The notes under the pieces were generated by a model. The model worked only from the letters and a program-made list of their open reading frames with translations. It was not told the origin of the DNA and did not search any database. A DNA stretch of 64,000 nucleotides from NCBI RefSeq assembly GCF_010015585.1, contig NW_022985069.1:977528-1041527 (forward strand), in the 5' to 3' direction. Shown one piece after another: positions 1 to 64,000 of this stretch; position 1 is the stretch's first letter; every line of letters begins with the position of its first letter. A program made the position numbers and the translations under genes. This DNA is from Eremomyces bilateralis CBS 781.70 (taxonomy: Eukaryota; Ascomycota; Dothideomycetes; Eremomycetales; Eremomycetaceae).

Positions 1-77
1 ATTTGTAATATTTCAATAGTTATCGTCAGTTACATATTGTCGCACGTGACGTGCTAAGTGGTTGGAAGGCAAAATAG

Positions 78-344
78 TTTGATACGCCACTCTTCGTGGC
101 AGTTTGGAGAGGGAATATTGAGGCAGTAAAGCTTCTAGTTGAAGCGGGAGCAGACCCTGATTCGATAGATACTAGCGGGTATACGTGCCGTGAGCTGTTG
201 CAACATCGTGGTATGGATGAGGTTTTGGCGCTAATAGGTTCGCAAAAAGGGATTAAAAATCACGAAAGATCAGCTGTAAAGCCGATGGAGGTCATGGATA
301 ATGACAATCTTGTACGGCGGGAAACGGAGGATGGGATGGGCTAA
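78..344 (+). CDS. C-terminal exon of an ankyrin-repeat protein (partial)
   Basis: The frame reads a clear ankyrin repeat: D-T-P-L-F at the start of the helix pair, then a G-N-x-E-A-V-K-L-L-V-E-A-G-A-D-P core, a second partial repeat, and a low-complexity charged tail of about 35 residues ending at TAG 342-344. The frame is closed upstream by TAG at 75-77, which also looks like a 3' splice site (AAAATAG), so this is best read as the last exon of a gene whose other exons lie before the window. There is no in-frame ATG, so the start cannot be given. A degraded ankyrin fragment is the alternative. No partner or function can be inferred beyond protein-protein contact. Confidence 0.55.
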   Translation, partial: FDTPLFVAVWRGNIEAVKLLVEAGADPDSIDTSGYTCRELLQHRGMDEVLALIGSQKGIKNHERSAVKPMEVMDNDNLVRRETEDGMG

Positions 345-736
345 GGGTCCGCCATTAGCTGGACTTGGGAAACCCGCTCGAGTCTCCCGCAGTGGATCGG
401 TCGAGTGTGCATCTAACGTATCGATCTTGGAGCAAGTGCCATAGAAAGCGGAAGATAGAACCTCAAGTTTGTTAGGGTTTGGCTCTGGACAACGGAAATA
501 ATTTGATCCGTAACTTACAGGTTCAGTAGTTACATATTTCGATATTTGCTAGCTTCATGATCCAAATTGAGCACTCTGTCAGTCATCTGCTGACGAATTA
601 TGCTTTTGAATATTTCTTTCGCCATCGATCAAACCATAGTCATCATAATGTCCCCGGGGGTGATTCCCACCCAACTCAAACCAGCCCCAAGCTGTCTTTT
701 TTCCTAACCAAAGACCATAACCCAGCCTGGAACCTT
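345..736. other. intergenic, nothing recognised
   Basis: About 390 bases between the ankyrin exon and the 3' end of the rhodopsin-fold gene, so the two genes converge here. I see no conserved frame or repeat. Confidence 0.4.
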
Positions 737-1940
737 TCACCTTTGGGGAATCAAAAACCGAATGCTAAAACATATCCTCATGCTAGGAAAATTATATATC
801 AGATTCTCCGCCATGAATTGAGGGGTGTGACGGTGTCTTCTGGCCCGTATCTGCACCCAATCTTTTCTTGATGCGCCGAAACTGTGATGTTGACGGGTCA
901 TCGAATATGCCGAATCGTTGCTGCGGACGCTCGCACGGGATTGAACAGCGCGTTTGGTGGTTTGATGGCGCTGCATCTCGTCCACACCCAATGCGTCGGT
1001 GTAAGTTCGAGGGCTGGTTCTGGTGGCCCGCTTGAGTAGAGGTCTCAATGCTGGGAGAGCGGCGACCATGATCGCTGTCGTGCATTCGGCCGAGGACCAG
1101 ACAACTGCACGATTCAGATCAGCGAACGACTCCCGATGTCCGTGGAAGTGCCGGGAAAGTCGGACGGATCATGGAGTGGACGTACAAAAAGGCATGATGG
1201 AGTTTTGCTTGACTGCGGCAAACCGTCCCACGCTCACCGCCATGGTGATGATGCCCAGTCCGAACGTTAGGCCCAAGGCTACAACCTGCTTCCTCGCCAA
1301 TTGGAGTTCAACCAACAACGGGAACGGAAGCACAAAAGCTTGCAGCACAAGTCAGCGAAAGTCTCGTTCATGCTCCGGAAGATTTACCGTACCCATTACA
1401 TCAGAGGTAATGTCCAACGCCCAGACCGTATTGAGATACGTGGCATTATAGATGCTGCAAGCTGGGAAGGAAGGGATGAAATTCGATGCAATATTCGTTC
1501 CACACCAAAATAGTGTTAGGAATAGGGTCGTAAGATAGGACCCAACGCTGTAAACGATGGTAACAATGAGTGCGGTACGTAAATTGGGCCATGTCTGCGG
1601 GATGAGGAAATAGTAGAGGCTGAGGAGGCTAAACTTCGCGCAGTACAGTGAGGCATTGTAGAAGAATATCCCCATGTACCCAATCTAATCCTTTATGAGC
1701 TGGATCCATTTAGTTGGGACGAGATGAACTACCCACCTTTACGTTTGTCGTAGGACTTGTCTCAGCGATTTCTTCAAACATTCCTCCACGTTCGAATGTC
1801 ATCGTGAGGGTTATTTCCAATCCTGTAGCGAAGAGCACCGAGAGGATAAGGAGAATGTCGGAAAATTTGAGCCCGACTCGCTGGTAGAGGAGTCGAAACC
1901 ATATCCGTATTGACACCAAGATGAATGCCAATCCGTACAT
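737..1940 (-). CDS. fungal rhodopsin-fold (PTH11/SAT4-like) integral membrane protein
   Basis: Four exons fit the Fung_rhodopsin family: 1940-1737, 1684-1393, 1338-1186 and 1104-737, with introns of 52, 54 and 81 bases (GT-AG). Visible hallmarks are an R-I-W-F-R segment after helix 1, a helix with C-A-K-F-S-L-L-S-L-Y-Y, a D-I-T-S-D-V-M stretch spliced to V-L-P-F-P-L-L, and the late V-W-S-S-A-E-C-T-T-A-I-M-V-A-A-L-P helix typical of the family. The cytosolic C-tail is Ser/Arg-rich. The start is uncertain: the ATG at 1940 is inside helix 1, and the frame upstream is closed by TAG, so a further 5' exon or loss of the N-terminus is possible. Most family members have unknown ligands; some are GPCR-like surface sensors. 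Confidence 0.7.
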
Positions 1941-2210
1941 CGTCCAGTCCACCGCCTATGGGCCAGTTAATGCCAGTCCCGTACAATTCTCGAGCCGTTC
2001 GTACTGTTCGCATGTTCGTACGGACGACACTGGACATACCATAATTGCTGGCCCTTGCAAAGTGCCCCCCATTGTGTTGGTTCTCGATATATTATATACC
2101 GAGATCACATCCTTGATCTTGGTACGAGTTTCAATGATTGAACAAAAATGACATAGAAACGCGAATGTCCAGTATAGAAAGATGTACCAAATGACAAGTG
2201 AGTCCGTCAA

Positions 2211-3300
2211 TCGATGGTGGTCTTGAATAAGATTAAAGTAAAAGAGCAGCGTCCATCGGACGGGGATAAGGTGACATGAACCCCTGAACTAACGAGGTGG
2301 GAACTGGGGAAGGCTGCAAACCCCAACCTTCAGTCACTATGTACTACTCTATAAGCACTAAACAGGGATGAGGGAATGGACTCGACTCGCACCACCAACA
2401 TGCGCCCATGCGGAATCTACATAATTGAGACACGGGCGTCGGGCCGAGTTAGAGCTTGGAACCCCGAATGAAGCGAAATGGACTGGAATTAATTATGATT
2501 TACGACGTACTCTGAAGTGGTGAAGTCTGAACCTTCCAAGCTCCAATGGGTTGCTATCAGATTTCAGACGTTATTTAGTAATAGCATCCCCTAGCAATAT
2601 AAGCATGGGTATATCTACCCTGCGACGAATTCTACTTCACGCAATACAAGCATCTCACCTCCTCCGCCAGGTAACCTATTGCTTCCCTGATTGATCAACA
2701 CGCTTAAAAGATCAATAGTTGCCTACTGCCCAGTGCGGCAGTGCCCTAATGAGCCGTCCATACCATGACTCGGTGATACTAAGATCGATACAAGTGGTGT
2801 TCCTAACTCTTTCAAGTTCCCAGTCAATCAGACTCCCCTTGACCCCTCCCGTCTTAACACAGTTAGTAGAATAGTGCTAACTCGCCTGCTCAACCGAAAA
2901 CTCTTCTCAGTGCTCTAGGTGCTCGACGCTCGTTCGTCATGAATCGTCAAGGAACATGACGATGGCCACTAATGCGCGACACTAGCGGTGGTGTTAAACA
3001 TTAAATGATTCCAGTTAAGATAATAAGATTTACCTCAGTAAGCTCGGGCCATCTCCAATAGCTACCAAATGGCCTGATTGTAAGGATCAACGGATCACGT
3101 GGGGGCCGAGTAGAGACAAGCACGCGACTGAAAGAAAAACCGGCATACCAAAAGCTTTGGACGGGGTCCACAACACCATACAAAATCGCATACATGGATG
3201 GATTTCAACGCAAATATCTCAACCAACGCGGGTTTAAACACTGTTAAATTGAAATGAGACTATTTGCAACGCGTAACAACCCCATCCCAATAGGTTTTGG
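2211..3300. other. intergenic, no gene supported
   Basis: About 1.1 kb between the rhodopsin-fold gene and the transposase relic. A 64-codon minus-strand frame at 3001-3195 has no recognisable motif. The stretch is likely old intergenic or transposon-flank DNA. Confidence 0.4.
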
Positions 3301-3329
3301 GAGGTTTAGGAAGAGTTCGCCTTTTTATT

Positions 3330-4160
3330 CCCTATTATCTGCCCCTCCGCGTCTTATCACCTCCTGAAGCCTATCAGGCATGGAATCAACGCGGGCCTTG
3401 ATCCAATCCTGCCGAATTCCGTCCCATCACTCTTTCAAAAGCTGTTGCATCTCATCAGGTTCCCAATGGGTAAATTTACGTACGTGTTGCTTCATTGGTT
3501 GGAAAGCGTCCTCAACGATCGTGAGGTCTGGAGATCCTGCGCAATTGAAATAGTGTTCAAGACGGTGATCAGAATGGGACTTCCATTCCTTTACGATATT
3601 TCCCCTAGCACGTGGCGGCCCATGGCCTGAGTCTTGTTCCTCTTCCAATACAAAATCGTGACCGTTCTGGATCCAAGGGTTGACAATGGGATCTAGGATG
3701 GAATCGATATATGTTTGTTGCGCCATCTCACCCGTGGTATTGCTCGGTACATCATACGTTACAAGGTCTGATTTGAAGTTGTAGCCAACAGCCCCCCAGA
3801 CGTGGACGTTGTTTTTGGCGTTCTGTTCAACTTCTCCTTGTCGTTGTACACACTGAGGGCAATACCGCTCGCCCGGGCGTCGAATAATCATCAACTTTCC
3901 CTGCGGACCAAGCCCGGCGTGGGACTCCGTCGCTAAAACGGAGCCTCCTCCACCGGTATTTGGTAGGATACCGGTCCTTCATTAAGGTAGCGAAATCGAC
4001 GCGTTTTTCGGCGAGGTTCCTAGAAACCCATGCTTTTTGACAGGCGACGCATTTATGGTAATCCATCGTACCCATAGCCCGCTTAACGGTACGCACGCAG
4101 ACGTCTAGACCAGCCTCATACCCTAGGGGCCCCAGGACATGGCCCTTCCATAGACATCTT
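3330..4160 (-). mobile_element. Tc1/mariner-type DNA transposon relic (DDE_3 transposase, broken)
   Basis: Reading minus, pieces of one transposase follow each other in family order: a linker ending V-K-R-A-M-G-T-M-D-Y-H-K-C, an R-F-S-D first catalytic block near 3955, a frame change near 3900, I-I-R-R-P-G-E-R-Y-C, V-H-V-W-G-A-V-G-Y-N-F, an E-E-E-Q-D-S-G-H-G second catalytic block near 3635, and S-P-D-L-T-I-V-E-D for the third acidic residue. A stop at 3427-3429 interrupts a frame that continues W-D-G-I-R-Q-D-W-I-K to about 3360. The N-terminal helix-turn-helix part is not readable past 4160. At least one frameshift and one stop make it inactive. Terminal repeats were not found, so the ends are approximate. 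Confidence 0.85.
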
Positions 4161-4435
4161 GTTCTTCAATGCCGTCCTCTGCCAACCCTCTCACAGCCAG
4201 CTTTACAATTCCTCAACAGTCCCATACCTCATCAGCATGGCTAGAACTCGCTCTCAGCTCCCATATCGTCACCTAGAAAGTTCATCTGACCGTGTCCGGA
4301 GGTCAGTCGAGCTTCATCAACAAACCCTACATTTATCAATCATCTCTGCAACACTTCATGACAAGGCTGGTGAGATTTGTCCACTACACTAGCTATATTA
4401 TTACTGGCGTGGAAATATTTTACATATCACTATTG

Positions 4436-5396
4436 TCAGCTCCTTCGATTGAAGAAGTTTGAAGCGTATCTTGATGTCTCGTCCAATTTATGAGTCAAAG
4501 CATATATTCTATTGACGTCGCTGTCTCTTGCGCGGGCTAAGTCCCTTCTAAGCATTTGAAGCCACCTCTGCTGCAGCCCTCTTAGGACGCTGTCTGCGCA
4601 CATCTTGAGACCCAAAAAGAGGATTTTAAGCATTATCTTGTGCAAATCTTTCGGCGTAGAAATCATCCATATCTCCAAAGTGATAATTCCATGCCATTGT
4701 TGGAGTGCAGAAAGCATACACTCCCCTTGTAGCGAGAGCCATATTCCGTGCTTTAATCAGCTCTATCGGGTCCTTTTCTTGTCCCGTCTCTGCCAAAAAA
4801 TTGGTCACTGTGCCAAAGTCACTACAGTTATATAGAATAGGCTGAAGCTGTCGACGTTCGATATTAGTAAAGAACTCTTCTAACGACGGGGGTGGCCAAG
4901 CAGGCTGTAGAGGGGATCGAGCCATAGTAATAGGCACAGTAATAGAGACGGGTAAAGACAAATAAGATTGAGTAGGGGAAGAGATAGGGACAGGTGTAGG
5001 TGTCAACATAGACAGGTTATCTAGTGACGTCTTAATCGGACTCCTCCTATTCAAGTGCTATACTCTGATTGCCTTCCTCTCGTTACGAATATCGGTAGCA
5101 GAGACTCGAGTTTCCGGATCCTCCTTTTGAATTGCATTCAATATCTGCATCGACCGGGCCCCAGTATTTGTCATCGATTCGATTAGGTCTTTCTGAGCCA
5201 GTGTACGTCTACGATAGACATTATGCGTACTAGGATCGAGTGATCGAGAGTAGTTATGATGCTTATGTTGAACCTCTAGCCTCCACTTGTCGGTGATAAT
5301 AACTTGCATTGTATCTCTGCAGTAACTGAGCGTAAGCAGCGAACTTGCTGAATCATCACCCCCACGTAATGCGACCACAAAGTATGTATCTATCAC
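4436..5396 (-). mobile_element. MULE transposon relic, FAR1-like N-terminal region
   Basis: The frame 5396-5058 carries a FAR1-type DNA-binding region: W-R-L-E-V-Q-H-K-H-H-N-Y-S, then R-R-R-T-L-A-Q-K-D-L-I and a D-P-E-T-R-V-S-A-T-D-I-R-N-E-R-K linker. This order is characteristic of fungal Mutator-like transposases before the MULE domain. After one stop at 5058-5060 the frame resumes with N-R-R-S-P-I-K at 5054 and runs to 4626. A third overlapping frame, 4717-4436, may be a shifted continuation. No DDE core was recognised, so the catalytic part is deleted or decayed. The first zinc-finger half is also missing or unreadable. Confidence 0.6.
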
Positions 5397-5520
5397 AAGT
5401 GTAATTCACGGATGTGCGCGGCCAATTTGCCATCCGAGTTCCGCACTCGCTAAGCCCGATGTTTGTACGAGAGACAATGGTTCAATACTGTGGCTACTTG
5501 TATATGAAGATTAAAATCGC

Positions 5521-6790
5521 TTACAAAGTGTCAAGACTCAACCGCTTTCTCGATCCGTCCCTATCCAAGCTCATATCAAGGTCCTCGCTGGTGACGACTT
5601 TCCTCTTGCGGGCCTCGAACCGCTTGTTCCAGCACCAACGCTGCGCGTCGTAGCAATCCGGGCAATTCTCCTCCACGTTAGTGAATCCCTTCAGACATGC
5701 GGCCCGAACGACGTCCGTATGGTTAGAGAGCAGGACCTCGCGAGGGCCAAATTTGAGATCCCTAGGAACCTCGGGGCTGGAGGGATGATAAGTCCACAGC
5801 ACCCGCAGGCGATTATTGGCGAGGACTTTCTTTACCCTCGCTATCGGGGGCTGGTCTCCGTCCTCCTCGCCTTCGCAGGCCACGACAACATAGTCTCCAA
5901 CATAGACCTATCTCCCATTATCTAGAATTCGGGTTAGCAGGAGCACGGGGTGGCGGGCAGGATGGGAGTACTTACAATGGATTGGCCCGTATACTGCTTT
6001 TCGATACCTGCTCCTGACCTTTGCTTGCAAGGCTGCTTTAGAAGCGGGGACGATGACGTCGTCGTCGCCGTCGCCGTGACCGGCAGATGCAGTCAGCTGC
6101 TTCCCCACGGGTCCGGAGATGTCAGCGACAAAATGCGGTCTTGGCGCAGACCGCTGTGCGCTGGCGAGTCCATCGCCATTACAGCTTGGCATGTATGCAG
6201 CGTAGAGACTGTCGCTCAACTCCGTCGTGGGGCTCTGCGCACAGTCATCGCTAGACGCCTTATCATCTACAGCCTCGACGTTAGCATGCACTATCAGTGC
6301 TGGCGATGCGGCGCCAGCAGCGCCAGGCCCGCTACCAGCCGAAATATCTTCGTGCCCAGGAGCACGATCGCTTTCTAGGATTCCATTTTCCGTGTGTTCC
6401 TGGTGCGCTAGGCTTGCAACCCCGTTGAACGCAATTAGGTCGGTCCGTGGAAATCGTCCCTTGGGACATCGAAAGGAGCTCTTGCAGGGTAGGGAGATCA
6501 TCTCCGTCGCTGCCGCTGCTCTCGTCGTCTTCCGCACCGCCGCTGGTCCCTTGAGCGGCTTGATTAATGTTCTGTGTAGACGCCCGTGCGGCCGCTGCTG
6601 AATCTTTAGTCAGCACAACTAGCCTATCACTGAAACGGACCGATAAACTCACAATGGCCCCGGACCGGACTGGCTGTAGCCGGCTGGTGCGCAGGACAAT
6701 CTTCTCCGTCACTGTCGTCTCTCAGATCCACAATTTCTATGCTACCCAATCGAACCCGGCGGCTCTTGGTAGGGCACCGGCCTTGCCCGC
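5521..6790 (-). CDS. uncharacterised protein with BAH-like C-terminal domain (model incomplete)
   Basis: The 3' exon 5907-5521 reads V-Y-V-G-D-Y-V-V-V, I-A-R-V-K-K-V, R-V-L-W-T-Y-H-P and P-R-E-V-L-L-S-N-H-T-D-V-V, in the order seen in BAH (bromo-adjacent homology) modules, followed by a Cys/Trp-rich basic tail. Upstream, a 5' segment near 6790-6655 has a basic patch and E-I-V-D-L-R-D-D-S-D-G-E-D; a good intron (GTGAGT...TTCAG, about 6652-6602) joins it to an acidic Ser/Gly/Asp stretch ending D-D-L-P-T-L-Q-E-L-L. Between about 6500 and 6000 a long Ala/Ser/Asp-rich frame is open, but I could not connect it in phase with both sides. Either an intron is missed or the gene is decaying. BAH domains usually act in chromatin. 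It sits beside transposon relics. Confidence 0.4.
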
Positions 6791-7152
6791 GAGCTGTTTA
6801 GGTCTGCGAACTGGAAGCTGTAGGAACGGCGCTCCGTGACGGCTGGTAAGGAATGAACATGGCCATAGTAGCGATTACCGTAGATGATAAAAAGTGTAAA
6901 GATGGTGTACAAATGCCCGGTAAAGGATAAGGGGGGACTGAATCGAGAATTGCACGAGGATAGAAATAGTGGCTGCTTAAGTACTCGGGGCGGCTGCGGT
7001 GCAAGACGCTCTGCACTCGCTATCCTATCGCCACGGCTCGATCGCTCTTCTACTTGCATGCGCAACCCTCGCATCAACCCCTGATTTTGCCTCGCCGCCC
7101 TTGCCGCCAGTCCACGATTTGCAAGGGGATATGCATCCTGCACCCAAGGCAT

Positions 7153-8756
7153 GAATATACCATCCTGTCCTGGTTAGCGTGCCATTAGTGATATTGTTTG
7201 GAGGGTGCGTCCAAAAATAGTGGAAGATGAAGCGGTACCATAGATTGACGTTAATGCGGTCTGCTTGATATCTTTCGTTTCCTTCCCCCTTTCAGTCCGC
7301 GACCAGTGACGGCCAGATATGATATGCGACGATGCTCCTCTCGCCCCTATGCACACGCCAAAGGTTGGAAGAGAAAATTATCCTTCCAAAATTCCATCGT
7401 CGCTGGATCCGAGATCGTACGCAAGCTGCTTGACTCAAAGATAAGGGGCTGCCTCTGCCTATGAGAGCGCGTGGTTGCGAGGAGTGTAATGATTGGGTTG
7501 GAGGCAATCTCGATGGCCGTGCTGGGCCGCCAACCTCAAGCAGCCAGGGGCATCGGTCGTCAGTGGACCGTCGTCGTGCGGGCAGATTCAGCTGCTCACG
7601 TCCGGATAACCGTGGAAATTCTAGTTCGCGAGACCACATGCAATGGCAATCGAGCAATTGGATCCACAGGCTTTCAAGTTCGCATGGATGAGTTGGGGTG
7701 CTGGAGCTGGAACAGCTACACCGCAAAGCCCTCCATTCGTCAAGATGCCTCACCGTCATCGTCACCGTCGGTGTTACCGATGTCACCTGGTTCGGCCTCA
7801 CCGGATGCTTTGAGCACTGCAGGTGGACTGCGACTCGAAACTCTTACGTACGAATAGCAGGTTGCAAGCGAGCGAGCGTGGTTCCTCCCATGCCAAGGAT
7901 CCAAGCCAGAGATAGACTGGGGCACTGACGTCCACATCCAGCTTCCTATTTGATCCCGGAACGCCCATGCCGGTGTCTGTATGAAACCGCAGTGGATTCA
8001 AGTAAGCTGAAGGGATCGGGCGGTCACGATCATCATTATGCAATCATAATCATGCGATGCACGGCATGGTGTGGCCGAGCGCTAAGCTTAGCCGGTTTTA
8101 GAAGGGGCGTCTCCAGTTATGGTTAATGCAGTATTATTGCGGACGCGGTCTGAGGCGAAGTCGACGAGGAAGGCCGGAAAAGTCGGAGTGCGAAGGTGCA
8201 CGCATGATCCATAAAGTAATGAGAAGGAGATATGGAGGGCGGTGGGCGACCGTAGTCCATGGCCAATGCTCAGGGTTCTTGGAAAGGGATGGAGAGAAGC
8301 GATCACGCTGAGACGAACGGGGATGGATCCGGCAGTTCGAGCCCATTAAGTTCGAAGTTCTAAAAGCTGTGCAACGCAGAAGCGATGGGTCTTCGGAGAC
8401 GGGGACGCCGAGGAATGAATGCTCTCTAGGGCCTGTTAGTTCTGCTACATTGCGGCAAAAAGCTCTGATAGACTGGGAAGAAACTCAACATGAAAGGTGG
8501 AACGGAAGCTCACCATCCAGAAGGCGCTACGAGAGGGGAGCGAGCCGTCAGGCATGGAATGGAAAAAGAGGGGAAGAGATCTCGCCCAAGGCGCAGCGCG
8601 GGTCAGCAGGGGATTCAGCCGTGCAAATGGTGCGTGCAAGGGGTCGACCGGTTAGCAAGGCGAAATTGAGACGGGGCGAGGCAAGAGAAAAAGGGGAAGC
8701 CGAAAGGTGGAGGAGGAGGAAGAGGTTATTCAGATTTATGAGGGGATAGACGGTGG
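7153..8756. other. long region without a recognisable gene
   Basis: About 1.6 kb with several overlapping open frames on both strands, none with motifs, introns or composition that single out a gene. A purine-rich run near 8640-8735 (pyrimidine-rich on the minus strand) could be promoter-like for a minus-strand transcript. I support no product here. Confidence 0.4.
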
Positions 8757-9033
8757 TATTTATGTTCTGAGGGATTGAAGGTTTGAAAACGGAAGTGAGC
8801 GCTATACCTGATAGGGTGGCGCTAAACTATAAACGGAAGTTCGGTAGCACACAGATTACGTAGTACTCACTCGTGCATGTTATATACATAGTTTTAGAGA
8901 TTACTTGATACCTAACCGTGGGTATTTAGTATAATATGTTCTACTAAATTTCTTCTTCTAAGTTAGCGCCATTATATCGGGTATAGCGCTCTCTCTGTTT
9001 TTCAAACCCTTCGAATCCTCAAAAATATAAATA
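8757..9033. mobile_element. putative MITE: 277 bases with ~75-base imperfect terminal inverted repeats
   Basis: The left arm 8757-8830 and the right arm 8958-9033 are inverted copies of each other. Outer ends read TATTTATGTT against TATTTATATT. Inside, TTTGAAAA, then an identical GAGCGCTATACC block (8798-8809; right arm 8982-8993), GATA, TGGCGCTAA and CTTA/CTATA follow in the same order. The arms are roughly 75% identical with one or two single-base gaps. If the outermost TA on each side is a target duplication, the element fits the TA-inserting mariner/Stowaway-like MITEs. The ~127-base core is AT-rich and non-coding. It lies 109 bases downstream of the dehydrogenase stop, so it may also form a hairpin in that transcript. 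Confidence 0.65.
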
Positions 9034-9141
9034 GAAGTGCTCAAGGTGGTTCTTTCAAATACTCACATAGACAAAGCATGATACAGTCGTACAGTAGCAG
9101 TTCTCAAGGAATGGAAGACAATGAGTTTAAGTTGCTCCATA

Positions 9142-10513
9142 CTATATATTCCTGAGCCTAACAACCATTCTCTTCCCTCGAGTTTTCCCTTTTTTCAAGA
9201 TCTCCAAGCCTCTCTCGACTTGGCTAAGTCCGCCCTCCAAGACCTCTAAGTCCGGAAGCCTGAGGCTTGAACAGTTGATTAATTCGTTGAGCTTCTGTGC
9301 ATAGATGGCTGCTTCTTCATCCAGGACAAATCTTTTCATCTCCACCGTCTCCACCTGGACATGCTCCGGTATTTCCTCATCGTTCGCCATCATGGCGAGA
9401 GGTGCAAATCGGACTCTCGGGGTCTCACCTTTGCTCTCTTCAGTTGCGCGGCAAGTTTGAAGACACAATCCAGCGGTTTTCGGGCCAACCAAATCAATTA
9501 CCCGGCTGAGTCTGCCACTGGTCACTGCTCGAATTTCCTCCACAATCTCTTCCGCCGTCCGGTCATCGCGTACTACGACGTGGTCTGCTCCGAGTGATGT
9601 AGAGAGAGCTGCAGTACGACCCGAACAGACTGTAATGACTCTTAAGCCAGAGTGGATGGCGATTTGAGTCGCAAATTGACCTGTTACGGTACTTCCACCC
9701 CAAATCAGAAACCACTCCCCCACACCTGGCCTAGACGAAGCGGGAGAAACGCTGTAGTAGCCAGAATCCAGCGAATGTGGTGTTTCCGTCCCCAAAGAAT
9801 GCTCTGACGATTCAGGGCTCTTTGGATTTGGATCCGGATCTGGCATCGGTACATCCATCCATTTCCAGAGAGCCATAGCAGCAGTGAGGGCGCCGACGCC
9901 CAAGCAAGCTGCCTGCTCGAAGCTGAGGTCCGCGGGTATTGGAAGCACAGTGTGTTGAGGGACGATGATGTACTCTTGGAAACATCCGGCACGGACGTCT
10001 CGGTAGTACGTCGAAGTCCACACACGGTCTCCGGGTTTTACATGGTGGACGTTTTTCCCAACCTTGGCGACCGTGCCCGATGATTCTCTGCCAGTAATCT
10101 AACAATGGTTAGTACAAGCGGTTGTGAATGGTGAGGACACCTACCCATGGAAATGATGGCAAGCAGAAGTTGTATTCGACAGACTTCCAATCAATCGGAT
10201 TGAGGCCGACGGCATGATTCCTGATCATGACTTCATTGTCGTCTCGGATCTCCGGGACTGGGTAGTCGTCGCGGAGTGCGTACTCCCCCCTCCGCGCCAC
10301 GGTAAGTGCTTGTTGTACTTGTGGAGGCGATAATGATGTGTTTGCCGCTGGCTTTAAAGAATGTTTTGAAAATGTAGGTGCTTGCTTTTCCGATATCTCA
10401 ATCCCAACGATCGTGGTGGGTGTAGGAAGGTCTGACTTCTTTGCAAGCCTAAAAATTCGTCGTATTCGCGCTCGTAAGCGCCTGAGAGAGCTATGATCAG
10501 GCGTTATAGCCAT
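9142..10513 (-). CDS. medium-chain zinc-type alcohol dehydrogenase / enoyl reductase
   Basis: Two exons, 10513-10145 and 10098-9142, with a 46-base intron (GTAGGT...TTAG), give 441 residues. The GroES-like part has the V-G-L-N-P-I-D-W-K-S-V motif of the toxD/trans-enoyl-reductase branch and G-R-E-S-S-G-T-V. The Rossmann part has W-G-G-S-T-V-T-G-Q-F-A-T-Q-I-A, typical of NAD(P)H-dependent quinone/enoyl reductases. The structural-zinc cysteines are absent, as is usual in this branch. An approximately 30-residue Pro/Ser-rich insert sits before the nucleotide-binding domain, and the first ~65 residues (basic) precede the usual family start. It is the outermost gene of the putative cluster, and its promoter holds two CCGACGG sites. 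Substrate unknown. Confidence 0.85.
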
Positions 10514-10857
10514 GCTGGTGAATATTGAACACCTAGAGCCGCTTCGAATAGGATCTGCAACGAAAGAGACGATACCGAGTGATTGACTTCTAAAATTCTG
10601 GTTGGGAAATGGCGATACGCACTTTGTACTCCCAATGGAAAGGATTAAATAAATAACAACGTACTATGTAAAGCAGTTTTCCAACTATTGCAACGTCAAC
10701 GCTCCTTATTCGGCTCAGTCCGTATTACAAAATCTGCTCGACAACGGCAGGATCGGGTGTCTCTTCCTAGGAACTGGTTACTGGTACCCCGTGCGGATGT
10801 GACAGCGAGCGGCTAGAGTAGTCTACTTTTGTCCATTCTGTTTGAAAGCCTCAAGAG

Positions 10858-10864
10858 CCGACGG
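10858..10864. promoter_or_regulatory. CCG-N-CGG site (candidate Zn2Cys6 site)
   Basis: CCGACGG in the context GCCGACGGC, 345 bases upstream of the dehydrogenase start. Everted CGG triplets with a 1-base gap. Confidence 0.4.
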
Positions 10865-10956
10865 CAGAGGACTTAAGCTTGCTGGACTGGGTTAGCGTTC
10901 GCGTCCTTGGAATGATGGGGAGGTTGAAGAGGGCGGTGGCCGGTTCGGAACTGCTT

Positions 10957-10963
10957 CCGACGG
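10957..10963. promoter_or_regulatory. CCG-N-CGG site (candidate Zn2Cys6 site)
   Basis: CCGACGG in the context TTCCGACGGAT, followed 8 bases later by a second TCCGACG. Confidence 0.4.
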
Positions 10964-11068
10964 ATTATGTTCCGACGAGCTGCAGCCACGGCGAATAGAA
11001 TTGGACATTGACAATTTCACAAGTATGACGATATTCTGGACGCGCAAGATTGAAGATAGTAGCAAGAA

Positions 11069-13418
11069 TTAAATTGAATACGCTTCGTGACTCATCTCAA
11101 ATCCGATCAGGTCAAAGCCGCCCTGAATCGTGACCATGTTCTCCATAGCTCCAAACGTGTCGTCAAAGATAGCGTCGTTGAACTCCGGCCGAGTTGCATG
11201 TAGTTGCATCCGTTGTGTTTCGTCCGGAATGACCTGTGTCATCGGAGTGTCCATCATGGGAGCCACCATCATGGCTCCAGAGTGCCCGATTGAACCGTTC
11301 CCACCAAGTTCTGGTACTCGGACGTCCGGGACCGGATTTCCCGCCATGTCCGCAACCATTGCTGTTACAGCGGCCGATCCCTCTTCATTTCCATCCACGG
11401 ACATGAACAGCCCACGATTGAGTTGCTTGATGGCTCGACGAGGCTCGTACTTACTCTCCTTGATTGATTCGAGGACCGACTGCTTGACGGCTTCGTACAT
11501 ATCGCGATATTTCTTGGCTCCCGGCCAGCGCTCGGTGATGATGTATAGGACGATGCTGCAAGCATTCATGTCATTTGATGTGGTGATGCTGAAGACTTCC
11601 GATGGTGAAATCCAAGTACAGTAGACCAAAGTGAGACCTAAACGAATTAGCACATTGAAAATGAAATCTGGAGGGCGAAAACCGACCCGCAAGAAACACA
11701 GAATGCAGCGCCATGAGAGAAAACCCGACCGAGATGCTCTGGTGGAGCTTCTTGTACGTCTGGCAAACTCCTCCGCAAGCTTCCGCACATTTCATGATCA
11801 AACTAAGCGGCAGCTTTGGACCGGAAAGGACCGGATGCAGTAAGAACCGGAGGCACTTGTAATAGTACACCATGTAGTAGCCATACCCGTCTATGACTTT
11901 TGTGTCGGTTGTGGTAGTAGCCTTGTCGGCATTGTGTTCCCGTGCGTCTCTAGGGATCCGGTCTCTCCAATCGTCCAACTCTTTGATGAAGGTCTCGACA
12001 TCCGACTCGGAAGCACCCGAAGGCCGGTCAACACGGTATATGGTTTGTTGAATCTTGGATTCGATGCGACGTAGACAGCAGATGTGGATGAAGCAGCTGA
12101 GCGATGTGGACACAGCAGGCGGGTCGCTCTCGGATTTGGTTGCGACCTGCGCGGCCTCGAAGACTGCCGCGTCCTGGACGGATTCGTCGACATCGAGGGG
12201 TAGTTCAACATCGATATCCTGATCCGAAATGGCAAATGGGCGGCCTAGAATGATGGATATTTGTCGGTCTAGACAATAGCAGGTCCAGAAGATTCTCTTT
12301 CGCATCTCGTCTTCCAGGATCGAAAAGCGCTTGGGAGGACTCCGGCGGTGCATACCGAGGTCGATGCAAGTCCTCATAGCCAATCCGATACAAGTCCACG
12401 CTCCAGGCCCTTGGGGCGCCCTCAGGCTATAGATAGCGAGGAGGATCAAGATCTGGACGGAACGCACGTCGTGGTACTGGAGGACCTCGTCGAGATGCTC
12501 AATCCCTGCATCGTGATGTTTTTCGCAATAGAATGGCCCTGTCTGGCCAGTCGTCTCCAGGAACCGACCTCCGCTAGCATAGATGAGATGAAGTGCACTC
12601 TTCTCATACGGATCTGTGAGCGAGGCCCTACGAGTGTGTAGGATGCGGATGTAGTTGGAGTGAAATATCGGCCATCGGGTAGAAATGTGCTTCAGATATC
12701 CCTTGAGAAGCCGGTTTGCGGTGTCCTGCGGAATGCTTGCCGTTTCAACATAAGTATCTTCAATACTTGCATACGACAGTGATCTTGGGCTTAAATGCTC
12801 CCCGGGCTGAAGGTCAGGGCCGAAGTGTTCTTTGCATTTTACCAACGACCCTACCAGCTTACTCATAGTAATGCTGGATGACGCGCCAATGTATCCGCCA
12901 CTAGCCTGAAGCGACAGATCCCGCAGAATGTCTACCACCCCAGTACCTTCTTCCGACCTTCCCTCCCCGCTCCAGTCGAGCACTTCTCTTTTACCGTGGT
13001 CAGACTGGGGACTCTCGACGTGCGGTCGTTTGGCCGGTCTACGAATCTCAGAGGGTTCGGAAGAATCGGAGTGGTGGGCGGCTCGAAGTTGACGCCAGCG
13101 GGACTGGCCTTCATCAGCGATTCTTTCTCGCATCAAGACGGCCTCAAGTTCAGCGACACGGTTCTTCGCGGCTTTGTAATAGTCATCCTGACTCCTAGAG
13201 AGCGGCCTCGTGGGCTTGATGTATTTGCAAATGGCATCGAAGCTGGCACAATTGGAACAGGAAGGTGTCCGGCCATCACATTTCTGCTTCCGAGTCTTGC
13301 ATCGCTGGCAGGCCACGGCGACCCGGGCACGTCGTGCCGTTCTGGGTCTATCAGCTGTCGGCCCGTCCATTTGCTCGAGCGGGTTCTCGGATATAGCTGT
13401 GGGCGGAGTAGTAACCAT
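11069..13418 (-). CDS. Zn2Cys6 transcription factor with fungal-specific TF domain
   Basis: Exons 13418-11687 and 11637-11069 (intron 49 bases) give 766 residues. Six cysteines at 37, 40, 47, 54, 57 and 64 show the canonical C-X2-C-X6-C-X6-C-X2-C-X6-C spacing, with a basic linker and a short coiled coil (about 80-105) for dimerisation. The middle-homology region (Fungal_trans) runs from about 240 to 480 and includes the T-C-Y-C-L-D-R-Q-I-S block and G-R-P-F-A-I. The acidic, Met-rich C-terminus may activate transcription. It lies inside the gene group and is the obvious candidate for its pathway-specific activator; that role is inferred from position. Its own 501-base promoter has no CCG-N-CGG copy that I saw. 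Confidence 0.93.
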
Positions 13419-13919
13419 GATGCTCTGGTTAAAGACGCGCTATCTTTTCACAGAATCGAAAAAGGTAGTAGTAGTCGAGAGAGATCCGGAGGAGATCCCA
13501 GGATATGGGATCCTCTCCGGCCTCGAAGGGAGATAGTCATATGTTGGGTCATAGTCGATTATGCAACGCAACTGGGATAGGAGAAAGATAAGGGAGGGAC
13601 TTGAGCGATAGGAGATAAGTTCATGTATTATAGTGTAGTGTCAAAAACGGCGGAGTGGAGCTGGGAGGTACATTTAGCATGACTCATGAGCACCGAGGGG
13701 AACCTGTGGAGAATATATGTATCATGGGCTCATGGCTCATGAGTGTCGAGGTAGTGTTAAAAATGGGCCTTAAGGCTTGGCGTTTGAAGAGCTTTGAATT
13801 GTCACGTGGTTCGACTTTCAACCGCTCCTCAATTTACGGAACAAACGACACCAGATCAAAATCCCGGATACTATCAGGTATTACATACACAACCGCTATC
13901 CCTAGACATCTATCCTCGA
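13419..13919 (-). promoter_or_regulatory. promoter region of the Zn2Cys6 regulator
   Basis: 501 bases with two related 15-base direct copies, 13683-13697 and 13736-13750 (CTCATGAG then CGAG), three mismatches apart. No CCG-N-CGG motif was seen. Confidence 0.35.
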
Positions 13920-15800
13920 CTATAGGGTTCCCTTCTCCAGAAAAGCAGTCGGAATGTCGATATGCTTGCTACGTAAGTACTCCGCAATGAACTTCCCCAG
14001 GATATCATATGTTGCATTGGCAGTCACTCCCCGATCAAGGTGATCATGCAGCAAGAAATGAACCGCCCAGAGATTGGGAAACTCCATTCGATCGATTTTC
14101 TGGCCCTTGTAGTCCTCGCCCATGAGTTCCTTGAATTTCTCCGAGCTCAGCAGGCTTCGCAGCCACGGCCATTCCGACGCGTCGCGAGCGAAGAATCCGA
14201 CATTGCAGTTCGAGCCTTTGTCGCCCGCCCTCGCGTATACAACCCGCCCCAGAGGGGCACGAGTCGTTGGTCCGAACTCTCCTAGGTCCACTGCATTTGT
14301 TGTCTCGTACGACGGTTGCGTCCATGGGTGCTCGATGGTCTCGGCTGCCGGAGGTACAATCACGTCGTCGTGGCCTGGTTTCGAGAAGTGGATGATTTGC
14401 GTCGGTTGTGGAATCAAGGTTGGGAAGTACTCGGTATACTGACAATGATGTTAGCTCGATCTCCGCGCATATTCCCTTTTTGGAACACCTACTGGCTTTG
14501 GCACCGCCGTTCGGAGGTCAGCGTGAAATGTAGCGGCTGGATATGTGTGCATGTTCATATCGAGCGCCGGGCGTATGAAGTTGGCTTCCGACAATGCTTC
14601 TGCTTCCTTTGCCTGAGCGAACAGTCGCATATCCACTGTTGCTGCGTTCTGATTTCGAGGATTCTCTGATGCCGTGCCGTACACTGACACATCCCAGAGA
14701 CTGAACTTGGAGAGTCTGGCTGTGCCAAAGCTGTGGCGCAGCTGCGTTTCTAGTAGCTTGACCTTCTCGTCAATATCTAGCCCGACCATCGCCCAATGGA
14801 CTTCGGCTTGGTACCCTCCAAAGGCCGTAAGCCCCATTTTCGTCGTTGCCGGCGGTGGCCGTCCGGTAATGCCGGAGAGTCGGACTCGGTTTGGTCCCAG
14901 CTGCGTGAGGCTAGCCTGGTCGATGACAGCTGTGACATCGCAGTTGAGGTAATACATTCCCTGGATCTCGTACAGAAGCTGTTCCTTGCAGGTTTCCACG
15001 CTCACCAAGCCACCCGTTCCCTCGGGCTTCGTGATGACGACGCCTCCTTCGCTATCGATTTCTGCAATGGGGTATCCAAAGTTGTTGATTCCATTCCAGT
15101 CTAGGCTTTTCCACCCAGTGAAGTTTCCGCCAGTCACATAGACTGAGCATTCAATCAAGTGGCCGGCAATTAATGACTGCGCGAGTTGGTCATAATTCGA
15201 CCTCGACCATCCATGCCACCACGCGGCAGCTCCAATGATTGGCGAAGCATCTGCCACGCGGCCACAGATGACGATTGACGCACCTTCGCTGAAAGCTCTG
15301 GCAATGGCCATCCCGCCGAGATAGCACTGCCCGAACAGGGGCTCGAACTCCCATTCTGCGAGCGTCTTTCCGGTTGAAACATGTCGGTAGCTGGAAGGAT
15401 CTTGCTTCAAGTCCTCCTTAACTTGGCTCAGAACGGAATCGCCTTCAATCCACGCCACGTTCAAGCCCAGTCCCTTCTCTTCCACCATCTTGATGACCAC
15501 ATTATATAGCTCTTTTGTTGCTACAACTCCAGCGTTGCATGCAAGCTTAAGTCCTTTCTTAGCAATTCCTTCAAGGGCCGGCTCCAAGGCTTCTAAAAAG
15601 CTGTCTTCATAGCCAATCCCGAGTCCGTTTGCCACGTTGTAGGCTCGAGTTGGCATGTTCAGCTCGCTCATCCAGTCCCCGACGAGCACGTCGACCGACT
15701 CCGACATGTTGACCGCATTGGAAAGGGCATCGCGTTTGTCACAAGGTGAGCCAGAAATGTTCATAATACGCACAGGGCGCGTTGGAGGATGGGACACCAT
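13920..15800 (-). CDS. AtuA-like protein (DUF1446, acyclic terpene utilisation family)
   Basis: Exons 15800-14493 and 14438-13920 (54-base intron) give 608 residues. The N-terminal ~450 residues match the AtuA core: N-I-S-G-S-P-C-D, L-V-G-D-W-M-S-E, a N-A-G-V block, W-I-E-G-D, I-V-I-C-G-R-V-A-D-A-S, and V-T-G-G-N-F. The C-terminal ~120 residues are the AtuA-associated domain: V-V-Y-A-R-A-G-D-K-G-S-N-C-N-V-G-F, then L-L-H-D-H-L-D-R-G-V. In bacteria AtuA is encoded with the geranyl-CoA carboxylase genes; its reaction is unsettled. Fungal homologues are common beside catabolic genes. It is divergent from the Old Yellow Enzyme across a shared 887-base promoter. Confidence 0.92.
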
Positions 15801-16118
15801 GTTGTCAATCTAGCAAAATCACAGTATGTTGGGGGAGGAGATGAAAAGGTGTATGTGAGCACTATTCAATTCTCTGCAAATATCAAATCTCGGTCTTATG
15901 TCTAACAGCAATAGATAGCAGTCTTGCCATATTATTGCCATTCGAACCCCACCGGAGCCGTTTGCGAGTTCGGATGTTTCTGGCAGCCATCCGGCAGGGA
16001 CCATGGACGGCAGCAGAATCCGCTCGCGTCCGCTCATATGTTTCCCAGGTTGGAACCGGCGGGGTTATGCGTAGTTCTGGAATTGACATTGTCGATGCCT
16101 TGAAATCGTTATCATTTC

Positions 16119-16125
16119 CCGTCGG
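16119..16125. promoter_or_regulatory. CCG-N-CGG site (candidate Zn2Cys6 site)
   Basis: CCGTCGG, 10 bases from a second dyad, TCCGCTACGGA (16135-16145), which has a 3-base gap. Confidence 0.4.
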
Positions 16126-16434
16126 TACCTAGACTCCGCTACGGACGATTAGACCGAACCCGCTACTATAGAAGACCAATATCTAGAGAAGATCGAGATC
16201 CAACGGAATGGTGAGCTGACCGTCGCTCTTGGAGTGCTCCGTATGTATCCTGCCAGTCGCGGATAACGAATCATGCTAATCGTGCAGGTGTCACAGGTTT
16301 GACTACGTTCTTTAGCATGATCGGAAAATAGAATGTACAGCCAATGGCCGTATTACAGCCCTTGAAACCAGGGTTCCGTTTCGTTAGGTATCTCGGTCCC
16401 GATCTGGACTCTAGATCCAAAACATCCCGGTCTT

Positions 16435-16441
16435 CCGACGG
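16435..16441. promoter_or_regulatory. CCG-N-CGG site (candidate Zn2Cys6 site)
   Basis: CCGACGG at the centre of a perfect 13-base palindrome CTTCCGACGGAAG, 247 bases before the Old Yellow Enzyme start. Confidence 0.45.
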
Positions 16442-16687
16442 AAGTGCTCCCGACAGGACAAAGCTGCATCACGTGACTAGACTGAGGGTCGGCATGCCGA
16501 TCCTATAGCGAAACAACCTATGACATAGTGTCTATTACGGAATACAGGACCACAAATTAGGTAACATGGTCCGCACGCTAACAAAGGTCGGTATACTTTT
16601 CTCCAAGTCTTTCCGGGCAGATGCGTTGAACACCATCTCAATCCCATGCTCGTCCCTAATTGAGGTGTTTAACTAGCAACGACAGCG

Positions 16688-18102
16688 ATGGCCTCTACAC
16701 GCTCCCAACCGCTTCTATTTCAGCCACTGAAAATTGCCAATGGAACGATTGAGCTGAAACATCGAGTGATTCTGGCCCCCCTAACTCGCAATCGAGGAGT
16801 TCCCGTTTTCGAAGATACCCCAGAGAAGCCAAACCGAGACTGGTATCCCGATGAATTGGTTACTGAATACTATCAGCAAAGAGCAACGGAAGGTGGCCTT
16901 CTGATTAGCGAAGGTTTACCGCCGTCTCTACAGGTACTTTGTTTCTTACCCCACGGGCCACCTTTCCATCCGTAACTGATATCCCACTCTTCAAGGGCGG
17001 CGGAATGCCGGGCACCACCGGTTTGTATCTCCCCGAACATATTGTCGGTTGGAAGAAAGTCGTCGAAGCAGTACACGCCAAGGGCGGATACATCTATGCC
17101 CAATTGTGGCACTCTGGTCGCACAACCATCGCACCAACCACCGGCCTGCCGAGTGTCGCGCCATCAGCAGTGAAATGGGACGATCCAAACGAAGAATACC
17201 CGTACCCGCCGCCGGGCCACGACAAACGGGCCAAGTACCGAGATCATCCGCCGGTTGAATTGACCGTTAGCGATATCAAGCGCGTCATTGGCGAGTACTG
17301 CGAGGCTGCCCGTCGTGCAGTTGAGGAATGCGGTTTCGACGGAGTTGAGGTCCATGGAGGGAATGGGTACCTCCCAGAGCAGTTCCTGTCGTCCAATGTC
17401 AACATGCGGAACGATGATTATGGTGGAAGTCCGGAGAAGCGGTGTAGATTCGTTGTAGAATTGATGGAGGAGCTAGCCAAGACCGCCGGGCAAGAGAAAG
17501 TGGCACTCCGGTTAAGTCCTTTCGGGCTATTTAACCAAGCCCGGGGCTCGCAGAGGATGGGGACGTGGAGCCACCTCTGCAAAGAACTTAAGACGAAGAT
17601 TCCGCACATGTCTTACGTGTCATTCATCGAGCCGGTATGTTGTTCCCTTTTTCGTGCACACTTGAGGTTAAGCTGATTGATGGACTGCCAGAGATATGAA
17701 CAGGTCTTCAGCACGGCGGAGAAGGACTCATTTCTCGGGTCATGGGGTCTAGAAACTGTCGACCTTTCCCACTTCCGGAAGGTTTTTGGCGACACTCCAT
17801 TCTTCAGTGCCGGAGGCTGGTACGACGGAAACTTTTCGGGAGTTTTGGAGTCCGGCCGGTACGACGCCTTGTTGTTCGGGCGCTGGTTTATCAGTAACCC
17901 TGATCTGGTTCGCCGGTTAAGGGAAGGTTTACCGTTGAGGATGTATGAGCGGGATAGATTTTACGGGCCGTTTCCAGACAGGGAAAGAGGCTATACTGAT
18001 TATACTGCCTGGGATGTGGAAAAGGAACACAGTGCAACCGTGGACGGTATAAAGGGGGACGTTGCAACTACTTCTACAGTTGAAGTAAAGGCATCAGCAT
18101 GA
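16688..18102 (+). CDS. Old Yellow Enzyme family NADH:flavin oxidoreductase
   Basis: Exons 16688-16933, 16996-17634 and 17692-18102 (introns 62 and 57 bases) give 431 residues of an FMN TIM barrel. Visible are L-A-P-L-T-R-N-R near 35, E-Y-Y-Q-Q-R-A-T-E-G-G-L-L-I-S-E-G, Q-L-W-H-S-G-R near 118, and G-V-E-V-H-G-G-N-G-Y-L-P-E-Q-F-L near 200 with the substrate-binding pair as H-x-x-N. D-D-Y-G-G-S and R-L-S-P-F-G follow. The family reduces activated C=C bonds with NAD(P)H. No targeting signal is seen. OYE members occur in fungal nitrogen-heterocycle catabolic clusters, where they are proposed to reduce ring intermediates; here that role is inference. Confidence 0.94.
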
Positions 18103-18564
18103 GCCGTACGCCTGAAGGGATGAACAGAATGAGATGGTCCTTGGTTGCGGACTCTAAATGGGCATTTTCGGGTTTTCGATTTTCATTAATATATGGCATC
18201 CTTCGAAGAACAGTCTGGAGGCGTGAAACCCTCCCGTGATCCGGTAAAACCATTCAGTGAATTATGTGCATGATGAAGCCTTTTTTAAAGGCGAGCTCTA
18301 CTCTAAACGTCCAATGCCGGTTTTCCGGGGAGAGGGGTGTGGCTGGGGGGGGGGGTGAACGGCCATGACATTAGAATTGAACTTCTGAAAGCTAGTCGAA
18401 CAACTTGTCCTTCCAATCGATGGATTGCAGGCTCCAGTATTCAGCTATGATTATGATGGAGTGCAAGTGGTGATATTGACTACATGATCCTACAGAAAGA
18501 ATTAATACAGCTCAAATGGCACTGATGCCAGAGGGTTTTCTTGAAAATAGTTCCTTCAATTCCA
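18103..18564. other. convergent 3' region with a G-rich run
   Basis: 462 bases between two convergent genes. At 18327-18355 the plus strand has G4, G4 and G11 tracts separated by 3 and 7 bases, which fits a G-quadruplex pattern. Confidence 0.4.
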
Positions 18565-20194
18565 CTAGGTCTTAACTACTACGGGTTCCTTCCCAACCAC
18601 GACGCTGCCTTGTGTCAGAGGAACTTCAATGTCGTTCGTTTTGCTTTCACCGTTGGTTCCGTTCACACTCTCTTTTACCGCTTGCTCCGCTTTGAAGGCT
18701 TCGATTGTGTCCCCTTCAAACCCACTCCCCCACTTGAACTTGTGCCCGTAGTGATCATCCCTCAGACGAGTCTGACCCTTGACTCCATACAGGTTCTCCC
18801 GCAATGTACCTCCTTCCACGTCATAGTCTTCCCACATGAGACCTCTCTTTACTAACTCGGGTCGCAGAAGGTAGACAACGTCCTCGAATGTGCCAGGGCT
18901 GGTCACATAAGCAATGTTAAAGCCATCAACATCTGCTTCGTTGATCCACTGCTCAAATACATCGGCCACCATCTCTGGAGTGCCAACAGGGGCCGGATGG
19001 AAGCCACCAAGAGCCATGGTCTCGCCTAGTCTTCGAGGAGTCCAAGGTTCCGTGTTACCGGTTGCTTTGTTGAAGTTCTCCAAGAACGTATGGGTGGCGT
19101 CATCTCCAGGAGCATCTTTTAACTCAAAGACTTCGTCGAGCGGGAAGCGGGCCAGATCAATTCCGGTATAGCCAGAAAACTGTGCAAGACCGCCAACGAC
19201 GTCTGCGTCCTGTCTTGCCTGTTCATACTTCGCTTGCGCCTCTTCCAGTGTTCGTCCAATAATTGGGGTGATACCGACAAAGAACTTGAGAGATTGGGGA
19301 TCGCGCCCTTCGGCAGCTGCGTCGGCACGGATCTGAGCAATTGATCCGGCAGTCTGTGAGGGGACCAAGCCTCCAACATAGATGGCTTCAGCATGCTTAG
19401 CGCCAAATGCACGACCCATCTTGGATGTTCCGGCTTGGAAGAGAACCGGAGTGCGTTGAGGAGAAGGGTGAGTTTGGGAGGCGGCCGAAGCTTTCAGATA
19501 TTTGCCTTGACCCTCAATTAGTATCACGACTCTTCGATAACTGGAACACCGCAAACATACCCTTATGCTCAATTTTCTTCACCTTCGAGGGCTCAAAAGC
19601 AACTCTGTTCTCCGCGTCCCAGACAACCGCATCATCCGCCCAAGAGCTCTCCCAGAACTTATAGACCAGGTCCATGTATTCATGAGCCACTGCATACCGT
19701 TCATCATGCGGCACAACATCATCTGCACCCAACGCTGTCGCTGCGGCCTTGCTCCAGCTCGTGACAACATTCCATGCAACTCGTCCATTTGTGAGATGAT
19801 CCAAGGAGCTGAAAGTCCGTGCCAGAATGTACGGTGTCAGGTAGCTGGTGCTGCCGGTGACGCCGAAACCAACGGACTTGGTGACGGATGCCATCGCCGG
19901 AATGAGAACCATCGGGTCCAATCCAGCGGAATGTGCACCTGCACGGAGAATCGGGGCAGTGCTTCTCGAGTAGACATCAAAAAGAGAATAGGAATCCGCA
20001 AAGAAGATGAAGCTAATTTTTCCTTCCTCAGCGAGGCGAGCAAGATTCAGCCAGTATGGCAGTCGGTCTTTGCCGGAAGTCCGGTCGTATGGTGAGCGCC
20101 ATTGGCCTGGCGACATATGGGACCCAGTGCACGCATTTTCGAAGAAGTTGAGGTATATCCTCTTCTTTGGGGGGGAGACTGTGGGCGGAGACAT
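18565..20194 (-). CDS. FMNH2-dependent monooxygenase, NtaA/SnaA/DszA (luciferase-like) family
   Basis: Exons 20194-19561 and 19505-18565 (55-base intron) give 524 residues. N-terminal family signals are the N-F-F-E-N-A strand, H-M-S-P-G-Q-W, F-F-A-D-S-Y-S, G-F-G-V-T-G-S-T-S-Y and L-D-H-L-T-N-G-R-V-A-W-N-V-V-T-S. The C-terminal half has T-P-V-L-F-Q-A-G-T-S, A-E-A-I-Y-V-G-G, and G-T-P-E-M-V-A-D. These enzymes use free FMNH2 made by a partner reductase and O2 to cleave or hydroxylate N- or S-containing substrates (nitrilotriacetate, pristinamycin, dibenzothiophene sulfone). The flavin-reductase gene at 26755 is a natural partner. The last ~60 residues are low complexity. Confidence 0.93.
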
Positions 20195-20482
20195 TGCGAT
20201 GGTTCGATAAGTTCTTCAAACGACTTTCTGAAGGGCGAATGGCTGCGTGAGGACCTCTTGCTATCAAATGGGAGCGTCAAAGGCTTATAATACGTATGGA
20301 GAAAGCAATTACTGGTCTATCGGCCCGGACAACCGTCTGCGGGTTTGAACTGCAGTAGGAGTCAGGCCAAAGGCCCGACTCGGAAACAGCCGCGAGCATC
20401 ACATTAGCATCTTACGATCTCCGGAGTTTGGAATCGATAACAAACGAAACTTAGGTGGACTGGGAAAGTAGTTTATGAGATG

Positions 20483-20489
20483 CCGTCGG
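20483..20489. promoter_or_regulatory. CCG-N-CGG site (candidate Zn2Cys6 site)
   Basis: CCGTCGG in the 11-base palindrome TGCCGTCGGCA (20481-20491), between the monooxygenase and transporter starts. Confidence 0.4.
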
Positions 20490-20514
20490 CACATATTCCG
20501 ATGGGTCGGAGAGG

Positions 20515-20558
20515 TTCCCGATCGCTTGGATCAGGGTTCCCGATCGGTTGGATCAGGG
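20515..20558. repeat. 22-base tandem direct repeat, two copies
   Basis: Units 20515-20536 and 20537-20558 differ at one base (GATCGCTTGG against GATCGGTTGG). A third partial unit, CTGATCAGGGG, follows at 20560-20570. The repeat adjoins the CCGTCGG site in the divergent promoter. Confidence 0.8.
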
Positions 20559-20809
20559 GCTGATCAGGGGCTCCCTATTGGTCGTCCCCAAAGCGCTAAC
20601 CTGTTTAGGAACAGTGACCCATCGGGGGCTGCTGCGGGGTTTTTTGTACAGTTTACTACGGAACATGGGTAATAGGGTAATAGTTCGTTAACTTCTGAGT
20701 TCGTACTGTGTACAATCATACTCTGTACTCCGTACACTTGGTACTCTTGGCCGTTGGATAATTTCGTAAATTCTGTGATTTTTTCAAGACTTCAACGCTG
20801 CTGTCAACA

Positions 20810-22641
20810 ATGGCAGAATACCGAGAAAGACCACCCCAGGAATCTACGATACAGCAACCACAAGAACTTGTCGACACTCAAGACTATTCCAACCAATATT
20901 CATTCTCAAGACTGGTTATAATTCTTGCGGCGCTGGCATTTACTCTCTTTGTTTCTTTCATAGATCAAACCAGTGTTTCGACGGCACTGCCAGCAATTGC
21001 CAAATCGCTCGATGCGTACGAGTCGATATCATGGGTTGGCACCTCATTTCTGGTTGCAAATACGTCGTTTCAACTGATAAATGGCCGGTTAAGTGACATA
21101 TTTGGTCGGAAAAACTGTCTCATGTTAGTGTCTTGAAATAGAATAGCAAAAACATTTGCTGATTGATCAGGACTTGTATGGCTCTGCTTGCAATCGGAGA
21201 CTTGCTGTGTGGATTTGCAAAGACTCCAGCGCAGCTATATGTGTTTAGAGGAATTGCTGGTGTTGGTGCTGGTGGAATTAATAGGTAGGCGCCTCTTAAC
21301 CTTTGTATGGAATCATTGCTGATTAACGATTAGTTTGGTTATGATCATGTTCACAGACATGACGACCCTAGAGCAGCGAGGAAAGTACCAGGGACTTCTT
21401 GAGACCAACATAGCTTTAGGAAATGGAGTTGGACCCCTAATAGGGGGCGCCTTCTCACAGTCATCCGCAACATGGCGATGGGCATTTTGGTTCGTCGTGC
21501 CAGTCACAGTGATGGCAGCAGTGCCAACCTACCTCACTTCACCCAAAAGCAAGTTGGTGGGAAATATGTCTGAGAAGCTGAGAATGATAGATTATGGAGG
21601 CATGGTGCTCAGTCTCTCTTGTGTCATTTTCCTGCTTGTAAGTCAACCACTCCTAAATCATTCCAGTGCCAGAATAACCAAATAACAATTGACCAGATTC
21701 CCATTTCATCCGGCGGAACCACGTGGAGCTGGTCATCACCTCTCATCATATCTTTTCTTGTGATCGGAGCCTGTCTTGTAGTATTATTCGTCGTCTTCGA
21801 ATGGAAGTATGCCAAGTATCCAGTTATGCCTCTACGAGTATTCGACAGGCGTTCGGCAAAGATCCTCTTCATGCACAATCTCTTAACCGGCATAGTTTAT
21901 TACTCGGACCTTTATTACCTGCCGTTATATTTCCAAGTCGTCCTTGGCCATTCACCCTTGGAATCTGGCCTGCTTATCCTGCCACTTATCCTCGGATTCT
22001 CAGCATCTTCCACAACGGCTGGATTTCTCCTTTCCCGCCTGGGACGCTGCAATCCTGTTATCTGGGCTGGCTACGTGATGTGGACTGCAGGCGCAGGAAC
22101 CCACATCGCCTTCGGATCGTCGACTAGCATCGGAGTCACCATTGGATGTCTTTTGGTCGAGGGATTCGGTATCGGATTTTCGTTCCAGCCAGTTATGATC
22201 GCACTACTGGCTAATACCAGGAAAGAAGACCGAGCCGTTGTTACTGGAATGCGTAACTTTATCAGGACTGTCGGTGGGGCAATCGGACTGGCCATCTGCG
22301 CAGCAATTATCAACAACGTGCTGCAGGCTAACCTACCACCGTCCATGCCAAGTCAGAGCGGGATGGAAATGATCGGCAAGCTGGACCAATTGACTCCGGG
22401 GGAGCAGAGCGCACTCAGGGAGGCGTACATGAAGGGTTTGGACATTGTATTCCGTCTCGCTTGCCCGTTGATAGGATTCTGTCTTCTCACAAGCGCGGCG
22501 TTGACTGATGTTCCGTTAGCAACGGCACACGAACCGCAGGAGCAAAGCGGGCCTGCAATCGACGAGAAAGACTCGGGGGCTGCAAGTTCCTCACCTGCAA
22601 AAACTGAGATCACAATTGATGTGGACTTGCAAAGGAAATGA
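20810..22641 (+). CDS. MFS transporter, DHA2 (14-helix drug:H+ antiporter) type
   Basis: Four exons, 20810-21123, 21171-21284, 21334-21637 and 21697-22641 (introns 47, 49, 59), give 558 residues. Motif C-like and family signals are F-I-D-Q-T-S-V-S-T-A-L-P-A-I near 50, W-V-G-T-S-F-L-V-A, G-R-L-S-D-I-F-G-R-K after helix 2 (motif A), and the E-Q-R-G-K-Y-Q-G-L-L loop with G-P-L-I-G-G-A-F typical of DHA2. The C-tail is Ser/Glu-rich. It may export a toxic intermediate or import a substrate; the sequence does not say which. It is divergent from the monooxygenase gene, suggesting co-regulation. Confidence 0.95.
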
Positions 22642-22806
22642 CGATAGATATCAATGATATTTAACTAATAGTTAAACATTGTAAAAAGCATCCTTGAAAG
22701 CAAGCTATTTTGAAACCCTGCACTAGACTATGGTGGTTCTATGTGCAGTTTAATATCTACGGTACGGCACCATACAACATACCAGTGTCTCCAGTGTCTC
22801 CAATGT

Positions 22807-23682
22807 CTATTGGTATTTAGTCAGAAATGGAGACAAAGCTTTCGCAATGCCTTCTACATCTCTATCCGGCTCAAAATTGCCGCCAGTAATCTCAATCGCT
22901 TGAACTCCTTCTCTCAAACCATGGACATGTCCAAAGTACCTCCATAGAACATCGTCTCTTGCACACATCAGCAAGATTGGACAGGAGACCTGTTTATATA
23001 AATCCTCGCTTTTCTGAGCCCAGACTGCCCCGTAAATCAGCATCCGTCCTTTCCATGCCCGAATATGATCCACTGCTTCCCTCTGCCACAACGTGATGTC
23101 TTCACCAACCCCCATATTGCCGAGATACTCCCAGGTCTTCAACAAATGTGATCCATCCCGGGCCGGTTCGTTGAATGGCTTGAAGAATATTTCCTTCATC
23201 GCTGCTCTTTCTTCCACCGACATCACTGTTGGCCCGACAAGGCAAATAGTCGCCACGAACTCAGGATACCGGGCAGCAAATTCGACCGCGAGAACTGCTC
23301 CGGAATGGTGTCCGATGATATGGCATGGCGTCGTGCACCCATTGCCCGCGAGTCCGAGAGCTTCAAATGCTTGCATGAAGGTGGCGGAATACCATACCGT
23401 CCCTTGTTCTTCGATCTCCGCTATCGCGGCTTTCGACGGGTCGAAACTCCCTCCGAATCCGGGCATGTCCGGAGCATAGCATGCGTAGCCTTGCGATGCA
23501 TAGTATTGCATGAGTAACTCATAGCTTGCAGATGATGAAGCAGACTTGTGTAAGAAGATAATTGGTTCCTTTTGTATGGTGGTTTGGGTGGAAGGAAAGA
23601 TATATCGGTAGTGAATCTGGCCGTGGGAGGTGTCGACATACCCCTTTTTCAAGACTGGGGAAAGTAATTTCTGGGCAGGCAT
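22807..23682 (-). CDS. alpha/beta-hydrolase-fold protein with non-canonical catalytic residues
   Basis: A single exon of 291 residues from the ATG at 23682; an in-frame ATG at 23763 would add 27 residues that look like leader. The fold is clear: I-I-F-L-H-K-S-A-S-S near 41, A-P-D-M-P-G-F-G-G-S near 70, the nucleophile elbow G-H-H-S-G at 124-128, and P-I-L-L-M-C-A-R-D-D with the usual acid. The central elbow position is His, not Ser/Asp/Cys, and the place of the catalytic His reads G-G-N-F. Such GHHxG proteins form a known subset of the superfamily whose chemistry is unclear. Within the cluster it could be a C-C hydrolase-like or non-catalytic partner, comparable in context only to RutD of uracil breakdown. 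Confidence 0.85.
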   Translation of the reverse strand: MPAQKLLSPVLKKGYVDTSHGQIHYRYIFPSTQTTIQKEPIIFLHKSASSSASYELLMQYYASQGYACYAPDMPGFGGSFDPSKAAIAEIEEQGTVWYSATFMQAFEALGLAGNGCTTPCHIIGHHSGAVLAVEFAARYPEFVATICLVGPTVMSVEERAAMKEIFFKPFNEPARDGSHLLKTWEYLGNMGVGEDITLWQREAVDHIRAWKGRMLIYGAVWAQKSEDLYKQVSCPILLMCARDDVLWRYFGHVHGLREGVQAIEITGGNFEPDRDVEGIAKALSPFLTKYQ

Positions 23683-23955
23683 GGTTGCTTGGCTTATCGA
23701 AAAGGGGTTGGTTGAATTTGATGGATGGAGGGAACACCGAAGCCCGTGGGAATCAAAGGTCACATAAATAACAAATAAAGATAAATCTAATGTCGATAAC
23801 TATGGATACCGGCATTGCGTTCCGAAACTGGCACATTGCTTCCGATGATAGATATCCAGTTCCGACGCACTCTGCCTTCCGCCAAATCTAATTCAGATTA
23901 CACTAGATCAACGAGGATACTCAGGAACTATTCTACTCTCGCATCCTTTACACAA

Positions 23956-25933
23956 TTACCCAGCCATACCCTTCAGCGACGGCGTGATGCTTGCCTTTTC
24001 CACATCATTCGGTGTATCTGTACCGCTGGGGGAAAGGCCTTCAATGACGTGACCCTCATTTCCGAATGGAACCCTTTCGTATGGCTTTCCAGGCGGCGGG
24101 CTGATGAGACAGATAATGAAGTATATCAATCCAGCGCCAATGAAGCCGATAAACCAGGCTGTCTGGAATAGTTTGAGCCATGCAGGCGCTAACTTTGCAC
24201 CACCAGTGGCTACAACGAATCCCGCTTTTATGGTAGTTAGTAGCACGAACTGCAACTAGTTTGAATGTGAAACTTACGGAAACTGGGGAAGATCCCAATG
24301 GTCCAGGCGGTGAATGCTCTCCAGTTCAGCCCGAAAGTGTACCAGTAAATTGAACTCTTGTCACCGATGTACAGATGCGGAACGGTCCAGTTTCGCCGTC
24401 GGACGAACCAACTGTCGCAAGCGTTAGTGATTCGTGGTTCATTTTGGCACTGGAATCCTACAAGTCGACCGCATTGATCGCGGCAAGAGGCGACACAAAC
24501 ATGCCGAAAGAGTTCAGCACGGTAATGAAATTGCCAGGTGCGTTGACGAATCGCCATGGATTGATCAGATATCCGATGAGGCACATGATAAGACTACCAC
24601 GAGTAACGTCAACCCATCTCGGAGCGAGGGATGCAAGATCCATGCCGGCGGCGACTGAATTCTGGACTAGATTAACCTGGAATAATCAGTACTGAAATTT
24701 AGGAGATCGCGCTGAGCTAGTCGCTTACCGAAATCTGACTCAAGAAGAAGCCTAGTCCGGCAAAAAAGCAGCCGGCGCGGGTGGCAGCATTGTAATTATC
24801 GGAGAGAAGGAATTCTAGTAGTGTGATGGGTTGCCAGATCTCCTTGCCGTACATTGACTTGACGGCGCTCGTAGCGAATGTTCCAAGAGTTGCGGTGACC
24901 GTAATCGCAATGGGAACAGTGAACAGTTGGTTCAGCACAGGAGTTCTCTTGGTCTTTGCATATCGAGTCCAGTCGGCTTGTCTACGGCGTGTCAGCGGGC
25001 TATACAATAGTTTACATATGGTTTGACAAACCTGATTGCGCTACCTGTCCAGGAACCAGCAACTGAACTGACTGCTTGCAACATCTTGAACTTTCGGGTA
25101 CTGTCATCGACCTGGATCGATGCAGCAAGAGCAGAAGCGCCTCCATTGGAGGCAACTGCCCATATAAAGAGCCCGACAATGGTGGCAAGAACGGCGCCAA
25201 AAGCAAACCAGAGTAACCTATGCATTTTGGATGGATGAATGAGCATCAAAGGAGTGAAGATCATGATGTAAATGATGAACCCGATGAGCTGATTCGTGGT
25301 GATGGCTGCTTCGAGAGGAAGAGTGTTCCTCATATTTTGGAACGAAGGGAATATGGCTGAAAGGACAACTTTGACTGCAAGGCCGCCCCAGTATGCTTGA
25401 ATGCCGAAGCTACATAGACAATTAGGAGGCTAGATAGTGCCATAGAGAGACAAGCTTACTAGATGAAGTTGACGAAGCATTTAATCATGACGACAAAGAA
25501 GGATCCATACATTCCAAACGCAACCCGGCTCATCATTGGAAAGCCAATATGATATTGAACCTGCCAACTTTAGTTAGAGAGGCTTGAGGCGGATGGTGAA
25601 AGGTTGACTTACCCCTGGCTCTGCGCAAATAAAGGAAATAAGGCCTGCAAGAACTGATCCAACAAAGACCATGCCAATGGTCTCTCCAGCTGAGAGTCCA
25701 TTCGCGAGGTTACTCGATCCCAGTGTCCAGGCAGAGACGTTCACTGTTGCTGCAATCCAGAATCCGAAGTAGCCGCGCTGTGTGTAGTTGCGCTCCTCTG
25801 GGGGCGAGGGTGCACAATCGTGGTTCGTCCATCTGTTGAAAGTTGCTTCATCATCCCCTTCCTGCTTGACCTCCAAGGAGGTGAAAGTCCGGGGAATATG
25901 GACACGAGCCCTCAACCCGTTTAGGGCATTCAT
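23956..25933 (-). CDS. NCS1 family permease (Fur-type uracil/allantoin/nucleobase)
   Basis: Seven exons: 25933-25613, 25560-25460, 25409-25032, 24981-24729, 24676-24462, 24411-24278 and 24224-23956, giving 556 residues. Family signals in order: N-R-W-T-N-H-D before helix 1, A-T-V-N-V-S-A-W-T-L-G-S-S, G-F-P-M-M-S-R-V-A-F-G, F-G-I-Q-A-Y-W-G-G, F-V-N-A-P-G-N-F-I-T-V-L-N-S-F-G, and a final Y-W-Y-T-F-G-L-N-W-R-A block. An upstream in-frame ATG (26083) is less likely because the family starts near M-N-A-L-N-G-L-R. NCS1 permeases import nucleobases, hydantoins, allantoin or vitamins, which points the cluster to a nitrogen-ring substrate. It is divergent from the flavin-reductase gene. Confidence 0.94.
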
Positions 25934-26754
25934 GGTGACAACTTGTAAACGGAGGGGAATTCCGTTAAGTGCCAAATGAACAGGGAGCTTCAAGAAATAT
26001 TTATATCTAGCATCCCGCGTTTGTTGCAAAGAGCACTGGCGCAAGTTCTTGCTTGCATCCTGAGTACTGATTACCGATACCATGAGGCTGGAGACCAGAT
26101 AGATCGGAAGTGCTTCCAGCGCAAATGGTGAATGCCATACTGAATCGTAATTGCGCAGTAAACGAGCCCCTAAGAGAGATGCCTAGACTTTCCTAGAGGT
26201 TGTTGCTATCTGTTGTGGAGCAACCAAAGATACGAGCGCAGAGATACCCCAGGTTACTATAGTTCCCGCGAACACGTTCGGAACCCCGGAACTTCATTTT
26301 GAGCTTATCAGCAGATCTACAAGACAGCGACAAAATTTGGTTTTCTTAGTGGACTGGTTAGTGTCACCGATGATAGATTGGTTCAAGGAGATTGGAACAT
26401 CTGCGACCAACCGGAATCGTCCCCGAAGTCTATCGAACTTTCCGATGCGGTACCTGTAGCCTGTATCAGAGTGGCGGATGCACGCAACGAGGACTGTAGG
26501 AGTTTTCGACTTCGTCGGTTGGGACGACATACCACCAATGAGTTGCTAACTTATGGCAGGTTCGCATTGGAAAAATTCTTGCAAAAAGCCTCGTAGGGTT
26601 CCAAGATCTAGATGTATCGACCTTGCCGCAGTATCGACGGATAAACGTCGAAGTTTGACACCTGTTGCAAAATAGCAGCTGCCTTCTAAGGATTTGTTAA
26701 TATTCCTCTCCCCCCTACGGGTACTTTCCGGTAGTTACTTTGGTTCTCTAAATC
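25934..26754. promoter_or_regulatory. shared divergent promoter, NCS1 permease and flavin reductase
   Basis: 821 bases. It contains CCG-N3-CGG (CCGATGCGG, 26442-26450) and near copies CGTCGG and CGACGG of the motif found in the other cluster promoters, but no exact CCGNCGG. Confidence 0.4.
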
Positions 26755-27663
26755 ATGGCTTTTTCCCAAATCACGAACCTCCACGTCGAGGCATTCGACA
26801 AGGAAGCGTTGGTCCAACGGAACCCACATGCCGAGTTTCCAGCCGTCGAGGCCTCTCGTCCTGACTACGATCCGTCCAAATTCTGGGAGTACAGCAAAAC
26901 CCCTAAACCGAACTGGAAGCCGGGAAGTGGTTCTATATGCGATGCATGGAAGTCGCATACTCTCATTGCCATCGATCCCGATTCGCCAAACCGGACACAG
27001 AATCAGAACTACAAGTTGATGATTTCATCCACGGTTCCACGGCCCATTGCTCTCGTCAGCACAGTATCACGAGAGGGTGTACATAACCTGGCCCCGTTTT
27101 CCTACTTCAACACCGTCAGTGTGGATCCACCGCTTTACTCCGTCAGCTTCGTGGGGACAGAAGCCAATGACAGCTTGACCAACGTTCTCGACTCTGGGGA
27201 GTGCTGCATCTCTATCGTCAGCGACTGGTTTCTCGAAGCAGCAAACATGACGTCGGTGAACACCCCTCCACACGTGAGCGAATGGCCACTATCCGGACTG
27301 CATCCAGTCCATTCGCACATGGTCAAGCCACCTCATGTGGGAGAATCGGCGTTCAGCATCGAATGCCATGTGCACAGCACTATCCCAATCTACTCCCAGA
27401 GAGAAGTCCACGACGACGGACGTAAAGTGAGGACAGCTACCATGGTATTGTTTCGGGCAGTTATGTACCATGTGCGAGACGACGCCATCAACGATCGAAT
27501 GGAAACAGTAGATATTGGGGTGCTAAGGCCGGTATGGAGAGGAGGAGGTATTACATATGGCAGTTGTTTTGGCGGTTGGGAGACAGAAAGACCGAAGGCC
27601 TTTAGACATCTAGTGGAGCAGGAGGATGTCAAAGCTGTGCTTAACCAATTGCAAGTTTCATAG
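26755..27663 (+). CDS. flavin reductase-like (FMN-binding split barrel) protein
   Basis: A single exon of 302 residues. The split-barrel domain spans about 88-265: S-S-T-V-P-R-P-I-A-L-V-S-T-V-S at its start, N-L-A-P-F-S-Y-F-N-T-V-S-V-D-P-P, and a D-S-G-E-C-C-I-S-I-V strand. This is the DIM6/NTAB type that reduces or binds FMN. The first ~85 residues are an extension. With the NtaA-type monooxygenase 6.5 kb away it would complete a two-component system that hands over FMNH2; this pairing is inference from the family and the neighbourhood. A GGAGGT-rich C-terminal segment has nothing unusual. Confidence 0.92.
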   Translation: MAFSQITNLHVEAFDKEALVQRNPHAEFPAVEASRPDYDPSKFWEYSKTPKPNWKPGSGSICDAWKSHTLIAIDPDSPNRTQNQNYKLMISSTVPRPIALVSTVSREGVHNLAPFSYFNTVSVDPPLYSVSFVGTEANDSLTNVLDSGECCISIVSDWFLEAANMTSVNTPPHVSEWPLSGLHPVHSHMVKPPHVGESAFSIECHVHSTIPIYSQREVHDDGRKVRTATMVLFRAVMYHVRDDAINDRMETVDIGVLRPVWRGGGITYGSCFGGWETERPKAFRHLVEQEDVKAVLNQLQVS

Positions 27664-27848
27664 ACGTCGATAGAACCAAGATCTCTCTGGATGATCTCTC
27701 TGGGTGTTCGAGTCCATGTGGCAGACTCCACGCCTTTGGAATCGTGTTACTCCGGGAGTATGTGTGGAATCAAAGTGCTCAGTGACGCAAGTTCTATAAT
27801 CTACATTCATTTCTTCGCTACATAAACATAAAATAACAGAGCCTTTAT

Positions 27849-28871
27849 TTAAGCTAACTGGCCCTTCTTGTACGGGAACTTCTCTCGGAAATTTTCCGCA
27901 ATCTGTGTCCTCGTTGCAACCCATACTCCCTCCTTTGTAGCAATGTACTCGACAAACTTCTGCAGGGCTGCAAACCGGGCAGGCTTCCCAATGCATCGAC
28001 AGTGCAACCCGACCGTCATCATCTTGGGCATTCCTTCCACACCCTCCTGATACAGCACGTCAAAAGCGCCCTTGACATGATCGTAGAAATCCATCGGCGC
28101 GCTGAATCCCGTGGCAACGTTGAACTTGTAGTCGTTGCAGTCGTATGAGTACGGAACCATCAGCATTCCTTGAGGGTTTGGCTCGTCCTTCTCGGCAGGT
28201 ACGTCCACCCAGTACGGAATGTCGTCGGCATATGAGTCGGATTGCCAAAGGAGAGGGAGGCCCATTTCCTTGTAAACATCCCATATAAGAGCATGAGATC
28301 GCGGTGAAAGACGTCCGTAGTACCACCCTTTGGGGTAGACACCGCTGACGTCTTTGATGGCTTTGATTCCCTTGCGAATGTATTCCTTCTCCTCTTCCGG
28401 GCCAACCGTGTGATAATCGATCCAGCGGTAGGCGTGCGATGCAATGTCGTGACCATTCTCCACCGAGGACTTGGCGACGGCGGGATTGTCTTCGAGGGCT
28501 TTGCCAACGGCATACAGAGTATATTTCATATTGTGCTTGTTGAACAAGCGAATGAGGCGCCAGACGCCGGCCCGGGCCCCGTAGTCATACTCGGATTCGA
28601 TATTGACTGCTCGCTCCTGGACATGCGGAGTTCCGCCCGGAGCTTCCCACAGGTGGGTCTCAGAATGAACGTCGCCGTTCAAGACAGTATGTTCTGCTCC
28701 TTCCTCATAGTTGATGACGAACGAGACGGCGATCTTCGCATTATTGGGCCACTGGGGATGGTGGGACTTCTCGCCGTATCCGATGAGGTCGCGAGGGAAG
28801 TCATAGTGGTCGTTCCATTCATATGGTGCAGCCTTCAAGGCATCCGATCCAAGATTGTATGGCGTAGACAT
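27849..28871 (-). CDS. PuuE-type polysaccharide-deacetylase family hydrolase (allantoinase / cyclic-imide hydrolase-like)
   Basis: A single exon of 340 residues. NodB-fold signals match the PuuE branch: I-A-V-S-F-V-I-N-Y-E-E-G-A-E near 48, Y-D-Y-G-A-R-A-G-V-W-R-L-I-R-L-F, G-H-D-I-A-S-H-A-Y-R-W-I-D-Y near 140, and G-W-Y-Y-G-R-L-S-P-R-S. This branch hydrolyses ring amides, as in cofactor-independent allantoinase, and related fungal proteins are cyclic imidases, rather than deacetylating chitin. No signal peptide, so intracellular. It is divergent from the amidase across 521 bases, a natural order of ring opening followed by amide hydrolysis. The exact substrate cannot be read from sequence. Confidence 0.9.
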   Translation of the reverse strand: MSTPYNLGSDALKAAPYEWNDHYDFPRDLIGYGEKSHHPQWPNNAKIAVSFVINYEEGAEHTVLNGDVHSETHLWEAPGGTPHVQERAVNIESEYDYGARAGVWRLIRLFNKHNMKYTLYAVGKALEDNPAVAKSSVENGHDIASHAYRWIDYHTVGPEEEKEYIRKGIKAIKDVSGVYPKGWYYGRLSPRSHALIWDVYKEMGLPLLWQSDSYADDIPYWVDVPAEKDEPNPQGMLMVPYSYDCNDYKFNVATGFSAPMDFYDHVKGAFDVLYQEGVEGMPKMMTVGLHCRCIGKPARFAALQKFVEYIATKEGVWVATRTQIAENFREKFPYKKGQLA

Positions 28872-29392
28872 ATTGCTTGAGGAAGAGAGAGGGTAGGAAG
28901 AAGAATAGGATGTCGAAGGTCACGACTGTCTCGCCGCGAACAATGGTCCTACTTCTACTCACCTGTAATCCTAGATAAGCCACAATCAGCTCTTCTATTC
29001 TCGCTTGAACCTCTATCGTCACCTGAATTAGCAATCGCCCCGCCCCTCTAAATGGGAGGAGCAACTATTCCGACGGGTGATCGGATTCGGCACATCCGAT
29101 AGATAGTCGGGGCACCAGAGATGATACCGAACGGCCCGGCATCGGCTTGGATCATAGTGCTCTTCGAGATGCGATAAGAGCAATTGAACAAAACCGTGAG
29201 CTGCATATTGACTTCTATAGCCTCCTACCTTTTCCAGTGTTCTGAGCTCCAAAGAATTTGACAGCAGCAAGCCGGGAAGTTGACAGTTCGCTCAAATCAC
29301 GTATCTCCATAGCCCGCCTACAATTTTAGATCCTGTTACCCCTGGAGACGATACCTTACCCTTTTTGGACGCCAGTCAGTGACATCACAGTC
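28872..29392. promoter_or_regulatory. shared divergent promoter, PuuE-type hydrolase and amidase
   Basis: 521 bases with CCGACGG at 29070-29076 (context TTCCGACGGGT), then several CGG triplets within 60 bases. Confidence 0.5.
29070..29076. promoter_or_regulatory. CCG-N-CGG site (candidate Zn2Cys6 site)
   Basis: CCGACGG in the context TTCCGACGG, the same flank as the sites at 10957 and 16435. Confidence 0.4.
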
Positions 29393-31119
29393 ATGTCCGT
29401 CTTATTCACGACTATCTCAGAGTAGGCTCTGCACCACCAAACTTGTATGTTGGTATCCAATCTCACAATATTTTAAGGAAGAACCCGGTCACCGTCAATG
29501 ACGTCTGCAGCGCTCTTGCTAAAGTTGGCGGCGGCGTCAAACCTCGGGCTGAGGATGAAGCCGATTTCGTAAAGCTATTGGCGGCGGTACGTGGTGGCCT
29601 ATCGAGTTGCCGCCTGAAAATGCTAATAGTGACCGCATCGTAGTGCCACGATTGTGCCGCTTCCATTGACGCTCTGCCTGACTACGATGTTCCAACGGAC
29701 GGCAAACGGTTCCCGCGCAAAAATGTCCATCGCGTTCAACCGTCCGAGCAAGTGCTTGGCGCCGCGTGGGCGCACACCTTTTCCATCAAAGATGATTTCA
29801 TTCAAGGGCCGTTGAGCGGCAAGACCGTGTGTCTGAAAGACTGCATCTGCGTAGCAGGCGTACCACAGATCCTGGGAACGGAGATCATCGAGCCCTGGGA
29901 GCCAACCAGCGACGCAACAGTCGTGACGAGGACGCTAGAGGCTGGTGGCGAGATTGTAGGCACGGCCAACTGCGAGAACTGGTGTCAGAGCACCAGCTCC
30001 TTTTCCAGCGCGCATGGGACGGTAGAGAACCCACATGCAGCTGGGTACTCGGCGGGAGGAAGCACCTCTGGTGCTTCGGCACTGGTTGGAGCAGGCCTGG
30101 TCGACATCGCGATTGGCGCAGATCAAGGAGGAAGCATTCGAGTTCCCGCTGCACTTTGCGGCTGCGTGGGTCTGAAGCCGACGTTTGGACTTGTGCCCTA
30201 TACCGGCATCGCGAGCAACGACGCCATCAATGACCATGCTGGACCTCTTGCTAGCAACACGATGGACACGGCCTTGTGTCTCGACGCCATAAGCGGATAC
30301 GATGGTATTGACGACCGCTGCTTCGGAGCGCCCAAGCCCAGTAGCACAACCTTTGCCGCCGACTTGGCTGCCCCATCAGCAGCCGATCTCCGTGGCTTCA
30401 GGATTGGGATCCTTAAAGAAGCTTTTGAGCAAGCCACTGTTGAGCCGCGAATGAAGACCGCCGTGTTATCCGCGGCAAACCGATTCAAGGAGCTCGGTGC
30501 CACTGTCGCAGAGGTCTCCGTCCCAGATCATAATCTCGGAACTGCGATATGGACCATACAGCAACGGATCGCCGGGAGTCTATCGCTCCTCGGGCATACA
30601 ACAGGCCGACGCGGGCAAGGTTTGCCCGCGCTCCATGCTGCACGACTACCCTGGACGCAGGAGAAGTTCGACAAGTGCTTCCCAACCACGCAAAACACCA
30701 TGCTGAACGGCCTGTATTTGATGGAGCGTTTCCCATCCATCTACGCAAAGACGTTGAACCTCATCCGCCGCCTCACAGATTCATACGACCGGGTGTTGAA
30801 GGACTACGACGTGTTAATTCTCCCGACGACGCCGTTCGTCGCTCCGCGCCATGGCACACTCACTACCCCGATCGCAACCATTGAACCAACGGTAGGATTG
30901 ACCTGCAACACGGCCATGTTCGACGCCACGGGACATCCTGCGCTGACACTCCCTGTTGGCTGGCTGAGCGCAAAGGACAATAAGGACATATATCTGCCTG
31001 TTGGGATGCAAGTTATAGGCGGTATGTGGGAAGATGGCAAGGTATTGCGGGCTGCGTATGTCTGGGAGCAATCTTTTGACTGGAAAGCCATGAAGCCCGT
31101 GGTTAACGGCATGCACTGA
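29393..31119 (+). CDS. amidase signature (AS) family amidase
   Basis: Three exons, 29393-29421, 29478-29586 and 29644-31119 (introns 56 and 57), give 537 residues. The 29-base first exon is needed to supply an ATG. The catalytic Ser-cisSer-Lys triad is visible: Lys111 in C-L-K-D-C, Ser186 in A-G-G-S-T-S-G, Ser210 in G-A-D-Q-G-G-S-I-R-V-P-A, followed by G-C-V-G-L-K-P-T-F-G. AS enzymes hydrolyse linear amides to acid and ammonia. No signal peptide or GPI site. Beside a ring-opening hydrolase it would release ammonium from the opened amide, and it is the last gene of the group. Confidence 0.94.
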
Positions 31120-32315
31120 ACTACTTAGCCGGCACTGTTAGACGAATGCAGTACTATCCAGGTGCAAGCCGGCCCTATTATAATCAATTTACGTTTAAAT
31201 TAGAGCCCAAGAAAACTTTATTATGTTGCCGAGTGTCGTCAGCCGCTCTACAGTTATATTCAGCAGAGCTTTCGGTCAACCAAATCGACATCGATATATC
31301 ACAGTGGATGGGTTATCTCACCAGCCACTCATGTCTCCTCTCCTACCATAGCGACGTGAGAGTTCCGGACGAAGAAAAATAAGCTTAGCCGATTACATTC
31401 TATTTAAGTATAAACTAATGAATCCCGATTCCCATTCCGCTACCACAGGATCTGACAGTATCTGGAAATCGGAGTTTGATTACGCCAAAATATGCTGTTG
31501 CCCCACCCGAGCCCCCACCCAGACCACCCAACAGATCCCCCAACAGACCCCGTAATTAACGGACCCCTCAAGGTACATAGTATGCACATAGGCATACTAA
31601 TGCTGTATTTGACCACCTGTAGCGCCACCAGTATCGTTTCTATTTTTAATAAAAAAACTCTTGGTAACTACACGTGAAGAGAGACATCGTATAAATCAAT
31701 ATAATTTAGAATAATAAGAAATAGAGCATATTTATTGACATTGTGGCAGGTGGTTGGTGAGGTGAGGTTTGAGGTTGGCAATTTTGCTACACTGTGTCTA
31801 CCATAATTAATGGACTGCTGTACGGAGTAGTACCGTACCATACACAATATTTGTACCCCGTACCCTGAGAGAACGTCCTGATTCCATCAACTTCAACCAT
31901 CTTTTCCGACTCTTTTTTCAGATTTACGAGATATCTACCAGCTAACTCCCGAAAGGGGCTTCTTTTCCCTCGAGTACAGCGGTTGAATACCATATTCCTT
32001 TTCAATGGACTGAATGCAACCCTGAGAACCTAATAGGTAGGTCCATTAAGTGCTGACAAAGAGAAGCAGCTATATCTCTGAAGTCAAGCTGCACGAGTCT
32101 TCAGCGAGGGGTCATGCTGTGAAGACGTGCAAGTGCTACGATGCTAGAGGGCTGCAGGCTGCGCCTCGGGCACAGCCTTATCTATCTCCTTTCGGCTTTT
32201 TAGATGATTCTATTTTATTCTCATTGATCCTCTACTTTTCGTTAGCGTCGCCTTCATGTCCTGATTTCAGTCTACAAATATGGCTTCATTTTCGACCGAT
32301 TTCGAGTTATGAGAC
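31120..32315. other. intergenic between amidase and HET-domain gene
   Basis: 1.2 kb, AT-rich around 31640-31740, with a C/A-rich tract at 31500-31565 and GTACGGAGTAGTACCGTAC at 31820-31838. No gene seen. It probably marks the edge of the catabolic cluster. Confidence 0.4.
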
Positions 32316-34991
32316 ATGGATTTCCCTTCCACTCCCAACCAGAATGATGATGACACCCTCTATACTCCCCTCCATCCTAATGAAATCCGCCTGTTAAAGT
32401 TGCTACCTGGGCCTTGGGGTATGCCTATATGTTGCGAACTTTCCCATGTACCTCTTTCGAACAAGCCAGCGTACAAGGCACTATCCTATGCTTGGGGATC
32501 TCGAAGACTTGTGGAGCCCGTCTTTCTTAACGAAACTCCACGACTAGTCACGAAAAATCTATACACTGCACTTTCGAGGCTCCGATCTGAAAATGAACCG
32601 GTCACGATATGGGTGGATGCTCTTTGCATCGATCAAGCGAATATCGATGAACGAGCAACTCAGGTTGCTATGATGCGAAGCATCTTTGCAAAAACCGACG
32701 AAGTCATTGTGCACCTGGATATTCCAAATCAGCATCTCAGAAATCATCGCCGATTGAGCCGAACTCCGCGGCCGGAATCATTCTTCCGTATGAGTGATTC
32801 TGATGATGCCCTTCTTGAGAAGTTTATGGGGCGTTTCAAAGTATCCGGGGATGGCTGCTTGCGGAGTCAACGTAGTCAGGTCGATGTCGGTACACAGGTG
32901 TTTTGTCTAATACGGCTCGTAGCCTCGGGGCGCCTCCATGAACTTATTTCTGCCGTTGCAGATCATCCTGATGGCTCTCTTCCTTCCATGTTATCCGATT
33001 TGTTTGAAAACCTCCGCTACATGTTGCGTTGCAGATGGTGGAACAGAGTATGGATCATTCAAGAGGTGGTCGTCCCAGAACGAGTAATGGTGTTCTATGG
33101 AGGAGCCATCGCCCCATGGGATATGTTGGTCAGTGCAGCTAAGGCCTGGCTGCCGGACGATTCGCGGAATTCTGATCCGCCATCCATCCCAAGGGAATAT
33201 TCACTGGTTCTTGACTACTTTGCCAAGCAAATACTGGGAATTGAGAAAATGCGAAGGCAGTGGAGATTCACCAACCAAACGACTCTTCTGCGGCTCTTGC
33301 GCCAATTTTCCGATCGAGAAGCATCTGATGACCGAGATAAAGTCTATGCGCTACTTGGACTAGTCACCCAATCCTTGAGTCTCCCTAACGGGCATATTCT
33401 ACTTCCAGACTACTCGTTGGACATAAAATCGGTTTTCATTAATGCAAGCCTATCTATTGTTCGGACAACCAGGTCACTATCAGTCATCGTCGTCGACAGT
33501 GCCCGCAAATATCGTCAAGATTTGCCATCATGGGCTGCTGATTGGACTGCCCCTGCGGATGACGCAGAACGAAAGCGAGCGGAAAAAATAGAACGATATG
33601 ACGCAACTGGGTGTTGGGATGTCCAAGTACAGCACGATACGGAAGAAGAATATGGTGGAATTGCGGCGAAGATAGATGGGATGGGTCAAAAGCACAGTCT
33701 CGAACAGGCCACCGGCATCAAATATGCAACAACTGTATCCGATTTCACCGCCATTCTTGGACATGCACAGTGGAAAGAATATCTTCTTTTGCCCGAGTCA
33801 ACTCGGGAAGACTGCCTTGAAGCCATTGAAACGTACGAAATGGCTAAAGGTGGGACAGTTTGGGCACGTCTATTAGATCAATCTATTCTCCAAGTCCCCG
33901 GTGTTCAGATCGATCGAGTGGCCAAGGTGTCAGAAGCCTGCTTTTCGGATCTCGAATTCCCCGCGGTTGTCAAAGAATGGGCTGTGCTTGCATTGTCGAA
34001 TCATCATGAATGGGGATCCGTGGCTACTTGGCTTGCCGACTTTGTTTACCCATTCCTTCACACGTTGGGCATCAACGTGAGCGAGGAAAACTCCCCGCCT
34101 ATTCAAGGTCCATCACAGTCAGATTTGGGGTGGTTGGTGCCTATGGAAGACTCCGAAACGCTGCCGCGCTGTATATCCGATGCACTTCTGGCTGCTAGCG
34201 GGAGACCAAGGCCATATGCGCCGATGAAGGAGCATCGTGGTGTCGAGCCAGCTCTAGCAGATGAGAGAGCAGAGGAACAACTCCTCAAGGTTGCGATAGA
34301 GCAATCATACCGACGTCGTTTCTTCGTTACCGCTACGGGTCACTTCGGCCTTGGACCTTTGAATCTTCAGGCTGCCGATCGTATTTACCTGCTTCCTGGA
34401 TCCAAGACCCCAGTTGTTCTTCGAGACGCTGGTAAACGGGAAACAGCACGCTTCAAGGGGATGGGCAAGCTTGGCACCGTGGAAAGAGAATGTCATGAAA
34501 TCATAGGGGATTGCTACATCCACCCTTATATGCAGGGACAGGCTCGCGAGCGTTTCCAGTCTGCGGCGGCTCAATGGGGCTCCAAATCAGATTTACGGCG
34601 TTGCATCGCCGCATTCGGATCCGCTGCCAAACAGCGCCGCGACCTTGAGATCCAGTTATTCAGACTCGGTACTCGAAAACTACAGCTATCTTCGCTGTTA
34701 GAAGACCTGGAAAAGCAATTCGAGAAGGACGAGGCATTTCCAGAAACCTTCCTCATGAATCGCATAAAGTCGGCCGATATTGTTCCAGAAATGGAGCGTC
34801 GGCAAGGGCAGATACCATCGAGCGAGCTTGTGCCCCAGATTCTGCGAGAGAGGCTCGTGGAGGTAGAGGAGAACAATTCCAAGACCGAGAGAGCCTTCAA
34901 CAGCGCAGTTGGTCAGGCAGAAGCCACGAAGAAGTCCCTCCTTGCCGCTGAGAAAAAATCGTCATCTAGCATCTTCGTCTATCTTGTTTAA
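32316..34991 (+). CDS. HET-domain (heterokaryon incompatibility) protein
   Basis: A single exon of 891 residues. The HET domain runs from about 55 to 260: Y-K-A-L-S-Y-A-W-G-S, I-W-V-D-A-L-C-I-D-Q-A-N-I-D-E-R-A-T-Q-V near 100, and W-W-N-R-V-W-I-I-Q-E-V-V. Such proteins trigger cell death on contact between unlike fungal strains. The domain ends with the D-R-D-K-V-Y-A-L-L-G-L block. The middle is unassigned. The last ~130 residues are charged and heptad-like, predicting a coiled coil. The frame is intact. No NACHT or repeat partner domain is visible. Confidence 0.93.
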   Translation: MDFPSTPNQNDDDTLYTPLHPNEIRLLKLLPGPWGMPICCELSHVPLSNKPAYKALSYAWGSRRLVEPVFLNETPRLVTKNLYTALSRLRSENEPVTIWVDALCIDQANIDERATQVAMMRSIFAKTDEVIVHLDIPNQHLRNHRRLSRTPRPESFFRMSDSDDALLEKFMGRFKVSGDGCLRSQRSQVDVGTQVFCLIRLVASGRLHELISAVADHPDGSLPSMLSDLFENLRYMLRCRWWNRVWIIQEVVVPERVMVFYGGAIAPWDMLVSAAKAWLPDDSRNSDPPSIPREYSLVLDYFAKQILGIEKMRRQWRFTNQTTLLRLLRQFSDREASDDRDKVYALLGLVTQSLSLPNGHILLPDYSLDIKSVFINASLSIVRTTRSLSVIVVDSARKYRQDLPSWAADWTAPADDAERKRAEKIERYDATGCWDVQVQHDTEEEYGGIAAKIDGMGQKHSLEQATGIKYATTVSDFTAILGHAQWKEYLLLPESTREDCLEAIETYEMAKGGTVWARLLDQSILQVPGVQIDRVAKVSEACFSDLEFPAVVKEWAVLALSNHHEWGSVATWLADFVYPFLHTLGINVSEENSPPIQGPSQSDLGWLVPMEDSETLPRCISDALLAASGRPRPYAPMKEHRGVEPALADERAEEQLLKVAIEQSYRRRFFVTATGHFGLGPLNLQAADRIYLLPGSKTPVVLRDAGKRETARFKGMGKLGTVERECHEIIGDCYIHPYMQGQARERFQSAAAQWGSKSDLRRCIAAFGSAAKQRRDLEIQLFRLGTRKLQLSSLLEDLEKQFEKDEAFPETFLMNRIKSADIVPEMERRQGQIPSSELVPQILRERLVEVEENNSKTERAFNSAVGQAEATKKSLLAAEKKSSSSIFVYLV

Positions 34992-35882
34992 TTCCTTCTT
35001 GTACCATCTGGAAAGGAAGAAATTGATGGTCCTAAAGCTCATCCCGGTGGCGTTAAAAACCCTTAAGTATTGTTACTTCAGATTACCTTCGCCTCACATT
35101 ATCTTTCTTGAGGCATGTCTTGAAATACCCAACTGTCTGTGTTTTAACGCCTTCCCTCGCTCAGTTGAGCAGTGTAGCATCACCTTCGAATCACCTTTCG
35201 CCATGGGACAAGGCAACCTCTCGCGCAGCCTTTCTTTTACAGCTCCGCCCTTTTCCTGTATATTCATACCCTGTCTCATGCAAGCCACTTCCCCTTTGCC
35301 CTTTTCATCGTCGAGCAGCAAGGCTGGCTCTCTACGAGCACAAGAAGGTAGCTATCCCCATCCCCCCAGATCACCAAATTTTCCACAGTGTTGCAGCGTT
35401 TCGTACGTCCTCTTTTTCCTCAGCCTTGTCACTGTGTTACTCCTGGACAGAAGGCAACCGCCAAGATGTTGCCTTTCCACGTCAGCACTCATCCATTTCA
35501 TTGGATACCTGAATACCCAGTCTTCGATGCGGGCGGTGATTGGAGTGCGGGAAGCCTTGACTTGGACACAAGGTGCCTTTTTTTATTATCACTGACGCTA
35601 AAAAAAGGGCGAACGAGGACTTGACCCAGGCCTCGGGTATTGGATCTTGTAGACCCTGCACCATGGCGCCCGAGTGAATACGATGATGTGGTCGCAGAGG
35701 CGCTCCCCTTCGCCCTCCGCCAGCCCCTTTGCAGTTTGAAAGCACCGCGTGGGCGGATACACCCAACCGTACATACCGTCCTATCAGCGACTTGTATGGG
35801 ACTGATCCTGCGAAATCGCTTTGGATGGGTATAAATAACGGTACACCACAAGCTAAAAGGTGAGCTTCTTCGATGGATGTGA
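34992..35882. other. intergenic, nothing recognised
   Basis: About 890 bases. Pyrimidine-rich on the plus strand near 35200-35450, as in fungal promoters. Open frames here have no motifs. Confidence 0.35.
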
Positions 35883-36566
35883 ATGCCGGATTCGCTTACT
35901 CATGCCCAAAATTTTAGTAGTGATGGATCGACCGAACCACTGGCATATTTATGCCCTGTATGCAACCGTCCTATGGGCTCGTCGACCGAGTTTGTCAAAC
36001 ACTTGAAGGATACATCCTGCGGGTCCACATGCCTCGAGTGTGGTGAACTGTCAAGGTCCGGTGTAGACCTCTATAGGCATGCTCAAGAATATAGCCATAG
36101 CGTTCTCCGCTGCGGCTACAAAAAGTGTGGAAAGACCTACGCCCGAATCGACATCCTTGAGCGTCATTTGCTCAATCATCGAGCCAATGCAGCTCAATAC
36201 CCATGCACTTACTGTTGCAGTGAGAGGGCGTTCACGCGCAAAGACAAGCTAAAGCAGCATTTGAACAATTTTCATCGAATCGGCGACGCGCAAGGCATTG
36301 ACCTTGTCTGTCATCACCATGATTGCGACTCATATCGTCCCAATGGTCCCCACTATTATGAACTCGATCATCCCTTCAAAAGGGGCGCAGATTACACCAG
36401 TCACATCAAAGAAGTCCACGACGAATCTCCGTATCCTTGCCCCGTCGCAGGATGCAATCGCGTCGGCGCGAAGGGATACTTCTCCAAAAGTCCTCTGGTA
36501 AGGCATATCAAGAAGGAGCATGTTGGGACAGATATACAGTTCGGCAAGATCCCGGCCTCTGTTTAG
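35883..36566 (+). CDS. C2H2-type zinc-finger protein
   Basis: A single exon of 227 residues with at least five Cys/His clusters: C-P-V-C...H (about 24-43), C-L-E-C...H (51-69), C-G-Y-K-K-C-G-K...H-L-L-N-H (76-98), C-T-Y-C-C...H-L-N-N-F-H (106-130), and C-P-V-A-G-C...H-I-K-K-E-H (190-213). The third, fourth and last follow the classical C2H2 pattern, with extra residues between cysteines as in many fungal short zinc-finger proteins. It is probably nuclear; no target is indicated. The start is the first ATG. An intron just after it (acceptor TTTTAG at about 35922) is a possible alternative. Confidence 0.75.
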   Translation: MPDSLTHAQNFSSDGSTEPLAYLCPVCNRPMGSSTEFVKHLKDTSCGSTCLECGELSRSGVDLYRHAQEYSHSVLRCGYKKCGKTYARIDILERHLLNHRANAAQYPCTYCCSERAFTRKDKLKQHLNNFHRIGDAQGIDLVCHHHDCDSYRPNGPHYYELDHPFKRGADYTSHIKEVHDESPYPCPVAGCNRVGAKGYFSKSPLVRHIKKEHVGTDIQFGKIPASV

Positions 36567-36906
36567 TGGAGAATGGGGATGGGAATGATGATCCACGGCG
36601 ATTCCATACTCGCAAGTCGCAAACGAGACTCGACATGTGTGGGTTTTGGGTGATGTCTCATCATTTGCCATGCAAATCGGGATCAAGGGGTTAGACTGTC
36701 GTTACCGTGCAGGTTGAATACAACTGAATTAGCTCTCGACGTATTGATTTGAATAGCAAATTACTTATGCAACATCGAGTATGTGACCGATATGAAACGG
36801 GTATCATGAATTCCAGCGCCACCACCCTCGTACACCCCCACAAATACCAACACCCCCATCCATCGTCCATCCTGCAGCACGAAGTTCACGCTATAGTGAT
36901 AGATCT
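36567..36906. other. convergent 3' region, nothing recognised
   Basis: 340 bases between the zinc-finger gene and the heme-oxygenase-like gene, which end toward each other. Confidence 0.4.
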
Positions 36907-38100
36907 TCATGTCCAAACCCCAGAGCGACCCAACGCATACCATCCGAGTGCGCTAGCGACAACCGCAACACCAGCAATGGCGTGTGGGAACCAGTCAACA
37001 CGACGTACTCCAGTATTTCGCAAAACCCCACTAGGTGTATCATGAACAGAATATTTCTTGCTCGTAGCGCGCTCTGTCCCGCCCAGTGTCGTGTTAGAGT
37101 TGCGAAACTCAGTATCCAACTCAGTGACAATATCCTCGCAAGCTTTAAATACCACTTCGGCCTCCTCAAGCACCTCAACCCTCTGCTCTTCGGAAAGCAT
37201 GTTCCCTATACACTCGAACTGACTCTTGAACCCTGCTCTGATATCTTCCCCGTCCTGGCCCCCCTCAAAGCACCAGAGACCAAGTCCCTTGGTCTCCTGG
37301 GCACATGGCTTCTCGTCTGTTTCAGGATGGCTCTCGCCATCAAAATCTGCTCCCCAAAATCCAGGTCCACTGGCAACTAACTGGCTCCGGATCCATCTTC
37401 CACCGCTAAAGATTGCCAGGTAGAAAGTCCATGCATATGCCAATAGAACATGCGGCTTCTCGTTTGCAACGCGCCGGATGCGTTGGCAAATGTTTTGGAC
37501 GGCAGGACTTGGATACGCGGATAGGGAGACGGAGAGATCGATCGGCTGGATATTGAGAAGATATGCGAGATCCGCTTGGAGCGTGGGGGTGCGGTGAAGG
37601 CCTACGGGAAGCAGGTGCGACAGCATTTGGAGAAGCACTGCGTTCGGCTTTAGCGGAGGGGAAGTTGCGTCATCAGGTGGCAGGTTGGGGGACGTCTGAG
37701 CGTGTTCAATCTGGGAAGACCTTGCGGCGAGAATGTCGGAGTAGGTTTGGATGTTCACCCATGGATCCTCTAACAGTTCTTTAAGCCGTGCCTGGTGAAT
37801 CGGCGAGCGGGTGCCATCGGTGGGCGAGGGAAGGAGGTCGCGGATGGATGCCTCGAGGGTGAAGAATATGTGCGCGAAGTGGAGGATGCCGTTTGCGTAG
37901 AGATCTGGACTGGATGTATGCGGGGGCAAAGCGAGCGGGAGTCGAGATGTGATGAGGCGGTTGAGCTTCGTATGCGCTGATCTAGAGGTTTGGAGTTAGT
38001 AGGCGGAAGCGTAAGAAACTGTGCGATAGACATACTGAGTCGCCTTGTTAATCTGCGCCCCGAAAGACTCAGCATCTGCTGGTGGCTTTGATCGAAGCAT
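36907..38100 (-). CDS. heme oxygenase-like protein with C-terminal membrane anchor
   Basis: Exons 38100-38036 and 37981-36907 (54-base intron, TACTAAC branch site) give 379 residues. The first helix reads I-N-K-A-T-Q-S-A-H-T-K-L-N with His where heme oxygenases place the heme ligand. A Y-L-A-I-F-S-G-G-R-W-I-R segment matches the Gly-rich distal helix (Y-L-G-D-L-S-G-G in classical enzymes). The stretch 215-300 is an extension. A hydrophobic helix at about 350-372, near the very end, makes it tail-anchored as microsomal heme oxygenases are. Heme degradation to biliverdin is the family role; activity of this divergent fungal branch is not proved by the sequence. Confidence 0.8.
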
Positions 38101-39648
38101 CTCGTCCCTATTCTAAACGTTCCGATTCTAAAGGTCGCGCAGAGTACCGGTTGGAGAGAAGCGTGGGACTTCTGGTTAAGTATGTGCTCTTCAGCAGTCT
38201 TCATCTTAAGGGATATATACATAGTAGCGCTACATCAGTCATAATACATCCAGGCAACATCCACGCAGGGGATATGGTTGGAGGCGGAGTGACTTTGACT
38301 GTGCAAACAAGGTCATGAGATCAAGGTGGCAGTGGCACCGGAACACTAGCGGGGGAATAGGCACCATGGTAAATCTTGCTCTTCATACACACTCTGGAGG
38401 GATAACCTGAGGGAGTCATCCATATCAGCAGCGTCTCTTGACCTGGTCATTTTGGAACGGTGGATGATCAATAGCAACATCTTGTAGCGGCGGAGACGCG
38501 ATGAATGGCGTGGCACGCGTTTGTGGCACATCGCCACGTCATATGAGGCTGGTAGGACCCCTGGAGAGCTTCTCTAGTAAACTTCCCGATTTCCCCTGTC
38601 CTTACCAGGCTGCTAAAATGAAAAACTCAGATCTGACTTTGATTTTAGGCATTGGCAGAAAATAAAAGGTTTCAGGACAAGCATATCTCCTCCTTGAAAA
38701 TGTTGACTAGTTGACTGGACCTCAATGCTGTATCCATATACTTGGCGCTGTGCGTGCTCTTGTCTGATGTTGCTCTGAGGACGAGACTAGCTGTTCTATC
38801 ACATATTTTTTTGAGACTTTGTAAGGGACCCTTTAGATTCTCTTTTATTTACCAGAACGCTTGATGATATTTGAACGTGCTGAGTGTCCGAGACTTGCAT
38901 GGCTGTACGGAGTATTCCATACGGAATACGGATATTTATCGTCTTATTACAAACTGACTCGTCCTCAAAGAACATCTCCTTGTTAATTTTAGATCACGTG
39001 TAGTGCTCCATGATTCAAGTCAAGAGACGTGGGCAGTCTGCCTTGCCCATAAGCTGTCTGTCCCTTTGCATCTGTACTTCGTACGACCGTAATATTACAC
39101 CATTATTTCCCATGTTCAAGGCTCACTCGTATCTAAATCCTTATGTGGATAATGCGAGGAGAAAACCAGCTGTATCCCTGCCTTGCAACGCGCCTTGTGG
39201 CCATTATGATGTACCAGTTAAACTTAATGTCAGCCTCTGGCTTGCTCCCACTTGATGAATCTTTGATGTTTCTCAGTCGAAGATTGGATTAGTACAGAAA
39301 ATCGCTCGAACAAATGCATATCTCATTGGTTCCGCTCCTCGCTATGTTGGTTAGATCGTCATCTTTTTCGTTCTATCGTCATGAAAGCCTCGACTAGATC
39401 GCGCATTCTGAGCGGATATCTCGGTGCCTCGTTTGCGCAGTCTCAGCTATTCTAAAGTGTGGTTGATTGCACGAATACTTGTGGCTATGTTGAATCGTGA
39501 TGAAGTCAATATCAAATATTAGTCTGTTTAAATACCTACCGGCAATAATACAGCGATACAAAAGCTCCAATTCTTCACCGTCAGTTTGAAATCGTTCCTG
39601 CTATCAACTCATCATCTTTCAAACTGGTAGCATCCATACGTTCTTCGA
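38101..39648. other. long intergenic region before the FAD oxidase
   Basis: 1.5 kb between two divergent genes, with no gene-like frame. It contains the dyad GTATTCC-4-GGAATAC at 38912-38929 and pyrimidine-rich DNA close to the oxidase start. Confidence 0.4.
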
Positions 39649-41774
39649 ATGATGCTTCTATTTCATTTGGTTCTTTTCGTCCCTGGCTTCGCCTTGGGGG
39701 CCCTCACCAGACAAGGAGATCATTCGGGGCCAAGCAGCTGCAAATGTGTATGTGTCAATATCATCTTTTACCAATTTCCTATTACAAGGAGTTCCCGTCG
39801 GAGTCTACCTATGTGTTGGGGACGAGACAGTTCTTGTAGTACCGGCACAATAACCAACCATTTACTCTCATCTGACTTCCTAGCAGACTCCAAAGGATCC
39901 ATGCTGGCCATCTCTCGACGAGTGGTCTCGATTCAACGCATCAACATCTGGTCGGCTCATTAGAGGCAGTCCCCCAGCCGCCGTCTGCTACCCGAACACA
40001 CCAGCATACGATGCAGAAGCATGTGCTTATGTTTCTGCCAATTGGTTCACGAGCTCGTTTCACGCAGCGGATCCCATCAGTGTGGATTACCCATTCTGGG
40101 CCAACAATAGTTGTAACCCGATCTACTCCAACGGCACGAGTATAACGGGCGACCCAACAGCTGGTGAACGAGGATGCAGCATTGGCAAATATCCTGCTTA
40201 TGTTGTCAATGCTACGACTGCGGAGCAGGTGCAGGCCACAGTACGGTTTGCAGTCAAGAACAATATTCGACTGAATATCAAGAATACTGGCCATAACTAC
40301 CCTGGCCGTTCGACTGCCTATGGAAGCCTGTCCATTTATACTAGGCATTTCCAGGGCATTCAGTGGCATGATGACTTCAAGCCACAAAGTTGCAACAAAG
40401 GCAACTCCACCAAGCAGATGGCTGCCACCATTGCTGCCGGCATGAACGACACAGCCGTCTACGAGGAGGCAGACAAACACGGAGCGGTCGTGGTGGGTGG
40501 ATCGAATCCGACAGTTGGGATCATGGGCTGGTTCCAAGGAGGCGGACACGGCCCATTATCTTCCGAATATGGCATGGGAGCGGACAATTTGCTCGAAGCA
40601 ACCTTGGTTACCCCGACTGGAGATCTGATTATCGTCAACGAATGCCAACACTCGGACGTCTTTTGGGCCATCCGTGGAGGAGGCGGAGGCACGTTCGGCG
40701 TGTTATTGTCGGCAACGATGAAGGCATATCCGACTCCGGCAACATCACTACTCCCCATCCAGATTAGCCAAGCAGATCCCAGCGAAACTGGCACTGACCA
40801 GTTCTACTCGCTGATAGCTTGGTTACACAGTCAGTTCCCAGCACTCAAGGATGGCGGTGCGCAAGGGTACTATTTCCTGGTCCCCCCTCCCGTAGCACCG
40901 GTACTGAGCTTCTCTGGTTTTTTCTTCTTTTACAACAAGCCGGAGGGTTATGTCACCGAGTTAGTTGCACCTGTTCGAGCCAAGCTCGAGGAAATGGAGA
41001 AACAAGGACTCATCGCTTTTACGCTTCTGGAGACCCCCGCCACTCCGACTTTCTACTCTCTCTGGTTCCCACTTGTTGCTGCCAACAATAGTGAAACAGT
41101 GGCAGAGGGCAATGGTGCTATGGGAAGTAGGCTACTAACTCGCAAAGCGTTGACAGAAGATGTTGGCTTTGTCGCAAGCGTCTTTAAAGCGATCGCGTCA
41201 AATGCTGGGAAAGAGGTATAGCATCTCTATTGCAACTCAACTTCAATATTCGGGTCAACTGACTTTTCTCGCAGGAGCCCTATAAACCGATCATGCTCGG
41301 GCATATGATCGCAAACGACAAAAACCGCGGGTTGGATATTGCGCTCAACCCAGGCTGGCGAGATGCCGTCACCCATTTTGTCGTTGTCAACAATTGGCCC
41401 GACGCACTCCCAAGCGGTCTCGACCAGAAGATGTGGGATGATATGACATTCAATACCACGCACTACCTTCGGCAGCTGAGCCCAGACTCCGGCGCCTATT
41501 TCAACGAAGTAAGTATCTTTACCAAATTTCTCCAGTCGGTGTTGACTCCCCCTAGGCCGACCCGTTTGAGCCCGACTGGCAGTACACGTTTTTCGGTGTC
41601 AACTACCCACGGCTGAGGAAAATCAAGAAGCAGCTTGATCCCGACAGCGTCCTTTGGTGTCGAGGCTGTGTGGGTAGCGAGGAATGGGATGAGGAGGATA
41701 GCGGCAGGCTCTGTCGAGTTGGATGGGCTGGTGGCGAGATTAGGCGTAGGGTTGGGCAGAGTATCATACCATAG
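39649..41774 (+). CDS. secreted berberine-bridge-type FAD-linked oxidoreductase
   Basis: Exons 39649-39747, 39884-41215, 41275-41508 and 41556-41774 give 627 residues. A signal peptide (about 1-18) is followed by C-K-C and the C-W-P-S-L-D-E-W-S-R-F-N motif. The FAD domain has I-K-N-T-G-H-N-Y-P-G-R-S with the His that usually binds FAD covalently, and G-G-S-N-P-T-V-G-I-M-G-W-F-Q-G-G-G-H-G-P-L; the cysteine used by bicovalent members is absent. The berberine C-terminal motif Y-P-R-L-R-K-I-K-K-Q-L-D-P-D-S-V-L-W follows. Intron 1 is long (136 bases) and ends in a tandem TAGCAG acceptor. Many N-glycosylation sequons agree with secretion. It oxidises sugars, alcohols or alkaloid-like substrates; which is unknown. 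Confidence 0.9.
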
Positions 41775-42683
41775 AAAGTCTTTACCGCCTGCGAAGGATT
41801 ACAGCTTGAAAGCAGCGTAAAGCATTAATCATTGGTTAGTTAACTGAAAGATCATAACATAACTAACTAGTTAACTAGATGAAATCTAACCTAATTCGCA
41901 ATAGTATTCCTAACGCACCTAGTTGATTGACTGCAATTGTTCTATTTTTCCTAGTCATCGCTAGAGCAAATTGTTTCTAATCGACGCTTCTAGGCGTGAA
42001 ACGTAGAAACACGACCGACGAATATATAACACCTCACGTTAACTTCTCTACATGGCTATTGGCTAGTTATAAATGAGTAAACCTAACGCCCTGAAACCCA
42101 GCAGAAACCTGAAAGGTCTATGCCTTGAAAAGCTTGAACTTCAGTGTACCGTTCATGGCTGACCCTGACTCATTCCCCATCAGAACCCAAGTCTAGCAGA
42201 AGCACCATAGCGAATTGACTCGTTCTTGATTCTCTTTAGAGCAACCGAGAGGCGAGTACCTATTGTAGGACCAACAACAGCCACGGTGTTTTACCAGTCA
42301 CCACAGCACCCAAGCCGTTAATCAAACGATATTCTCTCTTTATTATTTTCAGCCCAGGTGACTCGATTTCTAACATCAAGGGGTCATGCAAAGCAGAGAG
42401 TTATGCAATGTAATCGCTAGATAGTAGGCAGTAGAGATTTCTTCACCTCACAAAGTCGGCCACAAAAGCTTGCCGGGATGAGTGCACAATGGGCTTGGTT
42501 TGGCATTGTCATGCTGTCAAAATCCAAGAATTCAAATATCTGTAGGTAACCCTTTAGCTTTTTGAATCTCTATGGCAATAAACAGGCTCTAGACTGAACA
42601 TATCAATTGATGTACTTCTCTAGCAGATACCGTAAGCCGTTTTCAAAATTCAATTCATATGCTTGCCCAACAGCGTTCAAAGC
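41775..42683. other. AT-rich convergent intergenic region
   Basis: About 900 bases between the convergent oxidase and decarboxylase genes. GTTAGTTAACTG and CTAGTTAACTAG-type repeats occur at 41832-41880. No gene seen. Confidence 0.4.
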
Positions 42684-44502
42684 TCAAGCAGTCCCATCTA
42701 GTTCAAGTTTTCCTGCAGTTGGGTCCATATCCACTCGCTCGTGGACCTCTATCTCAGTGTTGACGTCGCCATTGGTTCTCTCCTGCTCCGAAATCTTGAC
42801 AACAAGATCAAACGCCTTCCGCATATGCTTCTCTGAGCCAAGTTCATTGCCATTTACCACCCGGATGGCATACACATCTCCCAGCTTCGTGCTCGTCAAG
42901 AAGAGCTCTCCACTCGCATTGATTGCTTCGTAGACTGCTTCAGTGACCGTGTTTGCGGCCTCCTGGTCCGTTGCGCCCTTGGGGTCCCGAGGTTTAACTG
43001 TGAAGACGACCAAGCCGAAATTGGCGGCCGTGACGATTTCGAACAAGTCAGATCGTTCACGTAGCCAGCCATCAAACTGTTCTCCAAGGCGAATACCTTT
43101 GTGAATGTGTGCTTGGAGGCCAGCGATACCGTACGTGCGGAGGACAATCCAGATCTTGATAGAGCGGAAACGGCGGCCAAGTGGAATCTGCCAGTCGCGG
43201 TAGTCTGTGACTAGGCTGGCATCCGACCATTTGTTGCGCAAAAATGGGGGAGTGATCGAGAGGGATGCCGTCACTTGCTGTGGGTTCTTAATAAACATGA
43301 TACTGGCACATATTAGCCATCTTCGGAGAACAAAAGTGTCATCCCTTACCTTGCATCGAAGTTGGTCAACAGCCATTTGTGCATGTTGAAGTCGAAGCTA
43401 TCAAAATGTTCCACGCCTTTCAAATGATACCGCAGTTCTGGACATATCATCGCTGATCCGGCATATGCTGCATCAACATGAACCCAAATCTCAGGCCAAT
43501 CTTTGAGAACTTCTGCGATCTCTTCGAACCGGTCCACCGCACAAGTGCTTGTAGTGCCTAAACTCACAGTCAGATAGTATGGCACGAGGCCTGCGCTCTT
43601 CGTATGTTCCAAAGCCGCTTTTAGGTCCGCCCCAGTCATCGCGAAATCATTATTGCGGCTGACAGGAACGCTGCGGTATCTTGTTCCAGCGATTCTCGCA
43701 GCTTTAGCGGTTGCAGAGTGTGCACATTCGCTCCCCAACGCAACCAGCTTGCTTCGGATGTCTCCAAGCTTGTCCTCCCGAGCCTCTTCTGCAGCCCAAT
43801 CCTCGTCAGTGCGAGGATCCATTCCTCCCGGGGGCTCGCCGGCCCGTTGGCGAAGGATCCTCTCCCTAGCGGTGACGAGAGCAATAACCACGGCTTCACT
43901 GGCACTGCCTTGAATGACGCCGCCGCCACCACCGGAGCTAAGGAAGCACTCCGGCATACCGAGCGCCTGTCCCACCCAGTCCATCATGACCGTTTCGAGC
44001 TCTGTGATGGCGGGACTGGCAATCCAGGAGAATGCTGGAGCGCTGAAAGCTGCCGAGTACAGCTCACCGAGCATTCCTGGATAGGAGCTGTTCGCTGGGA
44101 AGAATGCCATGAAGCTTGGGGATTGCCAATGAGTAAGGCCCGGCACGATCTTGGACGCGATGTCTGGTTGAATAGCGTCCCATTTCTCCGGCTCTTGTGG
44201 TGCAGAATCCGGGAGCAATGGGCGCAGATATCCGGGATGTATTGAAGAGTCCGGTAGCGCAGGGCGATCAGAAAGAGACTGACAGTAGCCAATAACTAAG
44301 GGAAGTTTTAACTCATGTCCACATTGTGCAGATACGAAGATGCCTCATCGAGAGCCGCAGACATGATATGCCATCAAGCTCGTGGAAATAATTCAACGAA
44401 CTCAAACTAAATAGATGACCGACATTGCAACCGAATACAAAAATGTTGCTTACTGTGTTCTATGGCTGCATGTGCCGCCTCTCGAAACTCGTTTGCATCC
44501 AT
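42684..44502 (-). CDS. group II PLP-dependent (aromatic amino acid type) decarboxylase
   Basis: The body is two exons: the main exon ends at 43350 and continues at 43302 after a 47-base intron, running to 42684. Family hallmarks: P-G-L-T-H-W-Q-S-P-S-F-M-A-F-F-P-A-N, S-S-G-G-G-G-G-V-I-Q-G-S-A-S-E-A, V-H-V-D-A-A-Y-A-G-S, and F-N-M-H-K-W-L-L-T-N-F-D with the PLP lysine, then L-R-T-Y-G-I-A-G-L-Q. The likely start is ATG 44502 (M-D-A-N-E-F-R-E-A-A). The link from there to the P-G-Y-L-R-P-L-L block near 44230 passes an intron whose acceptor I could not fix (candidate GAG at about 44355). It decarboxylates an aromatic L-amino acid; Tyr, DOPA and Trp cannot be told apart. Confidence 0.88.
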
Positions 44503-45423
44503 CTTTTCCTCTCCAATTGATAAAATGCCAGGCCTTAAAAGATGCAACTCTATTCAAATCACAGTAGGACCTTCTAATTATCAGCGAATACGTGCCGATA
44601 AGGAGCCATGCGACTAACACAGATTTCGTCTAACATGCATACAGGTACGAATGCTACTGATTGGGTTACGTACGTACCATAATTAGTTATTGATATTCCA
44701 GCGTCAGTTCTTACGACAGAGAAATTTTGGGAAAGGTTCCGCTTGAGTTGGATCAGGCGAGATCGGGACGGATGCGAGCGGAAATGCTCCGCTCGGCAAA
44801 TATTTTCGGCATCCATTCCGCGTCAGGATCGCTCTCGAACAACCTTCAAATGAAGCAAGAGCATCTATTAAGATGAGAGAATGCCCGTACCCATTCAGAA
44901 GAACTACTCGGACATACGAAGCAAGGAAGAAAATAACGACGCCCCCTGATATCCATATGCCCAGCCCGCCCAGTCTGCTCATTAATCTGATCAATTGGGG
45001 TACACCAGTCATATCCTTTCATGGAGTTCTTTTGCCATATTATGACCTTAGGACTCAGTCCAGTCCATCACTATCAATTTTTCCCTACAAAGAAAGAAAG
45101 CAACCGAGGAGAAATTCCTATCCGCCATGGGTGACTGGGCAGTTGGAAGTCAATTGCTACCCCGCAAACCGCATGGATTGGGTTCGATCCACGAGGACAG
45201 GAGGACAAGGGTTGAGCTCTTTCCTGTCCAATTGAAACTGCAAGATGATAGAATGAATGTACGAGAAGCGGTACGAGAAACCTGTACGAGAGCGACGAGC
45301 GGAGTAAATGGTAAGTAGGATGCTGGTATTTATAAGATTGAGTCCCTGGTTGTGTGTATACTGCCCGTTAGGACTCTTTCGCTGCTGTTCAAAAGATATC
45401 AGATATCTCCAGAAACCGTAACC
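44503..45423. promoter_or_regulatory. divergent intergenic region, decarboxylase and dioxygenase
   Basis: About 920 bases between two divergent starts. No CCG-N-CGG copy was seen, which argues against control by the 11-13 kb regulator. Confidence 0.35.
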
Positions 45424-46688
45424 ATGTCCACCGTTTCGTTGTCCGAACTGGGACGATATCAGTCCATTCCTGAGACGAAGGTCGACCTACCCTATGCAGA
45501 CCTCATCACACTGGACCTATCAAAGTTTGACCAACCTGGAGGGAAAGAAGCTCTAGCGCAGCAACTCCACCATGCCATCCATACCGTGGGATTCTTCTAC
45601 CTCAAGAATTTCGGACTCAGTGACGAAGAGGTAGAAAGGCAATTTGACCTTGCCATTGACCTCTTCTCCCTTCCTCTGGACGAGAAGCTAAAGTACCCGA
45701 TCACGAACGAGTTGAAGGGTGGGCCGTTGGGATATAAGCCCCGAGGCGTGAGGAAAGGCGCGCATGGATTGATGGACAACAGCGAGATCTATGACGATCC
45801 GAAATATATCGACTTCTTCGAGCCGCGAGGGCGACCCGAGCCGTTTCAGCAAGCGAAGGTCGACACGGAGAAGTTCTGCAGACATATCCATGAACACATG
45901 CTCAAGCGGCTGCTGATCCTCGTCGCCATCATCATGGAGCTGGAGGATGAGGAGGCGTTATGGAAGATCCACGATTACTCCAAGGTTTCGAACTGCCACA
46001 TGAGGTACATGGTGCAGCATCCTCGGACGCCGGAGGAAATCGAGATCATGAGGGCGAAGGGGGGGGAAGAGGTGATATATGGACACACGGACTTTGGCAC
46101 GTTCACGTTTCTGTTTCGGCAGCCGATCGCTGGGTTGCAGGTTCGTTTGGAAGAGGAGAAAGAGTGGCGATGGGTGAAGCCGGTGGATGGTGCGTGCGTC
46201 GTCAATGTTGCGGTAAGTGTCAACTCGTCAGCCAATGCAAGGATCGAAGTAAATGCTAACTGCATTGGATTGGTTGTCTGCAGGATACATTGAGTTTCCT
46301 GACAGGGGGGTATCTGAAGAGCTCTATTCACCGGGTGGTACTGCCTCAGGAAGACCAACGGCACCTTCCACGCGTCGGCGTGATATACTTTTCGAGGCCA
46401 GGTATGACAGAATGCCCCTGAGCAATTCTGAGTTCTTGAGCTCACTCTGCACCTTCTAATGCATAACTGACAAGTGCTGCAGAGGAAGAGACGCTGTTAA
46501 AGCCTGTGGATTCGCCTGTCATCCGTCGCGTAGGCAACAAGTCCGTATTGCCACCGAATAACGCTCTCACATCAGCGGAATGGGTTCAGGCGCGGTATGC
46601 CAATATCCCTGCAAACTATGCACGAGGTCTCAGCGGCAGTGACAAGACGCGTCTGGTGAAGAACGTCGAAGTCAGGACTTATGCGTAA
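45424..46688 (+). CDS. 2-oxoglutarate/Fe(II) dioxygenase (isopenicillin-N-synthase-like)
   Basis: Exons 45424-46212, 46284-46401 and 46483-46688 (introns 71 and 81 bases) give 370 residues. The start is the ATG in ACCATGTCC. The DIOX_N part has H-T-V-G-F-F-Y-L-K-N-F-G-L. The jelly-roll core has Y-G-H-T-D-F-G-T-F-T-F-L-F for the His and Asp iron ligands and L-K-S-S-I-H-R-V-V for the distal His; R-V-G-V-I-Y-F-S-R-P supplies the 2OG-binding end. The reaction is oxidation by O2 with 2-oxoglutarate, substrate unknown. A dioxygenase of this kind (HxnY) belongs to the A. nidulans nicotinate pathway, but this gene is 14 kb outside the cluster described here. Confidence 0.93.
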
Positions 46689-46906
46689 CTTAGTCAGACC
46701 ATCAAAAGTAGCCATTACCTGATGATAGCAATGACTACTCATAGTTGCTTTGGCTTGCTCCAGATACAAGCACAGTGGTCTTGGGTTGGCTTTGGCTGCC
46801 GGAGTAGTTCCACACAGAGCAGTGTGCTATGGGAATAGCGCAACTAGGCGGGTGTTGGTGGTTCCCAGGACCACAACAACATAGACGCCATGTGTCCCGT
46901 AGTCGC

Positions 46907-47847
46907 TCATAGATAGTCCTTCTTGCGGCTCGTCCGGGTGAACTGGTTCAAATGCCATTCGACGTCGCCATCCTTGTTCTCCAGCGTGCCTCCTCGGATC
47001 TCGAACAGTCGCATGGTCATCCGTGGTCCAACTTCCGCCAGTTCGACATTCATGTAGCCGGTTTTGACGAAGACATGATGCCGCACCTCAACGCTGTCTT
47101 CAACATTCTTGAACGTCACGACTCGGTTGCCGACTTTGCTAGCGCCCTCCCGTGGAGGAAAGAGGTGCTTCAAAATTTGAACAATGCGCTGGCCAAGCCT
47201 TGTAGTGAACCCTTCGAAGATCAGGTGCGGATAGCTTTCGCTGACCGTCCCGGCCGCGCTGTTTGGAATATCTGCTCGGAGAACCACATTGTGCAAACTG
47301 AAGCTCGCTGTCGGACCATGGGGGAAGTGGCTGATCGTGAGTGCCGTTGGCGTGCCTCGATGTTCGTGGAGAAGGATTACGTCGCTCAAGCCAGCGGCGT
47401 TGGCGCTGCTCACAAGGTTTGGCAACACCAGGTTACCTCGATTGAGTCGGATGGATGTCGGTAGTAAAAGTCGAACCTCTTTCGCAAACGTGCTAAGCCG
47501 GCTGCTTGGATCTCGACTGGTTGTAACCAAGACGCGTGGGTCAACTATGCCACTCAGTTGGGCATACTCGTCATCCAAGGCGAGCTCATCGTCGGCAGTG
47601 CGCTCCGCTCTCGTCTCATCGTATGCATAATCGGCGCGTAGAGTCTTGTCGTTCAGTATCGTCTGATCGAGGGGTTTCCCAGATGCTATGGAAGCCTTAA
47701 GTTTCGACCGTTTGTCTGCTACCTCGGCGTCGCGCAGAACGAGGGCCCGTCGATAGAGGTAATCCCGCCGTTCTCGAGCTTGTCTGCGCTATAGGTCTAA
47801 TTAGAACGAACTGGAACCCAAGGATATGGTAATAGACTTACAATCAT
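46907..47847 (-). CDS. IMP4: U3 snoRNP protein Imp4 (Brix domain)
   Basis: A six-base first exon (ATG ATT, 47847-47842), a 53-base intron and exon 47788-46907 give 295 residues, as in yeast Imp4 (290). The N-terminus R-R-Q-A-R-E-R-R-D-Y-L-Y-R-R and the D-D-E-Y-A-Q-L-S-G-I-V-D-P-R-V-L-V-T-T-S-R-D-P-S-S-R-L block are typical. The Brix domain extends to F-E-I-R-G-G-T-L, with W-H-L-N-Q-F-T-R-T-S-R-K-K at the end. It acts in the nucleolar small-subunit processome in 18S rRNA maturation. It shares a 559-base divergent promoter with UPF1. Confidence 0.96.
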
Positions 47848-48406
47848 GTTTCCTGTATTATGCGATAGAATCTCTGGGCACTATCGTGTTATAACGGCTT
47901 TGACCCTCCGCATTTATATCAAGCAGTTCTAAAATTTCCGCAAACTTTCTTCAAGGTGGATCATCTTCACGTGAGCACAGTTCTTCTCCTGTGGCGCTAT
48001 TGTGGCGCTCCTGTGGCGCATGTAAATGTTGACAAGGATTTCCCGCAGTGAAACTGCTCAGTTAAATGATGAATGCGACATCTTCTCTTCTTTTTGCCCT
48101 TCTGTCCTGTCTTGATAATTGCAATTTCGGTCTCCACGATTGATTTGCAGTTTAACACCAGACGCAAGGCGGCTTATGTGCCCTGATTTGTTTCTATATC
48201 CACCCCTCATCACAGTAGAACAGATCCCTGCAGTGCCTCTGTCGCCGCTCTGAGTAATCTTCAACCGCAATCCTGTAAGGTACCTGAGCCTCACGCACTA
48301 CTCATCAACCGCAGAGGCGGTGCTGGAATTCCCTCGATGATCCTTTGAGCCGTTTGTTTCCCCACTCAAGCCCAGAATCTCCAGGCTTCGACTCAAATCT
48401 TCAGCC
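47848..48406. promoter_or_regulatory. shared divergent promoter, IMP4 and UPF1, with a phased triple repeat
   Basis: 559 bases. TGTGGCGC occurs three times at 47990, 48001 and 48012, exactly 11 bases apart, placing the copies on the same face of the helix. Confidence 0.55.
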
Positions 48407-51400
48407 ATGGAGAGCGCTTTCAAACATATGGGCAACCACCTGGTCTCCGACTCGGCCGACACGATCAATGCTGGCGAAGACGAGAGCCTTTTTGATGGAA
48501 ATCTGGGGCGTGCTCCCCTAGGAACCGGTCCCCGCCGCCGAAACCATGGCGATGACGATGACGAGACCGAGGTGTTTGACGACGAGGACCTCGAAAGCAT
48601 GGCAAGCATGACGGTGGATGAAGCGAATGGCAAGAAGGCTATGAAAGCGGAAGAAGAGGTTGAGTCGCCTCCGCATGCCTGCGCGTAAGTTGGAGTATGG
48701 TGAACACGCGGAATTCCGAGTGGCTGACTGTGTCCCACTAGGTATTGCGGCATCCATAACCCAAGCTGTGTCGTGAAATGCCTTACTTGCGGAAAGTGGT
48801 TTTGCAGTGCTCGCGGCAACACGTCGTCCTCACACATTGTGAATCATCTAGTCCGAGCGCGTCACAAGGAAGTCCAACTCCATCCGAACCACACTTCTCT
48901 TGGTGACACCATTCTCGAATGCTACAACTGTGGAACGAAGAACGTCTTTCTCCTCGGGTTTATTCCTGCAAAGTCTGATACCGTCGTGGTCCTCCTCTGC
49001 CGCCAGCCATGTGCGTCCGCTCACTCGGCCAAGGATATGAACTGGGACATTGCACGATGGCAGCCACTCATCGAAGACCGGTCGTTCCTGGAATGGCTAC
49101 TTCCCCTGCCATCCGATCAAGAACAGCTACGAGCGCGCCACCTGAGCCCGCAAATGTATGTGAAGCTGGAGGAGCTATGGAAGGACAACGCGAATGCCAC
49201 GATAAAGGATCTTGAGAAGGGTGCCATGGTCGACGATGAACCCGCGCCGGTCCTCCTTCGATACGACGATGCCTATCAATACCAAAACGTGTTTGGACCT
49301 TTGGTCAAGATTGAAGCGGACTATGACAGGAAACTAAAGGAGGCTCAGTCTCAGGATAACTTGATCGTCCGCTGGGATTACGGTCTCAACAACAAGCACT
49401 TGGCTAGCTTTGTCCTCCCCAAGCTCGAACTTGGCGACGTTAAGTTGGCTGTCGGTGATGAAATGCGATTGCGTTATACTGGCGAACTTCGACCTCACTG
49501 GGAAGGTGTGGGATATGTCATCAAGATTCCGAACAACCAGTCCGACGAGGTCACTATCGAACTGCGAGCTAAAGGCGATCATAAGTCGGTTCCCACAGAG
49601 TGTACGCACAACTTCACTGCGGATTATGTATGGAAGGCGACTTCATTCGATCGCATGCAACACGCCATGAAGACATTCGCGGTGGACGAGATGAGTGTTT
49701 CAGGCTACATTTTCCATCGTCTGCTTGGCCACGAAGTTGCAGCCGCACCTATGAAAACCCAGCTGCCCCGGAAATTCAGCGTTCCAGGCCTCCCCGAGCT
49801 GAATGGAAGTCAGATCAATGCGGTAAAAAGCGTGCTTCAGAAGCCGTTGAGCTTGATTCAGGGGCCGCCGGGTACGGGCAAGACTGTCACGTCAGCAACC
49901 GTTATCTACCACCTGGCCAAGATGACGTCCGGACAGGTTCTCGTTTGCGCGCCGTCCAACGTCGCCGTGGATCAGCTTTGCGAGCGCATCCACATCACCG
50001 GACTGAAAGTTGTTCGGGTTACTGCGAAATCGAGAGAAGACGTCGAATCCTCTGTTGGCTTCCTCTCGCTCCACGAACAAGTGCGAATGAACGATACGAA
50101 CGTCGAACTCAATAAGCTCAATCAATTGAAGAACGAGTTGGGCGAGCTGTCAAGCCAAGACGAAAAGAAATTCAAGCAGCTCACTCGCGCTGCGGAGCGA
50201 GAAATCTTGAACAGTGCCGATGTCATCTGCTGCACTTGTGTTGGTGCTGGAGATCCTCGACTCGCGAAGTTTAAGTTCCGAACCGTGCTCATCGACGAGT
50301 CGACCCAAGCCGCTGAGCCTGAGTGCATGATTCCTCTTGTCTTAGGATGCAAGCAGGTGGTCCTTGTTGGAGATCACCAGCAGTTGGGCCCTGTCATCAT
50401 GAACAAGAAAGCTGCCAAAGCCGGCCTCAACCAATCTTTGTTTGAGCGTCTTGTCATTCTCGGATGCGCCCCGATTCGCCTCCAGGTCCAGTACCGTATG
50501 CATCCGTGTCTGTCGGAGTTCCCTTCCAACATGTTTTACGAGGGTTCTCTGCAGAATGGTGTGACAATGCAGCAGCGACTTCGACGTGATGTCGATTTCC
50601 CCTGGCCCGTTGCCGATGCGCCGATGATGTTCTGGTCCAACCTTGGGAATGAGGAGATCTCAGCATCAGGTACCTCGTACTTGAATCGTACTGAAGCGTC
50701 GAATGTCGAAAAGATCATTACCCGCTTCTTCAAGGCTGGTGTCCAGCCGGCCGACATTGGTGTCATCACTCCATACGAAGGACAGCGCAGCTACATCGTC
50801 AGCTCGATGCAGGCGAATGGCACGTTCAAGAAGGAGAACTACAAAGAAGTTGAAGTTGCATCCGTCGACGCTTTCCAGGGTCGTGAGAAAGACTTTGTTG
50901 TTTTGTCTTGCGTCCGCTCCAACGACCACCAAGGCATTGGATTTTTGTCGGATCCCCGCCGTCTGAATGTCGCCCTCACCCGAGCGAAATATGGCCTGGT
51001 GATCCTTGGTAACCCCAAGGTGTTGTCGAAGCATCCTCTGTGGCATTTCCTCCTGCTTCACTTCAAAGAGCGCAACTGTCTCGTGGAAGGGCCTCTGTCC
51101 AACCTTCAGATCTCTCTTCTTCAATTCAGTCGCCCGAAGCAGACCTACCGTGGCCCACAACGCTATCAAATGGCATACCAGAACGCCGCCTCTCACTTCG
51201 CCGGCCGTGGACACGCTCCTGCTCAAAACGGTAAACCCGCCCGCGAATACGATGCAGCGAGCAGCATTGTCGGCTACATCCCCGATGATGTCTCGTCCGT
51301 CCACTCATCTGCACTGGGCGGTGTTGGTATCGGCAATCACAACGCCAACTTCCCACCCATGTTCCAGAACTTCACAGAGTCCTGGCCTACACTCCCCGCC

Positions 51401-51733
51401 ACGGCCCGCGGTGTCCCTGGGAAGAAGGTCAATGGTCCCATTGCTCCAGGCAGCATCGCAGGCGACAGCGTTGCCGCTAGCGAGCTTACGGATGTGACAA
51501 CAAGTATGCTGGACGGAAAGCAGGGCGGCGTGTCGCTCACCGGGTTGAGTCTCCATGACTCCGGAAAGACACAGTCGCTTAGCCAGAGCGATCGTCTGAA
51601 GCGTTACGTTGAGGCGAGCGCTCGTCCTGACGGGGGGCGTGGCCTGGGTCGTGGGTTGCCGAATGACGAAGACGAGATTCGGAGCCTCAGTAGCGCCTTT
51701 GCGTCCCAAATCGGTGTCAACTCATATGATTGA
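48407..51733 (+). CDS. UPF1: UPF1/NAM7 RNA helicase of nonsense-mediated decay
   Basis: Exons 48407-48684 and 48742-51733 (57-base intron) give 1089 residues. An acidic N-terminus is followed by the Cys/His-rich UPF2-binding domain (about 90-245: [19 protein letters not shown]). The SF1 helicase core has G-P-P-G-T-G-K-T near 466, D-E-S-T near 610, [15 protein letters not shown], and [10 protein letters not shown] with [11 protein letters not shown]. The Ser/Gly-rich tail (from about 810) has several SQ/TQ-type and phospho-site-like stretches. It recognises premature stop codons with UPF2/UPF3 in the cytoplasm. Confidence 0.97.
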
Positions 51734-52347
51734 TTGACCTTCGTGGATCATGGGAACAACTTGATTTGTGAGGGATATTCGAGAGCACGCCTCTTCAATG
51801 ACTCAATTCGTCCGGCATGGACCACGAGCCCGTCATTGATGCGATGGTTCCTTGCCAACGACGCTTCGAGTCGCAGCGAGATGTCTCGCCATCGATAAGA
51901 CGCGGGCACTTCGGTCGACGGGGGCGAATGCCATATGGTTGGCTCTCAGAAGAGTCACTCGTGCTGGGCCTTTGCGAAACGCCTAAGCTCGGAGTAGGAT
52001 CGAGAGAGATGGGATTTACGGAGCGCCGGGAGATGTGTGGACTAACAGTACGCCGTCAGGAAAGAAAATACGCCTCCACCAACCTCCTCATTCGTGGACG
52101 CACGGAACTATCAAGCCCTCGGCTTCATCGACGGCGTCCACAATGCTTCGTGACATGGGAATGCAGGCACGGCCACCAACAATCAAGATGTCTAACTAGA
52201 ATGTTTTTTCTCTTTCATTCAGTCTAAGTCTGTACCTATCAGAATCGACAGTCGCTACCTCACGCCTTTCTCTTTGTGTTCACTTTGTCTGGAAATCCAC
52301 TGAAACTCGCGTGATATAATTTCGTGCTCCTAGGACTACTACCTAAG
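51734..52347. other. convergent 3' region after UPF1
   Basis: About 610 bases between convergent genes. An open frame at 51817-52227 has no motif and is not supported. Confidence 0.4.
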
Positions 52348-53006
52348 TCACATTTCCATCCTCAAGAAATTCGCGCACGCATGCGCTTTGTTCGTCGAAT
52401 CGGAAATGACAATGCTCCGGTTACCGACGAACGCAAAGTCTCCGATCGTCGACGAAGTGTAGAAGTCGGAGAACCTATTGCCGTTAGTCTGCCGCGGACC
52501 CATCTATCTAAAAGGCGCTTGACTCACGATTTCGTGCCCGTTCCGGTAGACGTCACCCTCAATGTCCCATATTTCCCACTGAGATCCCCAACCCGGCACG
52601 TCGCCGGGTCATCAGTCTCGCAAACGGGGTCCGCGCCTCGGACATATGGATCGAACACGCCACCAAGGGCATCGCAGCTTGCGCCGACCTTCACCGAGCT
52701 TGTCGCGATATAGTACGCTGACGACAGTAAGCCACACTGCTCATGACACAGTTTCGGGGACGGTGACTTACATAGCGCACCCACGTTTGTCGGCGCCTTG
52801 GTCAGTTTCAGGCTATAAGACAACCCATTCCCAGCGGGGCCGGCAACAATGTCGATGGACCCGGTTACCGTATCGCTCGACAGGCTACCATGGTACATGA
52901 TGTTATCCGCGTTCGTTGTCGTTTTGGCATTTCCCAGCGCGCCGGTCGGTCCGCCATGGCCGAGCACCACGCCCGCAAGGGCAGAGAAGAGGATCGCGCT
53001 GCGCAT
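52348..53006 (-). CDS. secreted Cu/Zn-superoxide-dismutase-like protein lacking metal ligands
   Basis: Exons 53006-52772, 52717-52528 and 52474-52348 (introns 54 and 53) give 183 residues. The start is the ATG at 53006, giving a clean signal peptide (about 1-17); an in-frame ATG at 53126 adds 40 polar residues before it. The fold signals are the order of strands, D-P-Y-V-R-G-A-D-P-V-C, C-R-V-G-D-L-S-G-K-Y-G, and the terminal A-C-A-N-F, as in extracellular fungal SOD-like proteins. The H-x-H copper motif is replaced by Y-Y-I-A-T, and the later Zn/Cu histidines are absent, so dismutase activity is unlikely. It is probably a cell-wall or secreted protein with a structural role. Confidence 0.75.
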
Positions 53007-53704
53007 CTTGGCGAAGATCTCGCGTATCGGGCTGATGTTTCGAGTTAGGTGGGGCTCGGACGATCGGGTTTGTCGATCAGGAACGTGGCGCGAGCCGGAT
53101 TTATATAGGCCAAGGCGGACGGACACATGTCAAGCAATGCACCCTAGAGCTTGATTTAGATTTCGGCGGTTAGAGTGGAAGGCGGGCGAGGCGTTTCTTC
53201 TGCATTGCAAGTCGTGAGGCCCTTGCCGCTGCGATCCGATTGATTCGTCGCATCGTGAGGATAATTAAAAGATGATAATATATGTGTCGACTACTTGGGG
53301 TCCCCCTCAATGCCTCGTTTCAGTGCGATCAGTTGTTGGTCATGGGGCGGGTGGGCAATATATATTGCGAAGTAGCGCCTGGTTCCCGCGAACCAGCCAT
53401 GGGGATAGCAATCTGGGTATATTATTCTAACTCCCGAGAACACTTGTATGTAGGACGTCGGGTCCGGATACATTTAGTGTGGGCAAATCGGAGCAGGTCT
53501 AGACCAGTTTAAGCAGCATTTTAGTTTGGAATGCGCTATTTCGAGGCGGTATCCTTATCGCCAAATCGTCTGCAATGTCTTCATCTCTTTCGCACTCCAA
53601 CATTATTTGGATGCATCCGAGGCATGTTTAGGCCGATTGGATGATTGACTGAGAAGTTGCCATACAGATCGGTCTATCATTAGGTATCTTCTAAACTTCT
53701 AGGT
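53007..53704. other. intergenic, nothing recognised
   Basis: About 700 bases between the SOD-like gene start and the 3' end of the ceramidase gene. It holds no supported gene. Confidence 0.35.
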
Positions 53705-54810
53705 TTAATGTGATAAGTAGAGAGACACTGGCCAGGCGAAGGGTTGCCCACGCTCTTGCTTTGGTTTGTTCTGATCTACGAGTAACTCCACCAGAGCCAT
53801 GAACGAGTACGCGCCCATAGCTGTCAATAGATGCCACCATCCATGGAACTCCAGGAGAAAACTCCACGGCATGCCCCATTGTCGCTTCAAGGACGTCAAC
53901 TGAGAGCAGAATAACCAATCCAGATTCCAGATCGCGTATCCAACCCCGAAGTAGACTGTAAATACCAGATAAGCATCCTGAAGAAAAAGCGATTGGTCTC
54001 AAAAATTGACTTACCTCCACCGAGACGAGCGACTTTCGTGGCCCGCCGCTTCGCTGGATCTCCTTTCTTGAAATTCTTCTGGACCACATTCCTCGTCTTC
54101 CATCCGATGGCTGCGAGCATGCTAGCCCAGAGGAGAGCGTGCCAGAGGAAGTCTTGCTTGATGCTTTGGGTTCCAACGAATCCGATCAAGATCGAGAGGA
54201 GCACTATGCCATTCCGCAAGGCGATGCGGGGCGGCTGGTCGAAGCTAAAGATGCGGTGCAGTACGCACGCAGTCGCAAAGTGCATCGAAAGCTCATCCGC
54301 TACGAAATCATGTTAGGGGTGGTAACCTTAACTGCAATGGTGAGATCCCACCTAGTTCAGCGGGTGCTTTCAGGAGAGTATGATAGGCCGCGCTGCAGAT
54401 ACCGACGTAGGCAAGCCCTACATAGGGCAAGGCGGTCGTGAATGCCTCCGCATAGGTAGAGACGCTGTGAAGCCTGTGGAAGGCATATCCAACTGCAACC
54501 TCGTTAGCTTAATGTAACATATCTGAGGATCGGGATTGTTCACGGTATATTAAGCTTGTCAAGGCATTGATGAATTCGGCGATGTAGACAGTGACGACAT
54601 AATCCTAACAGACTGTTGGTTACTCTTCCTGGTCAATTATCAAATCCGCATGATATACCTCTTCACAGAAGCTATTGTTGGCACATTAGCATAGTAGGCA
54701 GCAGCACTTTGCTGTTAGACTGGAACTACATACTTCAAGGGTGACGTGATGGGCCCCCATACCGGGGCTTCCGATGAGTTGGAGTTGGAATATGGGATCG
54801 AGAACCGCAT
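53705..54810 (-). CDS. alkaline ceramidase (YPC1/YDC1 family)
   Basis: Six exons: 54810-54734, 54671-54659 (13 bases), 54604-54544, 54492-54352, 54299-54015 and 53955-53705, giving 275 residues. Family signals: W-G-P-I-T-S-P-L-N-F-C-E-E-D-Y near 18, Y-I-A-E-F-I-N-A-L-T-S, C-S-A-A-Y-H-T-L-L-K, A-D-E-L-S-M-H-F-A-T, and E-F-H-G-W-W-H-L-L-T with two of the zinc histidines. The protein has about seven membrane helices and cleaves the amide of (phyto/dihydro)ceramide in ER or Golgi. The 13-base microexon encodes the conserved F-C-E-E and is required for the frame. The C-tail is short, without an ER retrieval signal. Confidence 0.9.
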
Positions 54811-55382
54811 TTTGGCGTAAGATTCAACCTAGCAATGAGCGAAAAACGGCGGTAGATATATTCAACGTCATGCATCTAAGACAAACGTATGCGATGAACT
54901 GGGTATTGGTCATGTTTAACTCAAGTCCGCGTGTAGAAGGTGACGAATGACTAGTATGGTATGGATACCACAGTACGGTGCAACAGGTACAGAAACCACG
55001 AAGGACGCGCAATAGAATTATAAAGAGATGTACCGTAATTCCCTCTCAACCCATTCAATGAAGAACCATAGAGATTGAGAAGGGCGTCAGTTTTCCATCA
55101 CGTTCCAACTGCATGTGCCGTTGTCCGGGATGTTAGTGAATTCTGTATGCTTATTGATCAACTGGAGCCTAATTAGAGATACCATATGGATGCACGAGCA
55201 GGCGAAGGAATGGCGTGCGTCATCAGCTGCCGTCGTCTGCCGGACCTCACCTCATCTATCACTTCTGCCCCGTGCAAATAAGATTCTTGAGCCCATGCGT
55301 TTACGAATTTGACCACCGGTAATCAAAGTGAAATAGTTATATAATTAGGTGATCTATCACGATATATCTACATATCCTGCCA
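54811..55382. other. intergenic, nothing recognised
   Basis: About 570 bases upstream of the ceramidase and downstream of the carboxylesterase. No feature supported. Confidence 0.35.
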
Positions 55383-56976
55383 TCACGTCCCGGGCTGAAT
55401 ATATATCTCGTTCATAAAGTACTCTCGCTCCCATCCCCTATCGTCGCTCACGACTTCAACCGGAACATCAAACAGCATACTGCGTCTCTCCGACACCTCA
55501 TATCGTGGCCAATAATCCCGTTTCCTTCCACCATCTCTGGGATCCTTCCCCCCACGAAACCCATTCGGATCCCCTGTTGTCGCAAAGTTGGCGAGGAACA
55601 AGCTCGCGTCGTCCGCCAGCTGACCCACGCCTGGAGCCCCCGCGGTTTGCTTCATCGCGGAGGGATTGTTGAAAACAAGCGGGATATCGAATGCGTGAGC
55701 AGCACCCTCCTTTGTGGGCGTCCGCCAGCGCAGATAGTACACCCACGTCGGGCTATGGGGTGGCGCGACGCGGATGTTCAGCTGCACCTGCATGCTCTTC
55801 CATGAGCGCGCCGCCGTGGTAGCAGCAAAGAAGACATCCGACGGGCTAAGCTCTGGGTAATGGGTGCGGTAGTCGGACGCGATCTGACTGCCCGTCATGT
55901 TTCCGATATACTGGCGAACATTTCGCTCGATCGCCTCAGGGAGCGTCTCCCAGGTGAGGTTGAATAAGGTCTCGTTGGAGCCGCCGATCAGATTGCGGGT
56001 CTCGTCGTACGTGTTGCCCATGACCATCGGGATATCTCTCGACTGCTCGTTCGCGGTGGGGAAGAATGGATCGCGAGGCAGCGTCAAACCCTCGACAACC
56101 GGCGCATAATTGTTTCCTGCTGGCGACAGCACCACGCGTAATTCCTCCATCGACATATTCAACAGCGCCGACAGTCGCGTCGTGTTGTCCGCGCCCGATA
56201 CTTTGGCCAGCACGGTTTGCGTCGTCTCTTTGGCGTGTTCCAGAGTCCGTCCAGTGATCTGGGCTCCGCTCATCGTCCAAACTCTGTGGAAGAGGCCTTT
56301 CGCAGCTGGTTGCGCCATCAATGTCGCACATTTGGCTCCTCCGCCGCTTTGTCCGAAGATCGTGATGCGGTTTTTGTCGCCGCCGAATCGCTCGATGTTG
56401 TCTCGGACCCATTCAAGCGCGAGGATCAAATCGGCCTGCCCTGGGTTTGCGTTCTGGTAGTCAGAAGACACGCCTCCGAGATATAGGTAACCGAACCCGT
56501 TCACGCGATGGTTCACCGTCACAACCACGACATTTCGAGTCTTCGCCAGCCGAACCCCATCGTACAGCGCATCGTTCACCGTGCCGGTACCCTCCATGAA
56601 AATAGACGAGGACCGGGAGTTCCTGTTCGCGTGGTGAAGGATTGACCGTCGGTGTCCAGATGTTCAGGTTCAGGCAATCTTCGGACTGTACGGTGCCGTT
56701 GATGTCGTTCCCTGTTGGCTGGGGTGCGATGAAACCATACTCAGTGCAGACTTTCGGTTCGGTCCATGGAGCTGGTCGCCGGGGCGCTTGGAATCGAGTG
56801 TTAGCTGTGTCGGCACCATAAGGGATATTCTTGAACGTGTGGATGCCATGGTCTCTGAAGCCAAGGACAGGTCCATTTGTCGTGCTAACGAGTCCTCGCC
56901 CTGTCAAGCCCTCCTCCGCCACTTGACCTAGGACACAACTGAAGAGGAGCTGTACGCTGAGTATTAGCTTCATCAT
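55383..56976 (-). pseudogene. secreted type-B carboxylesterase/lipase, interrupted by a frame break
   Basis: Two abutting frames, 56976-56598 and 56597-55383, together give one esterase. The first has a signal peptide (about 1-18), T-F-K-N-I-P-Y-G, E-D-C-L-N-L-N-I-W-T-P and ends at P-V-L-V-Y-F-H-G-G. The second resumes with G-T-G-T-V-N-D-A-L-Y-D-G and has V-V-T-V-N-H-R-V-N-G-F-G-Y, the nucleophile elbow F-G-Q-S-G-G-G, and a Glu/His pair region ending A-A-H-A-F-D-I-P. The break, a +1/-1 shift at about 56600, removes the usual H-G-G-G loop tail. No intron explains it. Otherwise the gene is full length with no other stop. It is either a recent pseudogene or a sequence error. Confidence 0.75.
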
Positions 56977-57838
56977 CCTGTTAACGGGTCCCAGAGTGTT
57001 TCCTACCTTGCGGGCTATTCGTACATATATGATGGCTTCGGTTAGCAGTCAAACTCCAAATTACTGGTAGATATGATGGGTGGAAATTCTTCCGATAGTA
57101 TACAGGGATCAAGCTCCTGGGATGAGAGATCATCATTTAGCAATACCTCGGGCTTGACTTCAAGACGTTCCTCCGTCCGCGATTCTCGCCTGAATACGCC
57201 CCGCAGACAAGAATCTCAGGTGCTGACAAGAACGAGTAAGTGTCAGGTTCCAACGAATCAGTGGGGGAGGGAGAATATGTCGATCGATACCAAGCGAACC
57301 GGTCGTTAAACCGGAAATCCCCCGATTTTAGATGGTGGATATGATGTCTCGTATAGGAATTTGTACTTGAAGATCTCTCTTTAGGTTTGGCAAAGGCGTT
57401 CCCGCTATTTGGTTTAGGCGGAAGTTGACGAGCGTGGCGGACTTGAGTTTATGAGGATTGAGGGGTCAATTATCCCTTTTTTCCGGACCCCTTCTGTCAA
57501 TTGTAGAGTATCGCAAGGAATCGTATCAAAAGTGCCAAATACTCGGTCCAGGACAGGGATACACTGGACAACACAAGCATACCTCAATCGCGGCTTCAAT
57601 ACTTCCACTCTATATCCGTGCATAAAGATCTTGCCTTTGACTGAAATCCGCTTGGGGTGGGTGGTAGATATATACGCCAGGTGGCTGGGGAACAAGCCCT
57701 CTCCGAATGCCCAGCTCCAGGTATGATCAAGAAAAGGAAGCCCCACAACCGCATAGGCACATACATATCAACTCCAAACGACCAGACGCTTCGATAGAAA
57801 AATTCCAATAAACCGCACCCTAGCCACGAAGCTGACCA
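56977..57838. other. intergenic, no supported gene
   Basis: About 860 bases. A 78-codon plus frame at 57073-57309 is Ser/Arg-rich without homology that I recognise, and is not called. Confidence 0.35.
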
Positions 57839-59781
57839 TCAAGAGCGTTCACCTCGCCGAGGAGAACCAAGAAGCGGGTGCTCCGACGCCTGCCATTCCG
57901 GCGACAACGCCCCCGAAGAAATCGGCGACGGCTCCCCAAAACTCATACTCCTCGCACGCTCCCCGATTGACGCGGCCGAGCTCCTCCGTCGATGCGACGG
58001 ACCCAGTGACGGGCTGATCGCCGGCGGCGGCAAGGTCATGAAGTCCTCCCCCAGACTACCATGTCTCCCATCGTCCGGCGGCGTGATCAGCGGCCAGTTG
58101 GGGGTATTCTTCGCGGAGGTGGGCAGCGGGGAGAGTTCAGTGTCGGGGTCGCGGTCCCAGCCGTGCGACGTGCGGTAGTTGGCCATCTTCTCGTCTTCGC
58201 TGAGGCGGAAGACGTGGGCGCCGGGGCGCATGATGAGGTACATGGAAATGTAGGCAAAGAGTTGGAGGCCAAGGCAGATGCCGACGAGGGTGGGGTAGAG
58301 GGTGAGGCCGTAGTGTTTGCGCTCGTCGATGGGGTCGAGGATGACGTGGGCGTGGATGCCTAGGCTGTACACGGCGCTCCAGCACCAGCAGGTGTTGAAG
58401 AGACCGGTGCTGGAGAGGATGACGATGGTGAGGACGGAAAGTGAGATCATGGCATCTTTTGCTGTGGTGAGGTACCAATGATACTTTCCGCTAGCCACCA
58501 GTGAGAATACCCAAGTGAGGATAGGAGAAACCAAGAAGACAAGGCCGAGGCTGAGAACCCAAAGATTGCGACAACTGAGTCCGATAGTGGGTGTAATCCA
58601 AATAATAGCGAATGCACAGGAAACGGATGCCAGAACAGGCAAGGCAGCGAGAATTAGTAAGATGAACGGAGATCGGTCGCCTGGCGTATGGCTAGGCACC
58701 AGTTTCTTGTTCGGCCGGAAGCAATAAACTGCACCATTCCATGGTTGAGCATCAATGTAGTCGTCGGGCTGGGCCTTCTTATTCTTCCCGTGGAAGAACC
58801 AAGTCGACGTCCTGGCTTTGATTTTCGAAAACAGATGCTGATCGCGGTGACCCCGCTCTTTGACAGTCCGGTTGTAACGTTCGAGGATTCGCAGGCAAGT
58901 TCGTCTTGAGGAGAACCCCGAGAGAGTGTTGCTGAGCATCACGGAGTTAATGATGAAACTCAGGAACATGGCCTAGAATTGCTTTAGTTCTGTTGGACAG
59001 ACAACAAGGTATTGGAGTCACCCACAGTACCAATTCGGCCACCTGGTTGACTAGATGATGTGCCGCCAATCGAAGGCACGAATGCCGCGATGATGCTCCA
59101 CAGGTAGTTAAAGATCACCAACAGCGCTCGTAAGACCTCGTTCGTACGGCTGTCAACCAATTCGTCTGCCGTCTCGGCCAGGATGTGGTTCAAGTCGTCT
59201 CGACTGAGGGTATGGCCAGATTCACTGTGGATTTCTCGCAAAAGTGAGACGACACTCCCCATATCTCCCGTGAGCTCTTCAATCGCACACCAAATCACAG
59301 CCTGGGTTCCAGGGTTGGACGACGCGTCAGGACGTCCGTCGGAGTTCCATTGCGCCATGGAATAAAAACGACTCCAAACCTCAGCTTTGGTTAAAAGCGA
59401 CCACATAGCATCTATGGGGTCTCCAATGTGGTGGAAGATGATCAACACCCGATGTTTGAATCCAATGCGTGGAAGATGAATGTTTCCGATCATCAGCAAG
59501 ATCGGAATCAGCCATGTTAACAACCGTGGTCCGATATCGTCGTAGAATTCATCTCGCGAATGCGGGCATGATGTCTCGCACCCTAGGATTGTGAGTTGAA
59601 GATCGTCTCGCTGAGACAGATATGAAGTGCCATTGTAATAGAAGATGGGATCTGATGGAGAAAGCGTGCCGTTATCCAAACGCGCCTGTATATCGATGTT
59701 GCACTGTGCGAGATCGACAGTGGCGCTAGGCAGCGCATAGAACAAGAGAACCACCACAACGCTCTGGCGGAAACACAGCAT
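57839..59781 (-). CDS. polytopic membrane protein of unknown function
   Basis: Exons 59781-59026 and 58972-57839 (53-base intron) give 629 residues. A signal peptide (about 1-21) and a luminal N-domain with sequons and two Cys pairs precede about seven hydrophobic helices: one near 90, one near 225, one around 255, and four between about 350 and 500. The C-tail (about 130 residues) is Pro/Ser-rich with S-P and R-R-R-S-S motifs, so probably cytosolic and phosphorylated. I recognise no domain. Homologous hypothetical proteins are expected across Pezizomycotina. Confidence 0.75.
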
Positions 59782-61509
59782 GACTGGACAAAATCAACAG
59801 GTGGGGATGCAGACAAGAAAAGAAATAACGGTCAAGTAATGAATATCTTTCCTTATTTACGAAGTGGCGACCTATCATCGAAGGGGAATCGAGGACTGCT
59901 GCACGTACTCCTTACCAGATATGGGCGGCAGCCACTCGTCCAACTGCAAGTAGTTCGTCTGGAACATGATCGGGGGAATTATAATGCCAGCCCGTCGCGC
60001 GATGCATGTCTGATAGATTTAAAATAGCAGAAGTACTCGACAGTCGACACGAGTAGCGTTCTCATGCAGCCACACTCATGGTGTTTGAAACCTTCAATAA
60101 GTGAAACTGAAGCGAGGTTGAGGAAGAAATAAATGTGAGCCAATGAAAAAGGCATGAGGTGTGTCTCCATAGGCTGGCTCCGCGGCTGGGCCTGGAAGTA
60201 AATGCAGGGCATCGCCACTTCACCGGCCTCGTTGCTGTTGCGATTTCGTGGGGTAGTTGTGCTCAAAGTACAGAATACTGTCGTGATGTTATTCCGTACT
60301 CCGTCCTCGGTTCTCGACTTCTAGGGCCCTACTGCATGCAGAGCTCCATGGCGTCAGTAACGGATGCCCAGGATTGCTTCGCCTAGGTAGGTATATATAA
60401 ACTAGGAGCCTCGTATATTAAGACAGGAGATCCAAGGGTAACAACTAACAGGACTCGGCAAAATAAGGACTCAAGCTTGCCTGAAGGAATACAAACTGCC
60501 ACCCTCAACCTCAATGAGCTGTCGATGTGCGAGAGATATCAGAACATTTCGCATAAAGCCAGAACTTGAAAAGAAACCTAAACAGAAATAATGGATCGAC
60601 TGGTCCGATTACCAGCAGCCAATATGGGAACGCCTTGCAAGCAGATAGAACGACGGTCTGACGGGTCTGTGGGCAGTGCCCGGCACGAGCATGAGAAACT
60701 CCGGTTTTCAGTCCGAAGAACGGTGAAACATACTTTGTCTTCACTCTTCAGAAAGGGCTCACCACTGTGACCATACAGGATGCTTAAGAACAATCGAACG
60801 AACAAAAACGAGAAGAATATTTTGTAATTATAACTTCTTTTGCTTCGTCACTCTTGCAGGGGATCCATCATGCTGTGTCTTGAACTGCTACTAAGCATCA
60901 CACACTTGGGTATGATGTTGGTTATTATAGGCAAGGAAGACGATAACTGGGAGTATGAGTTAATAAGATACTGGTACAGTGTTACCAGTATTCTTATTAG
61001 GATGTCCGATGTTCCGATAGTGTATTGAAGATGCGTACAGTAGTCCGAAGGTAGTAAGTGTTGCGAGATGTTCAGGTGAGCCCATCACATGGCTTCACCA
61101 AATCCCAGCTTCTCCACACTTGACTTCGTGTTCTGCTTCCAATCAAGATGACTCTAATTCCTCCTTCATAATCACCAGACTTTCGTTCACCCTGCTGTTG
61201 ACTCTTCTATTCTCCTTTCCTATAACGATCCCTATGTTTATCTTAAATTGTGTGTAACTTGATCACTTCTCTCAACCACCATCCATTCCATCGGTCGCGA
61301 TACCCTCATTTCCTCGTCCGCGTGCGACCTCAACCTTACGGACCCTATTGTATAGGTGCTCTTTACCAGCTGTCGAACTGTTCTTGTGCTCAAACCACCA
61401 TTCATGAGCATATATATTCTACGAGCAACCCTTCAGTTGCAATAACCAACCCCTCTTCACTTCATTGCTTGTATTTCTACCTTACCCACTTCCATAGGAC
61501 CCTGCGATC
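59782..61509. other. long divergent intergenic region before the INSIG gene
   Basis: 1.7 kb without a supported gene. It has ATTCCGTACTCCGT at 60291-60304 (the TACGGAGTA-type motif) and a pyrimidine-rich leader from about 61130. The length is consistent with a regulated promoter or an unannotated non-coding transcript. Confidence 0.4.
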
Positions 61510-62922
61510 ATGTCCTCCAATCCTCCAATCCTCCGTCCTCGCCCCCGTCGCCCTTTTGAACTCAACATGGAGAGTCCCTCCCCTTCTCCCTCCACATCAG
61601 AGTTCTCTTCAGCCAGGCCCCTCGAGTCAAACACCCAGAACTCCAGCGAGCAGGTCGCCCACTCCCCCACAAGTCCTTCCATCCTCTCAGGGTCCGATCG
61701 CAACCATGACGCAACTGACCCGCCGTCCCGCACCCGCTCCGTCATGAACCTCACCTCCTCCACCCTGGTCGGCATCTTCGGTCCATCGATTACCACGTCG
61801 GAAAGCATCGACGTGTCCGAGGCAGCAACACCGTGGAGCACCGGCGCAGAGACTCCCGCTCACAGAATGAGTGGATGGGACGACGACTCGGGGGGCGATC
61901 TCACGATGAGCTATAGCGGCGGACATGCTCCCGGTACGGAAGTCAACCCCGCGAGCCTACGCGACCGGCTGAGCCACATATCCTCGTGCAGACGGAGCGG
62001 CGCGTCAAGCTGGAAGGATTATTCGAGCGCCCGGAGCAGCACGAATGATAGAAGAGAGGAATACTTACGGACTACGAGACGCACATCCTTGGCAGGCCCA
62101 GGTGGAAGGACCCATAAAGTCTCGGCCTCCCGCCGTCTCTCGCTGTTCTTCCTCCGCACCACCGCGCTCTTCATCGTCGGTACGCTGTACGGATCCTTCA
62201 TCTCTCACCTACACGACAACCAGAACCTCACGCCAGTACCGATGTCCGCCCTCAATAGCCGCAGTTGGGCCTATCTTGCGTTCTGGGGGACGTGTGGGGT
62301 GCTTTGGGGCAAGCTACTACCGTGGGTAGACAGGTTATGGGCCGAGAAGCTCGGGAAGGATTGGGTCGGGAGATTGATGGAAAACTCCAGTGGGAGAGCC
62401 GGAGAGAGGGGGCAGTTGGGGTGGCCTGACTTCGTGCGGGGAGTGGGGGCTTTCGTTGGGATTGCATTCGCCATCGTAGGTTTATATTTGAATTTAGGGA
62501 AGGATGTTCAAGATGCTAACCCGCTGCAGCGCAAACTCCCATGGACATCCACCACTCAGGCATCCGTCACGCTCTCATTAGCGAATCCCGTCCTGTGGTA
62601 TCTCCTCGACCGCACCTCCGCAGGCCTCGCACTCTCCTCTGTCGTCGGCCTCGCCGGGACCGTGGTGCTCCTCCTCACCAACGCCCAGCTCGTCCCCGGT
62701 CCCACGTCGTCCTTCTCGCAATTCGGGAATTCATCCGCAACTTCAGCGATTGTAGGCGGCGGACTCATCCGTGGGAATGGGACGTTGGAATGGGCGAGCT
62801 GGAAAGATCGCGAACTCATCGGCGTCGCGACTTGGTTTTCTTCCGTTTTGTTCTGCAGTTGCGTCTGCTTTGGGAATGTGGGGCGTCTGGGACGGAAGTG
62901 GACAGCGGTGGGGAGGCAATGA
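61510..62922 (+). CDS. INSIG domain protein (sterol-sensing ER membrane)
   Basis: Read through, 470 residues; with the probable 54-base intron 62476-62529 (GTAGGT, GCTAAC branch site, CTGCAG) removed, 452. The N-terminal ~210 residues are Ser/Pro-rich and disordered. The INSIG part follows: R-R-L-S-L-F-F-L-R-T-T-A-L-F-I-V-G-T-L-Y-G, A-Y-L-A-F-W-G-T-C-G-V-L-W-G, W-P-D-F-V-R-G-V-G-A-F-V-G-I-A-F-A-I, then R-K-L-P-W-T-S-T-T-Q-A-S, A-N-P-V-L-W-Y-L-L-D-R-T and a final E-L-I-G-V-A-T-W helix. Splicing restores the family's A-I-R-K-L-P-W junction. INSIG proteins hold HMG-CoA reductase or SREBP-type regulators in the ER under sterol control; in Aspergillus the counterpart is InsA. Confidence 0.88.
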   Translation: MSSNPPILRPRPRRPFELNMESPSPSPSTSEFSSARPLESNTQNSSEQVAHSPTSPSILSGSDRNHDATDPPSRTRSVMNLTSSTLVGIFGPSITTSESIDVSEAATPWSTGAETPAHRMSGWDDDSGGDLTMSYSGGHAPGTEVNPASLRDRLSHISSCRRSGASSWKDYSSARSSTNDRREEYLRTTRRTSLAGPGGRTHKVSASRRLSLFFLRTTALFIVGTLYGSFISHLHDNQNLTPVPMSALNSRSWAYLAFWGTCGVLWGKLLPWVDRLWAEKLGKDWVGRLMENSSGRAGERGQLGWPDFVRGVGAFVGIAFAIVGLYLNLGKDVQDANPLQRKLPWTSTTQASVTLSLANPVLWYLLDRTSAGLALSSVVGLAGTVVLLLTNAQLVPGPTSSFSQFGNSSATSAIVGGGLIRGNGTLEWASWKDRELIGVATWFSSVLFCSCVCFGNVGRLGRKWTAVGRQ

Positions 62923-63425
62923 AGGTTTGTCGCCGCTATAGTAATACCGTACCAGGTCGCTCGTAACGATTATGAACGTTGGGAGGTTTTAGTCTCCCTA
63001 ATATTCGCAAGCGCAGTTACATTCCTCGAGTCTTTAGCAACATCCAGCCTTCAGCCGGAAATCGCGCCATGGGATATACGTGGGCGTGTTTAAATCCGCC
63101 TCCCAAATTCATACGAGATGAAGGAGTTTCGGAGGAGAATCTCCCGATCGCATCCACAATTTACATCAAACATGCCGAAAGCGGAATTAGTCCGCTAGCC
63201 CCTTGCTTCTCCACGTGCATTCGGTTCATTTACGCCTCCATGGTTCCGACGATCACAAGCTTGGAAGAGGGGGGCATCAGACCATCGGCCGGCCTGGTCG
63301 TGTCCCAAAGAGTCGGAGTATCTCGAACTTCCAGTCTCCATCTTTCAACATGATGGATATGTAATTGTAAATTCGTAATATTTCCGGATTGTGTGAAGTT
63401 TAGGTCGTCGCCTTTCTCATGCTGC
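62923..63425. other. intergenic, nothing recognised
   Basis: About 500 bases, 3' of the INSIG gene and 5' of the dehydrogenase gene. Confidence 0.35.
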
Positions 63426-64000
63426 ATGATCATGGCCGACCAGGACCGCTTCGGGTCCTCAACGACTGGCGATGAAATTGTCGAAGCGTTCGCAAACGAG
63501 GTCAATGGGAAGACTTGTAAGTCAGAAGGATGGATCCACTACACCCCACCCCCTTGTTCGTCTACAAACATCCAGACATACATTAACATGCCCTCCAGTC
63601 CTCATCACCGGCGCCAGCGCCCACTCCCTCGGCGCCGAAACCGCCCTCTCCCTCGCCCGCAAAGGCACCCCCGCCCAACTCATCCTCCTCAGCCGTACCG
63701 AATCGCGCGTGACGCCCGTCCTCTCTCAAATCCAGCATCTCAACCCCCGCGTTCAAACCTTCTTCTTCCCCATCGACCTCAGCAGCCGCTCCTCGGTCCA
63801 CGCCGCCGCGGAGCGCGTGCTCGCCCATCCTCAGATCCAGCGCATCGATGTGTTGATCAACAACGCGGGGGTGATGGGCGTGCCGTATGCGCCGGCCGGG
63901 GAGTTTCGAGAGCGGGGTGGGAGGCCGGTGGAGATGCATTTGGCGGCGAATCATTTGGGACCGTTTTTGTTGACGGCGTTGGTTTTGGAGCGGATGAGGC
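63426..64000 (+). CDS. short-chain dehydrogenase/reductase (5' part, runs off window)
   Basis: Exon 1 63426-63516 (ATG ATC ATG; the second ATG, 63432, is equally possible), an 82-base intron, then exon 2 from 63599 to the window end. The Rossmann start reads F-L-I-T-G-A-S-A-H-S-L-G-A-E-T-A, the L-L-S-R-T strand follows, then D-L-S-S-R-S-S-V and V-L-I-N-N-A-G-V-M, typical of the retinol-dehydrogenase/WWOX-like SDR branch. N-H-L-G-P-F-L-L-T comes just before the edge. The catalytic Y-x-x-x-K lies beyond the window. Substrate unknown. Confidence 0.88.
   Translation, partial: MIMADQDRFGSSTTGDEIVEAFANEVNGKTCKSEGWIHYTPPPCSSTNIQTYINMPSSPHHRRQRPLPRRRNRPLPRPQRHPRPTHPPQPYRIARDARPLSNPASQPPRSNLLLPHRPQQPLLGPRRRGARARPSSDPAHRCVDQQRGGDGRAVCAGRGVSRAGWEAGGDAFGGESFGTVFVDGVGFGADE

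Follow-up and report, generated by a model that had tools for sequence, protein, structure and literature searches.

Eleven neighbouring genes of the ascomycete Eremomyces bilateralis CBS 781.70 raise the question of whether they encode a single catabolic pathway and, if so, for what kind of substrate. They lie in a 64,000-nucleotide stretch of contig NW_022985069.1 (the window). A first-pass annotation had read them as a set for import, flavin-dependent oxidation or reduction of a ring, imide opening and ammonia release.

Gene content of the cluster

All 11 genes of the set were found in the window and modelled with introns (Table 1). In a profile search, each of the 11 proteins passed a Pfam cut-off, the Zn2Cys6 protein in a C-terminally shortened version. 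The genes are adjacent and many are divergently arranged, as had been described, with four such pairs: AtuA/OYE, FMO/DHA2, NCS1/FlvR and PuuE/amidase. Likewise, the Pfam search of these eleven proteins returned no match to a molybdenum hydroxylase family and none to the isochorismatase family, which agrees with the first-pass annotation. Gene ends are approximate for MDR, the Zn2Cys6 regulator and DHA2; the MDR gene, a candidate pathway member, has an uncertain 5′ end and may start further upstream. The solved relatives of the alpha/beta hydrolase were weak in a structure–sequence comparison.

Table 1. Features of the cluster (positions in the window; scores from profile or structure-sequence searches).
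Feature	Position	Strand	Evidence and remarks
MDR (zinc-binding dehydrogenase-like) gene	9142..10228	-	gene model; PF00107 and PF08240 (ADH_zinc_N/ADH_N) above cut-off
Zn2Cys6 transcription factor gene	11069..13418	-	gene model; PF00172 (Zn_clus) and PF04082 (Fungal_trans)
AtuA family gene, with C-terminal AtuA ferredoxin-like domain	13920..15764	-	PF07287 520.6 bits (cut-off 22.8); PF23544 56.8 bits
Palindrome TTCCGACGGAA, AtuA/OYE promoter	16433..16443	.	possible regulator site, suggestive only
Old Yellow Enzyme (OYE) gene, divergent from AtuA	16688..18102	+	PF00724 241.7 bits, family level only
FMNH2-dependent monooxygenase gene (FMO), NtaA/DmoA family	18565..20194	-	PF00296; TIGR03860 450.3 bits (cut-off 279.7)
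DHA2-type MFS transporter gene, divergent from FMO	20810..22641	+	gene models; PF07690 93.4 bits, partial model
Alpha/beta hydrolase gene	22807..23682	-	PF12697 47.1 bits
NCS1 permease gene, seven modelled exons	23956..25933	-	gene model; PF02133 262.4 bits
Flavin reductase-like gene (FlvR), divergent from NCS1	26755..27663	+	PF01613 80.6 bits
PuuE-branch ring-amide hydrolase gene	27849..28871	-	PF01522; TIGR03212 358.6 bits, below cut-off 424.6; 3cl6 303.9 bits
Amidase gene, divergent from PuuE	29393..31119	+	PF01425 275.6 bits; subfamily tied to imidase-type genes in the E. bilateralis genome

The grouping exceeds chance expectation. Under a rough uniform model, the probability that one copy lies as close to FMO as it does here was 0.0014 to 0.0024 for each of the AtuA, flavin reductase, imidase-type and amidase-subfamily genes, which have 4, 4, 3 and 3 copies in the genome respectively.

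A predicted two-component monooxygenase and a hydrolase–amidase pair

FMO scored above the cut-off of TIGR03860, the NtaA/DmoA family of FMN-dependent monooxygenases, and was the only Bac_luciferase (PF00296) protein found in a whole-genome search that ignored introns. The best solved relative of FlvR was component B of nitrilotriacetate (NTA) monooxygenase (3bpk, 106.8 bits); its gene lies ∼7.8 kb from FMO, between NCS1 and PuuE. These matches support the earlier assignment of a putative two-component FMNH2 monooxygenase whose flavin reductase partner is encoded nearby. While FMO and FlvR thus resemble the NtaA/NtaB and DmoA systems, FMO differs from these in being accompanied by PuuE, the amidase, OYE and AtuA. 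Judged by name, the nearest solved relatives of FMO are dimethyl sulfide and alkane enzymes.

Three TIGR03212-type (PuuE/imidase-like) genes are present in the genome, and each lies next to, and divergent from, one of the three genes that make up the subfamily of the cluster amidase (chance ∼7e-11 in a rough model). This pairing makes ring opening followed by half-amide hydrolysis the best supported of the predicted steps, and the ring-amide or imide opening with subsequent ammonia release that was originally proposed gains support from it.

A proposed pathway

At a confidence poised about evenly between acceptance and rejection, we read the locus as a fungal catabolic cluster not described before, whose substrate would be a small N-heterocycle resembling a cyclic imide or ureide and probably containing an activated double bond. 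NCS1 would import the compound, FMO would oxygenate the ring with FMNH2 supplied by FlvR, and OYE may reduce the activated C=C bond. The PuuE-type hydrolase would then open a ring C–N bond to yield a half-amide, from which the amidase would release ammonia and a (hydroxy-)carboxylate; the latter might be split by AtuA in a citramalate-lyase-type reaction. DHA2 may export the compound or a toxic intermediate, and the Zn2Cys6 protein is the putative regulator of the cluster. We infer the order of these steps, the substrate and the roles of OYE, the alpha/beta hydrolase, NCS1, DHA2 and MDR. What computation shows is the parts themselves, the way the amidase subfamily is paired with imidase-type genes, the proximity of FMO to FlvR, the co-conservation of FMO with AtuA, and the AtuA fold.

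AtuA and the conservation of the gene set

The AtuA ortholog P0241 (77% identical to the cluster protein) has the modelled fold of citramalate lyase, in common with citramalate lyase subunit A (PDB 9evf/9erq). Identity to this subunit is 15%, and the fungal protein also differs in its C-terminal ferredoxin-like domain, for which a PDB sequence search returned no match. The modelled fold suggests a C–C cleavage that may close the pathway, a role for AtuA where the first-pass annotation had proposed none. A second divergent OYE/AtuA pair exists in the genome (OYE 34%, AtuA about 44–58% identical in pieces) and adjoins epoxide hydrolase, SDR and MFS genes, giving it terpenoid-looking surroundings. 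Near this second pair, a frame resembles a Baeyer–Villiger enzyme by eye.

We judged neighbourhoods in other fungi by proxy, from locus tags and contigs of equal length. The nearest relative of FMO is found in Chaetothyriales, so that Eurotiales, the comparison group suggested by the first-pass annotation, is unsupported. In this nearest relative, Rhinocladiella similis, FMO and PuuE are five locus tags apart, a spacing as in E. bilateralis, and no AtuA was among the 120 matches listed. In Mytilinidion, FMO, AtuA and PuuE lie on contigs of equal length. Nine other ascomycetes had both an orthologous FMO and AtuA among the matches listed, on one contig in every case (9/9) and mostly without PuuE; the FMO–AtuA pair is thereby conserved across classes. 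PuuE proteins of at least 70% identity were found in 10 named species, two of which had an FMO among the matches listed on a contig of equal length, and in Halenospora FMO and PuuE (≥ 70% identity) lie on different contigs. Co-occurrence in other genomes, on which the original proposal had been made to depend, thus exists for FMO and PuuE in R. similis and for FMO and AtuA in nine ascomycetes. Because FMO and AtuA recur mostly without PuuE, a single pathway for all eleven genes remains a proposal: imide opening, ammonia release and FMNH2 monooxygenation are supported, but the membership of every gene is not.

The main rival to a single pathway is a locus of two neighbouring modules. In one module, which would degrade a terpenoid or cyclic ketone, AtuA, OYE, FMO and FlvR would work together, perhaps joined by the alpha/beta hydrolase and MDR; FMO would act like a type II Baeyer–Villiger enzyme and AtuA as the lyase. 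In the other, NCS1, PuuE and the amidase would independently obtain nitrogen from a ureide or imide. The recurrence of FMO with AtuA across classes fits this division, as do the neighbours of the second OYE/AtuA pair, including the Baeyer–Villiger-looking frame, and the link of bacterial AtuA to terpene breakdown given in the accessible part of one report (PMC4847356). It is at odds with the five locus tags between FMO and PuuE in R. similis, with the position of FlvR, the likely FMO partner, between NCS1 and PuuE, and with the nearest solved relatives of FMO, which by name do not act on ring ketones. We consider two modules somewhat unlikely, though a serious competitor. A single pathway is favoured by the 3/3 pairing of PuuE-type and amidase genes, the sole FMO near an NtaB-like FlvR, the FMO–PuuE spacing in R. 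similis, the joint presence of FMO, AtuA and PuuE in Mytilinidion, the citramalate-lyase fold of the AtuA ortholog and a separate canonical allantoinase (see below). It is weakened by FMO–AtuA pairs mostly without PuuE, the split in Halenospora, the absence of AtuA among the R. similis matches listed and the second OYE/AtuA pair amid terpenoid-looking genes.

Transporters and regulation

NCS1 scored 315.2 bits with TIGR00800, below the cut-off of 353.1, 62.8 bits with the hydantoin permease Mhp1, and 179.1 bits with the allantoin permease model, far below its cut-off of 620. The DHA2-type exporter would fit an alternative in which the cluster does not serve nutrition but detoxifies an antibiotic or xenobiotic that contains an imide or another nitrogen ring. 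OYE and NtaA-type enzymes are frequent in xenobiotic breakdown, and the cluster has both, as well as the exporter. However, import by NCS1 and the release of ammonia by the amidase would better suit nutrition, and no cluster gene matched a known drug-inactivating family in Pfam beyond general families; we therefore hold detoxification to be quite improbable.

The pattern CCGNCGG occurred at 5 sites across five tested promoter regions (in three of them), compared with 0.66 in Markov-1 shuffles (p 0.001), but 48 patterns had been screened and 3 of them, this one included, were flagged. The promoter shared by the amidase and PuuE has a half-matching site of this type only. Genome-wide, TTCCGNCGGAA was not enriched (23 sites versus 35 for the reversed control), though this cluster and one imidase/amidase promoter account for 2 of the 23. 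We regard the regulator motif as no more than suggestive.

The hydrolase belongs to the allantoinase branch

The cluster PuuE is a clear homologue of three solved PuuE relatives (about 304–313 bits), and its sequence scores assign it to the allantoinase branch, although it misses the curated cut-off for that enzyme. It also departs from PuuE allantoinase in the GWYTGR motif, where 17 of 17 aligned fungal sequences have Y and all four bacterial ones compared have T. We rejected it as the organism's allantoinase: it falls below the TIGR03212 cut-off, and a canonical enzyme is encoded elsewhere, on C16 (420.8 bits against 357.85, scored together with the neighbours in frame), which leaves the cluster PuuE free for another substrate. 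Allantoin or purine use in a variant form, in which PuuE would be a functional allantoinase and NCS1 would take up allantoin, would agree with the branch and with the NCS1 match to the allantoin permease model. Both proteins stay below the respective cut-offs, however, and the canonical allantoinase on C16 also speaks against this variant, which we judge very improbable. A function in purine metabolism is not known to us for FMO, OYE or AtuA.

The first-pass annotation had compared the cluster with hxn, which includes a cyclic imidase. For this imidase, HxnM, the closest solved homologue is 3qbu according to the part of the report seen (PMC9304392). The cluster protein is not in the HxnM branch: it scored 51.8 bits with 3qbu, far less than with 3cl6 (PuuE; Table 1), and we rejected its identity as an HxnM/CIH-type imidase. 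In an unscored reading of the sequence, the two other imidase-type genes, at 0.31 and 1.04 Mb on C1, looked more HxnM-like.

Comparison with hxn and Rut

As far as the consulted parts of the reports describe it, the nicotinate (hxn) system, i.e. the A. nidulans regulon and the single 11-gene cluster of Cyphellophora europaea, resembles the present locus in its OYE, transporters and divergent gene couples, and in having the imide opened by a member of the polysaccharide-deacetylase superfamily before an amidase acts (PMC9304392, PMC8478523). OYE matched the HxnT-type ene reductases at the family level. In contrast, the hxn imide enzyme comes from another branch than the cluster PuuE, the regulator HxnR is of the Cys2/His2 type in the portion of the source available (PMC5746545) and not Zn2Cys6, and the Mo-cofactor nicotinate hydroxylase HxnS is unmatched among the eleven genes, which instead include an NtaA-type two-component monooxygenase and AtuA. 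The bacterial uracil pathway (Rut) shares the outline of a luciferase-like monooxygenase, a flavin reductase, an alpha/beta hydrolase and a permease; yet FMO failed the RutA model (TIGR03612, 61.8 versus 498.3 bits), the alpha/beta hydrolase failed the RutD model (TIGR03611, 19.0 versus 238.5 bits), and the isochorismatase-type family of RutB is unmatched among the eleven genes. The cluster therefore shares parts with both systems and equals neither, as first stated. A rearranged hxn or Rut cluster, for which these common parts would speak, has next to no likelihood, being largely refuted by the differing enzyme subfamilies and regulator type and the missing key enzymes.

The view that no fungal cluster of this composition had been described held in the literature searched, a partial coverage with most subscription papers outside its scope. 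The lactam/lactone response clusters of Fusarium are other clusters, and no such gene set was seen in the accessible part of their description (PMC10512309).

Search for a bacterial counterpart

The bacterial samples searched yielded no counterpart of the cluster, an absence that extends to these samples only. Of 187 AtuA relatives, 80 loci were kept and searched with the eleven cluster proteins by tblastn; six had partner matches, all weak: three to FMO (25–27%) and single ones to DHA2, MDR and the amidase. On plasmids, 313 PuuE, 472 FMO and 178 FlvR records were retrieved. Among the 60 matches listed for each, compared by eye, three records had both PuuE and FMO, lying ∼20 kb apart in pUSP2 of Aminobacter sp. 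MSH1 and > 160 kb apart in the two others. The Aminobacter plasmid carries a PuuE–amidase operon near an FMO–flavin reductase pair, but its amidase is 33% identical to that of the cluster (over 187 residues) and tblastn with the cluster FlvR gave no match at E 1e-6. In eight other FMO plasmid neighbourhoods, tblastn found no PuuE, and three of the eight contain sulfur genes by annotation. Finally, 25 genomes with at least two PuuE matches each were hand-picked from the 136 with a match among 385 searched; an FMO match was present in 12 of them, and no PuuE–FMO pair was seen by eye among the matches listed.

Implications

Returning to a single pathway, a more specific and doubtful version is that the cluster serves substituted unsaturated cyclic imides, e.g. 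methylated maleimides from tetrapyrrole breakdown. OYE would reduce the C=C bond or FMO would hydroxylate it, PuuE and the half-amidase would release the nitrogen, and an AtuA/CmlA-type lyase would split the resulting tertiary hydroxy-dicarboxylate. If so, this would be a eukaryotic pathway not described before, and AtuA would gain a role in nitrogen-ring catabolism. To our knowledge, eukaryotes have few known routes for degrading N-heterocycles; if the proposed pathway is correct, fungi would have, beside the nicotinate route, another kind of pathway for imides or N-rings, with a two-component flavin monooxygenase at its core. The analysis points to partners that lend themselves to direct testing: PuuE and its amidase, FMO and AtuA. 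The poorly understood AtuA family becomes functionally accessible through its link to a citramalate-lyase fold and to a conserved monooxygenase of fungi.

Gene content of the cluster

The first-pass annotation had described eleven genes, many of them divergent, and both points held: stop-to-stop frames with a simple splice model yielded all eleven, each matching its own family, and four pairs are divergent. Gene ends are approximate for the dehydrogenase (MDR), regulator and DHA2 genes. Neither tRNAs nor Rfam matches at gathering score were found in the window. Beyond the cluster, ∼5.8 kb past the amidase, lies a gene of the heme oxygenase family (PF01126, 42 bits), which may be relevant if the substrate is a tetrapyrrole-derived maleimide but is possibly an ordinary neighbour. 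Brix and UPF1 genes lie past the decarboxylase and oxygenase genes.

Locations of the cluster, its neighbours and related loci
Feature	Position	Strand
MDR zinc-binding dehydrogenase-like, Zn2Cys6 regulator, AtuA family, Old Yellow Enzyme (OYE), FMNH2-dependent luciferase-like monooxygenase (FMO), DHA2 transporter, alpha/beta hydrolase, NCS1 permease, flavin reductase-like (FlvR), PuuE-type hydrolase and amidase genes	window 9142-31119	
Palindrome, AtuA/OYE promoter	window 16433-16443	
Heterokaryon incompatibility (HET) gene, right of cluster	window 32313-34991	+
Heme oxygenase family gene	window 36907-37995	-
FAD_binding_4, pyridoxal-dependent decarboxylase, 2OG-Fe(II) oxygenase genes	window 39884-46293	
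Imidase-type/amidase pair, L108	C1:310901-320800	
Imidase-type/amidase pair, L109	C1:1027000-1036900	
Palindrome, promoter of an imidase-amidase pair	L109 7413-7423	
Second divergent AtuA/OYE pair, L013/L014	C1:1830000-1849800	
Transposase-like frames	L009 4121-5785; L010 1855-3519 (C5)	
CoA-transferase family III gene	L012 2310-3635 (C11)	
Aminobacter sp. MSH1 pUSP2 locus, L098	95000-127000	

Ring-amide hydrolase and amidase

The PuuE-type hydrolase falls in the PuuE branch (303.9 bits with 3cl6 vs 51.8 with 3qbu) and scores under the curated allantoinase cut-off; a canonical allantoinase is encoded on contig C16, away from the cluster. In the GWYTGR motif, Y replaces T in all 17 fungal sequences aligned, and T is present in the four bacterial sequences compared (three solved, one from Aminobacter). 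The best solved relative of the amidase is itself an amidase (3a1k), and the structure nearest to NCS1 is the hydantoin permease Mhp1 (62.8 bits).

An intron-blind search found three genes matching the PuuE model, the two outside the cluster being short, weak matches. The genome also holds three genes of the cluster amidase subfamily (≥ 50% identity over long stretches); the next-best long matches reach 28–33%, and a few short fragments ≤ 49%. All three PuuE/imidase-type genes have an amidase of this subfamily as their divergently transcribed neighbour. A rough uniform model puts the chance of three pairs within 3 kb at ∼7e-11, which is too small, because two pairs resemble recent duplicates and are not independent. 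The imidase-type genes of these two, L108 and L109, are near-identical over the stretches seen, and the resemblance extends to flanking frames in L107 and L110, so the arrangement looks like a segmental duplication. The hydrolase–amidase pairing is the strongest functional clue, suggesting that the cluster amidase acts after a ring-amide hydrolase. The AtuA/OYE promoter carries the palindrome TTCCGNCGGAA, as does that of one imidase–amidase pair elsewhere; a genome-wide count (23 sites in all) revealed no enrichment.

Flavin monooxygenase and reductase

By curated score, FMO belongs to the NtaA/DmoA family (450.3 vs a cut-off of 279.7); RutA was ruled out (61.8 vs 498.3). Among solved structures, FMO is most closely related to proteins named dimethyl-sulfide and alkane monooxygenases. 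Because the best solved relative of FlvR is named nitrilotriacetate monooxygenase component B, FMO and FlvR plausibly form a two-component system. Intron-blind searches of the 26.6-Mb genome gave four flavin reductase matches and a single luciferase-like protein, the cluster's FMO. On a Rhodococcus antarcticus plasmid (L101), a formamidase gene and an alpha/beta hydrolase gene lie 5–7 kb upstream of an NtaA-type monooxygenase gene.

Linkage in other fungi

Contig sharing was inferred from equal reported lengths in protein listings, some entries of which also give locus tags. FMO matched at ≥ 68% identity in 19 named species, nine of which also had AtuA among the matches listed. In all nine, AtuA was on a same-length contig, vs none of 14 species with a lower-identity FMO and AtuA among the matches listed (Fisher p 1.2e-6, with four species in both groups). 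The three of the nine whose classes were checked represent Dothideomycetes, Leotiomycetes and Sordariomycetes. FMO and AtuA also match together on two further contigs (13,661 and 27,683 bases), and their tags are adjacent or near in Verruconis (08008/08009), Elasticomyces (003225/003224) and Saxophila (001060/001062).

Among the 120 matches listed per protein, PuuE shares the FMO contig in three species, one of them with FMO at 59% identity, and the AtuA contig in two species plus one further contig. In Rhinocladiella similis (Chaetothyriales), the tags of FMO (RBB50_000964) and PuuE (RBB50_000959) are spaced as in the window's FMO-DHA2-ABH-NCS1-FlvR-PuuE run, ABH being the alpha/beta hydrolase. 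The co-occurrence expected in other genomes was thus found for FMO and AtuA and, by tag spacing, for FMO and PuuE in R. similis, but PuuE at ≥ 70% identity lay on an FMO-matching contig in only two of ten named species among the matches listed. Judged by this contig sharing, FMO and AtuA are therefore the pair conserved across classes, with the PuuE half less widely attached.

One pathway or two modules

The chief rival to a single pathway is that the cluster comprises two modules. Besides the rarity of PuuE–FMO linkage, no R. similis AtuA appeared among the 120 matches listed, and a second divergent OYE/AtuA pair (OYE 34% identical to the cluster's) lies beside epoxide hydrolase, SDR, MFS and DUF3425 genes and, by eye, a Baeyer-Villiger-like frame. 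That locus is possibly a terpenoid catabolic cluster; a transposase-like remnant separates its OYE from AtuA. In all, an intron-blind search gave eight AtuA matches at four places. The paralog on C5 lies between two transposase-like frames, each of 554 codons and nearly identical to the other, and the CoA-transferase family III gene near that on C11 is in line with the CoA-linked chemistry of some AtuA proteins.

Under the single pathway, the most likely sequence would be import of the substrate, flavin monooxygenation or ene reduction or both, ring C–N opening, half-amide hydrolysis freeing ammonia and, to close, cleavage of the carbon skeleton by a lyase. A computed basis exists for the hydrolase–amidase pairing, for the two-component flavin system and for the fold of AtuA (citramalate-lyase-like in an ortholog's model); we infer the order, the substrate and the remaining roles. 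The earlier proposal of imide opening followed by ammonia release is supported by the pairing at all three loci.

Relation to known systems

As first proposed, the cluster shares parts with both the A. nidulans nicotinate (hxn) cluster and the bacterial uracil (Rut) pathway and equals neither. With hxn, OYE, the imide-opening step, the amidase and the divergent layout are shared, whereas imide enzyme branch, regulator type and oxygenating enzymes differ; the Rut outline is matched, but RutA, RutB and RutD fail. The combination was not seen in the bacterial samples searched. In Aminobacter, L098 is outwardly similar: a single operon holds PuuE and amidase, and an LLM monooxygenase/flavin reductase pair lies ∼20 kb away on the plasmid. 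In agreement with the first-pass annotation, no published cluster of this kind was found in the part of the literature covered by our search. The eleven genes form a genuine catabolic cluster of fungi that is conserved in part.
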